A DNA stretch of 64,000 nucleotides from Dictyophora rubrovolvata (Eukaryota; Basidiomycota; Agaricomycetes; Phallales; Phallaceae): NCBI GenBank assembly GCA_029959195.1, contig CP114122.1, forward strand, positions 2,356,001 to 2,420,000. Direction: 5' to 3'. The translations under genes and the position numbers were made by a program. Positions 1 to 64,000 of the stretch are shown piece by piece. Every line of letters starts with the position of its first letter. Within the stretch, counting starts at the first letter, position 1. The notes beneath the pieces were generated by a model, which did no database searches, was not told the origin of the DNA, and was given only the letters and a program-made list of their open reading frames with translations.

Positions 1-572
1 ACTAAAAAGTAAAGAAAAGCATTCAGACAAAAAAATGCCACACTTAGACGAATTTTACCCGTAAGTTCTCCGGCGGTGGCTAGGTGCTGTGTCTTTTTTT
101 AGAATTTGCAAAATCCCATCACTGATGTCAAAGTTGGGGGTAGCAAGCATTAATAAAACACCAGATAGCTGTTTTGTCTTGCCGTTCAGTCATTGAAAGA
201 AAACAAGAAAACCGATGATACTGAACTGCGAATAGATTTTGGGCATCAAAAAAGACAGGCTCCAACCTCGTGTCGTCGCCGCGGCCATTTCGGCCATTTC
301 CGACACGTACGCAAAAAACATCCACAACTCCCACTTTTTTCAAAACCAAAGTCTGAGCCTATTCTCTTCCATACATCCCGAACATTATCAAGGACACTTT
401 TTAAATGAGGGATTGCCATACGAACGTTTTTTTCTGCTCGGCCATCATGGCAGAGACTTTGGTATGCACGCAAGCGTCACGGATACGAACAGGAGAATGC
501 CAATCAATTCCACACTTTTTTCTTATTGTAGTAGTACAGGTCAAAACTAGCGATACAAGTTAATCAATTCAA
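1..572. other. Intergenic left edge, no supported gene
   Basis: Short open frames on both strands overlap each other and show no recognisable domain or splice pattern. The stretch lies downstream of the minus-strand DJ-1 gene, so it probably holds that gene's 3' UTR and spacer. Confidence 0.5.
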
Positions 573-1441
573 TTACAACACATTACTTGCTTGCTCTTGT
601 AGCATTTTCACAAACTCTTGACCAAATTTCCACGCACTAGTTGGTCCCTCTCCACTAACAAGCTCCCTGTCCTTGACGACGTTTGGCATGAGAGGCAAAG
701 TCGTGACCTCCACATTAGCACCTGCCTCTCTGAGTGCGTCTTCTACTTTCTTCTGCAGTTTAGCACCCCACATCATCTCGATACTCGCCTCTTCTTTGTT
801 GGCATAGCATGTGACCTTGTATCCCTTGTACGCGAATTCACCGTTATTATCATATTTTGTGGAAAGAAGCGCGATGGGACCATGGCAAATTACTCCGGTC
901 GGCTTGCGGGTGTTGTGAAAGTAGTTCAGAATGTGTCCCAGAGCCTTGTTGTCTCCCAAGTCGCCCATCGGACTGTGTCCCCCCGGAACGACAATACCGG
1001 AGAACGAGTTCAATTCTTCATCTGAGAAGGAGGAAAGAGGTCGGGGATTTTTCAGACCGTTATCAAGAGACTTGACAAAGTCAAGTTCGCGGTTTTTCTC
1101 AGCCCAATTGCCTACGAAGCTGTTACAGAAAAGAATATTTCTGGTGAATCTCACATACCAAGGAACCAGATTGACGAGTTGGATAATGGGTCCATTTGAG
1201 GTTTGTGGCCCTCAGGAGTTGCTATGACCGGAGCGTACCCAGCTTCTATGATCTGAACTAGAGGTTGTGCGAGCTCTTTCAAAAAGAAACTGTGGAAAAT
1301 CATCATCAGCTTGAGCGACAGTATGCCATTGTACATGTATGGGACACACCCAGTCTCCTGGTCAATTTTCCTCCCGTCTTTCTTCTCCAAAGCGATTGCA
1401 TGACAACCAGATAGTACAACAAGGACCTTTCCTTTCGACAT
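573..1441 (-). CDS. DJ-1/PfpI family protein (Hsp31-like, class I glutamine amidotransferase fold)
   Basis: Read as three exons on the minus strand: 1441-1350, 1289-1159 and 1111-573, giving about 253 residues, normal for Hsp31-like members. The first intron (60 bp) ends in TTTTCCACAG; removing it joins QETG to FFLKELAQP, the usual N-terminal motif of the family. The second (47 bp) starts GTATGTG; a 35-bp alternative with donor GTGAGA also keeps frame. The third exon has GGHSPMGDL and then GVICHGPIAL, whose Cys (about residue 150) is the family's nucleophile at the elbow. The conserved Glu lies in ATPEG. Relatives act as glyoxalase III, methylglyoxal-detoxifying enzymes or stress chaperones in the cytosol; that role is inferred from family. 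No signal peptide is seen. Confidence 0.88.
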
Positions 1442-2149
1442 GGTTGGGTCGTCTGGTAATTCCGATAATTTCGAGTTGTTGGTTGTATTCTGTAGAGTGT
1501 AAAGTATTTGGCATGGTTGACGTCAAAGAGTGTGACGGAAGTACTTTTGTTAGCCCGGCACAACAGTTGCACCCCGAACCAGCCTGAGTGATCAATCGCT
1601 AGTCTTCATCTAAAAGTTGGCAGAGTCTACTCACCCGAGACTTTTCCCGCTTGCAAGCATCTCGCACGGTATCTCAAGTTGTGGCTTTAAAAAGTCCATC
1701 CGATGAAACGAGTCAAGATTCATTGTATTACACCTTGATTACTAACGTCATTTTCTACATTTTGTCCACCAGGTACCACGTACGAAGGTGTTGAAGTTGG
1801 GTTTTATAACATTTCGATATGGAACATGCACCGCACACGGAGACCAAAAACCCATTCTCCTCTTTGGGGGAATCCAAAGTAGGAGCTTATTTTCTAAGAA
1901 CCATTAACTCTATTAGGCTTAGCGAAGGCCGGAAACGAAGCCTTTTTCCAAGTCATCAATGCATATTCTAACACCTCGGTCCTTTTACTAGACCTGCTGT
2001 TATCACGGCTTGTAAGCGAACCGGATGGAACATCAGTGAAAGCATACCCACCACCATGATCCGCCTTTGAGACTAATATCAACGAGCTGTTGGTCATTGC
2101 GATGAGTGTCGTACAAAGTAGATATCATCTCATATGCATTCATATCCAA
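1442..2149. other. Intergenic: upstream region of the DJ-1 gene
   Basis: This holds the probable promoter of the minus-strand DJ-1 gene and the 3' flank of the NACHT remnant. A minus-strand open frame at 1894-2097 continues past the NACHT linker but shows no WD40 or other repeat, so it is not called. Confidence 0.4.
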
Positions 2150-3990
2150 AACTATCATAGGTGGCGACAACAACTTCCAAGGTACTCCCGCGTATTACCA
2201 ATTTTGGGAGGGGAGTGGACAGGCGCGCTAATGTCAAATGTGAAAAGCCTGGGATACGCTGCAAGGTATGTTTTGGAGACAAACGAATTGGGAGGAGTAA
2301 AAGGAAGGGCGGAGAGATAGAGATGTGGTATGCTATCCGTCATCTTTCCTTCAAAGTCGTATCCGAAATCGCATGCATCCATTGCATCCGTGGCCAAGTC
2401 CTTGTCCACATCCTGAAACTTACCAGTTGGCCATTATCTTCGAAAAGAGCCGAAAATACTGACAGCGCACCAGTTCTTCAGTATTCGCATTGCCCCTTGA
2501 CCAACTGTACCCAACAGACTGAGCACTTCAAACCAGCAGAGTAAATTACGAGCTATCAAATATCGGATTTCTTGAAAAAATGCGACTATTGAAGATGAAA
2601 AGTCCAAACATAGCATGAATACTCCAAGTGCAAAGGAACAGCTTTCCTTACACGCAAATCAAGCTGGGGCACATCTAGATTGAGCCGGTATGACGTCTCG
2701 AGTTGGCATATATTGAAGCAGAGCATTCTATTCATCAGCCTCAGACAAGATATCGTCATGGTACTTTGTTCTGATGTGTCAACGTAGTATTTATGGTTTT
2801 CTGTGGTGAAGAAATCAAATAAGGAGGTGTGGAGAGGTCGTACGGGAGTGAATGAATCGTGAACGCTAGCAAAGAGAGAACCAAAGGGACTGAGTATTGA
2901 CTTGACATCTCCAATATTTTGGAGGATATTTTGTAATGCATTTATCGAAAGTGGTTCCCGCGCCATTATAACCGCACCTACGATTATTTCAAAGTCTTCT
3001 ACAAAGCCAGTGTCTTGATTGATTGGCCGGAGATGATTTGGCGGTATAACCCATATAATGATGACGACGAGTCCGAAATGCAAGCCCTCCACTTTTTCTC
3101 TACGAGTTGCGAACGTGCGACGGTGGGATCGATGAATTCACAGGCAGTGCGTGCCCACTGAAAAAGACCTTTCGGCGCGCTTGGCTAGTATCTCGCACCA
3201 ATCTCCATCTATTATATCCAAGATTGATGATATCGGGGCCAGAAAGCGTGAAATATAGGTTTGCATATCAGAATGTGTCTCTTCAGAATTAATGTCCCCC
3301 ATCCGTATACATAGAGCCCCGGTATTTTGGCAATGAAGCTCGATATCTTGTTCTGGACGAGAGGTAACGATGATGCGATAATTCTTCCGAAGCTCCAAGC
3401 ATCTATTGAAAAGTAGTCCCAAAATTTCTTTGCGTTCTCCACGATCTCCGCTCTCGTCCAAAGCGTCTACAACAATAACTATTGATCCGATGCCTCGCCC
3501 ACTGGCACCACCTCTGGAACTACGTCGGACGATTTTTCAATGTTGAATGTTAAATAGCATTTTCCAGAGACGTCCAATTTACATGACCTTTGAATGTTAT
3601 GATTTTTATTTACTAATAAGGATTAAAGATGAAAACATGACTAACCCGAATCATTTTGTATCTTGAGCAGGTCGGCAACTAGGTGTTTGGAAGAGCCAAT
3701 TGTTTTCGAGATAAGTAGAGCCCGTCGGATGACGGTAAGAGTAACCTGGGAGTCGTCCATAATATCGCCAGGACTGAATTGAAATGTGAGACGCTATGAA
3801 AGAGACTACGATCTCCAACTCACAAAGTGAGGGACTCGCTCTAGACGACGCAATCGCCGTCTGCATCTCCCTTTTTAGCTTTACTTTTGTGCTTGATTTT
3901 GTTTCATTTCCATATTCGATTGTGATTTGAAGTTTATGATCGCTCTGAAATTCATTTAGGATGCAGATGGTAAGACAATTAACGGGCACC
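2150..3990 (-). pseudogene. NACHT/STAND (NLR-like) protein gene, decayed
   Basis: Read on the minus strand, an N-terminal piece (3989-3651) has a C2-like strand pattern containing LQITIEYGNETKSSTKVK. Next comes a Walker B region with IVIVVDALDESGD near 3480-3440 and a sensor-like VTSRPEQDI. A helical part (3092-2586) with REPLSINALQNIL, PVRPLHTSLFDFF and RLMNRMLCFNICQLETSY is typical of basidiomycete NACHT proteins. The linker SIPHLYLSALPFTPPNS near 2335-2285 normally precedes WD40 repeats. No Walker A (GxxxxGKS) is found between the C2-like and Walker B parts, no WD40 repeats follow, and the pieces lie in several frames without good splice sites. This suggests a dying gene. The family works in non-self recognition and cell death in fungi; that is family knowledge, not shown here. 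Confidence 0.72.
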
Positions 3991-5835
3991 AGGCGGCCTT
4001 CGCTTTTTTTCCCTGATCGGTTTGCTTCTCTCGAGTTATCCCAAACGAAAAGTTACCGAACATGTCTGAATTCCTTCATTCTGTCAAAGGTTTGAAGTTG
4101 GCGAAACGGCAATCTCTCAAAATACGCCACCATATTTGCACATCCCATCACTACCCATTTCATGTTATCTTCACATCTCAACCTACCCCTCTGAGTCTCA
4201 CTGTTCTTCACGAGTCTTAGATGGCCTAACAGCGATGCGGACATTGTTGAAGATGCTTGGATGGCGGATGACGTTAAGGGAAGTGAGGTTGAGGGTAGAT
4301 TTAAAGTGCGTAACGAGGTTGGGAGGAAGGGTAGGGTGGCTGTCAAGGATTGAACGGGGATTCCGAGACTGAATAAAAACGAATTGGTCGACGAGGAGTC
4401 GAGGACATGCGCAACCTGTCGTTTAACTTGAAAAGGCTGGCCCTCCGTGCAAACGGGTCGTATTTATGTAAAATTTTGAGGCTTCAGTGAAGCAAAATAA
4501 ATGGGAGAGGAAGGCAGATAAATTAAAATTGAGAAGTAATTACTAATAATCAAAGACATATATCAGTGATAAATTGAGGATACTCGTAGGCGCGAAAAAG
4601 GAGGAAAAGTAGAATATTCCCAAGTCTATTTAGCCACAAACGACAGTGAAAGGCGGAGAAACGTCGGTTATCCCACAGGCGCTTACGACAGTCCACGTCC
4701 ATCCAGCAACCAGTTACGCTGTCAAAAATGATAACTTTGGAGAATTTCGTGCATTTTCTTTTCAACGCACTCATGTCTTCTGGGATCCAAATCACGCCGA
4801 CGTTGGTTTCGAGCACGCCATGTTCAGAATGATCCAATCATATCGGAATTCAGAATTTATATGATATGAACTTGAGCAAACGTGAATGTACAACGTTGCG
4901 TATGCATAAGCATGAACATCGACGTACTTTCTCAATTCTTTACTGTAAGAGTTTCACGTAATTCATGAGCAGTTACACACATCTGACCATTACACGCTAA
5001 AAGAGTCACCTTCCCAAATCGACCCAACAGTCTTGAAGCTTGACACTTGACACTCCGCTCGGAATTGATTATTGATAAATGTGCTTTACACCTTCTCGCC
5101 ATACATATATCAACACCCTTTCCATTCCATTCTCGTCACGGCCGACACATCAAAGGCGATTGCCACCATCAAACTTTCAAACCCCATAATTCTCATTGCA
5201 CTCCTCGCCGTAAGCACCCTATTGGGCTGGATAATTGATATGACAAGGTGATCTATAAAAAATGGGTGAGAGCGTCCTGATTTTCAGAGTACGTGACGGA
5301 CACTGGCATGCCAATGGTTGGCAGTGGAGATCGCCGTCTCTTTGTCTGTCTGGCTACACTGTAAAGAGTAATCTAATATGGCACTTCCCTAAACTGACTC
5401 GCTTTTCAGCGCTTCGCCGTTCAATTCTACTTGCAATAATATCACCCGTGCGCCAGCTTAATTATCAACAACGAGCGAGGTACATGAGAAAAAAGAAATG
5501 ATGCCAGGAACAAACAACTTCCCATTATAGAACGACTTACCACCACCTCACTACAGCACTTACACGCCATTCGATCATGCTTGCGTTCACAAGGCTACAT
5601 TTCTTATTTGGTCCATATTAACCATCTGTCAATGGAGCTTCTCTCATATAATCGCTCAGGCTCTCGCTTTCTCGCTGGGGGAACTTCAGGTTTTGACATG
5701 CGTAGCGTGTGTATGTATTAGTGATCAATTCTCAGATCTCAGATTATTATTATATGGAATCTTCGTTCGTGTTGGGGTTTGGGTTTTTCTTTTCCTCGGA
5801 TCCCTCTATCCCTCCATCCCTCATTCCATCCCGTC
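3991..5835. other. Intergenic, no supported gene
   Basis: A minus-strand frame at 4053-4346 has a Leu/Ser-rich start (LPFLPTSLRTLNLPSTSLPL) that recalls the LRR part of fungal F-box proteins, but no other piece supports a gene. Around 5150-5250 the plus strand encodes a short hydrophobic stretch without an ATG in frame. A pyrimidine-rich tract before 5836 fits a fungal promoter. Confidence 0.35.
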
Positions 5836-7217
5836 ATGTCGTCCACGAGCCCGACGGTCTCAGCATACCTCCTCTGTACATTCATACTTAATGCCGTCAC
5901 ACTCGTTATCCTCTTCGCCATGCTTCTTACCATTTGTTTATCAGAAGATGTGAAGCGGAATCCTATATTCATAAACTTTATTATTGTTACAGTGATATAC
6001 TCGGCACTTCTGTTCTATAGGTGAGGTTTGCACGCAACCGAGATGAGATGGGATGGAAAGAATGCTCAACCAAGTTTTCCTAGCGACGTCACTATGTTTT
6101 CGTCGTCCGCCGAGATGGAAATGGTGGTTCTGAAGCAGGAGCAAAATGCTTTAACTCTCGTGTAAATACATTTTACCTTGATCTCCCGGGCAGACTTACA
6201 ATCGTCTTTGGACAGCGCATCAATGGCTCTACTCCACCTATTAATTCACGTTCGTTCACCCTGAGAATCTCAATTCCAATTCGTTTCTTACACACCCTCA
6301 ACAGGTTTTCATTTTGATGCGTAGCGCCTTCAAAAAGATATCACCAAAAGCTCTCGCCAGAATACAAGTTCTCGTAAGTCCGCAGTCATGCTTGACAATT
6401 TAAATAACGAAGATTGTTCTATACTAGCTCATTATAACGCCATACTTGTTCGGCATTCTCCCACTAGTACGTCAACCTACTACACCATAATCATCCCTAA
6501 CAGTGATCACAACTCCCTGAAGGCAGAGCTCTTCCTTACAACCAGCAAATTCACAGCTGGTTTAAACTACTTCCAAGCGGCATTAAGTCTGATCGCTACC
6601 GGATTTGACGGTCAGTCGACCTGCGGGTGTCTTGTTAAACCGGCGGTTTTTGGCATTACTAACAAGGACGCTGTTTCAAAGGTACACTTTTAATACAGTT
6701 TTATAAATATCGACGGATACTTAGACATTATGAGCTGGAACCGGAGTCTATTCTGACGAGAGCTACACTTGTACGAGTAACACTTTTGTGTTTTTTCAGG
6801 TTGATTATTACGCTGTTCGTCCCATTTTGCTTTTCGTAATATTTATTATTATTCACCAGATATGCGTTTTTAGCACGGGACTGTTAAGCGACCTTTGGGA
6901 TTTAAAAGCCGCTCATACTACTTCGCCGTTGATTCTTCTGCAAGACGTTCAATTTGAAAAAGTATTCGAATTCACTTTGCACATATGTGAGTCTTATTGG
7001 AGCACAAGCACGTTTTTGTTGTTCTTTGACAAACGATTTTAACGATAGATCCGCTCATTACTCTATGTATATTCATTCAGATGGTAAGTCTCGTTCGCAC
7101 TGTGAGCGTAACGCCAATCGACCCCACCTTCACCCAAATCAGGACGTTCTTACAATATGGTTCCCATGCCTCAGACGAAATAATACAAAATATTTAGTTT
7201 CACATTTACCTTTCTAG
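5836..7217 (+). CDS. Seven-transmembrane receptor-like protein, paralogue 1
   Basis: About ten exons can be placed using the paralogue at 13899-15375: 5836-6020, 6084-6161, 6216-6249, 6305-6373, 6428-6466, 6523-6610, 6682 to about 6830, then a block ending near 7047, one ending near 7082 and a last one ending at 7217. Helix 1 is TFILNAVTLVILFAMLLTI; then RNPIFINFIIV (helix 2), ASMALLHLLIHVFILM (3), LIITPYLFGILPL (4), YFQAALSLIATGF (5), ATLVRVTLLCFF (6) and PLITLCIFIQM (7). The tail has LTIWFPCLRR, matching LRVWFPRLFK of the paralogue. The N-terminus is very short and the C-tail much shorter than the paralogue's. The fold suggests a G-protein-coupled receptor of the Agaricomycete-specific kind; the ligand is unknown. 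One intron near 6831 would be only 38 bp, so that junction is uncertain. Confidence 0.7.
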
Positions 7218-7624
7218 CTCAGCCTGAGATTATATTTGCATACTTTACGATTCTTTAACGGTCTTTTCTGGTCAATTGCACAATGTACTACACACAATAC
7301 ATAATATACATATCCTTACGATTCAGAATATCTTTTGGCCAACAAAGGACTTCGGACTTAGTTTAAGGCAAAGTCCGTCTGGTTCATACGCGCGGTCAGT
7401 GTCCGACTGAATTTTATTCGGAACAGCGGCTTGGTACGAATCTCCAGCGAGCGCTAGAGACAATCACTTTCTTCCACGCGCCACCATACCAGATAGTTTC
7501 ACATTAATTATTATCTATCTTTTGCTTTTTCCTCCCACCCCATCCTAGGAGTAAGAAGTTAATACATCCGTAGCAAGACGAGACCGAATAAAGCGTTCTG
7601 CCCCTGCTTTTCCCATTCGTCATC
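7218..7624. other. Intergenic, promoter side of the F-box gene
   Basis: No coding signal is seen. A pyrimidine-rich stretch near 7500-7545 precedes the F-box start codon and is the likely core promoter region. Confidence 0.4.
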
Positions 7625-10079
7625 ATGCAGACGCGTACCGCAAGGTATGGCTTGAGCTTGGGTCATCTTCAAGTACATGAAAATTCTGTTTCAGCGGAAG
7701 TATGAAATGTAAAGTTTATGCTGAAGAGCAAACCGATAGCGATGATACAGCAGTGCCAGACAGAGCGAATGACCCCCGTAAGCGCTCGGCTGTCCCCTCG
7801 TCTCTCCAGTCTCTCTCTTCTGAGTGGGCGGTCTACTTTTAGCTGTTTCCAGGCCCAGGAAAAGAGCAAGAAAACAGAATGCAGATGACGGGAAAAGTGG
7901 ATCCTCATTGAAACAGAAAGAAAAGGGGAAAGCTACCACATCCGTTTACCGGGGACGTAATGTAGGCAAGCTCGCGAAGCTCTTCGAAATGCCATTGGAA
8001 ATCTTCCGCGAGGTCTGTTGACCTTTAAAAAAAACCTTCTTCGTGCTAAAGGCTAATCCCATTATCTTATATTTTTCGAGATTTTCCAACATCTCGAACC
8101 CATTGATCTCCTTCAACTCTCACGTTCCTCCAAAAGTTTTAATTGCATGTTAACCTCTCGCAGTTTCAAACCAATCTGGAGCGCCGCTTGTGGAGCATAC
8201 CCCGGGTTACCAGATTGTCCTTCAGATCTCAATGAATTGGAATACACGAAGCTAGTGTTTCTAAAAGAATGTCACGTTTGTCCATTATGACTCCTTACAC
8301 GTTATCGCTTTAATAGCTTGCTGTTTGTAGGTGTGCTCAGCAAATCGCGTTACGCAAGTAAATTACCAACTTCGCATACGCCTTTGCCGCCAATGTCGAT
8401 CTATGGAGTGTGTTTTCTCTTATTACAGACCTTTTTTTTTCAGTCAATGTCTGACATAATTTATTCATAGCGTGTTGACTGGACATGCCTTATTGAACCA
8501 AATACCTGATTTGACGGAAGAGCTGTTGGAATGTCTTCCGAGCGAGTGTATGTACATCTCGTCCATTTATCTCGCTTTTAATTTATGGATTTTATACAGA
8601 CTCCCGGTATATGAAGAGGTCTTGTAGAATGAGGACATTCTTCAAAGCGTCGGCAGAACGCATTGTGAAACAATATATCAAAGCAGCTCCCCTGTCTTTA
8701 CCACCTTCGGAGGCAGAGGAAGCGAGAGCTGAATTTATAAAAAGCAAGAAAGGCTTGCTTAAGGAATCGAAAGCAGTAAGTTTGCCCGGAATACCCATTG
8801 GGTGGGCTGTTGCAATTCACTATTTTCAGCACGCCCAAGAACTGGAAAGATGGTTTATGGAACAGGCTCGGGCCAAACAACATTCTGATGATGAAGCTAT
8901 AAAGCGCCGCCGAGACGCGTGAGGTGTTCTTCTCTCATTTGCATGTATTCACTAAACACAAGCTTCCAAACCTGCAGTATTCGTGATAAATTGCGGGGGT
9001 TGGGTTATCCTGAAGAATATATTGACCTCTCTTATAACAGGTATTAATGAAGCATCACTCCTATAGTTTTGCATTTTTGAATGGAATAACAGTCATTTCA
9101 GTCAAGAATGGAACAATATAGTTTATCAGCCTCGTGATCTTACTCCGCGTAGTACGTCGTGCTTCTCATTTATTTCCAGTCTTTTTCTAACCAGTCACGA
9201 ACATCGTCACTTTAGTTTGGGAAAACATTCGACCAAAGCTGGAAAATATGATCCGTAATTACAAAGCCTCGATGGAAAGAATGTCCCGCAAAATTGATCG
9301 CCGGAAGGAGTTAAAGGTACACCTTTCTGGACTGTTGACCAACATGCGATTGAACAATCCGAGCTTTTTCTTTTCTGTGGAGTCAGCATATAATCTTCCA
9401 ACCTGTGTTTCTCTAATGGAAGAGAATCTTTCTCGTGACTCCATTACGGCAGAGAAATGGTCAGAAATCGAAGAACAGGTTCAGAATGAGATTCGTGCAA
9501 AACTCGAAGAGCACGAACAATTTTTGATATCTTCAATTATGTCTTTAGACAGAAAGCAAGTTCCGAGGAGCCTAAGTATTCCCGAGAACGTCGATAAGCA
9601 GTTCCTTCTTGCCCCGTCGACGTACTTCGTTTGCAAGTCCTGTAGAATCTTCGGAAATTATTCCGACGTTTGTAATCGTGCTTGTTACTTCCGCGCTAAT
9701 CATAGGGAATTGGTTTTTGACCCGGAGAGGACTGCAATGGCGCAGGCATTTTCCGCATACTTGCCTGACGAGGAAGACGAGCACTCGATTAAAACGAAGA
9801 AAATAAACTGCAATATATGCCATAGTCATATGACATGGCACGCTCTGGTACATTGACTCGTTCGCCCGGCAATTTTTTTGATTTCGACATTAACTCATGC
9901 TGTCTTGTTTTTTTTTCCAGCTTCTCCACTTCCAGTTTGAAGATGCGAAAACTAGTGAAGTTACCCCAGATCATCATATTTTTGAGGAAGTAATTGAGAA
10001 ACACCAGCCACCGTTTTCTGTTGTAGGCGATTTAGATTCAGGTTATAAGGATACATTTCAGTATCTGGACATTGTATGA
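7625..10079 (+). CDS. F-box domain protein
   Basis: The start ATG lies in TCATCATGCAG. Exon 1 is 20 bp (7625-7644); the second exon, reached by splicing, joins a third whose 5' part reads PVSRPRKRARKQ, a Lys/Arg-rich putative nuclear signal. The F-box follows as MPLEIFREIFQHLEPIDLLQLSR across an intron after 8013, then SRSFKPIWSAACGAYPGLPD, the usual continuation in Agaricomycete F-box proteins. Further exons give a helical middle (8611-8922), a long exon 9215-9852 with paired cysteines (CKSCRIFGNYSDVCNRAC, then CNICHSH), and a last exon ending at 10079. Known role of the family: the F-box binds Skp1 in an SCF ubiquitin ligase while the rest recruits a target. The target is unknown. The Cys pairs may bind zinc; that is inference. 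Confidence 0.8.
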
Positions 10080-10147
10080 GGCCGGTTGGTAGTCTATACT
10101 AGGAATGTACATATATCACTCTCTATACATCCTTCCTTCGATTTAGT

Positions 10148-11032
10148 TTACGACGACTCGGTGTCGATTCTGAATTTAGACAACGCGGCGATTCCCTCTT
10201 GTTCGAGACGCATACCCTCCCATTCAGTCATCGCCGTCGCACCGAGAACTTTCTCGTAAAACATAATACTAGGAGTGTTCCACTAACGCGGAAAGTCAGG
10301 GAAAAAAACTAAACCCTATAACAAAAGCGTACCTTTAGAACCGCCCAGTCCAGTCGTTCGCAGCCCTATAAATAATTAGACATCAATCAAGGGGGCTAGA
10401 TGTTTTTTTGTTTGACACGCTTTTACTTTCTCAAGAGCAATGTTCCCAAGTTCACCGAATAAAGCTTTACCAATTCCCCTATTCCTATACGTTTCTCTCA
10501 CGTAAAGATCCTCAAGCTACACAGATTCGATTTCCAAAAGAAAACAATGAGGAACGACGGTATGAAAATGTAGTAGGAAAACCCACATACATATATACCG
10601 GGACGTCCCGTCCACGTCGAAAAATTGAAGAAATACAAAGCCATACCGATAGGCTCACCAGGATCGGACAGTGAGCCTGATACGGCGATTATAGCGTGGG
10701 CATATGGCGTTTCTCCGAACAGACTTTGACGCAGCTATATAGAATCATTGGTAAAATAGTGTGAGAAAGAAGCAAGTATATCCACGGTGGGAAATTGCGT
10801 ACAATTTCTGGAGTCGCTTTTACGGATTCCGGAGATTTTTCATATAATGCCTGTCAATGAGGAAGTGATGTTCACTAGTAGTGGTCTGTTACACTATGTG
10901 ATTGTCTAAGACTGACTAGTTCTTTAATAAAAGTCAATAATGTGTCCTTAGCTGGATTTAGCGAGCGACTGGTTTTTATTGGTTCCAACTCACGATATCT
11001 TCTGGAGTCGCTTTGCGAATGTGGATGGACAT
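10148..11032 (-). CDS. GNAT-family N-acetyltransferase, diamine acetyltransferase (SSAT)-like
   Basis: Seven short exons on the minus strand give about 172 residues, matching the roughly 171 of spermidine/spermine acetyltransferases. The start reads MSIHIRKATPEDI (ATG at 11032-11030). Later exons carry LYEKSPESVKATPEI, PYAHAIIAVSG, MALYFFNFSTWTGRPGIY and LEDLYVRETYRNRGIGKALF. The RNRGIGKA stretch is the acetyl-CoA pyrophosphate loop (motif A, Q/RxxGxG/A). GCERLDWAVLK and WNTPSIMFYE form motif B. The stop is at 10150-10148. The likely reaction is acetyl transfer from acetyl-CoA to a primary amine of a polyamine or similar small molecule in the cytosol; the substrate is inferred from family only. 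It converges with the F-box gene, with stop codons about 70 bp apart. Confidence 0.88.
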
Positions 11033-13898
11033 TTTTAATGATTTTCAGTCGCCATTTGAAATTCAAACTCCAACGGGCGCAAGTAAGCCGTTGACTAGTC
11101 TGGTTGTTCGGCACGAGTTATTTTACTTCACCAAAACACCGCCCTATAGCTAGCTACTCTGGAGCTCCATTTATCTCGATTTATTTCTCGTGTATTTTTC
11201 ATTACTACTTAATACTCTCAAATACTCAATCTATCTTGCTTCTTTTTTTTCCATTTTATCACTTACTCAAGCTTAGAAAAATGTATAAATACAACGTGTG
11301 CAAGCCCCTCTCAGGGCTCACCCCCAAACAACGAAAGTTCAGTTCAATCTTAGTCTCATCACCTCTACCCCGACATCAAATTTTCTTGACAACATCACAC
11401 TGAAAAAGAGAAGAGGTCAAGGAAGGGCGTTCATACACAGTTCTGTCTACACTCCTATATACAGTGTGTGACTGTCACACGTTAACAACACGTATCCATA
11501 GATCTCGTTTGGTTCACATAATGTCGTTACCGTTTTGACCAGTTTGTTCGCACCTTGAAACAAAACCCGATTCCGAGTTGGTTCAGTTCAGTTCTCTCTC
11601 AGCAAAAAGCACCACGCACCGCATATCATTCCCTGAATCGGCTAAGAAGATCTCATTCCTACCAGCATCAAACCAAAGTCTCCACCAAGCAATTGTTGGA
11701 ATCCCAGGCTCGACGCAGTAGCGGACACAGAAAAGGTGAGTAGTATTAAGCGGTAGCTTAGGTAAGATACATGGAGTAACTCATATTCTAACAGCAATTC
11801 AGTCAATCATCTGCGCAAGAAGAAAAACAAAGGTAATGATAAAATTTGAACGGCTTATTGGAACGTGTGCATGATGTATCTTCTCCGTAGACAACCGCCA
11901 CCTTAACAAGCAGCCTCGTGACCGCTGTAGATTCTGATCTACGCTTTAACAACATAATGGACACCAAACACCTTTATCCACGACAACTCATGTGGTAAAC
12001 TCTGCATTTTGACGGCTACCATTGATAATATTGGCTCAAACTCATATAACCCCACATGATACATTGCAAAGGAGATGAGATTTGCAACGCCTACGGGGAC
12101 TTCCGTCAATGTCTGGTGGATGACGCAGCACTTACATAAAGCAGCAGAACAAAAATGAGACACGATTGGGGCGGGGCTTGGTTATGATGATATGTAAGGT
12201 CTGGGATGAGATTTGTAATGCCTTTCGTCAAGAACCAATACTGATTACCTGATTTCTATTTCCCCGCGCCGGATTCAACACATAGGCTATAGCTGCCAAA
12301 TGGTCGCAAAAAACTGGCATGTTAACCAACTTACCGAGCATCGATGATTTCGACAAAGTAACGATTTAATGATGATGGGTCCTCTTCTATAGTCCCGTCC
12401 GGATTCTGCAAGAAAAAAGTGAAACATATGATAACTGTGGGGACCAGTGAATGCTCTTTCAAATGTCCGCCTTTTTCATGAATAAGTTCCCGCTTTACAT
12501 AATACTGAAAGTAATAAGATCATTTCAATTTTCAACCCATGTTAATATTTAATGTGAATATTACTCAGACCCCAAAATGCAATCCACATGAGGACGACAG
12601 CGGTGCCATGCTAGTACAGCGACACCGCCGACCAGTCATACGGCGATCTTGAATTCTCCAAGCTAGATCCTAATTATATGTCAACACGATGATTAGATTT
12701 GAAACACTCTCAATAGCAACAGCATTGAGTGTTTTCTATGGCTTACATAACGCGAGCAGCCCTCGTTTGCCAATGTGGTATGGTCATCGGGGGTCAGTTT
12801 GCTTGTGTGGAGCTACTGGCCATGGGAAAATTGTATGGTGGACGTCAACCTGGCAGTTATTTATCCCAGCCAGGGTAGCGCTCTTGTTTGGTTCGCATTG
12901 CTTTCTAATACTGGCCGCAGTACGCTATGGTGATCTTTTTCTCTCGAATACGATTTGATCTGCATCGAAATCACAAAAAAATAATCTTTCCCTACCGACA
13001 AGGGGTAACACAAAGAATGTCCCATCTATATATTTCAGTGTTCACTACATTGTGATACATCAGCTGTTATGAATGATGAGCTAATTTCGAAACCAAAGCT
13101 CTCTCCAAAAAAAAGCAATGACTCATCGCCAAGAGAGTATTATGCAAAGTCCAGACCTATGTAGGCCGGCTATATTTAGGGTTTGATAAAAGTTGCACTG
13201 CGGGTTATATATATAGCCCTAGTGAGCTACACAGGAAAACCACGTATTTTTTCACGTGCGTACCGCCTTTTTGATAATTTCAAGCTGTGGCTCTCAACAA
13301 ATACACTGCCTTTTGGAGGTGTGACTGAGAGCTCGTTGGAACCTTCTAGCTGATATCGGTGTCATTGACTCCCGGGTACCCCCGACCTGCACTTGTTCTT
13401 AGGGTCCTTAGGGCAGCACTCGCCGTTTACGAATATTGTGTGGTTACGGCCGAAAACTTGAGGCAGTTTTCGCGGGTTTCTCGGAGACCACAGAGAATTA
13501 TATAGGATAAATCATAATTTGCTGCACCGTACAAAAATTAGATATATGAAAGAAACTGCAGTGTTTAACGATGCACATCAGGGCATATTGCATTATGAAA
13601 CAATGAGGAATTTAGGGAATTTAGGGAAGTTGATGATGGCTCCGACGGACTTGCACGCCGTCCGCATGTGAAATTCCAAACTCCGCAACACACTGCTTTT
13701 CCAACCAAACATCCACTCATTCTTGAACGTCTCGCCACTTTCTCTCTTATTTTCGTTTAATTTTTTTGTTTTATTTAAAGGACCTTTACAAGATCAGAGG
13801 ACTTTGCTTAGACCTCTTCAAAACCAGCTTTTCTCAAAGCTGATTGTCACCAGCCTAGAAATCAGGGACACAAAAAGGAGAATTTTACAGCTTGTTAA
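11033..13898. other. Long intergenic stretch without a supported gene
   Basis: Nearly 2.9 kb separates the GNAT gene from the second seven-helix gene. On the minus strand about 12339-12408 there is a plausible exon (donor GTAAGTTGG, acceptor after TTTTTTCTTGCAG) that would read PDGTIEEDPSSLNRYFVEII, but no flanking exons could be joined. Frames at 11555-11743 and 12689-12958 on the plus strand have no recognisable features. Confidence 0.4.
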
Positions 13899-15375
13899 AT
13901 GGCGATTGGGAACACCTCCAAAACTGCTTTAAGCCCAACGTATACGGTACTGCGCGCTGCACTTTTAACATTGGACGCAAGCAGCACAATATGTCTATCC
14001 TTACTCGTCATTACCGTCATTCTTTCCGAACGAGTCACCCGACACCCCGTCTTTATAAATTTCCTTTTAACTCTCTTGATATTTTCTGCTATACGAGCTT
14101 ATGCGTACGTTATGTTTTCTTTTATTCAAACATATACTCTATATTTTACTGAACACCTGGCCTTCCAATAGAGGAATCGGCGAGCTCAGTTTCTTTGCTA
14201 ATAAGCAAGTTATAGCGAACATGTTGAACCCCGATACCACCGGTCGAGAGTATGGTCTCAAACTAGCGGATTTAACATTTGATCTGTTCCAAACGCCGCT
14301 GCAGGACATGATTTGGATGGCGTGAGTGTTGCCGCCTTTACAAACAACTGAGATTTACCTATCTTACTTCGTTTTCCCAGGACCCAAATCGCTTCATTAA
14401 ATCTTTTAATTCATGTATGTTTAAATCTCTTGAATCCTAATGTCGATTGATTGGTTCCCACAGACTTGGTTCACGCTTAGATCTATGCGAAAATCTGATA
14501 GTAAGGAGTCGGAACAACGGCGCACGGCTCTGGTATGTCTGTTCATCTGCCAAGCTTTTTTTAAGTTTCTAAGCACTTTACAGCTTGTCATGACACCGTA
14601 CATTGCCGGTTTCCTACCTATAGTGCGTTTCAGTTGTCTCTTTTAAAGAATAAAACCTCAACTTCTTTTCGATTAGATCGAACTACTTCCGTCAGCTGCT
14701 GACACAGCGCAGACAGTCATTAGTCTCGCTCAAGTAGCGGTTCATCTGGTTACGGCAATTTGGGCTCGTAAGCATATTTGAATTGTCAATATTAGTGCTT
14801 TTAAAATGATTTAATTTCAACATTTCAGTCGTATTGATATTCAGTTTCATGCGACAACAACGCGTGTTAAAAAAAGTGAAAATACAAACGTCTTCGGCTA
14901 CAGCAACATTGGTCAAACTGGTCGTATTTTCAATATATGGTGTTGCCCTTACCATGTACGCTTTCAGAGTTCTATTCTTCTGGTTGAGGTCCAGTTCCAG
15001 TGTTGATAATTCTCATGTTTTTTCAGTTTGCTTTTAGCGGCCGGCGCGTTCAACACACACACACTGGTTGCCATCAGTTTACTTGCACAAAGCTTCTGTA
15101 AGACAACAAAACTAATAAAGAAAGAATTATTCTTGATAACGTTTATTTTTCCCACAGTTGGACTGTGCGCGTTCTTTTTGTTCGGGTTTGATCCGGTGAG
15201 AATGTCACTCCTGAGAATTAATTATACGCTAACGCTGAACATCAATTCCTAGAAAATTCTGCGAGTATGGTTCCCGCGACTATTTAAAGTGCATTCAAAA
15301 GGCTACATGGAGATGGACACAGAACTAAACTCGGCATACACCGAGAGCAATCGAAGCTCTGTCGCTACGGTCTAA
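13899..15375 (+). CDS. Seven-transmembrane receptor-like protein, paralogue 2
   Basis: Ten exons with clean GT-AG junctions can be followed from ATG 13899 to TAA at 15373-15375. Helix 1: TICLSLLVITVILSE; RHPVFINFLLTLLIFSAI (2); IASLNLLIHTWFTLRSM (3); LVMTPYIAGFLPI (4); VISLAQVAVHLVTAIWA (5); ATLVKLVVFSIYGVALTM (6); GLCAFFLFGFDP (7). The loop between helices 1 and 2 is short and basic. The C-tail starts KILRVWFPRLFKVHSKGYM and ends in a Ser/Thr/Glu-rich segment that could be phosphorylated. Intron positions match those of the gene at 5836-7217, so the two arose by duplication. It is probably a plasma-membrane receptor; signal and G-protein partner are unknown. Confidence 0.78.
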
Positions 15376-15762
15376 ACTCTTTAATAGTCTTGATTCCAAC
15401 CCTTTGAATGGACTACACAGACAGTCATGCTTTTTATTTCATCTTTTTTAAATTATCTTTTTATAAACAGTTTTGTATAATAGGTTTTTATCCATGTATC
15501 CCATTGATTGATTGATTGATGATTATTATTAAAAACAGAATCTTTTTATTTGGAATACATGTACATACGTACGTATACACTGCTTTTATTCCAATATTAT
15601 TTCGAATTTGAGGATTGGGTCCATCGATATGATGCAAGTCGAACTGATATGATCCTGGGACTCAGGCAGATTAGTTTCTCAGGGCGCTTTTTCGCTTCAT
15701 CGATGGGATAACAAACTCAAAACTAACCCTATCTCTCAAGATCTCACCACTTGACCGAGATA
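15376..15762. other. Intergenic between seven-helix gene and S9 peptidase
   Basis: AT-rich sequence with a short GATT tandem run near 15507-15522. No gene is seen. It should contain the 3' end of the receptor transcript and the peptidase promoter. Confidence 0.4.
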
Positions 15763-18179
15763 ATGGCACAGCAAGCCCCATACGGCACTTGGGATTCCCC
15801 CATCACGCCCGATTCACTGACTAAAAGTGTAAGTCGTGAGCGCAAGACTTGCTTGATTCACACGATAATCTTCCTTCAAAATACATTTTGAAATTGAACT
15901 CCTATGAATTGCCATTGATCGCTAATCGCTAATTGAGATCAGGTTACCCGTATTGTAACCGTATTCGTCGATCCCATAACAAAAGAACTCTATTATCTCG
16001 AGAGTAGACCATCCGACGATGGTCGTCAATTGTTAGTCAAACTCCAAGGCGAGCGAGATTTGTTCGGAACAGGATTCAATGCTCGCACCACGGTGCAGGA
16101 ATACGGAGGTGTTCCTGCTACTTTTCGTAATAATGTTGTTTATTTTTCGAGTCTCCCGGATAATAGGGTGTATACGCTTCGAATTGGAGCGGAAGGATCC
16201 GGACCTGTTCCTGTTACACCAGGTTCGTGCTCCCGTTTCCTGACGCCGCAACTGATGAGTCATGATATTCGTGTAGATAACCCGAATTTCAGATATGCCG
16301 AATTGACTGTCGTACCCGAACAACCTCATATCCTTATTGCCGTGCTGGAGGATCATACCCATCCTGAACCGGCCAATGTCGTCAATAAACTTGTGGCCAT
16401 AAATACCACTGACCAGTCCATCCAAACTATCGCCGAAGGTGCTGACTTTTATGCTTTCCCAAGACTGAGTCCTGATGGAACGAAGCTGTTGTGGATTGAA
16501 TGGTATATATGTCCTTTTTTTCAAAGTCCAATGACTGTCACTGAGAGAAAAATATATAGGTATCACCCAGATATGCCATGGACGGGAACTCTGCTTGTCC
16601 TAGCCGATTTCTCAATCACCCAATCTACCGTCAATGTCGCAAATCCGCACAAAATTGCGGGCCAAAAAAGAAGAAACAGCATTCAGCAGCCAAACTGGCT
16701 CACAAACGATCGTGTGCTCTACCTATCCGATCAGACGGGATACATAAACCCGTGGTCTTATCAGGTTTCTACGAACACACATCAACCCAACGCGCCTGAG
16801 CAGAAGATTTCCGAAGATTTCATGGCCATGCCCGCGTGGACGCTCGGAGACTCTGATTATGCCATTCTGTCAAGCTCTTTGGTTGTCCATTCCTCGCTAC
16901 AAGAAGGCCGTTCTGTGTTTTCAATTTGGGATTTGGAGAAAAAGGCCTACGTCTATGCTAAAACCCCTTACTCCCACATCGAATCCATCAAACCACTTTC
17001 AAGCACCGAACTAATCTTTATCGGACACAAACCGAACGATACTCCCGCGATCGTCAAACTCACCGTCGGGAAAACCATAACGGACGAACCAACATACGAC
17101 GTTCTGAAATGCACATGGACAAATGAATTCCCGAGAGAGCTTATTTCTCTACCTGAATCATCTACGTTCCCCGTCCCCCCTTCACAAAAGCTCATACACG
17201 CGGTTTACTATCCTCCTAATAATCCGGGCTTTAAACCTTTGGAAGGGGAGTTGCCCCCTGTTTTGGTTGTGTTGCACGGTGGTCCGACTTCGAGATTTGC
17301 TCTCATCCTCAAGTGGACTATACAGTTTTGGACTAGTAGGGGTTGGGCTGTGTTCGTATATTGCTCTGCATCTTCGTCGCCGCTCTTTGCTTATTTAGCC
17401 TGATGTTAGCCTTGATGTGGTTTATGGCGGTTCATCCGGACATGGAAGAGAATATATGTACGTTTCGAAAATTTTCTTTAGTTCCCCCCCGCTAAATTAA
17501 TGTATCGTGAATAGGGATCGGCTTGAAAACTTGTGGGGAATTGTCGATGTTGACGATACACTCTCAGCCATTCAGTATTTTATTGACCAAGGCAAGGTTG
17601 ATCGTAATCGCATCGCTATCCGTGGTGAATCTTCTAGTATGTTAAAAATACGCCCAATTTCACGGCTTTCTCTCTCACTCTATTTCCTTTTTTGAAAGGT
17701 GGATTGACAAGCTTGGACGCTCTTATTCAGAAACCTACCTTCATCGGCGCTGGAACATCCACGTACGGTGTATCCGACCTTCTCAAACTTGAAGAATACA
17801 CACACAAATTCGAGTCTCACTATTTAACGTACCTTCTAGGCGGGACTTCATCCCAAATAATGGATGTCTATATTCAGCGGTCGCCCATAACGCACGCAGA
17901 AAGGATTAAGACTCCTCTTCTCGTAAGTCGACTAGCACGGAACTTGTTGATTTTTGTGATAAATGTTTTTTTTAGATAATGCAAGGCTTAGATGACAAAG
18001 TTGTCCCCCCTGAACAATCCGAAACGATCGTCAAGAAAATTAAAGAAGCAGGTGGTACGGTCAATTACATCACATTCGAGGGTGAAGGACATGGTTGGCG
18101 TAAAGCTGAAACTATAAGGAAGGCTCAACAGGCCGAACTTGATTGGTATAATGGAATATTTAAGTTTGGACAAGCCTGA
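15763..18179 (+). CDS. S9-family serine peptidase (prolyl oligopeptidase/acylaminoacyl-peptidase type)
   Basis: The start reads MAQQAPYGTWDSPITPDSL (exon 15763-15828), followed by an exon from 15943. The N-terminal part is a beta-propeller (for example VQEYGGVPATFRNNVVYFSS, then SPDGTKLLWIEWYHPDMPW across a 57-bp intron, 16503-16559). The catalytic alpha/beta-hydrolase domain begins near PPVLVVLHGGPTSRF and continues over short introns after 17355, near 17458 and near 17640. The nucleophile elbow reads RGESSSGL once spliced, the acid lies in GLDDKVVPPEQ, and the base in EGHGW. The stop is TGA at 18177-18179. Family enzymes cleave short peptides or N-acyl peptides in the cytosol; no signal peptide is seen. 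The elbow has Ser where relatives usually have Gly (GGSAGG). The 57-bp intron is open and in frame, so reading through it would add 19 residues. Confidence 0.9.
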
Positions 18180-18714
18180 ATCGGCGTTTTTTTTTTCTTG
18201 TTGCGCGTGCGGACCTGGCCACACGGTTAGTCGGATGTCCCGTGGCCCGTAAATGAAATGGTTTTGTACGCCCGATTACAACGTCATCTATTACAATGTA
18301 CCAACATAGCTTTGGAATATCAAATTTTTTGGAGAATATGTTGGCCCTTTTCCTGCTCGCTTACAACTTGTGAGCCATTTAACGCTATCATTGAAGTTGA
18401 ATATTTGATTTTGAAGAGTAATGATTACTCAACGATGTGGATCCTTCAAACGCATATGTATACAACCAATTAAGTTCTAAATAAAAATCTTATTCAGAGC
18501 TTCGAATCAATTGATAAAAAACGTGGCAATATGCAATTATCGAAACGGCGAGAACCTTTGCTCGAACTTCTTCGCCGCTGCGTGCCGTGGTGGAGCTCCC
18601 CGCGCTTACGAGCCAATTACCTCAGATTATGTCATCATGCTGCCATCGATATAAAAGCAGCTCTTGCTTTATCTCTGCCAGCTTAAACACACGTACAGTG
18701 AACACATACTTCAA
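18180..18714. other. Intergenic: promoter region of the HAD phosphatase gene
   Basis: No coding signal. Contains a CCAAT-like AGCCAATTA near 18610 and a TATA box at 18650-18657 that point to the downstream gene. Confidence 0.5.
18650..18657 (+). promoter_or_regulatory. TATA box of the HAD phosphatase gene
   Basis: TATAAAAG lies 58 bp before the ATG at 18715, with a CCAAT-like motif about 40 bp further upstream. Placement and sequence fit a fungal core promoter. Confidence 0.55.
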
Positions 18715-19954
18715 ATGACTAAAACGGAAGCACCAGAGAGTACTCTTCCATATCCTCCGATTCATACAGATAAGAAATTTGTCATCCTTTCTGATTGGTA
18801 TGTGATATGTTTCGCTTATAAGACTCACTTCGGGTGCCGATGGGAATCTTTTCTGATGTCTTTGTTTTCTAAGGGATGGCACGATTACAACGTATGATTC
18901 CAATGATTGTAGGTTGCTGTCGCCTTTTTGGTTCAATATCGATGCTGATGGAAGATTAAACTTGTCTTTAGACTTGACTGATCATCTTGGTTTTGGATTG
19001 GAGAAACGCCGTCAAGGAAATAAGGATATTTTGAATGGAAAAACGACATTTAGGTAAGAGAGTTTAGTCGACAGTTTGGCCTGTATTATCGTGAGCTAAC
19101 TCAGAAGGGGATTAATAGGGATGGATTCAGGGAGATGCTTGAGAGTATACCCAATACGTTTGATGAATGTGCGGAGGTTTTGAAACAGAGTGAGTTCATC
19201 ACGCTAGTTGTGTATACGACATCTGATAATCCTTCAATAGACATCAAATTGGATGAAGGATTTAAAGACTTTTTTAAATGGACGAAGACTGTCGATGTAC
19301 CGCTTATCATCGTGTCAAGGTTTGTCCTTCAGATCCGCCACCATTGGACGCCGTTCCTAACTTTCAGTCTAATCTCGTAGTGGAATGACTCCTCTTATCC
19401 GTGCAGTCCTGTCCAACCTGATCGGCACTGAAGATGCGGAACATATCGAAGTCATTTCCAATCATGTTGATATAGAAGCGAATGGGAAATGGCACATAAA
19501 GTATCGTCATCCATCCAGGTTAGTAACTATCACAGCTTGATTCTCTATTTTTATCTGATGATGATGTTTCTCTTTTTCTTAATTTGGACTCGAACAGCGG
19601 ATTTGGTCACGACAAATCGCAAGCTATCCTACCATACCGTAATTTGCCTAATCCCCCGGTTTTGTTCTTTTTCGGTGATGGCGTTTCAGGTGAACTTTCT
19701 TTTGCCACTTGACATACCAATGTGACCTGTTGTTGATATGTCATTTCACAGACATGTCAGCTGCCCGCCATGCCGACGTCCTGTTCGTCAAAAAACTGCC
19801 GGAGGACGAGAGCGATCTAGCTACCTTCTGCGATAAAGAAGGCATACCCCACATTCTTTTCGAGGACTTTTCACAGGCTCTTCCGATTGTTCAGGCGATT
19901 GTGAACGGAGATTTGACTGTGCAAGACGCATTGAAGAAAGGCCGAACATATTAG
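18715..19954 (+). CDS. HAD-superfamily phosphatase (phosphoserine-phosphatase-like)
   Basis: The first exon is 18715-18797 and the second 18874-18908; a third starts at 18972. Spliced, the N-terminus gives KFVILSDWDGTITTYDSNDY: DWDGT (residues 27-31) is HAD motif I, with the nucleophile and general-acid aspartates. Later exons carry LTDHLGFGLEKRRQGNKDIL (cap), PLIIVSSG (motif II Ser), a Lys-containing segment, and LFFFGDGVSDMSAARHADV, which is motif IV with its metal-binding aspartates. The stop is TAG at 19952-19954, for roughly 260 residues. DSND after motif I and the GDGVSDMSAA motif are typical of a fungal cytosolic group related to yeast YNL010W; its natural substrate is unsettled. Hydrolysis of a small phosphomonoester is the inferred reaction. 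Confidence 0.85.
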
Positions 19955-20819
19955 AACGAACCCTGGATAAAGATAAGGGCGTTTTGAATAGATTAGTGTA
20001 CTAATGTGACCTAATGAATCTAGTAGAGGTATTTGTATTTGTATTGAAATCTCTCGTAATGACAAGTATTGAAAAGAAAGTGCATCATTTGATTTTCGGG
20101 GGTCTTTTTTCAGATGAACGTTTGATGTGTTTGATAATGCACTATTGATACTGATTATGCCGTTGCTCGGAGGCGCCGATCAAGTTTGGCGAGCTGGCAA
20201 CGACCGACACGTGGCTCTCTTTCGCAGTCTAAGCAATTAATCTCCAAGCTTACCCTTGTCCCCTCTTGTGCCCTGGCTACCAGTTGTCAATGACGACTCG
20301 GTCATGGACTCTCCAGTATTTGCTATTTTTTTCGAAAACGAAGCTCAAAACTCTATCGTTCCATCAAGCATTATGAAACATACTAAGCCAATAAGAAGTC
20401 AGGAATTCATCTCTTCAAGCTGTTCATCATGATCATCGTGTGGTTCCTGGCTGGTTCATTTCGCCGTTTGCTAGTATTTGCTGTGCTATTTTGACAGATA
20501 CACCCTGATTAATTACCGTGATGGAGATGAAGGTGCCCGCTGGCGGGAAATAGATTTACCATGCCACAACTCGGGACGCGGGACTAATGAAACAAAAATA
20601 TATTTGAAAAATCAACAAATGATGCTTACATCCGGTGCACCGGGTCGAAACGCTGAAATTGCATATATAAATTTCGCCCCGGACGGTTACGCTCTCCAGA
20701 ATCTGATCCCTTCAACTCTTGTCGTCTCAAATATTTACCTTACACACATATACTTTAGATCTTTATTTTCTTCATTAACATCACCTGGAGTGAATCATAA
20801 TCGCTAATCATCATCCATC
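19955..20819. other. Intergenic: upstream region of malic enzyme
   Basis: A plus-strand open frame at 20478-20807 lacks any domain and runs into the malic enzyme leader, so it is treated as non-coding. No other element is seen. Confidence 0.45.
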
Positions 20820-22962
<2,143 letters not shown>

Positions 22963-23612
22963 AGTCGCACTATCCAATTGATGCTTCAGTATAGATATGC
23001 GAAAGGGCTTCTCTTTTATGAGATATGAAATATATATAGATATGCATTCGTTCTTCCACCATTACGTACTTTAGGTAACCTTTATTGACAAAAACATATC
23101 AAATACATTCATCGATATACATCTTCATTGTTCTTACGTGATTTGGTACTTCATACACGGGTGGATAGCACGCGTATCGGATTATTCCGGTTAAAGTCCC
23201 AATTCGGCACGACAAAGGCTCGTGACAAGGGGCCAGTAACCGATCGATACACGGAGAATACACACCCTTTCAGCCCTTGTTTTCCTTTTTTTTTTTGTTT
23301 CGACGCCAACGTGTATAAAAGGCCGTTTTATTGTGAGGGTTTAGACAAGCAGTTCTTCTTGTTTCTTCTTCTGCAGCGGATTGCCACAATTAAGGTAATG
23401 AATCCGAGGATGGAAATACACGATGAAGGTAAAATACATGATTGGGGATGCTACAGGATCTGGGAATGATACATGATGGTATGTGCTTATACAGGATTGC
23501 TGGTATTCTACTAAAAAAGGGAAACAGAAATTGAAAAATGTACAGATGAATATAGACCGGGACAATTCGTCTCGCGACAGCATTGTCGCCGTGACACCTC
23601 GCTCGCAAAGGC
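22963..23612. other. Intergenic between malic enzyme and zinc-finger gene
   Basis: The two genes converge here. A minus-strand frame at 23341-23778 overlaps the 3' end of the zinc-finger gene in another frame and has no domain. Probably two 3' UTRs and spacer. Confidence 0.45.
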
Positions 23613-26243
23613 TCATATCTTTGCTTTCCCCTTCCGCTTCCGAAGATGGGGCGGGTGATTCCAGCGGCCATGCTTCCGCAGGAGATTGTCCGGTCTCTCC
23701 AACGTCACTTCCTCCCAGCGCCGGCCATGCTCCTGAAAATAGGCACAATGGTGCAATTCCGCATCGTCTAGAGAACAAGTGACAAGTATTTCTCGCAAAC
23801 TGTCTGGCAGACCATTCAGGGCAACTTTTTCTACCTCAGGAATGGACATTTTGTCCTCTGCCCGCGCATGGGTACGCATATGTCTTCCCAGGTTTCTCGT
23901 ATTGTCACCTTTGACGCGGATGACTGTGTTGCATCCACCAGGCGCCGCCGGGCCTTTGTACAGACACGCATACCCGTTGTCTGTACGTGTCCAGAGATGC
24001 GTGGCCGGGGCAGATTGTGGACCGCGTCGTTTGCGGGGAGCTTGAGTGGGCCTTGATGTTGGGATGGGAGGAGAGGGAATGGGTTGGATGGGTTGGTAAT
24101 GTTTGAATGTCAAGACAGGTTCAGCACTTGATGCCGCCCTTGTCGAGGGCATACAAGTACTGGGCATACGTGCATTTGCGGTATGACCTGTCGTCGACAT
24201 GTGGTTGGTCGTCTTCGAGTGTTGACAAGTGTCGACACCCGAGTGCGTTACATCTAAATAAAGTCATCATTATTACTTTCGAATTCTAAGTCAGCTATGA
24301 AACTCACTGTTAGCAAACGCGTCTGTGTGTGATATGCCGCCGTTAATTGGTACCCTGCTTGGTACCTGTTGTCCCAGAAAGGGAGGAACAAGAGTTCGTA
24401 CCGAGGGACCAGGAGTAGTGGCTGTGCACAACATGTCAATTAAATCGACAACTTGATAACAATAGAAAACACTTTTACCAGTAACATTATTGAGAAAGTT
24501 TTCTGTACCTGGAAGACCGGCCGTAGTCCAGTCAAGGGGCTCATTTCCGGCTTGAGGCGATGTCAAATATGACAACGGGTCCCAAGGAAAAGCGTTATGA
24601 CCTCCCGTAGCTAAACCAAAGATGAGTAAAATAGGAGTTATGGGAGACGGAACTTAAGGACTGACCAGTATATAAGTTGACATTTGAATAAGCATTTGAA
24701 CCTGCTGAATAGTTAATGGTACCGGTTCGACGAGGGACACTGGAACCAGGTTGAGTTGCAGGCACATACGCGGGTGGGGTAGTGGCGGGAGGAGCAGAGG
24801 GGATGTTCATAAGAGGAGCGGGTACGTCTGTCCAACACCCGTCAGGGGATAAACATTACCATTAAAGAAAGATTTAACGTACGATGTAACATGTTAGGGT
24901 TCAGATAAGGTTGTGGGAGCATTGCATTTGTGCGTGAAGTGGAAGCTGGTGAAGCCGGGACATCTATCAATATCGTGCTTAATTATTAAAAAGACAGAAG
25001 TATTAATTTAATTTGTACTTACAATAATTATGCACGGTATTGTGGATTAAATTGCTGCTGTTGTTGTAGGAATGAGGAGGGGGAGGAATGACTGAGATAA
25101 AACGATGCGTCAATAAATGAAGAAGCATACTCGAGAACGCTTTTGGACGTACTGGAGAGGTTTTTATGACCATCGATGGAGCGTCTGCGTCGTTTAGGAT
25201 TGCATGATGCGTTACAAAAGTCAGGCTCCTCATTTGCGTATGGTCTTTTTCTGGAGGGAGGAGAAAGCTGGTGTCCGACCGACTCGGGTGCATGGGGTAT
25301 CGAGGGGTTGGTCGGTTCTGAAAGAAACGTTAGAGAAAGCAAGAGTACCATTTATAATGAGACTTACCATTGAAGATATTAGAAAGGAGCGATGGATCTA
25401 TGTTGGCGGCAAGAAAAGCGTTGTCATTCTCAACTGATAAGTCTAAACACATTTCATTCAATTTTTACGGTGACAAAGATATTTAGAATCAATATTGACT
25501 TACTAAAATCATTGACGGTGTCAGAGATTACATTGCTGCTGTTGTTGTGAAACTCCGTCGGAGGGGGAACGTCTGAATAAAAGGACGCGTTAATAAATGA
25601 GAAAACATGAATAACGTTTGTGAGCATACTAGGTAGGTCTTGATGACCATTAGTGGACAGTTTACGCCGCTTGTGATTAAAGGGCGCGTCATTCGACGCG
25701 TTATCAGGATATTCAGACTCTTCATTTGTGTAGGATCTCTTTTTGGAGGGAGGAGAAACGTGTCCGGCGACCGGTTCGGGTGAGTGGGGATTGGTCGCCA
25801 CTAAAGGAAGTATAAGAGAAAGCGAAAGAATTTATCTAATGACCCTTACCGTTGAAGAGGTTAGAATCGAGAGGCATGAGGTCTATATTGGTGAAGAAAG
25901 CGTAGTCATCCTCGGTCAGAGGGGTGGCGAACGGCGAAAGATGTGGAATGGGATGGAAGTCTGAAGGAGACATGTCTGATGTCCATGAGAGTGAGGGAAG
26001 TGAAGAGGTTCGTGAAACAGGGTAGACACTCGAGGAATATGCGTTAGAGTCCCATGTAGGGATTGAGGAGGAGGTTGATGCAATGGGTTGGGGTTGTTGG
26101 GGGCGTTTGGGGGAGGAATATGAGTTGGCCGTTTGGCACGGCTTGGTCCCGAGGTAGTTTTCCAAGTCTTCAAAGGTATTGTATGCACCAAGAGGCATAT
26201 CGAAGGTGTCAGACCAAGTAGTGTCTTCGTAGGGGTAGGACAT
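23613..26243 (-). CDS. C2H2-like zinc-finger protein with internally duplicated exon block, putative transcription factor
   Basis: About ten exons on the minus strand. Exon 1 (26243-25850) starts MSYPYEDTTWSDTFDMPLG and ends in DDYAFFTNIDLMP and LDSNLFNG. A block of three exon parts then occurs twice: the exon end with NLFNG or NIFNG; an exon with SPPSKKRSY and KRRK (about 25800-25620) or SPPSRKRPY and KRRRR (about 25325-25140), basic patches like nuclear signals; and a short exon with HNNSSNVI (about 25577-25504) or YNNSSNLI (about 25098-25023). Pro/Ser/Thr-rich exons follow. The last exon joins in frame through NVTHSGVD and holds one finger-like unit: CLYKG, then GGCNTVIRVKGDNTRNLGRH and MRTHAR. 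Nuclear DNA binding is inferred; targets are unknown. It converges with malic enzyme. Confidence 0.68.
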
Positions 26244-26319
26244 TGAAGAGGAGGGAAGTAAGTGTTAGTTGTGCAAAGAAGAGATCTTGTTGTAAACCGG
26301 ACATGAAAAAGATTATCCG

Positions 26320-26327
26320 TTTTTATA
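26320..26327 (-). promoter_or_regulatory. TATA box of the zinc-finger gene
   Basis: On the minus strand TATAAAAA lies 77 bp before the ATG at 26243. It sits in a GC-rich flank, which makes it stand out. Confidence 0.5.
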
Positions 26328-28384
26328 GGAGGGGCGCGACGGTCATGTATGGACTCGGAGGAGGACCGCGTAATGTGTGCCGTCGTTACGCGAAGTACAG
26401 CATGTAAACCGATCTAAAAACTGTTTTTGATTGACCATAAATGAGATCTCTCAAAGGGAGAATCTCCGAAGATGCAGGTGACGCCTTGCGTGTCGAAGGC
26501 CCATCACAGGCCTTATATATTATTAACAAGAGATTGCTTCGTGTATGCAGGGTAAAGTTTTAAGGTCATACCTAAAATAGCGAAACAACATCTGAGCAGC
26601 GTTACTTTGATTGAAAAAAGTGAAATAACACATGTCGATTGGATACTCTTGTCTGTCCGCATTGGGACAGACACGGCTGTTCTCACATTTTGTGCGTCAT
26701 GACCAAACTTCGTTCCTGAACTTTTCATATAGAACTTTATTCGACCCTTCATTGCAGTCGAACGCGTGTGAAATAAACCTGCCACCAACAAGTGAACCCA
26801 AGTGTAAGCAGTGCTTTGCTTATTTCCTTTGTTTAAGTTTGATGACTTCTTGTTCTGAAGAAAAAATATATGAGTGGCTTTGTAGCTTCAAGTTAATCAA
26901 GTAAGAGGAGTAGATAGGTCACTTACGAACAAGGAACTCGGTGTGGACCATGTACAGTGGCGTCACTGCCTTTAACCGGGCATTATCTAAAACTCACGCA
27001 TGTAATTGACAAGCAATTTATTTTTAGTCCGCCACCTTGTTCGTGGTATATACATTTCACACAGTATGTTAGGTCTATAATCTGCAAGAGAGTAAGTATA
27101 CAGTCAAGAAGTGTTGCACGACTTACATTATCCAATCCGCCACCATGGGGGAGCGCATTAAGAACGGAACAACTGAAAGGCTACTCGGGTAAGCATGGGA
27201 AGCTGTAACTTGCAGGCCGATTGACCTGAAGTGAGGGAGAACGACGGAGAGCTGAACTGTCTAAAAGGGATGAATCCCATCGCACTTTATATGCCTCTTC
27301 CGCTACTGATAATTGTACACCTTAAAAAGCAGGTATTTCACGTTTTAGGGAAAAGGTAGACTTTTGTCGACCTAACTGGGACGGTTCACTTCGAGCTTTT
27401 CGGCCTCAACAGCCCGAAGCTGATTTAAACAATAAGGCGCATCCAGAATCGCTATCGATACTTTTTATTTCATTCCTATTGTCAGGAAGGTATGATTTGG
27501 CACGCCTTTTTTGTTCCTTTCGTTGCCGCTCAAAGCGGCACTATGTCAGCAAAGAATGAAGAGAACCGACAATTAGGATACAATTGAGCGAACATCGAGG
27601 TATTTCTCTTCATAAAACAATTGGTACATTGAGCTCATAAAGGTTTAGTGGGAAAAAATACCGTACTTGGGGTGATTTTTTCGTCATGCCCTGTCTTCTA
27701 ATTCAGACTCGGCGAAGTTATAGCATTAAAACGGTGGCATGAGCTAATGACAATAGCTTGTTAGATACTCTCCGTACATACAATAATAAAGAATACTCAA
27801 TGTGATCTCCCTTACTTAGTTTTGTCTATCACTCGGTTTGACGGGTAGCGCTGGATCCGGATATGGCCTCCAAGCCTGGATTTGGGGGATAATGACGACG
27901 CGTTTGAACAGCCCGCTTGAGCACTTGCCCATCTCTTGCCCATCTCCACGGACGAAGCCGTTGACTTTATCTTCCTCGAGAGCTTGTCCGAGATTTTTAG
28001 AGCTTCTTTGCGGGATGCTGCACTGCCAGGAACAGCTCCTCTGAGTTTGTGACACGTTTTCGGGTGGTTCGTAACCATTTTAGCTCGTTATTCTCAATCG
28101 CGAGGACTTTAGCGAATACATCGAAGTGCTATAGCGAGGTTCTTTGGGTGGAGTGAGCAGCGTCGAGCGTAGACAATGGATGTCGGCGCTAACATAGTTT
28201 TTTTTACGCGATCGCTCTGCCATCCCCTTCTCAGTTGAAGCCAGCGAACGCATCGCTTTATAATTACCTTAACGTTGTGTACTAGTCAACGCATTCAAAC
28301 TGGGCTATCTGGCCATGGATCTGTCAGGCTCGCTGCTCGACACCGTAACGTATGACATATCGCATTATCCTCGGACTTATCGGA
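26328..28384. other. Intergenic, no supported gene
   Basis: Open frames here are short and lack domains. The minus-strand frame at 27812-28078 reads as a basic Ser/Lys-rich stretch, and another frame over the same bases (about 28110-28000) also looks plausible, so neither is called. Confidence 0.4.
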
Positions 28385-29134
28385 ACTGCTACTCGGACTG
28401 CAATACAGGTACAACCCGCCTTGAGATGACGGTAATTCAAGAAATTTCCATACATGTTTATAGTCGTTGCTTTAGGAAGAATTCAATCTCTTTCCTTTCA
28501 AAGCCTGGGCTTGAGGGGTTGGAACACAAATCGTTGAGCACTGGAGCCGTCAGCGGGCTCAAATGTCAGCTAAAAAGAGCCATTAATTACGATCCAGCGT
28601 TCCAGATAAATTAGTCCTACTTGAGGATAGGCGTTTACACCATGGAAAGTGAGAAGTAAATCTTGGCTGGGAATTCCAACACTACATAAAACGTTAGAAA
28701 TATACCATCCCTTTATTATCAAATCATGAAACTTACACCCAAACACCGGGACCAGCAGCTTCGATCCTAAAGTCATCAGCCGAGCCAGACAATGTAGTGA
28801 ACAAAACATTATTCTGAAAAAGAAAATTGAGGGCGTCATGATAAAGATGTGCACTGAACATAACGCTAAACGGACCCGGTTAATCCATTTGAATGGGACA
28901 TGTTTGTTAGCTGCGAGACCAGAAAGTACATTGAAATTGCCATCCTGGCCGTTTGCAGTGTGCCAAATTTGCTGCAATGAATGAGCCAATTGTAAGGTAA
29001 ACATCCGCTTGATATTCAATCCTTACAAGGTCTTTGCCAACCTCAACGGGAAACACAGCAGGAGAAGGAGTAACGGAAAAGCGTATAGAAAGGCCTCCTT
29101 CTGCGTCTATGGGGCGAATGACATAATCGTCAAT
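28385..29134. repeat. Segmental duplication, copy 1 (partner about 62865-63618)
   Basis: From CTGCTACTCGGACTGC onward this stretch matches 62865-63618 in the same orientation, including non-coding sequence downstream of the beta-trefoil-like gene (CAACCCGCC, GAGATGACGG, GTTGAGCACTGGAGCCGT). Identity is moderate by eye, so the duplication is not recent. Confidence 0.7.
28570..29134 (-). pseudogene. Beta-trefoil-like small protein (mycocypin/mycospin-like), copy 1, 5' end lost
   Basis: Four exons on the minus strand. Exon 1 has DDYVIRPIDAEGGLSIRFSV; exon 2 has QIWHTANGQDGNFNVLSGL and FKWINR; exon 3 has DDFRIEAAGPGVWV; exon 4 has GIPSQDLLLTFHG. Splicing and sequence match the intact copy at 63074-63632. 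The YVIRP start, the QIW turn and the repeated strand pattern resemble small basidiomycete beta-trefoil protease inhibitors (clitocypin and cospin types); this family call is tentative. The reading frame stays open up to the inverted arm at 29135, but the start codon and promoter of the paralogue are replaced by arm sequence and no in-frame ATG remains. The frame also runs a few residues past the paralogue's C-terminus. Confidence 0.5.
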
Positions 29135-29988
29135 GGGCCATGAGAATGTGACGCGCAAGCCTACCGCGCTGCCGCGACATTGCCGCGACCTGCAAAAAAA
29201 CCTCCTATAGGGTACAAACTCAAGCTGTAAGGCTCAGTAGAGTGTTGAATATAATGGGTAGAAGGATCTGAATATTATATAACATACTTTAGAGAGATAA
29301 AATGAGAGTTAGGCATAGGTTGTGGCATATGATATGTCGCGGTGAAGTCGCGGTAAGAATTCCTTGTATGGGAATTATCGCGCTAAAGGCGCGGTACGAT
29401 TGCTATGTAAGGAATCTTCACCGCGCGAGTGGCCACATAAGGAATTCTTAACGCGCGAGTTGCTATGTAAGGAATCTTTACCGCGCCATTAGATAAGCAT
29501 TGTTCAAAGCACTTGCTTCGCTATTGGACAACTGCTCATTATCAATTTGATATATTTATTAATATTTTAATGGTTCAGATGTTTACTTTTCTGATATAAG
29601 CTATATAAGTCTAATAATTAAATTGTAAATACAGGATTGGTTCACATATCTATATCAGCAGTCAGCTGCATTTCTAGCCAATCATTTCTCTTCTACTGGA
29701 AAACCTAAAGAAAAGAGTTAGTTGAGTTTACACCAACTCAATATTCTGACTGACTTGTTGCTTTCTAGTTGCTGGAATATATCAGGCAGATTCATATCCT
29801 CCAAGAATGTTACCTGGATATAATCAAAGAGGTCATCATCTTCTAAGTAAAATACTTGGTAGCTTATGATATTTATATATACCAGGCAAACCATTTGGCT
29901 ATTTTATACATCCTGATTTTCCTCATATATGTTTTCCTTTATATGATAACTTCAAGTAACTCAAATACTTTTGTAGATTCAATATTTC
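29135..29988 (+). repeat. Left arm of a long inverted repeat (partner 50099-50943)
   Basis: Starting at GGGCCATGAGAAT, the arm is the reverse complement of 50943-50099 with only a few differences and small indels. The outer part is rich in CCGCGAC; a 30-bp periodic block of TAAGGAAT...CGCGCGAGT units spans about 29390-29490; the inner part is AT-rich. Length, inverted layout and CG-rich subterminal repeats suggest the ends of a DNA transposon. No target-site duplication is seen outside the two arms, and no transposase is found between them that can be tied to these ends. Confidence 0.85.
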
Positions 29989-30135
29989 AAGATAAGCATA
30001 TTCAGCCCAATTCTGTCACTTCGGGGCCAGCACATGTTCCTCCTATAATCAATGCAGCCACTAGGAGGGCACATTTTGCAGCAGGTGGTGGGTGGGGCTC
30101 ACGCGGTACACTGTCGCAGCAGCATGGTAGGCCGC
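29989..30135. other. Unique inner flank of the left arm
   Basis: The sequence continues an open frame from the arm and carries SGPAHVPPIINAATRRAHF and then a Gly-rich stretch. It is absent from the right side, where an LTR abuts the arm. It may be the beginning of the element's original coding region; no family is recognised. Confidence 0.35.
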
Positions 30136-30841
30136 TGTAAACAGTCAAAGACTATTTTACAAGTAGCTTTAGGTCACTTAGATAAACACACAGTTGAGTG
30201 TAGTAAATCCTTGTAGTAAAAAGCTAAGTGTCAGGGTATGCTAGCGTCGTCCCCTTATTTTCCTACATTTATCTTCGGTTCTGGTCTATTTTATTTATTT
30301 CCATATTTCTTGTATTCTATCCCATCTCTTGTGTTTCCCTCTCCTTCCGTATTCCCATTTTCCCTTCAACAGGCACTGAGCGCCCATTCTCATCAGAGCC
30401 ATGGCCTAGGCCCCGGCTAAAAGTCCGGGACCGGCGCGTATCCGCACCCAGTCCACAAACTGAAGGCCGTGTGTGGCCTTCACCGTTTTTCATAGTATAT
30501 AGTTAGTAGCCCTAGAGGAGGGATCCCTAAGTTTGTTCTCTTAGGATCCCCTCCCTCTAGGTGAGTTAGTATTATTCCTAGAATATATTTTGCTTAGAAT
30601 CCCCTCCCTCTAGTCTGAGTGAGTAGCCCTGACACTAAGGAGCACTTTAGATACATCTCAAGTATTTATACTAAAACAAAAGATTAAGTAATAATTATAA
30701 AAGTATTATAAGTAAGCAATAAAAGAAAGATTATTAATAAGTATTATTAAGATAGGAAGAAAAAGAATTAAAATTTCTCTAGAATAAGACAATGTGAAGT
30801 TCTGATTCTGCGGATGACTCGGACTTTATCTGACTCTTACA
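30136..30841 (-). mobile_element. Solo LTR, family E, split by a family A LTR
   Basis: The ends are TGTAAACAGTC and GACTCTTACA. Apart from the insertion at 30229-30634 it is the reverse complement of the LTR at 58464-58758. It is an old fossil of an LTR retrotransposon with no internal region left here. Confidence 0.72.
30229..30634 (+). mobile_element. Solo LTR, family A, with target duplication CTAAG
   Basis: Bounded by TGTCAGGG and CCCTGACA and flanked on both sides by CTAAG (30224-30228 and 30635-30639). The 406-bp unit recurs at 31266, 31467, 40034, 49704 and 60057. It contains two copies of a GGATCCCCTCCCTCTAG-like motif and a GGCCTAGGCC palindrome. Being inside a family E LTR, it is younger than that one. 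Confidence 0.85.
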
Positions 30842-31265
30842 TCCACCCTCCAACACTCATTCATGAGTGTTCAACTTTTACATCTGCCCTCCTATAAGAG
30901 TCTGGACTCTTATCCAAGTTCCCCGAGTCGGAGACTACAGACGTAGTCAGCTTGTCTTACTTTCATTTATTCTTTGTCTTTATTAATAGTTTCTTTCCAT
31001 AAGTTTCCTTTTATTTCTTATTAGATAATCTTTCTTTTTCTTATAAATACTCGAGATGTAGATATTTTATTCTTTAGCTTCTAATTCTACGAAGGTTACT
31101 ACACTCATTGTTGTCTGATCCTCGTTTTATCTGAAGTTCTTGTGTAAAAGTCTTCCGACTTTTACACCTCCACTGTACGATCTTGTGCAGTTTAACAAAT
31201 CCATCCTCCTTCCCCATTGCTTAATCCAGGCCAATCATCCTCTACCTCCAAAGGACTTGGGACTC
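30842..31265. other. AT-rich, LTR-like degenerate sequence
   Basis: Contains CTCTTACATC-like ends and the TACTACACTCA motif also found in LTR family E, so it may be a diverged relative. Boundaries cannot be set. Confidence 0.3.
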
Positions 31266-31466
31266 TGTCAGGGTATGCTAGTGTCATCCCCTTCTTTTCT
31301 TCCGTTTATCTTCGGTTCTTGTCTATCTTATTTATTTCCATCTTTCTCATATTTATCCCATCTCTTGCATTTTCCTTTCATTCTGCATTTTCCTTTCCTT
31401 CTGCATTCCCATTTTTCCCTTCAATGGGCACTGGGCACCTGTTCCCATCAGCACCATGGCCTAGGC
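31266..31466 (+). mobile_element. Truncated LTR, family A
   Basis: Begins TGTCAGGGTATGC and stops at the GGCCTAGGC palindrome, where the next family A copy begins. Roughly the first half of the LTR is present. Confidence 0.7.
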
Positions 31467-32516
31467 TGTCAGGGTACGCTAACGCCGTCCCTTTCGTTTC
31501 TTCCGTTTATCTTCGGTTCCTATCTATTTTATTTATTTCCACATTTCTCTTATTTTATCCCACTCCTTGTCTTCCCCTTTCCTTCCGTATTGTTACATAT
31601 GGTGGCCCAGGCTATTCTGGATAGTTCCGAAGAAGTCCAGATCACGGGGTCAGATGGGAGACGGAGTACTGAAGCACGGGGTGAGGGACTTGGCTTCAAC
31701 TTATATGTTGCGCCCACTCGCCCAGCTTACAATATCCTTCGATTTTGGAATACGAGGAAGTACGCAAGTATGTACAAGTCTGACGACATGTGATACAACG
31801 ATGGAGTACAAGTCCACGTCGTTGAAGACAATATGAACAACAAGTATGAGTTGACTCGAACATTAAATCTGAGCCAACTATGCAATATGGATTAAGAGTA
31901 CAAGATGGACTAGAGATAAGAGAATAACTGATTATATTCAGACTGAGGAACCCCAGCTTACAGCTGGGGGTTTAAATACAGGAAGGAGCAGAACTATGGG
32001 AATGGGGATAATGACAGATAAGGAAAGGTAGGGTAGACTAGTACGAGCCGGGGGTGATGCCAATATAATCTGGGTACCTTATTACTAAGTGACCTGGATA
32101 CATATCTCCATAAGGAAAATGTTTGATATGGAATACAGATTAAATACGGGTCTCAGAGTTGAAGGGGTAAATGGGGTACAGAGTACGGAGTTTGGGGTAG
32201 TCTGGGTTTGGACTGTGGGGCATGACATGTATTTCCATTTTTCCCTTCAATGGGCGCTGAGCGCCCGTTCCCATCAGAGCCATGGCCTAGGCCCTGGCTA
32301 AAAGCCTGGGACCGGCACATATCCGCGCCCAGTCCATGAACTGAAGGCCACATATGACCTTTGCCATTTTTCGTAGTATATAGTTAGTAGCCCTAGAGGA
32401 GGGATCCCTAAGTTTGTTCTCTTAGGATCCCCTCCCTCTAAGTGAGTTAGTATTATTCCCAGAATATATTCTCTTAGGATCCCCTCCCTCTAGTCTGAGT
32501 GAGTAGGCCTGACAGC
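31467..32516 (+). mobile_element. LTR, family A, split by a family B LTR
   Basis: Begins TGTCAGGGTACGC and ends CCTGACA at 32516. A family B LTR (31591-32227) is inserted after CCTTCCGTAT, with GTAT repeated on the far side. The nesting shows that B moved after A at this site. Confidence 0.8.
31591..32227 (+). mobile_element. Solo LTR, family B
   Basis: Runs from TGTTACATATGG to GCATGACA, about 637 bp, with a short target repeat (GTAT). Other copies lie at 35719-36375 and 48277-48924, and a diverged inverted one at 43063. The internal open frame shared by the copies is LTR sequence, not a gene. Confidence 0.82.
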
Positions 32517-32832
32517 TGCCCTCACGCCTCATCGCTCATGGAACAAGGATACATCACTGTTAATGCTGAAAACAAGTATGTCTGGACGAGTACTGGAAAG
32601 TCAATTGCCCGTTTCAATGGCGAATCCCTTTTGGCCACTATCAATTGCCAACTCGATGTCCAATGAATACCTGTTGCCACAACTGCCGTCCTCGCTTCTA
32701 CAATTAATTCATTCCCTTTCCCTGTCACTTTACCTGATGCTATCAACAATTTTTCATCTGTCAATGCATATGGTAGAGATGAAGAGGAGATTATATTGAG
32801 TGACAATGAATACTATGATGTATGCGGAGTAG

Positions 32833-33399
32833 TGATACGTGCGCAACAGGAGTGAACAGAAAGGAAAGGGAACCAAGTGGTAAGTGTGAGTTGAGGAAAA
32901 TAGTATAGGATAGGAATTATAAATATAGAGGAGTAGAAATAAAGCTTATTTGCTCAATTTCAGACTGAGGGAAAAGCTGCAATACAAAACTAAGGAATTT
33001 GATGATATTCTTGGTCTTAAAACTGTGGATTTTTATATACATGTGTAGCTCAGTGTCCGAGTGAAAAATGGAACACCGGTTATTTAAAAGTGATTAAAAC
33101 GAGGTAAGACCATGTGGAAAAATGAATTCATGGTCTGGGGATTGGAATTTAAGAGAAAGGAAAAGGTTTCGCTGAGTTATTAAAATGTAAAATAAGGGAA
33201 AAATATATAGTAAAATGTGAACACTAAGCAAAGCTAAGTTTAAAGGTGACACAGCCTTTATAATCATCATATGGAACCCAACCTTGGCACATATACAACG
33301 GACAGGCTGTGCAAGTCTTGGTTATTCCGGCTCGGGTGGTACTGAGCCCAAAGCATCCGTTCTGTCATTTCTCTTTGTACAGTGTTTTTGAGTACAACA
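32833..33399 (+). mobile_element. Solo LTR, family C, with target duplication GTAG
   Basis: Starts TGATACGTGCGC and ends GAGTACAACA; GTAG flanks both sides. It sits in the gag-like part of the Gypsy fossil. The partner copy at 36755-37308 is inverted. Confidence 0.8.
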
Positions 33400-34100
33400 G
33401 TAGTTAATAGCAATTTTAGTAGTGAATATGGAAATGTTGAAGCATACCCACTTATCCGAACCAAAGAGACGAAGGGAAAGGAATCTATTCGCACTACTCC
33501 TTATCCAAAGAAATTGAGATTTGATGGAGTAGAGATAACCAAGAAATCCGCTAACCCTTCTATACCTGTTACAGTTCCTTCTACATCATCTGCACCCCCG
33601 CCTACACATCCAATTCCAGCACCAGTACCACAACCGACATCCATATTGCCTAATCCAATGAGTTTACCTCCAGCCTTATGTCCTCAGGCACCTATTCAAT
33701 TCCCTGTTCCTGTGCCAAGTCACTTCCCAGTCCCTAATTCTATCTCAGCTCCAGCTCTGAAAGTTACGAATATTCCCTTTCCCTTATGAGGAGAAGAGAT
33801 CACTGACGTAAAAATGCAAGACCCAGTACCCACCATTGCTAAGAAAACAGTACACCATCCAGCGACCCCTAAGGCTACTAAGGAGAAACCTGAATCAGAA
33901 CCTACAGAACTTATCAAGAAATTCCGCAATTCTTTTGAATGAGAAGTTGTTATTGACAACGTCCTTAACCGTTTGTTGGATCAGAATGCAGGACTCACGA
34001 TTTGTGAAGTATTTGCCATTGCACCCTTACTCAGTAAATTATTGATTACCTAACTTCATCCTATCCGAGAGGAAGCCCAGATTATGAGTGTTTGCCAGGA

Positions 34101-34695
34101 TGTTAAGTTCCCGAAGTTACCAAAGATACCGGACTTCGGTTAATTCGGGCAGACTCGTGGGACCGATGTCACAGACAATCGGTGTACTGAGCAGGCTTCA
34201 ACTTATGTGTTGTGCCACTTACTTGTACGTGCTCAGTGATTTGCTTCGCAACACTCCACGGATAGCGGATATATCGGTCAGAGGTTCGGATGGAGTTTGG
34301 AGTGAGTCTGGATTTAGCGGCCAGATTTTAGAGATGGTAGTATCAAACAAGAATAGTCATGAGTCAGATGACTAGTTTGATTTCAGAACTGAGGAACTAG
34401 ATACATGATTCGGGGTTATTTATACTATGGGAATGTACTAGTTTGTCAGCACTGATAAAAGCGGTTTAACAATAAAACACGATTCAGATTACAATAAAAC
34501 AATAAGACTAAAACGGGAATGAGCAGATTTGGAATACAATCAGTTATTGTATTCTAATTCGGGTAATTCGGGTTTAACGGATTACTTCGGAGAAAACATA
34601 ATCATAATGGATGTGACATAAGTTTCATAATCTTCGGAGTTGTAATTTGGAGTAATATCGGTCAGCAGGTTTATTGGCAGATCTGGGTCTTGACA
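34101..34695 (+). mobile_element. Solo LTR, family D, with target duplication CAGGA
   Basis: Starts TGTTAAGTTCC and ends GTCTTGACA; CAGGA flanks both ends (34096-34100 and 34696-34700). A second copy lies at 58970-59565. Confidence 0.85.
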
Positions 34696-35718
34696 CAGGA
34701 TTATATCATAAAGGATGAACAAATTACCAGTTATCATCCTGAGGATGCCAAACTCATCGTTTTACCAGTTCAATTCAACAATGGATGTGAGATTGAAGTG
34801 CTTGTAGACTCAGGATCAACTATCAATTACATCAAAGAAAGTAGTGCTAACCTTACGGGAATAGTATACATGACCGGAACTCTGAAAATTATGAAAGACA
34901 CTTCCAGTCATGAAACATTGCTTTACAAGTGAGCTCACAAAGTGGATTTGTTTGTAGGAACCAATCTGTAGACTATGGCAGAAGAACTTTGGAAATCACC
35001 TTCGCTCCCACAAGGGATAATTCTAGGATGACCTTGGATGCATTTAAATCGAATTGAAATCCACGAACTCTCTGTGGGAACACATTTAGTCAAGAAAGGA
35101 CCTACTGGAAAGATAGAATGGTTGATAAATGCAGTACCATCTTGAGATGTTAAAGATCTGTACTATCAATACCAAGAAAATTTTTGACTGGAAAACCAAG
35201 CTTATGAAAAGATAGATCAAGAATCGTTAAAGAAGAAAGCACCTGACCTTCCCCAGATGTAGATTCATTTTTCACAGACCCTTATAATATTTGTTTCCCC
35301 ATCACTCTATTTATTTCCCTTCCTATTTATGAACCTGATGATGACCCAAGATTTATACCCAACCACTTTATTTATAGGCTACTCCTAAAACATTACGAAG
35401 AAAACCCCCAATATTATCCCCAATTCTCCGAGTTTCTTGCTGCATACAAGATGGTTGACAAGAAGATTCAATCTGTACCAGTGATACTTCCTCAAGATTG
35501 TCTTGTGACGAGAAAATTCCCCAAAGATCTCCTCATTTCCCTTTCCCCTTTATCCCCCCTTCCTCCGACATTTACTCCTACTTCCAAACTCACCGCCAAA
35601 TGACTCCGCATACTCTGCATAAACAATTCAGGTTTTCTCTGGCTTGAAGAAGAGAAGTTATTCATATCCGTCTTCCAGCAAAATGAAGCCATACTTGCCT
35701 TTGATGAAACAGAACAAG

Positions 35719-36375
35719 TGTTACATACGGTGGCCCGAAGTTATTCCGGATAGTTCCGAAGAAGTCCGGACCACGGGGTCAGACGGGAGATGGAGTACTG
35801 AAGTACGGGATGAGGGACTTGGCTTCAACTTATATGTTGCGCCCACTCGCCCAGCTTACAATATCCCTCGATTTTGGAATACGAGGAAGTATGCAAGTAT
35901 GTACAAGTCCGATGATGTGTGATACGATGACGGAGTACAAGTCCACGTCATCGAAGACGACGCGAACGATAAGTACAAGTTGACTCGAACATTAAGTCTG
36001 AGCCAACTACACAATACAGGTTAAGAGTATGAGACGGACTGGAGATGAGAGAGTAACTGATTAAACTGATTATATTCAGACTGAGGATCCACAGCTGAGG
36101 GAGCTGGGGTTTAAATACAGGAGGGAGGGGAACTACGTAAATGGGGATAGTGACAAATAAGGGAAAGTGGGAATTGACTAGTGCAAGCCAAGATGATGAT
36201 ATTATAATCTAAGTACCTTGTTGCTAAGTGCACGGGACAGAATTCCCCATAAGGAAATTCTGTGATATGGGGTACGGACAAGAATGTGGAGTACGGAGTT
36301 CGGGAAGTGGGACAGAATAGAGTACAGAGTTCGGACATGTCCGGATTTGGACTATGGGTCATGCGGGGCGTGACA
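35719..36375 (+). mobile_element. Solo LTR, family B
   Basis: Runs from TGTTACATACGG to GCGTGACA. Flanks ACAAG and ACGAG look like a slightly diverged 5-bp target duplication. Inserted in the Gypsy fossil before its reverse-transcriptase region. Confidence 0.8.
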
Positions 36376-36754
36376 ACGAGGAACCTTATGTTCAGACTAT
36401 TTTTCGGATTATATTATTCCAGTTGTCCAACACATTCCATGGATGAAGCCAATCCCATTCCTCCTGGAATTTGCACACAAGTCATCGAAGTGTTGAAGAA
36501 GAAGATTGATGTTGGAGTCTACGAATATAGTCAAGCCTCTTATTGGACCATAATGTTTTTCATTAAGAAGACAGATGGAGGAATTTGCCAGATCATTGAC
36601 CATCAGCCTCTTAATTCAGTCATGATTCGAGATGCAGGAATGCCTCCAAATACAGATGAGATGTTGGAACCATTCACAGGCACTTCAGTTTATTCCAGTT
36701 TCGATCTCTTATCAGGATATGACGCACGCAAAATATATGTGAAGAGTCGAGACC

Positions 36755-37308
36755 TGTTGCATGTGAAAACACTGTACAAGGAGAAACAGTAGAAATTGAT
36801 ACTTCGGGCTTAGTACTATCCGAGCTGGAATAACCAATACTCGCACAGCCCATCCCTCTTATATGCGATAACATTGTGTTCCCTAAGACAATTATAAAGG
36901 CCATGTTGTGTTTTTTTTCTTGATTTCACATTCCATTTTCATATTTTCTCCCTATTTTACATTTTAATCACTCGGTGAAACCTTTCCCTTAAATTCCAAT
37001 CCCCAGACCATGTATTCATTTTTCCACATAGTTTTACCTCATTTTGTTCACATTTAGATTACAAGTGTTCCGTTTTTCACTTGGACACTGAGCTACTCAT
37101 GTATATAAAAATCCACAGTTTTAAGACCAACAATATCATTAAATTCCTTAGTTTTGTATTGCAGCTTTTCCCTCAGTCTGAATTTGAGCAAATAAGCTTT
37201 ATTTTTCTCCTCTACATTTACAATTCCTATCCTACACTATTTTCCTCGACTCACACTTCCCACTTGGTTTCCTTTTCCTTCCTGTTTGCTCCTGTTGTGC
37301 ATGTATCA
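36755..37308 (-). mobile_element. Solo LTR, family C, inverted, target duplication GACC
   Basis: On the plus strand it runs from TGTTGCATGTG to GCATGTATCA with GACC on both sides (36751-36754 and 37309-37312). It is the reverse complement of 32833-33399 and interrupts the reverse-transcriptase region of the Gypsy fossil. Confidence 0.8.
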
Positions 37309-37411
37309 GACCTCACGTCATTCCACACGCCCTTAGGACTTTTGTGATCCACCGTCCTCCCTCAGAGATTCACAAATTCCATCACTGAATTTCAAAATTG
37401 CACTTCATTTA

Positions 37412-39232
37412 CAGTGGCTCACAAAACTGTCCCTATGTTTTTGCATTTTGAGAAGATTCATCTATAGCTCCTGAAATAAAACAGCTATCATTCCGAATTT
37501 CTATGACAAAAAACTACTATATATTAACTACAATTTGATCAACACATTGGGTAATTCCATTCAGAAATTCAAAAGATATGTCCAATTTAAAATGACTGCT
37601 CATAGGGACAGTTTTGTGAGGGGGTAGCCATAATGCAGAATTAGTGCTTTATATGACTTTTCTCAGTCTTTACTACTGATTTAACTCTTTCAGAAATACT
37701 TATTATGATGTTTTGACAAATTTCCACTAGTATTCCTTCCCATTCTCCCTTATATTCTCCCATGCTTGCTATAGTCTTCTTAGTGACTCTGGATACTTAT
37801 TAAGTTATCTTTTGGGCTGTTTCCATAAATTTTCAAGGAAAATTAATTGAAGACAATATAATAATTTTTCAATTAGTTTAATATCATGGTCTTTGAACTA
37901 TTCTACAACCATTTTTTATGAGTCTTCAGGATTCTCAGTTTACTGAAAAACAGCTTTGTCCATAGAAATTATCAATTTTCTAATGCTGGGGAGCAAGTGT
38001 TGATACAGAAACTTTTGATACTAGATCTCATTCATCTTACCTTCAATCTCACATAGATTTCCAATACCATTTGTCCCTTAATACCTTCATACTATCATAT
38101 TCTCATCATCATATTTGGCTATGTTTTGAGTGATTCTAACAAAGGATTATTCTCAAATTCTTTTCTATATATATTGTGAGTTTTTTGACATGCTCCCATT
38201 AATATTAATCCTATCTGACTAAATGACCCATTTCTAGTCCTCCACAGATTAGTTTTGATAGCATAATACAAAGTTCATTTACAGCACTTTTCAAAAGCTA
38301 AGGCGGGTCGGCTAAGAAATTTCCCACCTGAGAATGAGGATTTCTCAAGCACTATGTAAGATAATTGCCTACTTTTTATTGCAATGGAATTGTATAACTT
38401 TTATCTAGCACTTGCCCATATTTTTTGGGAGTTAATTGTGTTGAGTGTCTTAAAAAATCCAATATTTCAAAAACAGTCACCCGCCTTAGCTTTCAAAAAG
38501 CGCTGTAATACCTATAATGACTCTGTTTCAGCAGTGGCCCTTTAGTCTTCATAACTGCCTTGAACTCATGCTTCTCAGGGTTCTCTCTAACTAATTATTT
38601 AGATATGTGGCTTAGGATAATGAAAATCATATATTCAGTGGCTCAATAGGCACTATCTGGTTCCTCAGAGGTGACTTTGTAGGTGGAATACTATATATTA
38701 GCAAGAGAGAGTTTTGAGATATAATTATTAGGAAGGGTTCTTTTGTCTTTTTCAATGGTTCTTAGTATTTGTACTAATAATACATCTGTTGGAATATGTC
38801 AGAGTGGGGATAGCTTTGATAGTTCTCCTTGAAAATGATATTTTCTCTATAAGCAGTAGTGATAGATTGCATGATAGTAGACAGAACAAAGATGGAAGAA
38901 AAAGTTAAGATAAGTTAGTATAAATATCAATGAATGATCAAAGAACAATATGTGAGCCTAATTGTAACATTTTACTCACTGTTAAGACAAGCTTTCCTTG
39001 GGTTTCCTAGGTTGAGATACCCCCTCATAAAACTGTCCCTATGAGCAGTCATTTTAAATTGAACATATCTTTTGAATTTATGAATGAAATTACCTGATTT
39101 TTTGATCAGATTGTAGCTGATATATAGTAGTTTCCTGTCATAGAAATTCAGAATGATAGCTGTTTTATTTCAGGAGCTATAGATGAAGCTTCTCAAAATG
39201 CGAAAACATAGGGACAGTTTTGTGAGCCACTG
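37412..39232 (-). mobile_element. Tc1/mariner-like DNA transposon, degenerate
   Basis: A 1.8-kb element flanked by TA dinucleotides (37410-37411 and 39233-39234), with terminal arms of about 215 bp. Each arm starts with CAGTGGCTCACAAAACTGTC and also holds, at its inner end, an inverted copy of that sequence (near 37600-37625 and 39015-39040). The interior is AT-rich. Minus-strand translation shows only faint Tc1-like traces with many stops in every frame, so the transposase is dead. A MITE (38282-38505) is inserted in it. The element itself sits in the Gypsy fossil. Confidence 0.78.
38282..38505. mobile_element. MITE with TA target duplication
   Basis: A 224-bp non-coding unit with ends CAGCACTTTTCAAAAGCTAA and the inverted match TTAGCTTTCAAAAAGCGCTG, flanked by TA. 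Terminal repeats of about 28 bp include GGCGGGT. It is probably mobilised by a Tc1/mariner relative other than its host element, because the end sequences differ. Confidence 0.8.
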
Positions 39233-40033
39233 TATCTTGCAACCCAAGTTCCCGACTAAAGCTAGTGTTATGATTGACAATGTTAGAATCCAAGGACCGC
39301 ATACATGCTACAAGCAAGCCAATGGAACTTTTGAAGTTCTTCCTCAGAATTCAGGAATCTGATGTTTCATATGGGAACATGCAGTTGATGTTCATCACAC
39401 TCTTCACAGACTCAATCATGCTGGTGCCACCATCTCTCCAAAGAAGTCAAAGATAGCACAGCCCAAGATTGTACTTATTGGATAAAAACTAAGCTACACT
39501 GGACGATTACCTGATGAGAAATGTGTCAAGAAGATCAAGACATGGCCACCTCCAACTACAGTCACTCAAGTTCATCAATTCTTAGGACTTTGCAGAACAA
39601 TGCGCATATGGATCAAGAATTATTCTGCATGATCACAACTGCTCTCAGAACTAGTTTGAAAAGAAGTACCCTTTGAATGGATGTCAGTTCAACAAGCCAC
39701 ATTTGAAGACTTGAAAAATGAAATCATTAATTCTCCCGCACTTGTCCCCATTGATTATTCCTCGCCGCATCTAGTCATCCTTGCTGTCAACACTTCTGTC
39801 ATTGCGATCAGATTTATTTTGTACCAGATGGACTCTGAAGGCCGTAGAAGACCTGTTCATTTTGAATCTCTCCCCATTTCTCACACCGAAGCAAAGTATA
39901 GTCAAGCAAAACTTGAATTATACGGATTATATCGTGCTCTTAAAGCCTACCGATATTACATCGCCGGCCTCCTCAATTTTATCGTTGAAGTTGATGCATC
40001 CTACATCAAATCAATGATCAACAATCCAGATAT

Positions 40034-40388
40034 TGTCAGGGCTACTCACTCAGACTAGAGGGAGGGGATCCTAAGAGAACAAACTTAGGGATCCCTCCTC
40101 TAGGACTACTAACTATATACTATGAAAAAATGGCGAAGGCCATATGTGGCCTTCGGTTCATGGACTGGGTGTGGATACGCACCGGTCCCGGATCTTTAGC
40201 TGGGGCCTAGGCCATGGCTCTGATGGGAATGGGCGCTCAGTGCCTATTGGAGGGAAAGAAGGGAATATGGAAGGAAGGGGGAATGCAGGAAATGGGATAA
40301 AATATGAGAAATAAGGAAATGAATAAAATAAACCAGAACTGAAGATAAACGAAGGAAAATAAGGGGACAATGCTAGCGTACCCTGACA
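40034..40388 (-). mobile_element. LTR, family A, inverted, at the junction of two Gypsy fossils
   Basis: Runs TGTCAGGG to CCCTGACA. The flanks do not match each other, so there is no target duplication. It joins a plus-strand RNase H region to a minus-strand integrase region from another element, which suggests recombination between LTR A copies. Confidence 0.75.
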
Positions 40389-42440
40389 GGAAGCAGCCTA
40401 TCCCAATCATCCTGTCGTTCCGAGGTGAAGAGTCGGAGGTACTGTTCAACTTCTGCATTAACCCTCTCGGTCTGACCATCGGTTTAGGGATGGTAGGCTG
40501 TGAACGTGGTGAGTCGAATGCCAAGGAGTCGAGAGAGTTCCTTCGTGAAGCGTGCCACAAACTGTGGCCCTCTGTCGGAAATGATCTTGTCAGGGAGACC
40601 ATGCAACTTCCACATATGTTGCAGGTATAGACTTGCAAGACCAGATGTGTCAATAGTGGTGAATGTGGGAATGAAATGAACTCATTTGGTTAGCAAATCT
40701 ACCACAGAGAGGATCACATCATACCCATTAGATTCTGGGAGTTCCACGATAAAATTGACGGATATGAACTCCTAAGGATGGTGTGGTGTCTCAGTGGGGC
40801 GCAACTTGCCAAAGGGTGCGTGGCAAGCTATTTTCGTATGCAAGCAGAGATTGCAGGCTTCGACATACCGTTGGATGTACCGAGACACACCCGGCCACCA
40901 AAAGGTCTGGGAGACCAGTTCAAGAGTTTTAAAACGACCAGGGTGACCACCGACTTTGGTATCATGATGACATGCAACAATTTCTCATCGCAGATCCTCG
41001 ACATTGGGAACGTAGATCTTACCACGGTAGTAGAGAACATCCTGATCTTCAGACCATTCACTGGTATGAACTGAATGACCACCAAGAGCTCGAAGAGAAG
41101 TGATGGCTTTGGAGACGCTATCTTCGTGTTTGCCTTCTTGATTGGCCTTGCGGATCTGATATAGGAAGTCTTCCTCTTCTCCTCAGATACGGAATGTTTG
41201 CAGGGCATTGATCGCAAACATCTTGGGTCGGATAAGGGTGATCCCTTGGTTATCGTCCTTTCCCAATCCATGATCTGCATGTCGAGAGAGGCTGTCGGGC
41301 TTCCCCATTGACTTATCCAGGATGTGCTGGAGGGTGAAGTCGAATCGAGCAAGATAGACTGACTACTGAGCTTGCCGATGATTGAGGTTGCGAGCAGTCA
41401 TAAAGTACTCTAAGTTCTTATGGTCAGTGTGAATGTCGATGGGGTGACTTGCGCTTTCGACAAAGTGTTGCCATTCTTCCAAGGCTTGAATTATTGCCAG
41501 CATTTCCTTGTCATGAATCTCATAGTTGCATTCTACAGGGCTCAGGGCTTTCGAGAAGAATGCGACAGGGTGCCATTTACCATCCTTGTCTGATAGCTGC
41601 AAGAGAACCGCACCAGAAGCAAAGTCAGAGCTGTCTGCCTCAACCTTGTAGGGTTTAGCAGGGTCTGGGATGAGCAAGATGGGAGCTGAAGTGATTGAAA
41701 GCTTGAGTGTATCAAAGGCTTGCTGACAATTGTCGGACCAGACGAACAAGGTGTCCTTTTTGGTCAGACCGAACATCGGGAGTGCGATACAAGAGAAGTC
41801 TTTGATGAAACAATGATAGAAGTTAGCGAAACCGAGGAAGGATTGAACTTTGGTGACATTTCTCGGGACAGGCCAGTCTTTGACACCCGAGACCTTCGCA
41901 GGATCCATTTCGACAGCATTCTTGGATATGACCATCCCAAGGTACTCAATCTTGGTCTTGCAGAACTCATATTTCTCCACCTTAAGGTATAGCTGGTGCT
42001 TGCGAAGCCGTTCGAGTATGCATCGAGTAATATGACAGTGTTCCTCTAAGTCTTGTGTATAGATGAGGATATCATCAATATACACGGTGACGACACCTTC
42101 TGAGATCATGTCCTCAAAGATTTCGTTCATCATCATCTAGAAGGTGGCTGGACTGTTAGTAAGGCCGAAGAACATCACCAAAGGTTCGAAAAGGCCTCTG
42201 TTAGTACAAAACGTGGCCTTCCACTCATCACCTTCCTTTATCCGCACGTTGTTGTAGCCCCATCAAACATTGAGCTTTGTGAAGTAGTGGGCACCCTGCA
42301 ACTTGTTGACGAGTTCTGGGATAAGGGGCAATGGATAGTGGTTCTTGATCGTCATTGCATTCAGAGCCCGGTAATCCTGAATGAGATGAAGGGAACCATC
42401 CTTCTTTTTGATAAAGAAGACCAGTGAAGCCATTGGAGAC
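40389..42440 (-). mobile_element. Fossil Ty3/Gypsy pol region (reverse transcriptase, RNase H, integrase)
   Basis: On the minus strand the reverse-transcriptase part lies at 42440 to about 41700, with a YIDDILIYT catalytic box. An RNase H-like region (VEADSSDFASGAVLLQLSDK, TDHKNLEYFMT) runs to about 41363. Integrase-type sequence with zinc-binding and core parts lies at about 41050-40400. The element is broken, with several breaks, and truncated at both ends: by a Copia element at 42441 and an LTR A at 40388. It is a different lineage from the plus-strand Gypsy fossil, and younger-looking because its domains are easier to read. Confidence 0.82.
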
Positions 42441-43062
42441 TGTTGAAGATAGACAGTGCCACTAAGTGTGAGTGCTTGTGTAGTTAGTTTTAGCTTAGTC
42501 ACACACTTGCCTAAAGGTTCAAGGCTTCGCCTTGAACTCTTTAGCTATAGCTTGTAATATAAGCTATATTCTGCTGCTTGTAATATAAGCTATATTCTGC
42601 TGCTTGTAATATAAGCTATATTCTGCTGCTTGTAATATAAGCTATATTCTGCTGCTTGTAATATAAGCTATATTCTGCTGCTTGTAATATAAGCTATATT
42701 CTGCTGCTTGTAATATAAGCTATATTACTCTAGCCATTGTTAGGTTATGGGCCCCGCTAGCGATCCATCCAGTTCTTCTAATGACCTGTGTCAAGCATTT
42801 AAGTTTCCAAAGTTGAATGGTCAGAACTACACCTTGTGGGCAGGCTATATGAAGTCAGCCCTTCAAGCTCGATACTTGTGGCTTGTAGTCCAAGGGACAG
42901 AGACATGTCCGAAAAAGCCTGCAAGCTCTCAGCCTGACAAAGTAACTGAGGCTGCCTGGAAAGCTGAAAAGAAGCAGTATCTGGAGTGGATGCAGAGAAA
43001 TCAAGTGGCACAGGGTATGATGCTTGGTGCGGCTGATACATCACAGTGGCCGCATGTCAAGA
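42441..43062 (+). mobile_element. Fossil Ty1/Copia 5' end: LTR plus start of gag
   Basis: Starts TGTTGAAGATAGACAG, an LTR of about 300 bp that contains the 26-bp minisatellite. The start of a Copia gag begins at 42747, recognised by FPKLNGQNYTLWAGYMKSAL and AWKAEKKQYLEWMQRNQVAQ. It is cut off by an inverted LTR at 43063. Only the 5' end remains. Confidence 0.75.
42550..42727. repeat. 26-bp minisatellite, about seven units, inside a Copia LTR
   Basis: Units begin with GCTTGTAATATAAGC and continue CTATATTCTGCT; starts fall every 26 bp at 42550, 42576, 42602, 42628, 42654, 42680 and 42706. Units are identical by eye except the last, which is cut short. The core AATATAAGCTATATT is close to a palindrome, so single strands could fold into repeated hairpins. 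Confidence 0.95.
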
Positions 43063-43545
43063 TGTCATGCTCCGCATGCCACACCTTCCTTATTTGGAAG
43101 TCCGATCCCATTCCGCTTATTTCTATACTCACCCTGCATCTCCATAGCAATCTCATCCCATACTTGTCAGTACTCTGTCCGGACTTCAAGTCCGTCACCT
43201 TCCTTATGGGGAAACCAGCTCCTGACTCTTAGTAATAAGGAATGAAGATTTTATAATCATCACCCCTAGCTGTGTACAACCATATGCTACCTTTCCTTAT
43301 TTATTCTTATCCCCATTCCTGTAGTTCCATTCCCTCTTGTATTTAAACCCCCAGTTTCCAGCTGTGGATCCCTAGTCTGAATATCAGCTTTATTAGTCTC
43401 ATCTCGTACTCTCTAAGTCCCTGCCACTCCGAAACTGAGGGATATATAAAGCTGGGCAAGTGGGCGCAGCTTATAAGCTGAAGCCGAGTCCCTTGTCCTG
43501 TACTTCCATACTCCGTCTTCTGTCCGCTGTCGCGCACCAAAATCT
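43063..43545 (-). mobile_element. Diverged LTR related to family B, inverted
   Basis: Starts TGTCATGCTCCGC, the inverted form of the family B end. It shares GTATTTAAACCCCC, GTGGATCC and CATACTCCGTC motifs. The far end is unclear and put near 43545. Confidence 0.6.
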
Positions 43546-43650
43546 TCCTAATAAGGAAACATTCCGAATTTTGGTTCAAAGCGGAGTTTCAAACTACCAA
43601 AAACTTAACCGATACACCACAGCCTCTTGAAATCAAAACCCTTACAAAAA

Positions 43651-44250
43651 ATGGCCGCATTTTCATTTCACTATACATCATCAATTTCTTTGCCCATTCC
43701 AGCATCTCCCACCGAGTCATTACCCCCCTCCAACGATGAATCTATATCACCTTTTCGTTTTTCGCCTTCCAGTCCAAGGACATACGATTTGGATCTGCAT
43801 ACGACTCTTTATATCTATAGTTCCCAATATGCGAGTCTCGACATCGACGAAGAAACGTACCTCCCGAAGTTCCCTCCACCTCTTATTATTCGTCAATGCA
43901 GAAGTTCGGATTTGGTTCACCCCGGTCTCATGTTTGGAGAAAAGGTTTATATCGAGGAACGATTAGACTGGTTTACAATTATTAACGTTTATTCTACACC
44001 CGAATCAGCCATTAAAGACTCATATCAGATTTGGTTAGTGACACAAGAAGGGTTCGAATTTACATTCCTGGTTCTAGATGTGCCAAGTCGTTGGGTTGTC
44101 ATGAAAAACATAAAAACACAAAAACATAGCCCATATAGACCAGCCAATCTTGTTCCTGTAGATCCTCAAATGTCTCGTTTTTCACCCCATTCGCCAGAAC
44201 CAATATCTCTCCCCTCTTCTCCATCCAAACGATCCTTCCGAAAGATCTGA
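43651..44250 (+). CDS. Uncharacterised single-exon gene, 199 residues (cargo gene 1)
   Basis: An intact frame starts MAAFSFHYTSSISLPIPASP after an A-rich leader and ends SFRKI. The first 50 residues are Ser/Pro-rich; a folded-looking middle has LHTTLYIYSSQYASLDIDEE, then PPPLIIRQC, GEKVYIEERLDWFTIINVYS, SYQIWLVTQEGFEFTFLVLD and VPSRWVV. The tail is again Ser/Pro-rich (SPHSPEPISLPSSPSKRS). No signal peptide, helix bundle or known motif is seen. The next gene shares the middle pattern, so the two are probable paralogues. It has no stops or frame breaks, although everything around it is transposon debris. Function unknown. Confidence 0.6.
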   Translation: MAAFSFHYTSSISLPIPASPTESLPPSNDESISPFRFSPSSPRTYDLDLHTTLYIYSSQYASLDIDEETYLPKFPPPLIIRQCRSSDLVHPGLMFGEKVYIEERLDWFTIINVYSTPESAIKDSYQIWLVTQEGFEFTFLVLDVPSRWVVMKNIKTQKHSPYRPANLVPVDPQMSRFSPHSPEPISLPSSPSKRSFRKI

Positions 44251-44388
44251 CGTGTTTGCTCAAACCTTCTTGGACGAAATTAGGACAAAAGGCTTGATTA
44301 GGATAAGCAATTAGATTTGTATTTCATCTCCTTCTTTCTTTCTGGACATTTCATTAGTGCTTAAAAATTTTGGTTAACTCATATCATC

Positions 44389-44955
44389 ATGTCGGACAAT
44401 AACGATACTCCTACTTCCCCTATTCCCCTTTTTCAACTCCCTTTCTTCCCTTTTGAATATCGTTCTTCTCTCAGATTCGGACCCAACCCTAATTTCCTCT
44501 CACAACTTCGCGTTTACAATACTCTTGTTTCTGAAATTGATGTCGACCCCTCCACAATGCTTCCGATTACTCCACAGCCACTAATGGAGATTACTATTCC
44601 TTATGACAATCTGGAGATAGGATATCCACGAGCTTTAACCCTGTACGAACGAACCAACGTCAATGTCATGGACGAATTGTATGAGTTTGTCGAGTTCCTT
44701 TCAACAAATCGTCAAGAAGAATCAATCTGGAGACTGGTCTTTCGTCATCAATTTCGAAGTTATACTCAATTCTTATTCATAGACGCACCCCTATCTGCCA
44801 TCCCATCCCCTCCCGACTACTCTGTTGGAAATCAAATCCTCCCTTCCTATTCCGATCTCCAATCCAATCTCGTTCAAGATCTGGTATTGTTAAGCGTTGC
44901 CATAGCCATTATTATTGCGCCACAGCCACGAAGAAGAAGATCTCGTCAACAATAA
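44389..44955 (+). CDS. Uncharacterised single-exon gene, 188 residues (cargo gene 2)
   Basis: Begins MSDNNDTPTSPIPLFQLPFF 138 bp after the previous stop. The middle resembles cargo gene 1 in order and spacing: EIDVDPSTMLPITPQPLMEI against SLDIDEETYLPKFPPPLIIR; LTLYERTNVNVMDELYEFVE against VYIEERLDWFTIINVYS; ESIWRLVFRH and FLFIDAPLSAI against SYQIWLVTQE and FLVLDVPSRWV. The C-terminus has a hydrophobic stretch (LLSVAIAIIIAP) followed by PRRRRSRQQ, possibly a tail anchor with a basic end. No known domain is recognised. Intact and probably expressed, but function is unknown. Confidence 0.58.
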   Translation: MSDNNDTPTSPIPLFQLPFFPFEYRSSLRFGPNPNFLSQLRVYNTLVSEIDVDPSTMLPITPQPLMEITIPYDNLEIGYPRALTLYERTNVNVMDELYEFVEFLSTNRQEESIWRLVFRHQFRSYTQFLFIDAPLSAIPSPPDYSVGNQILPSYSDLQSNLVQDLVLLSVAIAIIIAPQPRRRRSRQQ

Positions 44956-45884
44956 CCAGATCAGTAAGAAGTTTGGGATGGTAAGATTATAGTTTTGGGT
45001 AAGAGGTAGCGCGAGAAGTGCCAGATGGTGATTTTGGTAAAGCTATGCTGGGAATCCGGTTTCATTGTCTTCTTTTGATCTCTTTTTGTTTCTCTTTTTG
45101 TTTCAACATATTTCTCCTATTCCCCCTAACCACATATGCGATTCCTCTTTTTTCTGTAATTGTATCCTCCATCGTTTTCTCCTTTTTCTTTTGTTTCTTT
45201 GTTCTCTTTTTGTTTCCTTTTGTTATCATGGCGAATGATGAGTGATCATTCTGCTTTCCTTTATGTTTCCAAATGGTATATATACTGCATGTAAATAATT
45301 GTAACAGCAGCAATCTACCGGAACGGTTGTCTCAAGTTTAGTTCAGTTTAAGTCAAGTTCAAGTCAAGTTTCGTCTCTAGTCTATTTCTACGCTCATGTC
45401 TATTTCTTTGGATTACTCTGAGTGAGGCCTTGGAGTATAAACTCAACGATTCGTATTGTCGTTGAAGCCTTACTAACTTTAAACAGATTATCATCGCTGT
45501 ATTATCGACGGCGTATTGACTCACCATTTTATCGCAACTCACATTTATCGTCTCCCTCACACACACACGATCTTAGGATCATCATTTTTTTGTTGTTGTT
45601 GGTTTTTATATCGACGCACATACACTCACTAAATATCATATTATTCCCCCACCCTCCTCCTTACGAAATTAGCACCAGGACCCGCTCCACGGAGACTAGA
45701 CGGCCTCAAACAAAATATCTTCGTAGTTTTTCCGATTGTATATATAGCTATGACATTTAGCTATTATCTTCGGATCGTTACACCACCCCTGATGATCTGG
45801 ACTTTCTCAGAGACATCCGGGATAGTCCCAGACCACCGTACATAACAAAACCTCTCAACAGAAAGCTTGTTCTGGCCAGCAGTT
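44956..45884. other. Downstream flank of the cargo genes
   Basis: T-rich plus-strand sequence at about 45060-45230 and a run of TCAAGT/AGTTCA repeats near 45330-45370. No gene. A sharp change to hAT coding sequence occurs near 45885. Confidence 0.4.
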
Positions 45885-47016
45885 ATTGTCAGCAGAGAGT
45901 TATCCAACACTGTATAAAGCTCTCCCTGCATTGGAATACCTTCAATCTGAATGGGAGAAGCTTCAAGACAAATATGTCGATGATGAGGAGGATATCGTCC
46001 CTATCATTCAAGCTGGCCTTGAGAAGTTATCCATATACTACCTTAAGATGGAAGATACTGATGCATATGGAAATGCGCTAAGTAAATAATCTTATTTTAA
46101 TTGGTTTTATTTCTCAACTTGCAGTTTTTTTTACAGTTCTCACCCCCTACATTAAGATGCATTACCTGAAAAAATGGTGGAAAGACAAGTCTCCATCAGA
46201 TCCTATAAAAACTTTAGCAGATCAGGCAAAGGAAGCTTTTATTGAAAAGGCGCATGAATTTCATTAGGATTTTTCAGTTGTTAAATCATCATCATAATAT
46301 AGTTTAACATGAAGTATGCAGAGGGCCAAACCACTTCAAAATCTCAGCTGAAACCCGGTGGTGAGTCCATATGGGGTGATATGTTTGACGAACACGATAT
46401 CACACCATTGGGAAGTGAGGCTGAACACTACTTGAATGAGCCAGTAACTGCCCATCTGGATGTGGGTGGCCCTAGTAGTTTGGCTTATTGGAAGGTATTA
46501 CTTCTTCATTCGATATATTTTATGGAATGACTTCTTTCTTTTAGTCAGTTCAGCATGTCTACCCACTTCTCAGCAAGATGGCCATTGACTACCTTGCAAT
46601 TCAAGGCTCGGCTACTCCAGTAGAACATGTTTGAAGCAGTGCCACTGATACCGATACAAAGAAGTGAAATAGGTTGTCCTCGGATCGTTTATCAGCTTTA
46701 TAGCTTCTTAAAACGGTTTATAGACGAGAGCAGGAATAAAAACTATCTGAGGAGGAGAGAGCAAAGCGGGTGGAGGAGATATTGATGATTATCAACAAGG
46801 AGGATTGGGTATATGATTTTGCCAATGGAATACCGCTTCAATTCCCCAAGTTGGAACTTGAAATATTATATTAATTAATATTGAGTTAAATACATATGTT
46901 TTTGAAGAGTCTAAACTGATCAAACTGGTTTCAAACCAAACTCAAACCGTGATGGGTTGCCAAGTACGAACCAGTTTCAGACTGAACTGAACTGGACCAA
47001 ACTGGATCCATCACTA
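45885..47016 (+). mobile_element. hAT transposon, 3' half
   Basis: Carries the C-terminal part of a hAT transposase over three exon-like frames: SYPTLYKALPALEYLQSEWE (45886-46089), then KKWWKDKSPSDPIKTLADQA, then LNEPVTAHLDVGGPSSLAYW and VYPLLSKMAIDYLAIQGSAT. The last two match the hAT dimerisation region. The frame is broken after SATPVE. The right terminus CTGGATCCATCACTA ends at 47016 and equals that of the hAT piece at 60462-62543. No matching left terminus is found, so the 5' half is missing. Confidence 0.75.
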
Positions 47017-48276
47017 GGAATGTTCACTTGTTGTCAAAATCGGCTCTATTGTGCTCAGAACTGCAGGTCAGGTTTCATTTTATTTCTGTTTATTTCTGTA
47101 TTCTGCATATTATATCATACATAGTTCCATTCCTCCCATTTTCCCCATCCCCAGTGAAAACCAAGTCCAGCAGAGGCAAACAGTGCAGACTGAAATACTC
47201 TACTACAGCATGGCAACAAAGCGCAAGCAGTTCCCAAGATGGAGACACACGTACTAAAAGCGGTTTTTGATATGAGTTTTGTGCAAGCTAATACCATAGA
47301 TTGAAGTAGAAACTGACTTACAACATTCAAAGCAAAAAAAACAACGCCAATTTGAGTAGCAAGGGAGTCTACTAAGTAATCCGAAGCCCACTTTAGCGCA
47401 AGAACTTGAATTGAATAGTGTGTCATGGCATATCTTATTTGTTGTGACGATGTCAGTTGAGATCAACTATATTTGGGTTTTTCAGTCCTGACATTGAGCT
47501 AGATATGAAAACTTTGCAAGAAGCCGAAACAAACCTTGAAAACAGTGATCATACCACTAGTGTATATCAACAACCCATTCCAGATAAATCTATTAACTGT
47601 ATCAATAGAATATATTGATTAGTTTTCAAATTCAAGCATGTACTTATCTGCATAACGTGTATATGCATGTTCAACATCCGAGTGGGATGGTGTTGCTGCT
47701 ACTGTTGCTGGTGGTGATGGTGGTCAAAGGGGAAGGGAAGTTGTCATGGGCTAAAAGCAAAGAAGTCTACGCAGAAATAAACTGGCTTCAACGAAATGGG
47801 TGCTATAATGAGAATTTAGTAGAAAATCCCTAATCATACTAATTGTGAAATCTCACTGAAATATATATGGAAGCAGATGTAAACAGACAGCACAGACAGT
47901 GTACCATCTGAACAGATTCATCTCAAGCACCCACAGCAATGTGCACATACAATCATCTTGACTTTTCACTGGGAGTTTAGCACTCATCACGTAAAAAACT
48001 ATCCACTAGTGCTCACATATCTCCACCTGACTCTACTCACACCCTCAACTTGAAGAGCGGGCTGAAACACTTATGAATCATTCCAAAACTGTGCTTTTCA
48101 GTCTCAAGGTGAATCATCCCAATCCAATATCTTTTCATCATCGACGCTCCGTGCCTCTAATGCAACAGAATGCTCTTGCTACCGACAATCTCATCACCAT
48201 CAGCAGCAGCACGACTGGGGTCAACAACACGGGGATTGCACTGAGAAATGGTATTCAGACCAGTATTCAGACCAGT
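47017..48276. other. Unassigned sequence in the island
   Basis: No coding or repeat family could be supported. Short frames are scattered. At 48250-48276 a small tandem GTATTCAGACCA repeat precedes a family B LTR. Confidence 0.35.
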
Positions 48277-48924
48277 TGTTACGTACAGTGGCCTAGAGCT
48301 ATTCCAGATAGTTCTGAAGAAGTCTGGACCACAGGGTCAGACGGGAGATGGAGTACTGAAGTACAGGGTGAGGGACTTGGCTTCAACTTATATGTTGCAC
48401 CCACTCACCCAGCTTACGATATCCCTCGATTTTGGAATACGAGGAAGTACGCAAGTACATACAAGTCCAATGACGTGTGATATGATGACGGAGTACAAGT
48501 CCACGTCATCGAAGATAATGTAAATGATAAGTATGAGTTGACTCAAACATTCAGTCCAAGTCAACTATGCAATACGGATTAAGAGTATGAGATGGATTAG
48601 AGATGAGAGAGTAACTGATTAAACTGATTATATTCAGACTGAGGATCCACAGCTGAGGGAGCTGGGGTTTAAATACAGGAGGGAGGGGAACTACATCAAT
48701 GGGGATAATGACAAATAAGAGAAAGTGGGAATTAACTAGTGCAAGCCAAGATGACAACCAGGTACCTTATTACTAAGTGACCGGAATACACATCCCCTTA
48801 AGGAAGGTGTCTGATACGGAGTACAGATGGAGTACGGGTCTTGGAGTTAAGGGGAAATACGGGGTATGTAGTACAGGATTCAGAATAGTCCGGGTTTGGA
48901 CTCTGGGGCACGCGGAGCATGACA
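48277..48924 (+). mobile_element. Solo LTR, family B, target duplication CCAGT
   Basis: Runs TGTTACGTACAG to GCATGACA with CCAGT on both sides (48272-48276 and 48925-48929). It is inserted in a short tandem repeat (CAGTATTCAGAC). Confidence 0.85.
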
Positions 48925-49703
48925 CCAGTATTCAGACCAGTCCTGAGATTGTTGATATATGTTAGGGATGAAGACAAGACAATAAAGCACTGGTGGAAAG
49001 TTTCGTTACATACATAATATCTCTATTTCATGCTAAGTTCATGACAGTTCCGAACAAGATGGCTAAATTTGTTGCAACACCAAAACAGAATTAGTGTTGA
49101 AGGAATGGGAATTTTATTTTTGCGTCAGTCATGTTCATGTCATAATTTGTGATTGAAATTTCCTGTGATATCGTATTGAGTTCTATTTTTGCCCTTGTGT
49201 TATTTTAATTATATGAGTACAATGGTCTCAAGAACTCAGGAAAATCAATTCATATAACTAAAGGCTCACTAGCAACTCATGGGCAAGATTATACTATGAG
49301 TAACATCAATGCAGTAGTTTATGTTTTAGAACAACCTGCTACTACTCAAGAAATTTATTATAAAATTAGGATCGAATGGGTTTGACAACACCACCACCTT
49401 ATTCCAGACCCTACACAAGATAGCTGGATGAAATTTATTCCCGAGAACCCACCCTGTTCTATTCTCACTGCTAGCGAGTGAACCTGGATGACCGATCCCT
49501 ATGACAAAACTGTCATTGATTACCTCTGGCAGCAAGTACTTCCTATATCAACTCCTAAAAAATATGATTTAACAAAATCATTCAATCAGAGATAAACCCT
49601 TCAGCAGAGGCTAGCCATACTAGCTCACCTATAATGAATATTAGGTCCAATAAATTTCATCAGAAATTTCAAACTGTCGAGAGTGATATAGAAACAGAAA
49701 TAG
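48925..49703. other. Degenerate retroelement-like sequence
   Basis: Plus-strand fragments around 49360-49600 read like weathered retroelement coding sequence, but no domain is certain. Confidence 0.3.
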
Positions 49704-50098
49704 TGTCAGGGCTACTCTCTCAGACTAGAGGGAGGGGATCGTAAGCAAGATATATTCTAGGAATAATACTAACTCACCTAGAGGGAGGGGATCCTAAGAG
49801 AACAAACTTAGGGATCCCTCCTCTAGGACTACTAACTATATACTATGAAAAACAGCGAAGGCCACACGTGGCCTTCGGTTCATGGATACACGCTGGTCCC
49901 AGACTTTTAGCTGGGGCCTAGGCCATGGCTCTGATGAGAACGGGCGCTGAGCGCCCGTTGGAGGAAAAATGGGAATATGGAAGGAGAGGGAAATGCAAGA
50001 GATGGGATAGAATACAAGAAATATGGAAATAAATAAAATAGACCAGAACCGAAGATAAATGTAGAAAAATAAGGGGACGACGCTAGCGTACCCTGACA
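49704..50098 (-). mobile_element. LTR, family A, inverted, abutting the right arm
   Basis: Runs TGTCAGGG to CCCTGACA. Its end is the exact point where the right inverted arm begins. No target duplication is seen. This suggests that the island's inner right boundary was set by an insertion or recombination at this LTR. Confidence 0.8.
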
Positions 50099-50943
50099 GA
50101 AATATTGAATCTATAAAAGTATTTGAGTTACTTGAAGTTATCATATAAAGGAAAACATATATGAGGATAATCAGGATGTATAAAATAGCCAAATGGTTCA
50201 TCTGGTATATATAAATATCATAAGCTACCGAGTATTTTACTTAGAAGATGATGACCTCTTTGATTATATCCAGGTAACATTCTTAGAGGATATGAATCTG
50301 CCTGATATATTCCAGCAACTAGAAAGCAACAAGTCAGTCAGAATATTGAGTTGGTGTAAACTCAACTAACTCTTTTCTTTAGATTTTCCAGTAGAAGAGA
50401 AACAATTGGCTAGAAATGCAGCTGACTGCTGATATAGATATGTGAACCAATCCTGTATTTACAATTTAATTATTAGACTTATATAGCTTATATCAGAAAA
50501 GTAAACATCTGAACCATTAAAATATTAATAAATAGATAATGAGCAGTTGTCCAATAGCGAAGCAAGTGCTTTGAACAATGCTTATCTAATGGCGCGGTAA
50601 AGATTCCTTATGTGGCAACTCGCGCGTTAAGAATTCCTTATGTGGCCACTCGCGCGGTGAAGATTCCTTACATAGCAATCGTACCGCGCCTTTAGCGCGA
50701 TAATTCCCATACAAGGAATTCTTACCGCGACTTCACCGCGACATATCATATGCCACAACCTATGCCTAACTCTCATTTTATCTCTCTAAAGTATGTTATA
50801 TAATATTCAGATCCTTCTACCCATTATATTCAACACTCTACTGAGCCTTACAGCTTGAGTTTGTACCCTATAGGAGGTTTTTTTGCAGGTCGCGGCAATG
50901 TCGCGGCAGCGCGGTAGGCTTGCGCGTCAAATTCTCATGGCCC
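50099..50943 (-). repeat. Right arm of a long inverted repeat (partner 29135-29988)
   Basis: Reverse complement of the left arm, ending ATTCTCATGGCCC. It carries the same CGCG-rich 30-bp periodic block (about 50595-50700) and the outer CCGCGAC motifs. The outer end lies 25 bp before the start codon of the F-box gene at 50969. Confidence 0.85.
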
Positions 50944-50968
50944 TCTCGACTCCGAGTCTCCATGCACC

Positions 50969-52705
50969 ATGGCTCGGAAGGATGATAACGAACCGATACC
51001 GTACCTTCGCGAGCTCAAAAATGAAATAGAGTAAACGCTTTTTTAGAATCCTCGCACAGGACTAACAATTACTAGCACGAACTCAGAAAAATGGTCTCTG
51101 GAAACCATACACCAAACACAACAAAGGCTTTCTTTCATCACGTCTAGATTGAACAACGTCCGCAACTCCAGACTTGGAATAAATAAAATTAGTCCGGATA
51201 TTCTCTACATCGTTTTCACGCTGGCAGTTTACTGTCCGTCTTCTATACTAACTGCCCTGGATATCTCGCACGTATGCCATCATTGGAGGGAATCCGCATT
51301 GCGATGGCCAATTTTATGGGCATTTGTAGATCTGGACAATTCTCCTTCGATTACAGATCTATTAGTGAAAAGGTCGGAAAGTGCTCCTCTCACCCTATTA
51401 TGGAGGACGCCCCCAGGTCGGCGTGTCAGTTTCGAAGAGGCCCCTTCAAAATCGTATTTCGTATCCCACGCAGAATCCATTTTGTCCCGTCTACGTTCTT
51501 TGAACGTATTCGCTACATATTCCAACTTCATTTCAATTTATCATGTCATCCGGGACTCTAAATTGCCATTACTTCAACTACGGGACTTGACTATCGTCCT
51601 TTTCAGACTCCTCAGTGGCGATGAAGATAGGCTAACACCACCACCATTAACACCTCTGATAGACAACTCTCGTATTCGAGACATCGAACTTTGGGGACTG
51701 GATCTACCATGGCTCGAGCTTCCGCACAACAAATTAACACACCTTACACTGAAAGATCCATTAAACCCGCCTGCTCTCTCCCACCTTCTAAATTTCCTGT
51801 CAAACTGTCCCCTTTTGGAGGCCCTTGACCTTGCTATCCAAGACTGTGATTATTATAGGATCAAAACCGTCTTTGCCCCAATGACACTAACAAGCCTGCG
51901 GACAATTGACCTTCCTTATCTCACCAGGCTTCAATTAGAGGCACAGGGCCGCTCTAGTTACGATTACATTCAGCAGTTTGCGTCGCGCACTCGAACTTCG
52001 GGAAAATTATCTTTTTTTAAGCTGATTTACAACCTAAAATATCTCGGACCCTCCGATGATGGACCCGCCACTGGTTCTCACCCTGAACAACACAACACAC
52101 CTTTCCAAACTCTCGGTGCAATTCCATCGGGGGCATTCTCCCATTTCTCACAATCTCAATATCTAACTATTGGTTTCGGAGATGAGGTGGATCTTTTAGG
52201 GATTCGCGGGCATACCTCTATCAGCGATCATCATGGATCGTCTGATTTGCCCGAACATCCATTTATCATCACATGCACAGGTCTCGAGCTTCCAATTATA
52301 TATGCTCCCATCCTCGAATTGATCTACGCCATGCCCCAATTACGACATCTAACTTTAAGGTTTCACGCATGGAGGATACTCACTTTACCGAATTTCGATG
52401 CGCGAAAAGCGTTTCCTAGTCTCCGTACTCTGGTATTGACCGACTGTGGCACCGAAGCGTTAAATTCACTACCAGCCGATTTACGAGTTAAAAGGTTTAT
52501 CCTGACATCCTGTACTATTTCGTTTGCCGTTCTTCTTGATGTGGTTGCGTCGATGGGAGTTGAGATTTTGGAATTGACGCGGTGCTATGACACGAATTTC
52601 GATACAGATACGGATGAAATAATTTCTACTTTGCAAGGATGGGGAGTTGACGTTGTTTGGGAACCACCTGATGGGTCGGATGAGTCGGACGAGTCAGAGT
52701 GGTGA
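50969..52705 (+). CDS. F-box protein with leucine-rich C-terminal part
   Basis: Exon 1 (50969-51030) gives MARKDDNEPIPYLRELKNEI; a 45-bp intron (51031-51075) leads to one long exon ending at TGA 52703-52705, about 560 residues. A short helical part (EKWSLETIHQTQQRLSFITS) is followed by the F-box KISPDILYIVFTLAVYCPSS and then CHHWRESALRWPILWAFV, the standard opening of Agaricales F-box proteins. Leucine-rich segments follow (LTHLTLKDPLNPPALSHLL, MPQLRHLTLRFHAW). The C-terminus is acidic (DGSDESDESEW). It probably acts as a substrate adaptor of an SCF ubiquitin ligase; the target is unknown. Its promoter region is the transposon arm. Confidence 0.85.
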
Positions 52706-53301
52706 GTCAGCCTGACTGCGCGAGTAGGTTTTCGTATGAGTACGCTGTTTTATTTTATTCCCATATATTGTATTATTTTTTTTTTCGTCTTACGATGTCG
52801 TTTATAATGTTTTCACAATTAAAAGTTTGGTCTTATTATTTGAAACTTCACCGAAAACATTTTTTCCTCGGATCGGTCCTGCGTGCATATTATGCCTATG
52901 TTTTGACTTAGAGCGAGTCAGATATCTTCATTTTCATTACTCTCGACTTGGACGACGTATCACTACGCGGTAATGCTTAAACGATAATGTCCATTACTCA
53001 AAAAACATATTGAGGTTTGTCTCTCAATGGCTCTCACTAATTGATCGCGTATTCTAACATCTTTACCATTGAAGTTCAAGAATGCATTAAACCCTAATAT
53101 TATTATATGTTTGGATTTATCATTTAACAAAACGTATTTTCTTTGCTTTGGTTTTTGAGGTATTTGAATCTTGTCCACCAGCTGATGTATCACTTGGTGG
53201 TGAATCAGACGTCTTCCGATATTATTTAGGTGACCGAGACTGATGTTTTTCCACTGAGAGAGAATGCCGTTACGCACCCCTATTCCTGAGGGAGTGTGTT
53301 T
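52706..53301. other. Intergenic between F-box gene and TFIIF beta
   Basis: The two genes converge here. A 104-residue minus-strand frame (52963-53277) has no recognisable domain and is not called. Likely 3' UTRs. Confidence 0.4.
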
Positions 53302-54689
53302 TTAGCAAATCTCCTCCATATCACCATCATCTTCATCGTCATCGAGACCGCGTCCTGTAGCATTGCTGCTCTGACTCCCGCCCTGTTCAGGTACCAAAGA
53401 ATCAAGAGCGTTCTTGTAACCGGACATCAAACCCCACTTTCCCTTGTCCTGATAAGTTGAATGCATCAAAATTGAGGCAATGAGGTTGAGAAATCACAAA
53501 ATTCATACGAACCGAGCCTTTGACGATTTTTTCAGCAATTTTAGGCAATACCTCTTTGAGATACGCCTCAGGTTGTTCGGTCCGCAGTCTCAGGTCTTTA
53601 ATACCCCAATGGGGTTTTTCTTTAAACACGACAAATAACACGTCCAGCAATGCCTCCAGCGGCATACGTGTGAACCTGTCTTTTGGGTCCCCTGGCCTTT
53701 TCGCAAGCTTGGATTTTTTCTAAAATGCAAATACATTGAGCGTCAAGGGAGGGAGGGAGAAAGAAAAGAAAAAGTAAGTAAAAAGACTGACGATTGCGGC
53801 ATTAATCACGTCTTTCTTCGACATATCGCGTATCATAAGTTTGATACCCTCCCGATAATCGATCTCCTCTACGTGTCGTTGTGGTAGAGCCGCTTCGTAG
53901 CGTTCATGCATTCGTTTGCTGTAGGCAGCATCATATGTCGGTTGGGCAGTGGCCCTGCTTACGATTTTTCCTGACAAAACCTTGCATTCTGAAAGATATG
54001 GGAATCAGGTATTCAGAATCGCCCGTAGAATGAATCAAACCCGAACTCACTTGCCCGAGGCGCTGTATCGCCATTTGTCTCTTTCTTTTCATCATCCTCG
54101 TCGTCATTATCCGCCTGTGTCGCAAAAACATATCGATTCTTCATTGCAACCTCATACACAGTTATGTCAAACTCCTCCATTACTTCCGGGTCCTCTTCGG
54201 AAGGCGTTAATATTGTCATGTAGGGGTGACCAGTTTTAGGATTCTTCATATCCCAAACTCGCATAGTCCCCAGTTGACGACCGTCCTCGTCTACCGCCGA
54301 CCAACGTTCTAGCAAATATCCCGGGAGCTAGTATGAAATGAACAGACATTAGATGGACTCGACTCTTGCGCGTAGAGTAAAACTGACTTTGATCTGCCAC
54401 ATGCACGATTCCGACCCGGGAGCTTCTGTGGTAATGATGAGGGTTTCATCCTCATCGTTGGGTTCGTCGTCGAGGCCTCGTGCGTTGTCGTTTTGGGCCG
54501 CTGCAGGTCAACAAAAACATGTTTATGTAATCAGCTTGGATTTCGCTATAAAAGACGCGACAAATACGAACCGGAACCGGAACCAGTAGCGCTCTCTTCG
54601 TTTTGACCTCGACGAGCCTTTTTCGCCGGCTTGCGGATTAAAGATTCCAACTCGTCGTCGCGTCTTGCGTTGGTCAAAATGGATTTCAT
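53302..54689 (-). CDS. TFG2: Transcription initiation factor IIF subunit beta (RAP30/Tfg2)
   Basis: Several exons on the minus strand, from MKSILTNARRDDELESLIRK (ATG 54689-54687, the usual spot for a short basic leader in this fungus) to TAA 53304-53302. Markers: LERWSAVDEDGRQLGTMRVW and DPEVMEEFDITVYEVAMKNR from the dimerisation barrel with TFIIF alpha; a linker with KIVSRATAQPTYDAAYSKRM; and a C-terminal winged helix with ALLDVLFVVFKEKPHWGIKD and RTEQPEAYLKEVLPKIAEKI, continued by KGKWGLMSGYKNAL. The tail is acidic. Known role: binds RNA polymerase II and stabilises the pre-initiation complex in the nucleus. The gene looks complete. TFG2 is the yeast name of the orthologue. Confidence 0.9.
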
Positions 54690-55214
54690 TTTTCTGAAGC
54701 GGTTTAAGTTTTAAATTGCTTAGGAGGATGAAGTTGGGTAGACTACAGAATACGACTACAGTGCTGGCCTTTTATATTGCATGTCAAGTGGAGATGGACG
54801 GCCATGTTGGACAGTGAGCAAGGATGGGAAATGCGAAGGACAATGGGCAATGGATGGACATAGATTGTGTCGCCTGCGAGGACGCGACTATGGACCCGTG
54901 GATACTGGGGACAAAGAACTCGAGTAGAGCAGATTATGTCCAATATCATTAATTGGTGCAGTACTAGTAATGCAAATTCAAACTATACGCTCTGTTGTCT
55001 ACTTCAGTCCAATCGATGGCGATGGTTTCGAGGCTTAAGAAGAACAAAGGACTGTACTACCAGAATACAGCAATGGAAACACGTTGCGTAGTCAAATTTG
55101 AATTTCTCTGAATCATTATGCATTATGCTTAGTAAACCTCTTCCTTCATAAACAATTGAATTTACGAAGTTAACCTAATAACGATCCACTGAAGGGGGGC
55201 CTAAGTCTACATAG
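54690..55214. other. Intergenic: TFIIF beta promoter
   Basis: No gene is seen apart from the core promoter of the minus-strand TFIIF gene (TATA box at 54769-54776). Confidence 0.5.
54769..54776 (-). promoter_or_regulatory. TATA box of the TFIIF beta gene
   Basis: On the minus strand TATAAAAG lies 80 bp before the ATG at 54689. Confidence 0.5.
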
Positions 55215-55683
55215 CTATACAATAAAACCGAGAGAATGTTCTCCGTCCGTGGCGTAATGGCCGGAGCCCTGCCCTAGAGTACGAGCTTTATTCTCCGCAA
55301 CATGCTTCTTAATCGTAGTGATCAAAGCTGTAGGACCACAGCAGCACATGAGCATATTCGTGCTCGTGCACATCGCAGCCTCTTCGGCGATAATCTCATT
55401 CATCTTTGCACAACTGCTATGAGTAATGTAGTAGGGGAAAAAAGTATTATTAGCTTCGCGAAGGTCACCGATGAAACCAGAGCAAGGTGTAGGCATGGGA
55501 CGATCTGTTTTTGACGTGGGTGTGGATATTGAACGTTGAACGATGGCGGATGAGATGGATCATGTTTCTCAATCGTTGCTTCATCGGTGAAGGGGCTTTA
55601 GGACCAGCCGCACCGCCGACGCGCATTTGACGCAAGAGTTCGCGTTCACCAGGTTTCATCATGCCATCCTCAAAGTTAATCAT
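55215..55683 (-). pseudogene. C-terminal fragment of an oxidoreductase-like gene (possibly ferric-reductase type)
   Basis: Two exons on the minus strand joined by an intron of about 60 bp near 55476-55418. The first has FEDGMMKPGERELLRQMRV and TFNIHTHVKN; the second has KMNEIIAEEAAMCTSTNMLM, then CCCGPTALITTIKKHVAE. The CGPTAL stretch recalls the NAD-binding CGP motif near the end of ferredoxin-reductase-like flavoproteins such as ferric reductases. Upstream (55684-55760) no membrane or FAD part follows, so the piece appears truncated. Family call is tentative. Confidence 0.33.
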
Positions 55684-55842
55684 ATTACATGTCCTTCATG
55701 TCCCCAATCCACGTGATATGTATAACAGTCACACTAAAATCGAGCTCACTTAGAACAAAACATAAATGATGCTTGCCATTTCATTTCCAAAAAGAAAAAA
55801 GGCAAAAAAAATAAGAATTTTAAGATACAATTGATTATAGTC

Positions 55843-55924
55843 GTTTGCGAAATAATTTTCCTCGGCTACTTGGGCCTCTACTGAACAGCAAGTGAAGCTA
55901 GCCGAGGAAAACTATTTTGCAAAC
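55843..55924. repeat. 82-bp imperfect hairpin (small foldback)
   Basis: GTTTGCGAAATAATTTTCCT and its continuation CGGCTA are repeated in inverted form as TAGCCGAGGAAAACTATTTT followed by GCAAAC, 24 of 26 bases pairing around a loop of about 30 bases. It may be a terminator-like hairpin or a tiny MITE; no target duplication is certain. Confidence 0.6.
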
Positions 55925-55966
55925 AGGAATGACATGAACTTTCAAGGTAATACAATAAAGGCACTT

Positions 55967-57463
55967 TTAAAACACCCTTTGAAGGGAGTACAAACTCAAG
56001 CTTGATAATAACACATCCAACTCATCTGTAGTTTGAATCTTCTCAGACAGCACTTGCACACCTGCCTCTTCCACATCTCTGAAAATGGAATCGATGACTT
56101 CCACCGCCCCACTCAGGTGAAGAACCCAACAAAGTGCCCGATGAAGTGCAATCAACTCTGGGTCCGGCATAGGATGAGACTGTGTAAGAAACTTGGTATC
56201 ATCTTCGGGCATGTGCTCTTTTACAGTGGATTCCATCCCATGATCCTTGAAAATAATCCGATGGTTAATAGGCAACCCGCTTGGCTTAACAATGTGGGAA
56301 GGAAAGTCGGGGGGGCATATTACTTCAATGTCATATGTATCTGCAATTACTGTACCACTGGCCTCAAACTGCACAAATATGTTAGGAATTGGGTACTGGG
56401 ATGCAAGGTGTATACTGCAGATGACTTGCGACAGGTTTAAGGGTCCAGGCAAAATCGTCCCATGTTATGTGATAATCGAGGGCCAGAAGCATCCCATTAA
56501 CAGCGGTATCCAACTTCTCTATGACATGCTGTGTGCACTCTGCATCCCATCCAATGTAATGCTTTAAAATGTCCCATGTCACCAGAGACCCTTTGTCCTA
56601 TAGCAGGGAAGATCATGAGTAAAGAAGAACCGGCTGTAGGGTTAAAACAGAGGGCTGCACTCTCTTAGGGTCAAAAACACCTATGGCACATTTGATGATA
56701 TGAGCAACTTGCAGGAAAGTGGTGCCCTTGTTGGGTGGAGCAGTACCCCTAAGGTAAACCTCAGTGAGCAGGCAATGATAACCCTCTTGCAATCAAACCT
56801 ATCCACTTATTAGCCCGTAACATTGGAAGAAAAGAAAAGCAAATACAAGTGTAACCATGTTGGAATTACGATTTTCAGGATGAGGGTCAAGGTTGTATGC
56901 TGTCTCTTGATGGTAGACGGCATCGCTTGGTGGAAAACCAAGGGGAGTGCGATTACCCTTGACTTTGGTGAGACAAAGGAATTATTCATTATGATCTACC
57001 GGAAGATAATATTGAACATACTTGGAAGTAAGAGATACTGTAACCATGTGTTTGACAAATCAACTAAGGTATTGGTATCATCACAGAAGGAAATTGCCAC
57101 TGTGACATATCTTCGTCCATGTTCCATCGGCGCACATTCTAGCATTGCCTTGACTAATTTGTGGGGGTCAACACACCCAGACTTTTTAGATTTAGGCCTA
57201 GACAGATTGGAAGGATGGGAAAGCATTCGATTCTGGTTCTGTTCGAAAGACTCCAACCTTCTTAGAGCTCATTGCAGCAAGATATTGATAGAAGTGTTGC
57301 CATTTGCTTCACATTCTGCTGATTCCAAGGTAGAAAGTGAGGAAAGTGTGCTACTAGACAACAGTAGACCAGCAAGAGAATTGGACCTATCGTGGGTGGC
57401 GGCCATCTTGTTGATCCCCTGCACCAAGTACCCAATCTGAGTTTCAAATATACTCAATTTCAC
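55967..57463 (-). CDS. HNH-endonuclease-type domain protein (Agaricomycete family), possibly decaying
   Basis: Read on the minus strand, pieces appear in family order. An N-terminal part ends in LECAPMEHGRRYVTVAISF and LSNTWLQYLLLPS. Next come DRFDCKRVIIACSL (start of the HNH core) and TTFLQVAHIIKCAIGVFD, with the AHI motif that carries the first catalytic His. NGMLLALDYHITWDDFAWTL carries the second half of the HNH site. The C-terminal part is PELIALHRALCWVLHLSGAV and EVIDSIFRDVEEAGVQVL. These proteins are common in mushroom genomes and their biological role is not known. Several junctions need frame changes for which I could not find clean splice sites, so it may be a pseudogene. The plus-strand frame at 56823-57440 is its shadow. 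Confidence 0.5.
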
Positions 57464-58463
57464 TTCTCATTGTGATAAGATATCGTGTCATACAAAGGGT
57501 TGTATTCATATAAATTTATTTCACCAACAGCTTTAATTGCAAATACATTATCACTTGTGTTTTTCAATACAATGCCCATATTTCCAGTTTATCCCAATCA
57601 TCTGCCATCTACGGTTCCCACATTGTATTGTCTGTTTTGTTGATATACTTTTTGATATATGATGTGATTTTTTCATCAGAATTTGACAGATAGCATATTT
57701 CTTTGTTTTGGAAGTCATATCGTTATTCACCAGTCCTACTTCAGAGTCTATTTCATGATCATTGATATGCACCATCAGGAGGTAGGCAGAGAAGGATGAG
57801 GGAACCAGCGAATGTGTGTTTCGAGAGAATTTATAAAAGGGAAAGATGTTCTTCTTTTCTTCATATAGAACTAGGTGGTTTTTATATACATTTATTTCTG
57901 TTTTGTAGCGGACATTTTGGAAATTGGTATCTAAGTAATTTGAGAGTAGTAAGAGAAGAGGAATCGGAAAGTATGGAAAAAGAGATAAATGGGGAAAGAA
58001 AATTTCGTTACACAATGGAACTCCTGAGGCACTGACTTTCTAAACATCGTTTATAAGGCCTAATGAGATTGTCATGGTGAACTCGCATATATGAGCGACC
58101 AAGCCTTGTAACCGCTAAGACAAGCTGTTTCTCAAATTAGTTTGTTCCGTCTCCTCAGCTAAAGGGCTATGTCAGCCCATCACGTGATCCTCCAATTATA
58201 TGCGTTTCTCTTCATAACTCGTCCGTGTCCTCAACATCATATGTCATATCTACTTGTGTTAGAAATTTCGACTAAATGTAAAATGTCTAACCTTTTGGAA
58301 TGCGATAGTTCCATCTCCGTGACTCTATAAATATAAACTTGCAGTTCATCCAATAGTCCCTATTCCTTGCTATTACCAGTGCCGCATCTTTTATATTACC
58401 ATTCAAATTGGCCTCATAATCTTGTATTTGTTCATTATGGGCTATAAGAATTTAGCATGTGGC
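57464..58463. other. Intergenic, AT-rich, no supported gene
   Basis: A minus-strand frame at 57551-58015 has a hydrophobic start but a composition expected from AT-rich noise. Nothing else stands out. Confidence 0.4.
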
Positions 58464-60056
58464 TGTAAGAGTCGGATAAAGTCCGAGTCATCCGCAGAAT
58501 CAGAACTTTGCATTGTCTTATTCTAGAGAAATTTTAATTCTTTTTCTTCCTATCTTAATAATACTTATTAATAATCTTTCTTTTATTACTTACTTATAAT
58601 ACTTTCATAATTATTACTTAATCTTTTGTTTTAGTATAAATACTTGAGATGTATCTAAAGTGCTCCTTAGCTTTTTACTACAAGGATTTACTACACTCAA
58701 CTGCATGTTTATCTAAGTGACCTAAAGCTACTTGTAAAATAATCTTCGACTGTTTACATCTTTTTTGAGTAATCTTTTCTTCATTCTATTTCTAAAGTCC
58801 TAACAGCGTCGGATTGATCACCTGATGTCTTCTTCATTGTTGATACCTACCAACGTCCTGGACGAGTCCTCACTTTCTTTATCTTCATTCGTTTCATCTT
58901 TATCTTTGTTTTCGCCAAATGCCACTCCAACTCTTCAACCCACCAAGTTTTCCACTGACCAACACAACATGTTAAGTTCCTGAGGTTACCAAAGATACTG
59001 GACTTCAGTTAACTCGGACAGACTTGTGGGACCAAGGTCACAGATGATTGGTATACTGAGCAGGCTTCAACTTATATGTTATGCCACTCACTTGTATGTG
59101 CTCAGCAATTTGCTTCACAACACTCTGCAGATAGCGGATATATTGGTCAGAGGTTCAGGATAGAGTTCAGAGTGAGTCCAGATTTAATAGTCAGATTTTA
59201 GAGATGAAAGAATCAAATAAGAATAGCCACGAGTCAGATGACTAGTTTGATTTCAGAACTGAGGAACTAGATACATGATTCAGGGTTATTTATACTATGG
59301 GAATGTACTAGTTTGTCAGTACTGATAAAAATGATTTAACAATAAACGCAATTCAGATTACAATAAAATAATAAGACTAAAACGGGAATGAGCAGATTTG
59401 GAATACAATCAGTTATTGTATTCTAATTCGGGTATTTTGTATTTAATGGATTATTTCGGAGCAAACATAAGCATAACGGATGTGACATAAATTTTGTAAT
59501 CTTTGGAGTCGTAATTCAGAGTAATATCGGATCAGTGGGTTTATTGGTAGATCTGGATCTTGACACAACATAAGTGCCAACGATGGCATTCAACCTCGTC
59601 AACTGCAAAGTGGGACAGTCCATCCCAAGTAAGCTGTGTGGGAAAGGAGGAGGTATGAAAGGAGAGGTGAAGGACTTGGGATTCTTGGAATCCCACCATC
59701 TGAGGCCGGAAACCCTGAACAGGGGACTATGACTGAGGGTGACGATGTTGAGGATTATGATAGCTTACAAGGAGAATCCTTTGTTGAGTTCATTTTTATT
59801 ATAATTCAGAAACTCTTTATTTTCCACACATCTCTGTTCCCATTCCCAAGTGCTGACACAGCTTTCCCATGACCTCACAAATCCTTCCCATCTTTCAAAT
59901 ACTAAAACTCCGAATTTGCATTAGACTTATAATCAAAAATGTATATAAAAATTCTCTTTACACTAGAATAAGATTAGCTTTTGGCTCCCCCCTGTTTTTG
60001 AGTGAGATACACATTCACTGATTCCCTGAAGCTCTCTGCTTAGCTCCTGCCCTTGC
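58464..60056 (+). mobile_element. Fossil LTR retrotransposon: LTR family E plus part of the internal region
   Basis: A 295-bp LTR (58464-58758, TGTAAGAGTCGG to CTGTTTACA) is followed by a short stretch that looks like the start of a gag-like protein, Ser-rich, at about 58823-58969. This is interrupted by a family D LTR (58970-59565) and continues to about 60056, where an LTR A begins. It is incomplete and broken; the 3' LTR is missing. The insertion-free LTR serves as reference for the split copy at 30136-30841. Confidence 0.65.
58970..59565 (+). mobile_element. Solo LTR, family D, target duplication CAACA
   Basis: Runs TGTTAAGTTCC to ATCTTGACA, flanked by CAACA (58965-58969 and 59566-59570). 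It aligns end to end with 34101-34695; most differences are C to T or G to A, many at CpG. Confidence 0.85.
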
Positions 60057-60461
60057 TGTCAGGGCTACTCACTCAGACTAGAGGGAGGGGATCCTAAGTA
60101 ATTATATTTTGGGAAAAATACTAACTCACCTAGAGGGAGGGGGTCCTAAGAGAACAAACTTAGGGATCCCTCCTCTAGGGCTACTAACTATATACTATGA
60201 AAAACGGCGAAGGCCACACGTGGCCTTCGGTTCATGGACTGGGCGCAGATACGCGCCGGTCCTGGACTTTTAGCCGGGGCCTAGGCCATGGCTCTAATGA
60301 GAACAGGCGCTCAGCGCCCGTTGGAGGAAAAATGGGAATATGGAAGGAGAGGGAAATGTAAGAGATGGGATAGAATACGAGAAATATGGAAATAAATAAA
60401 ATAGACCAGAACCAAAGATAAATATAGAAAAATAAGGGGACAATGCTAGCGTACCCTGACA
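60057..60461 (-). mobile_element. LTR, family A, inverted
   Basis: Runs TGTCAGGG to CCCTGACA without matching flanks. It lies between the family E retroelement and the cut end of a hAT element. Confidence 0.8.
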
Positions 60462-62543
60462 GAATCGAGCGCAGTTTCAACGCCCTCTCTAGTATCACAC
60501 ATGTGGAAGACCAGCATGTAATAACATCGAGTATAAGTTCTAGAGGTTGACCGATGACCGATGCTTCGCCGCTGCCTTCGGCTTCAGCCCTTCAAATGTT
60601 GATTTCAGCTTCTTGGATATGACAGAACTTGAGTTTGCATTGTGGCGATGAACGAATCTGATTATTAGGTTTATTTGATGAAATTTAACATGTTATGTGC
60701 TCACCGCCACAATGCTAGTATTGTCTGCTGCTATGTCTGTCTCCACTAATGCCTTGAGTACATCGGATACACCAAGATGGTAAATATGTGGCAGGCATCT
60801 AAAGGTAATAAAGGATAGTAGTTAAATAATGAGCCATGAGGAAATGAATGTACCGTATGTGTTTTTCCTTATCATACCAGGTGATTCCCTTTCCCCGAAG
60901 TCTTGTCTTTAACCCGGTCAGCATGGTATTGTTGTTGGATGCGTTGTCAGTTGTAATCCAACCTAACTATATAATAAAATTATGAATTATTTTTTACATT
61001 AAAAGAAGGAAAAAAGGACAGTCCCTTTTCGAAAATCTCAAACTTGTCAAGTAGCCCGAAGACATAGTCTGCAAGATTATCACCGGTATGTGGCCCTTCT
61101 ATTTCCCAGAAACCGAATAGTTCATATTCCATCACCCAAGCGTCACCTTTTGTTTCCGTAACGATGTAGTGTGCTGTGATGGCAATATATGCTTGCATGG
61201 GTTTGGACAACCAGCAGTCAATTGTGAGACTAATCTTTCCTGGGGCTTGCTTGGGAACATTGAGTCTGAAGTTGTCTGAAACAAACGGACGTAAAACTTA
61301 CATGCAACCATCGCTTCATTGCCAATTTCTTTGTTTGATATTCTTGCATGATAATCTCCACCATCCCTTTACGACCAGGTATGTCATCCATGCAAAGATC
61401 ATGCCTAAGTAGACACAGAAGGTTGCGGAACTCTTTTTGTTCCACAATAGAAATAGGCTGTATAATAAAAATGAGGTAATAGGTAAAAGATACATTGAAA
61501 AGATCGCTCACCAAATCACACGCTGTAATTAGCTTCATAATCGACATTTTGAGATGTTCTGGGGTAAACGCAACCCTTGGAGCAATTTTCTCCAGATGTC
61601 CATCCAAATTGGACTGAAAGCCATTGGTGATCTTCTTGGCCAGATTCTAGTTGGCAAAGCTGTTGAAAGGCAATGGAATGGTGTTTTTTTATATGCATCC
61701 GCAGGGTTGATGATCCAGAAGAGTTGCTATATTCTGCAACAGCACGAGCAGGATTATTTTCTTGAATCTTCCTATCGAGATGTTGAAAGATAGCCCAATG
61801 ATAAATCCAGATAATAACATACTGGCAGACACGGCAACTCCTCTTATCATTATTATTTGGATCGGGGGGTGTGAAGAAATAGAGCTTCACAAATGCACGA
61901 TCCTCCCCTTTCCTCGGCTTCTTCATATTAGACTGAATGCTGACAGTAGGATTTGCTTCATCTTCATCGACATCAATGACAGTTGGTGTGGCAGAGACAG
62001 TATTAGACTCGCTTGTGCTGGTCTCGCTTGATGGTGATGTTGACTCGCTTGTGCTGGTCTCTCTTGAAGTTGATGTTATCTTAGAGGACCTTGTTACCCG
62101 TTCCGTATTATGAGTCGCATCAGTTTTCTTCCGTTTGGCCGGCAGTGGTGTTTGTTCTTCTAGAATCATGAGAAAAATAAATGATTCATGATTAGTTAGG
62201 GTATAATCAGAACAGACCTGATTTGTCTTCTTTGGTTGATCCGGACAGTTTGGATTGGTCAGTGGGGGCGACACGCTTGCGGGATTGAGCTGACATCAAG
62301 TTCCAGATGAGTGTTGAGGCACAAGGAAGGACGCTGACATGTGTGTGGGTGATCTGCTTCCGAACTGTACAGTTCGGAAGCTATTTTGATTCTACGAAAG
62401 ACTAAGTACATTGGCTCTAGTCAAACCGGTTTGGTATTCTCGACAATCCCAGTTCCAGTTCGGTTCCCAAACCGGTTCCAAATCGAACCAAACCAGGATC
62501 AAACCGGTTTCCTCGGTTTGGAACCGAACTGGATCCATCACTA
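60462..62543 (-). mobile_element. hAT transposon, 5' half with BED-type zinc finger
   Basis: Minus-strand exons encode an Arg/Ser/Thr-rich start, a BED finger (CRVC, then STLRMHIKKHH), EQKEFRNLLCLLRHDLCMDD, KISLTIDCWLSKPMQAYIAI with HYIVTETKGDAW, and GWITTDNASNNNTMLTGL, the catalytic-core order of hAT transposases. The C-terminal dimerisation region is absent because the element is cut at 60461 by LTR A. The outer end GGATCCATCACTA (62543) matches that of the hAT piece at 45885-47016. Several introns fit GT-AG, so this half may have been active fairly recently. Confidence 0.78.
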
Positions 62544-63073
62544 AACATACCTCTTCATATATCGTCTGACCACGGAATATCTCCTCAAACAGACGTCGGC
62601 AGATTTGAACACTTAATACACATACCGACAGCTCGACCAGACTAAATATTGGCTCTAGTATGTTCCTGTCTGCTCGTCTTTTATTCTCCGACCAGAACCG
62701 ATTTCCGCAGAAGTAATTCTCACTGGGAGCGCTAAACCCTAAACCCTAAAGTGAACTGGCTGAGCGCTCTTGAACGTTGCAGACTCTACTCAGTGCATTC
62801 GAGTTTTGAGCTGGGAAATCTGGATCTGTATTATATACTCAGAGTCTCAGACTTGTCATCACTGCTACTCAGGCTGCGAAACATGTATTTACAACCCGCC
62901 TTTGAGATGACGGAAGTTCAAGAACAAGAAATAAGAAATTTCAATACAAGGTTCATAGTCATTGGTTAGAAAGAATTCAATCTCCTTCCTCTAAGGGTGC
63001 TGGAACACAAAACGTTGAGCACTGGAGCCGTTAGCGGGTTTGAATGTCAGCTAAAAAGAGTTAATAATATGCT
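62544..63073. other. 3' flank of beta-trefoil copy 2; includes duplicated segment
   Basis: From about 62865 onward the sequence matches 28385-28569 (segmental duplication, partner copy). A CCCTAAACCCTAAA pair near 62737 is too short to mean a telomere. No gene. Confidence 0.5.
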
Positions 63074-63618
63074 TCAACGTTCCAGATAATTTAGACCTAC
63101 TGGAGGATAGGCTCCCGCATCATAAGTGAGGAGCAAATCTTGGCCAGGAATTCCAATACTATGTGAAATGTTAGTTCAGCACCAAACAGACCATCCCCAT
63201 AGTATTTAATCATAAAACGCACGTCCAAACACCGGGACCTGCAGCTTCAATCCTAAAGTTATCAGCCGGGTCCGGCGATGAAACGAACAAAGCATTATCC
63301 TGCAAAAAAAATAATTTGAGGACGTCATGATAAAGATGTGCACTGATCATGACGTTGAACGGACCCTGTTAACCCATTTGGGTTGGTTAGGACCAGGTTT
63401 GCCGAGTCCAGCAAGTATACGGAAACTGTCATTGTCGCCTATAATTGTCCAAACTTCCTGCAATGGGCGAGCTAATGGTAAGTAAACCACCAACTTGATA
63501 TTTAATCCTTACACGAATTCTGTCAACCGTAACAGGCCCCACAGGACGAGAAGTCAAGGGGCCCCTAGAAAGATTATAACCTTCAGGGACGTCTACGGGG
63601 CGAATGATATAATAGCCG
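62865..63618. repeat. Segmental duplication, copy 2 (partner 28385-29134)
   Basis: Direct repeat with 28385-29134, covering the 3' flank and most of the beta-trefoil-like gene. Copy 2 keeps its own 5' end and promoter, copy 1 does not. Confidence 0.7.
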
Positions 63619-63632
63619 GTAGGGAACGACAT
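63074..63632 (-). CDS. Beta-trefoil-like small protein (mycocypin/mycospin-like), copy 2
   Basis: Four exons on the minus strand: MSFPTGYYIIRPVDVPEGYN (ATG 63632-63630) with GPVTVDRIR before the donor GTAAGG; EVWTIIGDNDSFRILAGL and PKWVNR; DNALFVSSPDPADNFRIEAA with GPGVWT; GIPGQDLLLTYDAGAYPPVG ending NYLER and TGA at 63076-63074. About 125 residues, no signal peptide. The opening 'sGyYIIrp', the xVWTI turn and the 'y/fRI.A.GpGvW' strand recall small cytosolic beta-trefoil inhibitors of mushrooms (cospin and clitocypin types), which block serine or cysteine proteases of fungus-feeding animals. This is inference from pattern; a ricin-B-like lectin is the alternative. Appears intact. Confidence 0.5.
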
Positions 63633-63688
63633 TTGTAGTAGATGACTTTGTAATAAGCCTTGTTGAGGTCTTTCGTTCACAAACCGAG

Positions 63689-63695
63689 CGTTTTT
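63689..63695 (-). promoter_or_regulatory. Probable TATA box of beta-trefoil copy 2
   Basis: A TATAAAA-like stretch (plus-strand TTTTATA) lies about 60 bp before the ATG at 63632 on the minus strand. Confidence 0.4.
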
Positions 63696-64000
63696 ATATG
63701 CTGAGGGTGTAACTATTATAACTTTCACGTGCCTGCATAAACACCCAGTCTGAATTCTTGAAGGGCGAGCGTTATTACAATAGAGTTTGACCTTGAGATT
63801 GAATTCAACACGTTTCACGGTAATATGTGTCGCCCGTTTGACAGATTCATTAATTGACAGGTGGAATCCACATTTAAATGCAAAAGCTCATTGACAGGCA
63901 CCGTCACATGCCAGCCCACAGCCACAGTCCTACGAGTGCGGTCGCTCCAAGTTTACATGCACGTTTGCAAAACTGGCCGGCTACGGTGAATAGTGAGCAC

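What the first reader, a model, noticed from the sequence alone, without database searches (positions are those of the whole stretch)
29135..50943. A 21.8-kb transposon island framed by two near-identical 850-bp inverted arms
Seen: 29135-29988 and 50099-50943 are reverse complements with few differences, while everything between is old nested transposon debris plus two intact genes. Known: long terminal inverted repeats with CG-rich subterminal repeats mark some large DNA transposons of Agaricomycetes (KDZ-type and others). Inference: either a large DNA element that has collected insertions, or two copies of one element facing each other. No target duplication is visible, and no transposase can be tied to the arms. 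The contrast between well-kept arms and decayed contents suggests gene conversion between arms or recent movement.
Basis: partly seen in the sequence, partly recalled or inferred. Interest (0 to 1): 0.75.

Follow-up and report, generated by a model that had tools for sequence, protein, structure and literature searches.

The report
Two copies of one jumping element
The two mirrored arms are not the ends of one giant element but two separately inserted, closely related copies of one fungal DNA transposon, whose single complete long relative elsewhere in the genome seems to carry a transposase fused to unusual extra domains and perhaps a TET-like enzyme gene.

Summary
The arms are real: 29135-29988 and 50099-50943, 97.3% identical over 854 columns. 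They are not the ends of one 21.8-kb element. Each is a 3'-truncated copy of a family with imperfect inverted ends (GGGC...GCCC). The genome holds six complete 1,019-bp copies, 99.6-100% identical, each with a perfect 9-bp target duplication, and one 8.0-kb copy (TSD CAACAACGT). The short form is the 8.0-kb form minus about 7.0 kb.

The left arm carries the short form's deletion junction. The right arm ends before it and is followed, behind an LTR, by the only other trace of the 8-kb interior that the search found, so its form is undecided. The arms' outer 9-mers differ: two insertions. But the arms share seven substitutions seen in no other copy, so they are each other's closest relatives, through local transposition or gene conversion.

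The 8-kb form encodes a transposase-like protein: weak GCM-like finger, an Asp/Asp/CxxH/Glu layout and a USP-like Cys/His pattern (both read by eye), and a PHD finger. On the opposite strand lies a possible, weakly supported TET-like dioxygenase gene. Pfam's MULE and KDZ models do not detect this locus. The island is ordinary; the parent element may be an undescribed lineage.

The parts
29126..29134 (+). outer 9-mer ATCGTCAAT of the left copy, candidate target duplication; no exact inner partner found
29135..30135 (+). left arm: copy of the short 1,019-bp form, positions 1-999, contiguous across the 920|921 deletion junction
   Evidence: 97.2% over 1,002 columns to complete copy L006; parent 1-920 and 7914-7992 adjoin here
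30136..30841 (+). LTR (TGTAAACAG...CTCTTACA), probably the 5' LTR of a retroelement, inserted in the left copy after element position 999, itself split by a nested solo LTR
30229..30634 (+). nested solo LTR (TGTCAGGG...CCTGACA) with perfect 5-bp duplication CTAAG
49208..49703 (+). fragment of the 8-kb parent's transposase-like reading frame (parent from about 3822 to 4319; ORF residues about 834-1000), orientation opposite to the right arm, frameshifted
   Evidence: 96.4% over 495 columns; 94.5% over 527 columns when the alignment runs 28 bases into the LTR, and tblastn 90-92% in two frames; one of two places found for the parent interior
49704..50098 (-). solo LTR without matching flanks (ATTTC / CTATT) between the ORF fragment and the right arm; proposed recombination joint
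50099..50943 (-). right arm: 5' end (positions 1-852) of a copy whose form (short or full-length) is undecided
   Evidence: 96.4% over 855 columns to complete copy L006; 96.5% over 854 to the parent
50944..50952 (.). outer 9-mer TCTCGACTC of the right copy, different from the left one
58439..58463 (-). 25-bp piece like element positions 995-1019 directly after an LTR (58464-58758) of the family that interrupts the left copy; possibly the left copy's displaced tail
   Evidence: the following 9-mer ATAATGAAC does not match ATCGTCAAT
11693..11793 (+). probable paralogous unfilled site for the complete copy on C8 (left flank 84 bp at 97.6%, one TACATGGAG, 17 bases of right flank)

Best explanation
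The two arms are two separate insertions, in opposite orientation, of one DNA transposon family with 9-bp target duplications. The left one is a short, internally deleted form; both are broken by LTR insertions. They are each other's closest relatives, most likely because one copy gave rise to the other by local transposition, or because the arms later exchanged sequence by gene conversion. Shown: shared ends, 9-bp duplications at complete copies elsewhere, a probable unfilled site, the shared deletion junction, differing outer flanks, seven substitutions private to the two arms, and a piece of the parent's gene beside the right arm. Inferred: cut-and-paste movement of both forms by the transposase-like protein of the 8-kb parent, binding the GC-rich ends; LTR-LTR recombination behind the right arm; and that the island has no unit function.
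For: Six of six complete 1,019-bp copies have perfect 9-bp TSDs. The 8,011-bp parent has CAACAACGT on both sides. The C11 copy matches 8 of 9. All nine short copies found (six complete, left arm, truncated C9:199320, internally deleted C11) cross the 920|921 junction. The outer 9-mers of the arms differ. Probable unfilled site at 11693-11793 for the C8 copy. Arms share 11 differences from the six-copy consensus, seven of them absent from the parent, C11 and C9:199320 wherever these can be compared. Another pair of copies lies 24 kb apart on C2, and two such pairs were reached by only 527 of 100,000 random placements, which fits local hopping or a taste for repeat-rich regions.
Against: Both arms have lost their 3' ends, so neither one's own 9-bp duplication can be shown. 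Whether the right copy is short or full-length cannot be read from its sequence. One site (755) groups the left arm with the young copies and the right arm with the parent, C11 and C9:199320, in conflict with the seven shared sites. Six of the seven shared private changes are C>T or G>A, so recurrent mutation at hot spots could explain some, though the seventh is T>A. The 25-bp tail at 58439-58463 is not fully explained.
Confidence: 0.87

Rival explanations
1. One large (21.8-kb) DNA element or composite transposon with 850-bp terminal inverted repeats moved as a unit.
For: Two long near-identical inverted arms enclose the interval, and the arms are each other's closest relatives.
Against: Outer 9-mers differ (ATCGTCAAT vs TCTCGACTC), while the family makes 9-bp duplications. 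The arm occurs alone as a complete 1,019-bp element at six other places.
Confidence: 0.05
2. Refinement A: the right arm belongs to a full-length copy, with two LTRs inserted in it in opposite directions whose recombination flipped the stretch between them; the arms then became alike by gene conversion.
For: The fragment of the parent's gene lies just behind the right arm's LTR, in the reversed order that such an inversion gives; the LTR has non-matching flanks; the search found no other trace of the interior outside the parent; conflict at site 755.
Against: Needs gene conversion over about 590 bp (sites 178-763) to explain the seven shared private substitutions; the inversion is inferred.
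Confidence: 0.45
3. Refinement B: the right arm is a second short-form copy, a sister or daughter of the left one; the gene fragment beside it comes from a separate full-length insertion joined to it by LTR-LTR recombination.
For: Seven substitutions shared only by the two arms, spread over the arm; the fragment's orientation is opposite to the arm; clustering of copies.
Against: Needs an additional full-length copy in the same place, of which the search found nothing else; site 755.
Confidence: 0.45
4. The inverted arrangement is secondary: the two copies once lay in the same direction and a later inversion (breakpoints in retroelement sequence around 31-34 kb and 60 kb) turned the right one round.
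For: A retroelement LTR split the left copy after position 999 (30136-30841); an LTR of the same family on the other strand (58758-58464) is followed directly by GCCAC and a piece like element positions 1000-1019. The LTR at 60057-60461 has no matching 5-bp duplication (GATTC / GCAAG).
Against: The 9-mer after the displaced tail (ATAATGAAC) agrees with ATCGTCAAT at only 5 of 9 positions. No partner LTR with the complementary flanks is among the four LTRs listed.
Confidence: 0.2

Closest known systems
Mutator-like elements (MULE) and their outgroup Rehavkus
   Same: 9-bp target duplication; terminal inverted repeats of tens of bp; a GCM-like zinc finger (weak; that such fingers occur in MULE transposases is recalled) and, as in Rehavkus per PMC6446971 Table 1, a PHD finger; a second gene on the other strand, as in some MULEs of that table.
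   Different: Pfam MULE (PF10551) hits three other places in this genome, two above its cut-off, but not the parent; profile comparison with two of those gave no relationship (few sequences, low power); a USP-like region and a TET-like gene are not mentioned in the passages of PMC6446971 that I saw.
KDZ (Kyakuja-Dileera-Zisupton) transposons of basidiomycetes
   Same: DNA transposons of the same kind of host, some carrying TET/JBP dioxygenase genes (PMC12730594).
   Different: 7- or 8-bp TSDs in the passages read, 9 here; the two Kyakuja families described there have no TIRs; Pfam KDZ (PF18758) has 7 matches in this genome, none at the parent.
TET-positive DNA transposons of fungi (Kojima 2025, PMC12730594)
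   Same: Transposase gene plus a candidate TET-like 2OG-Fe(II) dioxygenase gene inside one element with TSDs.
   Different: [quoted passage not shown] the candidate enzyme here shows HxD, not the HxE of that paper's PE type, and is only weakly supported.
Ac/Ds-type internally deleted derivatives (recalled, general knowledge)
   Same: Short form keeps both ends of the long form (920 and 99 bp) and lacks the genes, so must be moved in trans.
   Different: Different TSD length and transposase.

Membership tests
Mutator-like elements (MULE) | 8-11 bp target duplication (PMC6446971) | tested here: met
   9 bp perfect at 7 of 8 copies with both ends, 8 of 9 bp at the eighth
Mutator-like elements (MULE) | MULE-type DDE transposase domain | tested here: not met
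   No PF10551 match in the ORF at E<=1 or at the parent locus at E<=10; hhalign with two MULEs of this genome, probability 0.2%. A D268, D342, C383-x-x-H, TTN(A/P)(E/Q)E layout was read by eye only.
Mutator-like elements (MULE) | terminal inverted repeats (some MULEs lack them) | tested here: met
   imperfect, 85% over 47 columns between the parent's two ends
KDZ transposons | KDZ transposase domain (PF18758) | tested here: not met
   7 matches in the genome at E<=1, none at C2:2407474-2415484; none in the ORF scan
KDZ transposons | 7- or 8-bp TSD | tested here: not met
   9 bp; 7 and 8 bp from PMC12730594 passages
TET-positive DNA transposon | TET/JBP-type 2OG-Fe(II) dioxygenase inside the element | tested here: inconclusive
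   66%-identical homologue P0007 matches PF20515 over 9-209 of 211 at E 8e-4, 19.9 bits, under the 27-bit cut-off; P0008, P0009 and the element's own spliced protein have no match to it; PF20515 found nothing in the genome or in the 14 controls; HxD and distal H present in the element's protein and P0007, HxD not aligned in P0008 and P0009
Composite transposon of 21.8 kb | one target duplication flanking both outer ends | tested here: not met
Deletion derivative of a longer element | both ends match the long form, one internal deletion | tested here: met

The most novel reading that the evidence does not exclude
The 8-kb parent represents an undescribed superfamily or deep lineage of basidiomycete cut-and-paste transposons, with 9-bp target duplications, in which the transposase is fused to a deubiquitinase-like protease domain and a PHD chromatin reader and accompanied, on the opposite strand, by a TET-like DNA demethylase. 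It would be an element that carries its own tools to reopen silenced chromatin, and its short derivatives, such as the left arm, profit from them.
Probability: 0.35. Interest if true: 0.72.

Novelty: new variant of a known kind. Interest (0 to 1): 0.5.

Why it matters
The island itself is a common outcome of transposon nesting and shows how two insertions of one family can mimic a giant element. The by-product is of more interest. The genome contains one long copy whose main reading frame is open, with very young short derivatives (three of six complete copies identical), and relatives of its large protein occur in Mycena, Schizophyllum and Coniophora as proteins without a transposon name. If the TET-like gene and the protease-like domain are real, this adds a 9-bp-TSD lineage to the known TET-carrying transposons of fungi and makes it testable whether a demethylase encoded by one copy reactivates its short derivatives.

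Tried and rejected
One 21.8-kb element: not supported, differing outer 9-mers. KDZ and Pfam-MULE membership: not met. No gene conversion: I first concluded this (and wrote it in note 3), because each arm has about as many changes from the consensus as separate them; the direct count shows that the arms share seven private substitutions, so I withdrew it, split the reading of the right arm into refinements A and B, and no longer call the right arm a full-length copy. Structure prediction of the homologues P0001 and P0007 gave mean pLDDT 36.0 and 36.6, so no fold search was run. PDB profile searches: with A1 only PHD-finger chains stand out (best E 1.1e-6, 43 chains up to E 1); nothing for the USP-like region, one chance hit at E 1.2 for the core and one at E 0.26 for the dioxygenase. 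NCBIfam: nothing for four proteins. A second-round protein search with the alignment gave five proteins, all already known. Pfam on eight window ORFs: retroelement domains in three (one of these, the copia gag, below cut-off), weak sub-cut-off matches in two, none in three. The short relative at C5:1952450 (about 260 bp, similar ends) has no matching 9-bp flanks (by eye). The outer 9-mer of the right arm was first taken one base off (note 1); corrected. Notes give the parent as 8,012 bp; the script gives 8,011.
Full report
Observation. The arms exist as described and are 97.3% identical over 854 columns.

What the arms are. The left arm as query gave 13 matching stretches in the genome, including itself and the right arm (the tool calls such counts lower bounds). 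Six other places hold complete elements of exactly 1,019 bp (L003-L008), starting GGGCCATGAGAATTTG and ending TAAATTCTTGTAGCCC, 99.6-100% identical to one another. All six have perfect 9-bp direct repeats at their ends: GAAGTGATA, TTTTGGTGA, CCGTGACGA, TGTTAATCT, GTCGGCCAC and TACATGGAG. A probable unfilled counterpart of one copy lies in the window itself: at 11693-11793 84 bp of the left flank of the C8 copy (97.6%), a single TACATGGAG and 17 bases of its right flank run on without the element; beyond that similarity stops.

The long form. One copy, on C2, holds about 7.0 kb more between positions 920 and 921. I first took this for a nested insertion, but the extra stretch shows no duplication at its joints (by eye), while the outer ends carry CAACAACGT on both sides and the stretch codes for a transposase-like protein. 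The simpler reading is that this 8,011-bp copy is the parent form and that the 1,019-bp form is its deletion derivative. All nine short copies found (six complete, the left arm, a 5'-truncated one at C9:199320, and one with further internal loss on C11) cross the same joint, so one deletion founded them. A search with the 7-kb interior found two places: itself and window 49210-49703.

Left and right. The left arm runs without a break across the 920|921 joint (29135-30135), so it is a short-form copy. The right arm stops at position 852 at a solo LTR (49704-50098), so its form cannot be read. Directly beyond that LTR lies the fragment of the parent's interior, 49208-49703 = parent about 3822-4319, 96.4% over 495 columns, in the reverse order to the arm. 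The LTR has non-matching flanks, ATTTC and CTATT. Two LTRs inserted in opposite directions in one full-length copy, followed by recombination between them, would give this order (refinement A). A short copy joined by LTR-LTR recombination to a piece of another, full-length insertion would also do (refinement B).

Not one element, but close kin. The outer 9-mers are ATCGTCAAT and TCTCGACTC. Against the six-copy consensus the left arm has 25 substitutions in 998 compared sites (19 C>T or G>A, 13 of these at CpG), the right arm 20 in 842 (15, 4 at CpG), C11 20 in 917, C9:199320 9 in 696, the parent's ends 8 in 1,015, and the six young copies 0-2 in 1,019. Over the stretch common to both arms they differ from each other at 14 of 845 sites, and from young copy L052 at 16 of 851 (left) and 20 of 842 (right). 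They share 11 differences from the consensus. Seven of these (alignment columns 178, 272, 444, 446, 531, 573, 763; six C>T or G>A, one T>A) occur in none of the parent, C11 and C9:199320 where those have a base. One column (755) instead groups the left arm with the young copies. The arms are therefore each other's closest relatives in this set.

Clustering. The 11 positions with a copy (the window's two counted apart, the C5 relative left out) include two pairs closer than 30 kb; 527 of 100,000 uniform random placements gave as many, with five contig lengths approximated by their mean. Local hopping or preference for repeat-rich regions is possible.

The parent's proteins. One stop-free frame of 1,117 aa (L048:4308-7661, minus) has a weak GCM zinc-finger match (E 3e-4, 21.2 bits, cut-off 25) and a weak PHD match (E 0.035, 14.6 bits, cut-off 24). 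A profile of seven sequences, the frame included, finds PHD fingers of solved structures (best E 1.1e-6). Read by eye from the alignments: D268 in (T/S)DAA (7 of 7 sequences), D342 in DFSxA (5 of 7; missing from the gene models P0005 and P0006), GCxQHF at 382-387 (6 of 7), then a TTN(A/P)(E/Q)E stretch at 473 (6 of 7), a layout that recalls Mutator-type DDE transposases; and NSCWLD at 582 with a later H(Y/F)...DG at 823-839, as in ubiquitin-specific proteases (family motifs recalled). NSCWLD is present in four of the six sequences that reach that region and missing in the two Mycena proteins. Neither reading is confirmed by a profile search. The protein search gave six relatives: one 75% identical and five at 27-33%.

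A second gene lies on the opposite strand. With six short introns chosen by script (84 of the combinations tried stay open, so splice sites are not certain) it gives 442 aa. The search gave three relatives: one 66% identical and two at 30%. The 66% relative matches Pfam's Tet-like 2OG-Fe(II) oxygenase family over nearly the whole model, at E 8e-4 but below the curated cut-off; the two others and the element's own protein do not match, and the family model found nothing in this genome or in the control genomes. The HxD and downstream H of such enzymes are present in the element's protein and its closest relative; in the two distant ones the HxD does not align. I rate TET-like as likely but unproven.

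Known kinds. In PMC12730594 (abstract, sections 18 and 23 and search passages read) TET-positive transposons of fungi are listed in named lineages, with TSDs of 7 bp (Kyakuja, hAT7), 8 bp (Zisupton), 6, 3 and 2 bp in the passages seen; no 9-bp or Mutator-like one is named there. In PMC6446971 (search passages only, including parts of Table 1) MULEs have 8-11 bp TSDs, and Rehavkus has 9 bp and a PHD finger. Eight literature searches listed no paper whose title or abstract start describes such an element; the listings are capped, only these two papers were opened, and only open-licence papers are held. Repbase could not be searched. In this genome Pfam's MULE model finds three places (two above cut-off) and KDZ seven matches (six above), none at the parent.

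How it most likely works (inference). A full-length copy supplies a transposase-like protein that recognises the GC-rich ends and moves the short form, which keeps 920 bp of one end and 99 bp of the other. Variants of TAAGGAATCTTNACCGCGC repeated inside the first 370 bp (sequence, by eye) look like binding sites. The C>T-rich decay of the older copies suggests methylation or RIP-like mutation, which would make a demethylase useful to such an element.

Open points. The 25-bp tail piece at 58439-58463 sits exactly behind an LTR (58464-58758) of the family that cuts the left copy, in the opposite orientation, and starts at the 5 bases that a duplication would repeat (GCCGC vs GCCAC). It may be the left copy's tail displaced by an inversion, but its following 9-mer agrees with the left one at only 5 of 9 bases.

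Noticed in passing
window 58439-58463 (minus) and 58464-58758: A 25-bp piece like element positions 995-1019, with four transitions, directly behind an LTR; matches the split site of the left copy but lies inverted 28 kb away, with a non-matching 9-mer beyond it.
   Followed up: partly
window 60057-60461, 49704-50098, 40034-40388: Three of four listed LTRs of one family lack matching 5-bp flanks, against one (30229-30634) with a perfect CTAAG duplication: a possible sign of LTR-LTR recombination in the island.
   Followed up: partly
window 51050-52702 (+): 551-residue stop-free stretch just outside the right arm, only a weak LRR match (E 0.013); by eye resembles F-box/LRR proteins of mushrooms (recalled).
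   Followed up: no
window 43609-44247 and 44389-44952 (+): Two neighbouring open frames inside the island without a Pfam match at E<=0.1.
   Followed up: partly
window 28439-29027 and 62933-63513: About 600 bp at 76% identity in direct orientation on the two outer sides of the repeat-rich region.
   Followed up: no
G000:C5:1952450 (L019): A relative of about 260 bp with similar ends (element 5-185 and 986-1017) but no matching 9-bp flanks.
   Followed up: partly
window 42550-42726: Perfect direct repeats with offsets of 52, 78 and 104 bp, i.e. a 26-bp period.
   Followed up: no
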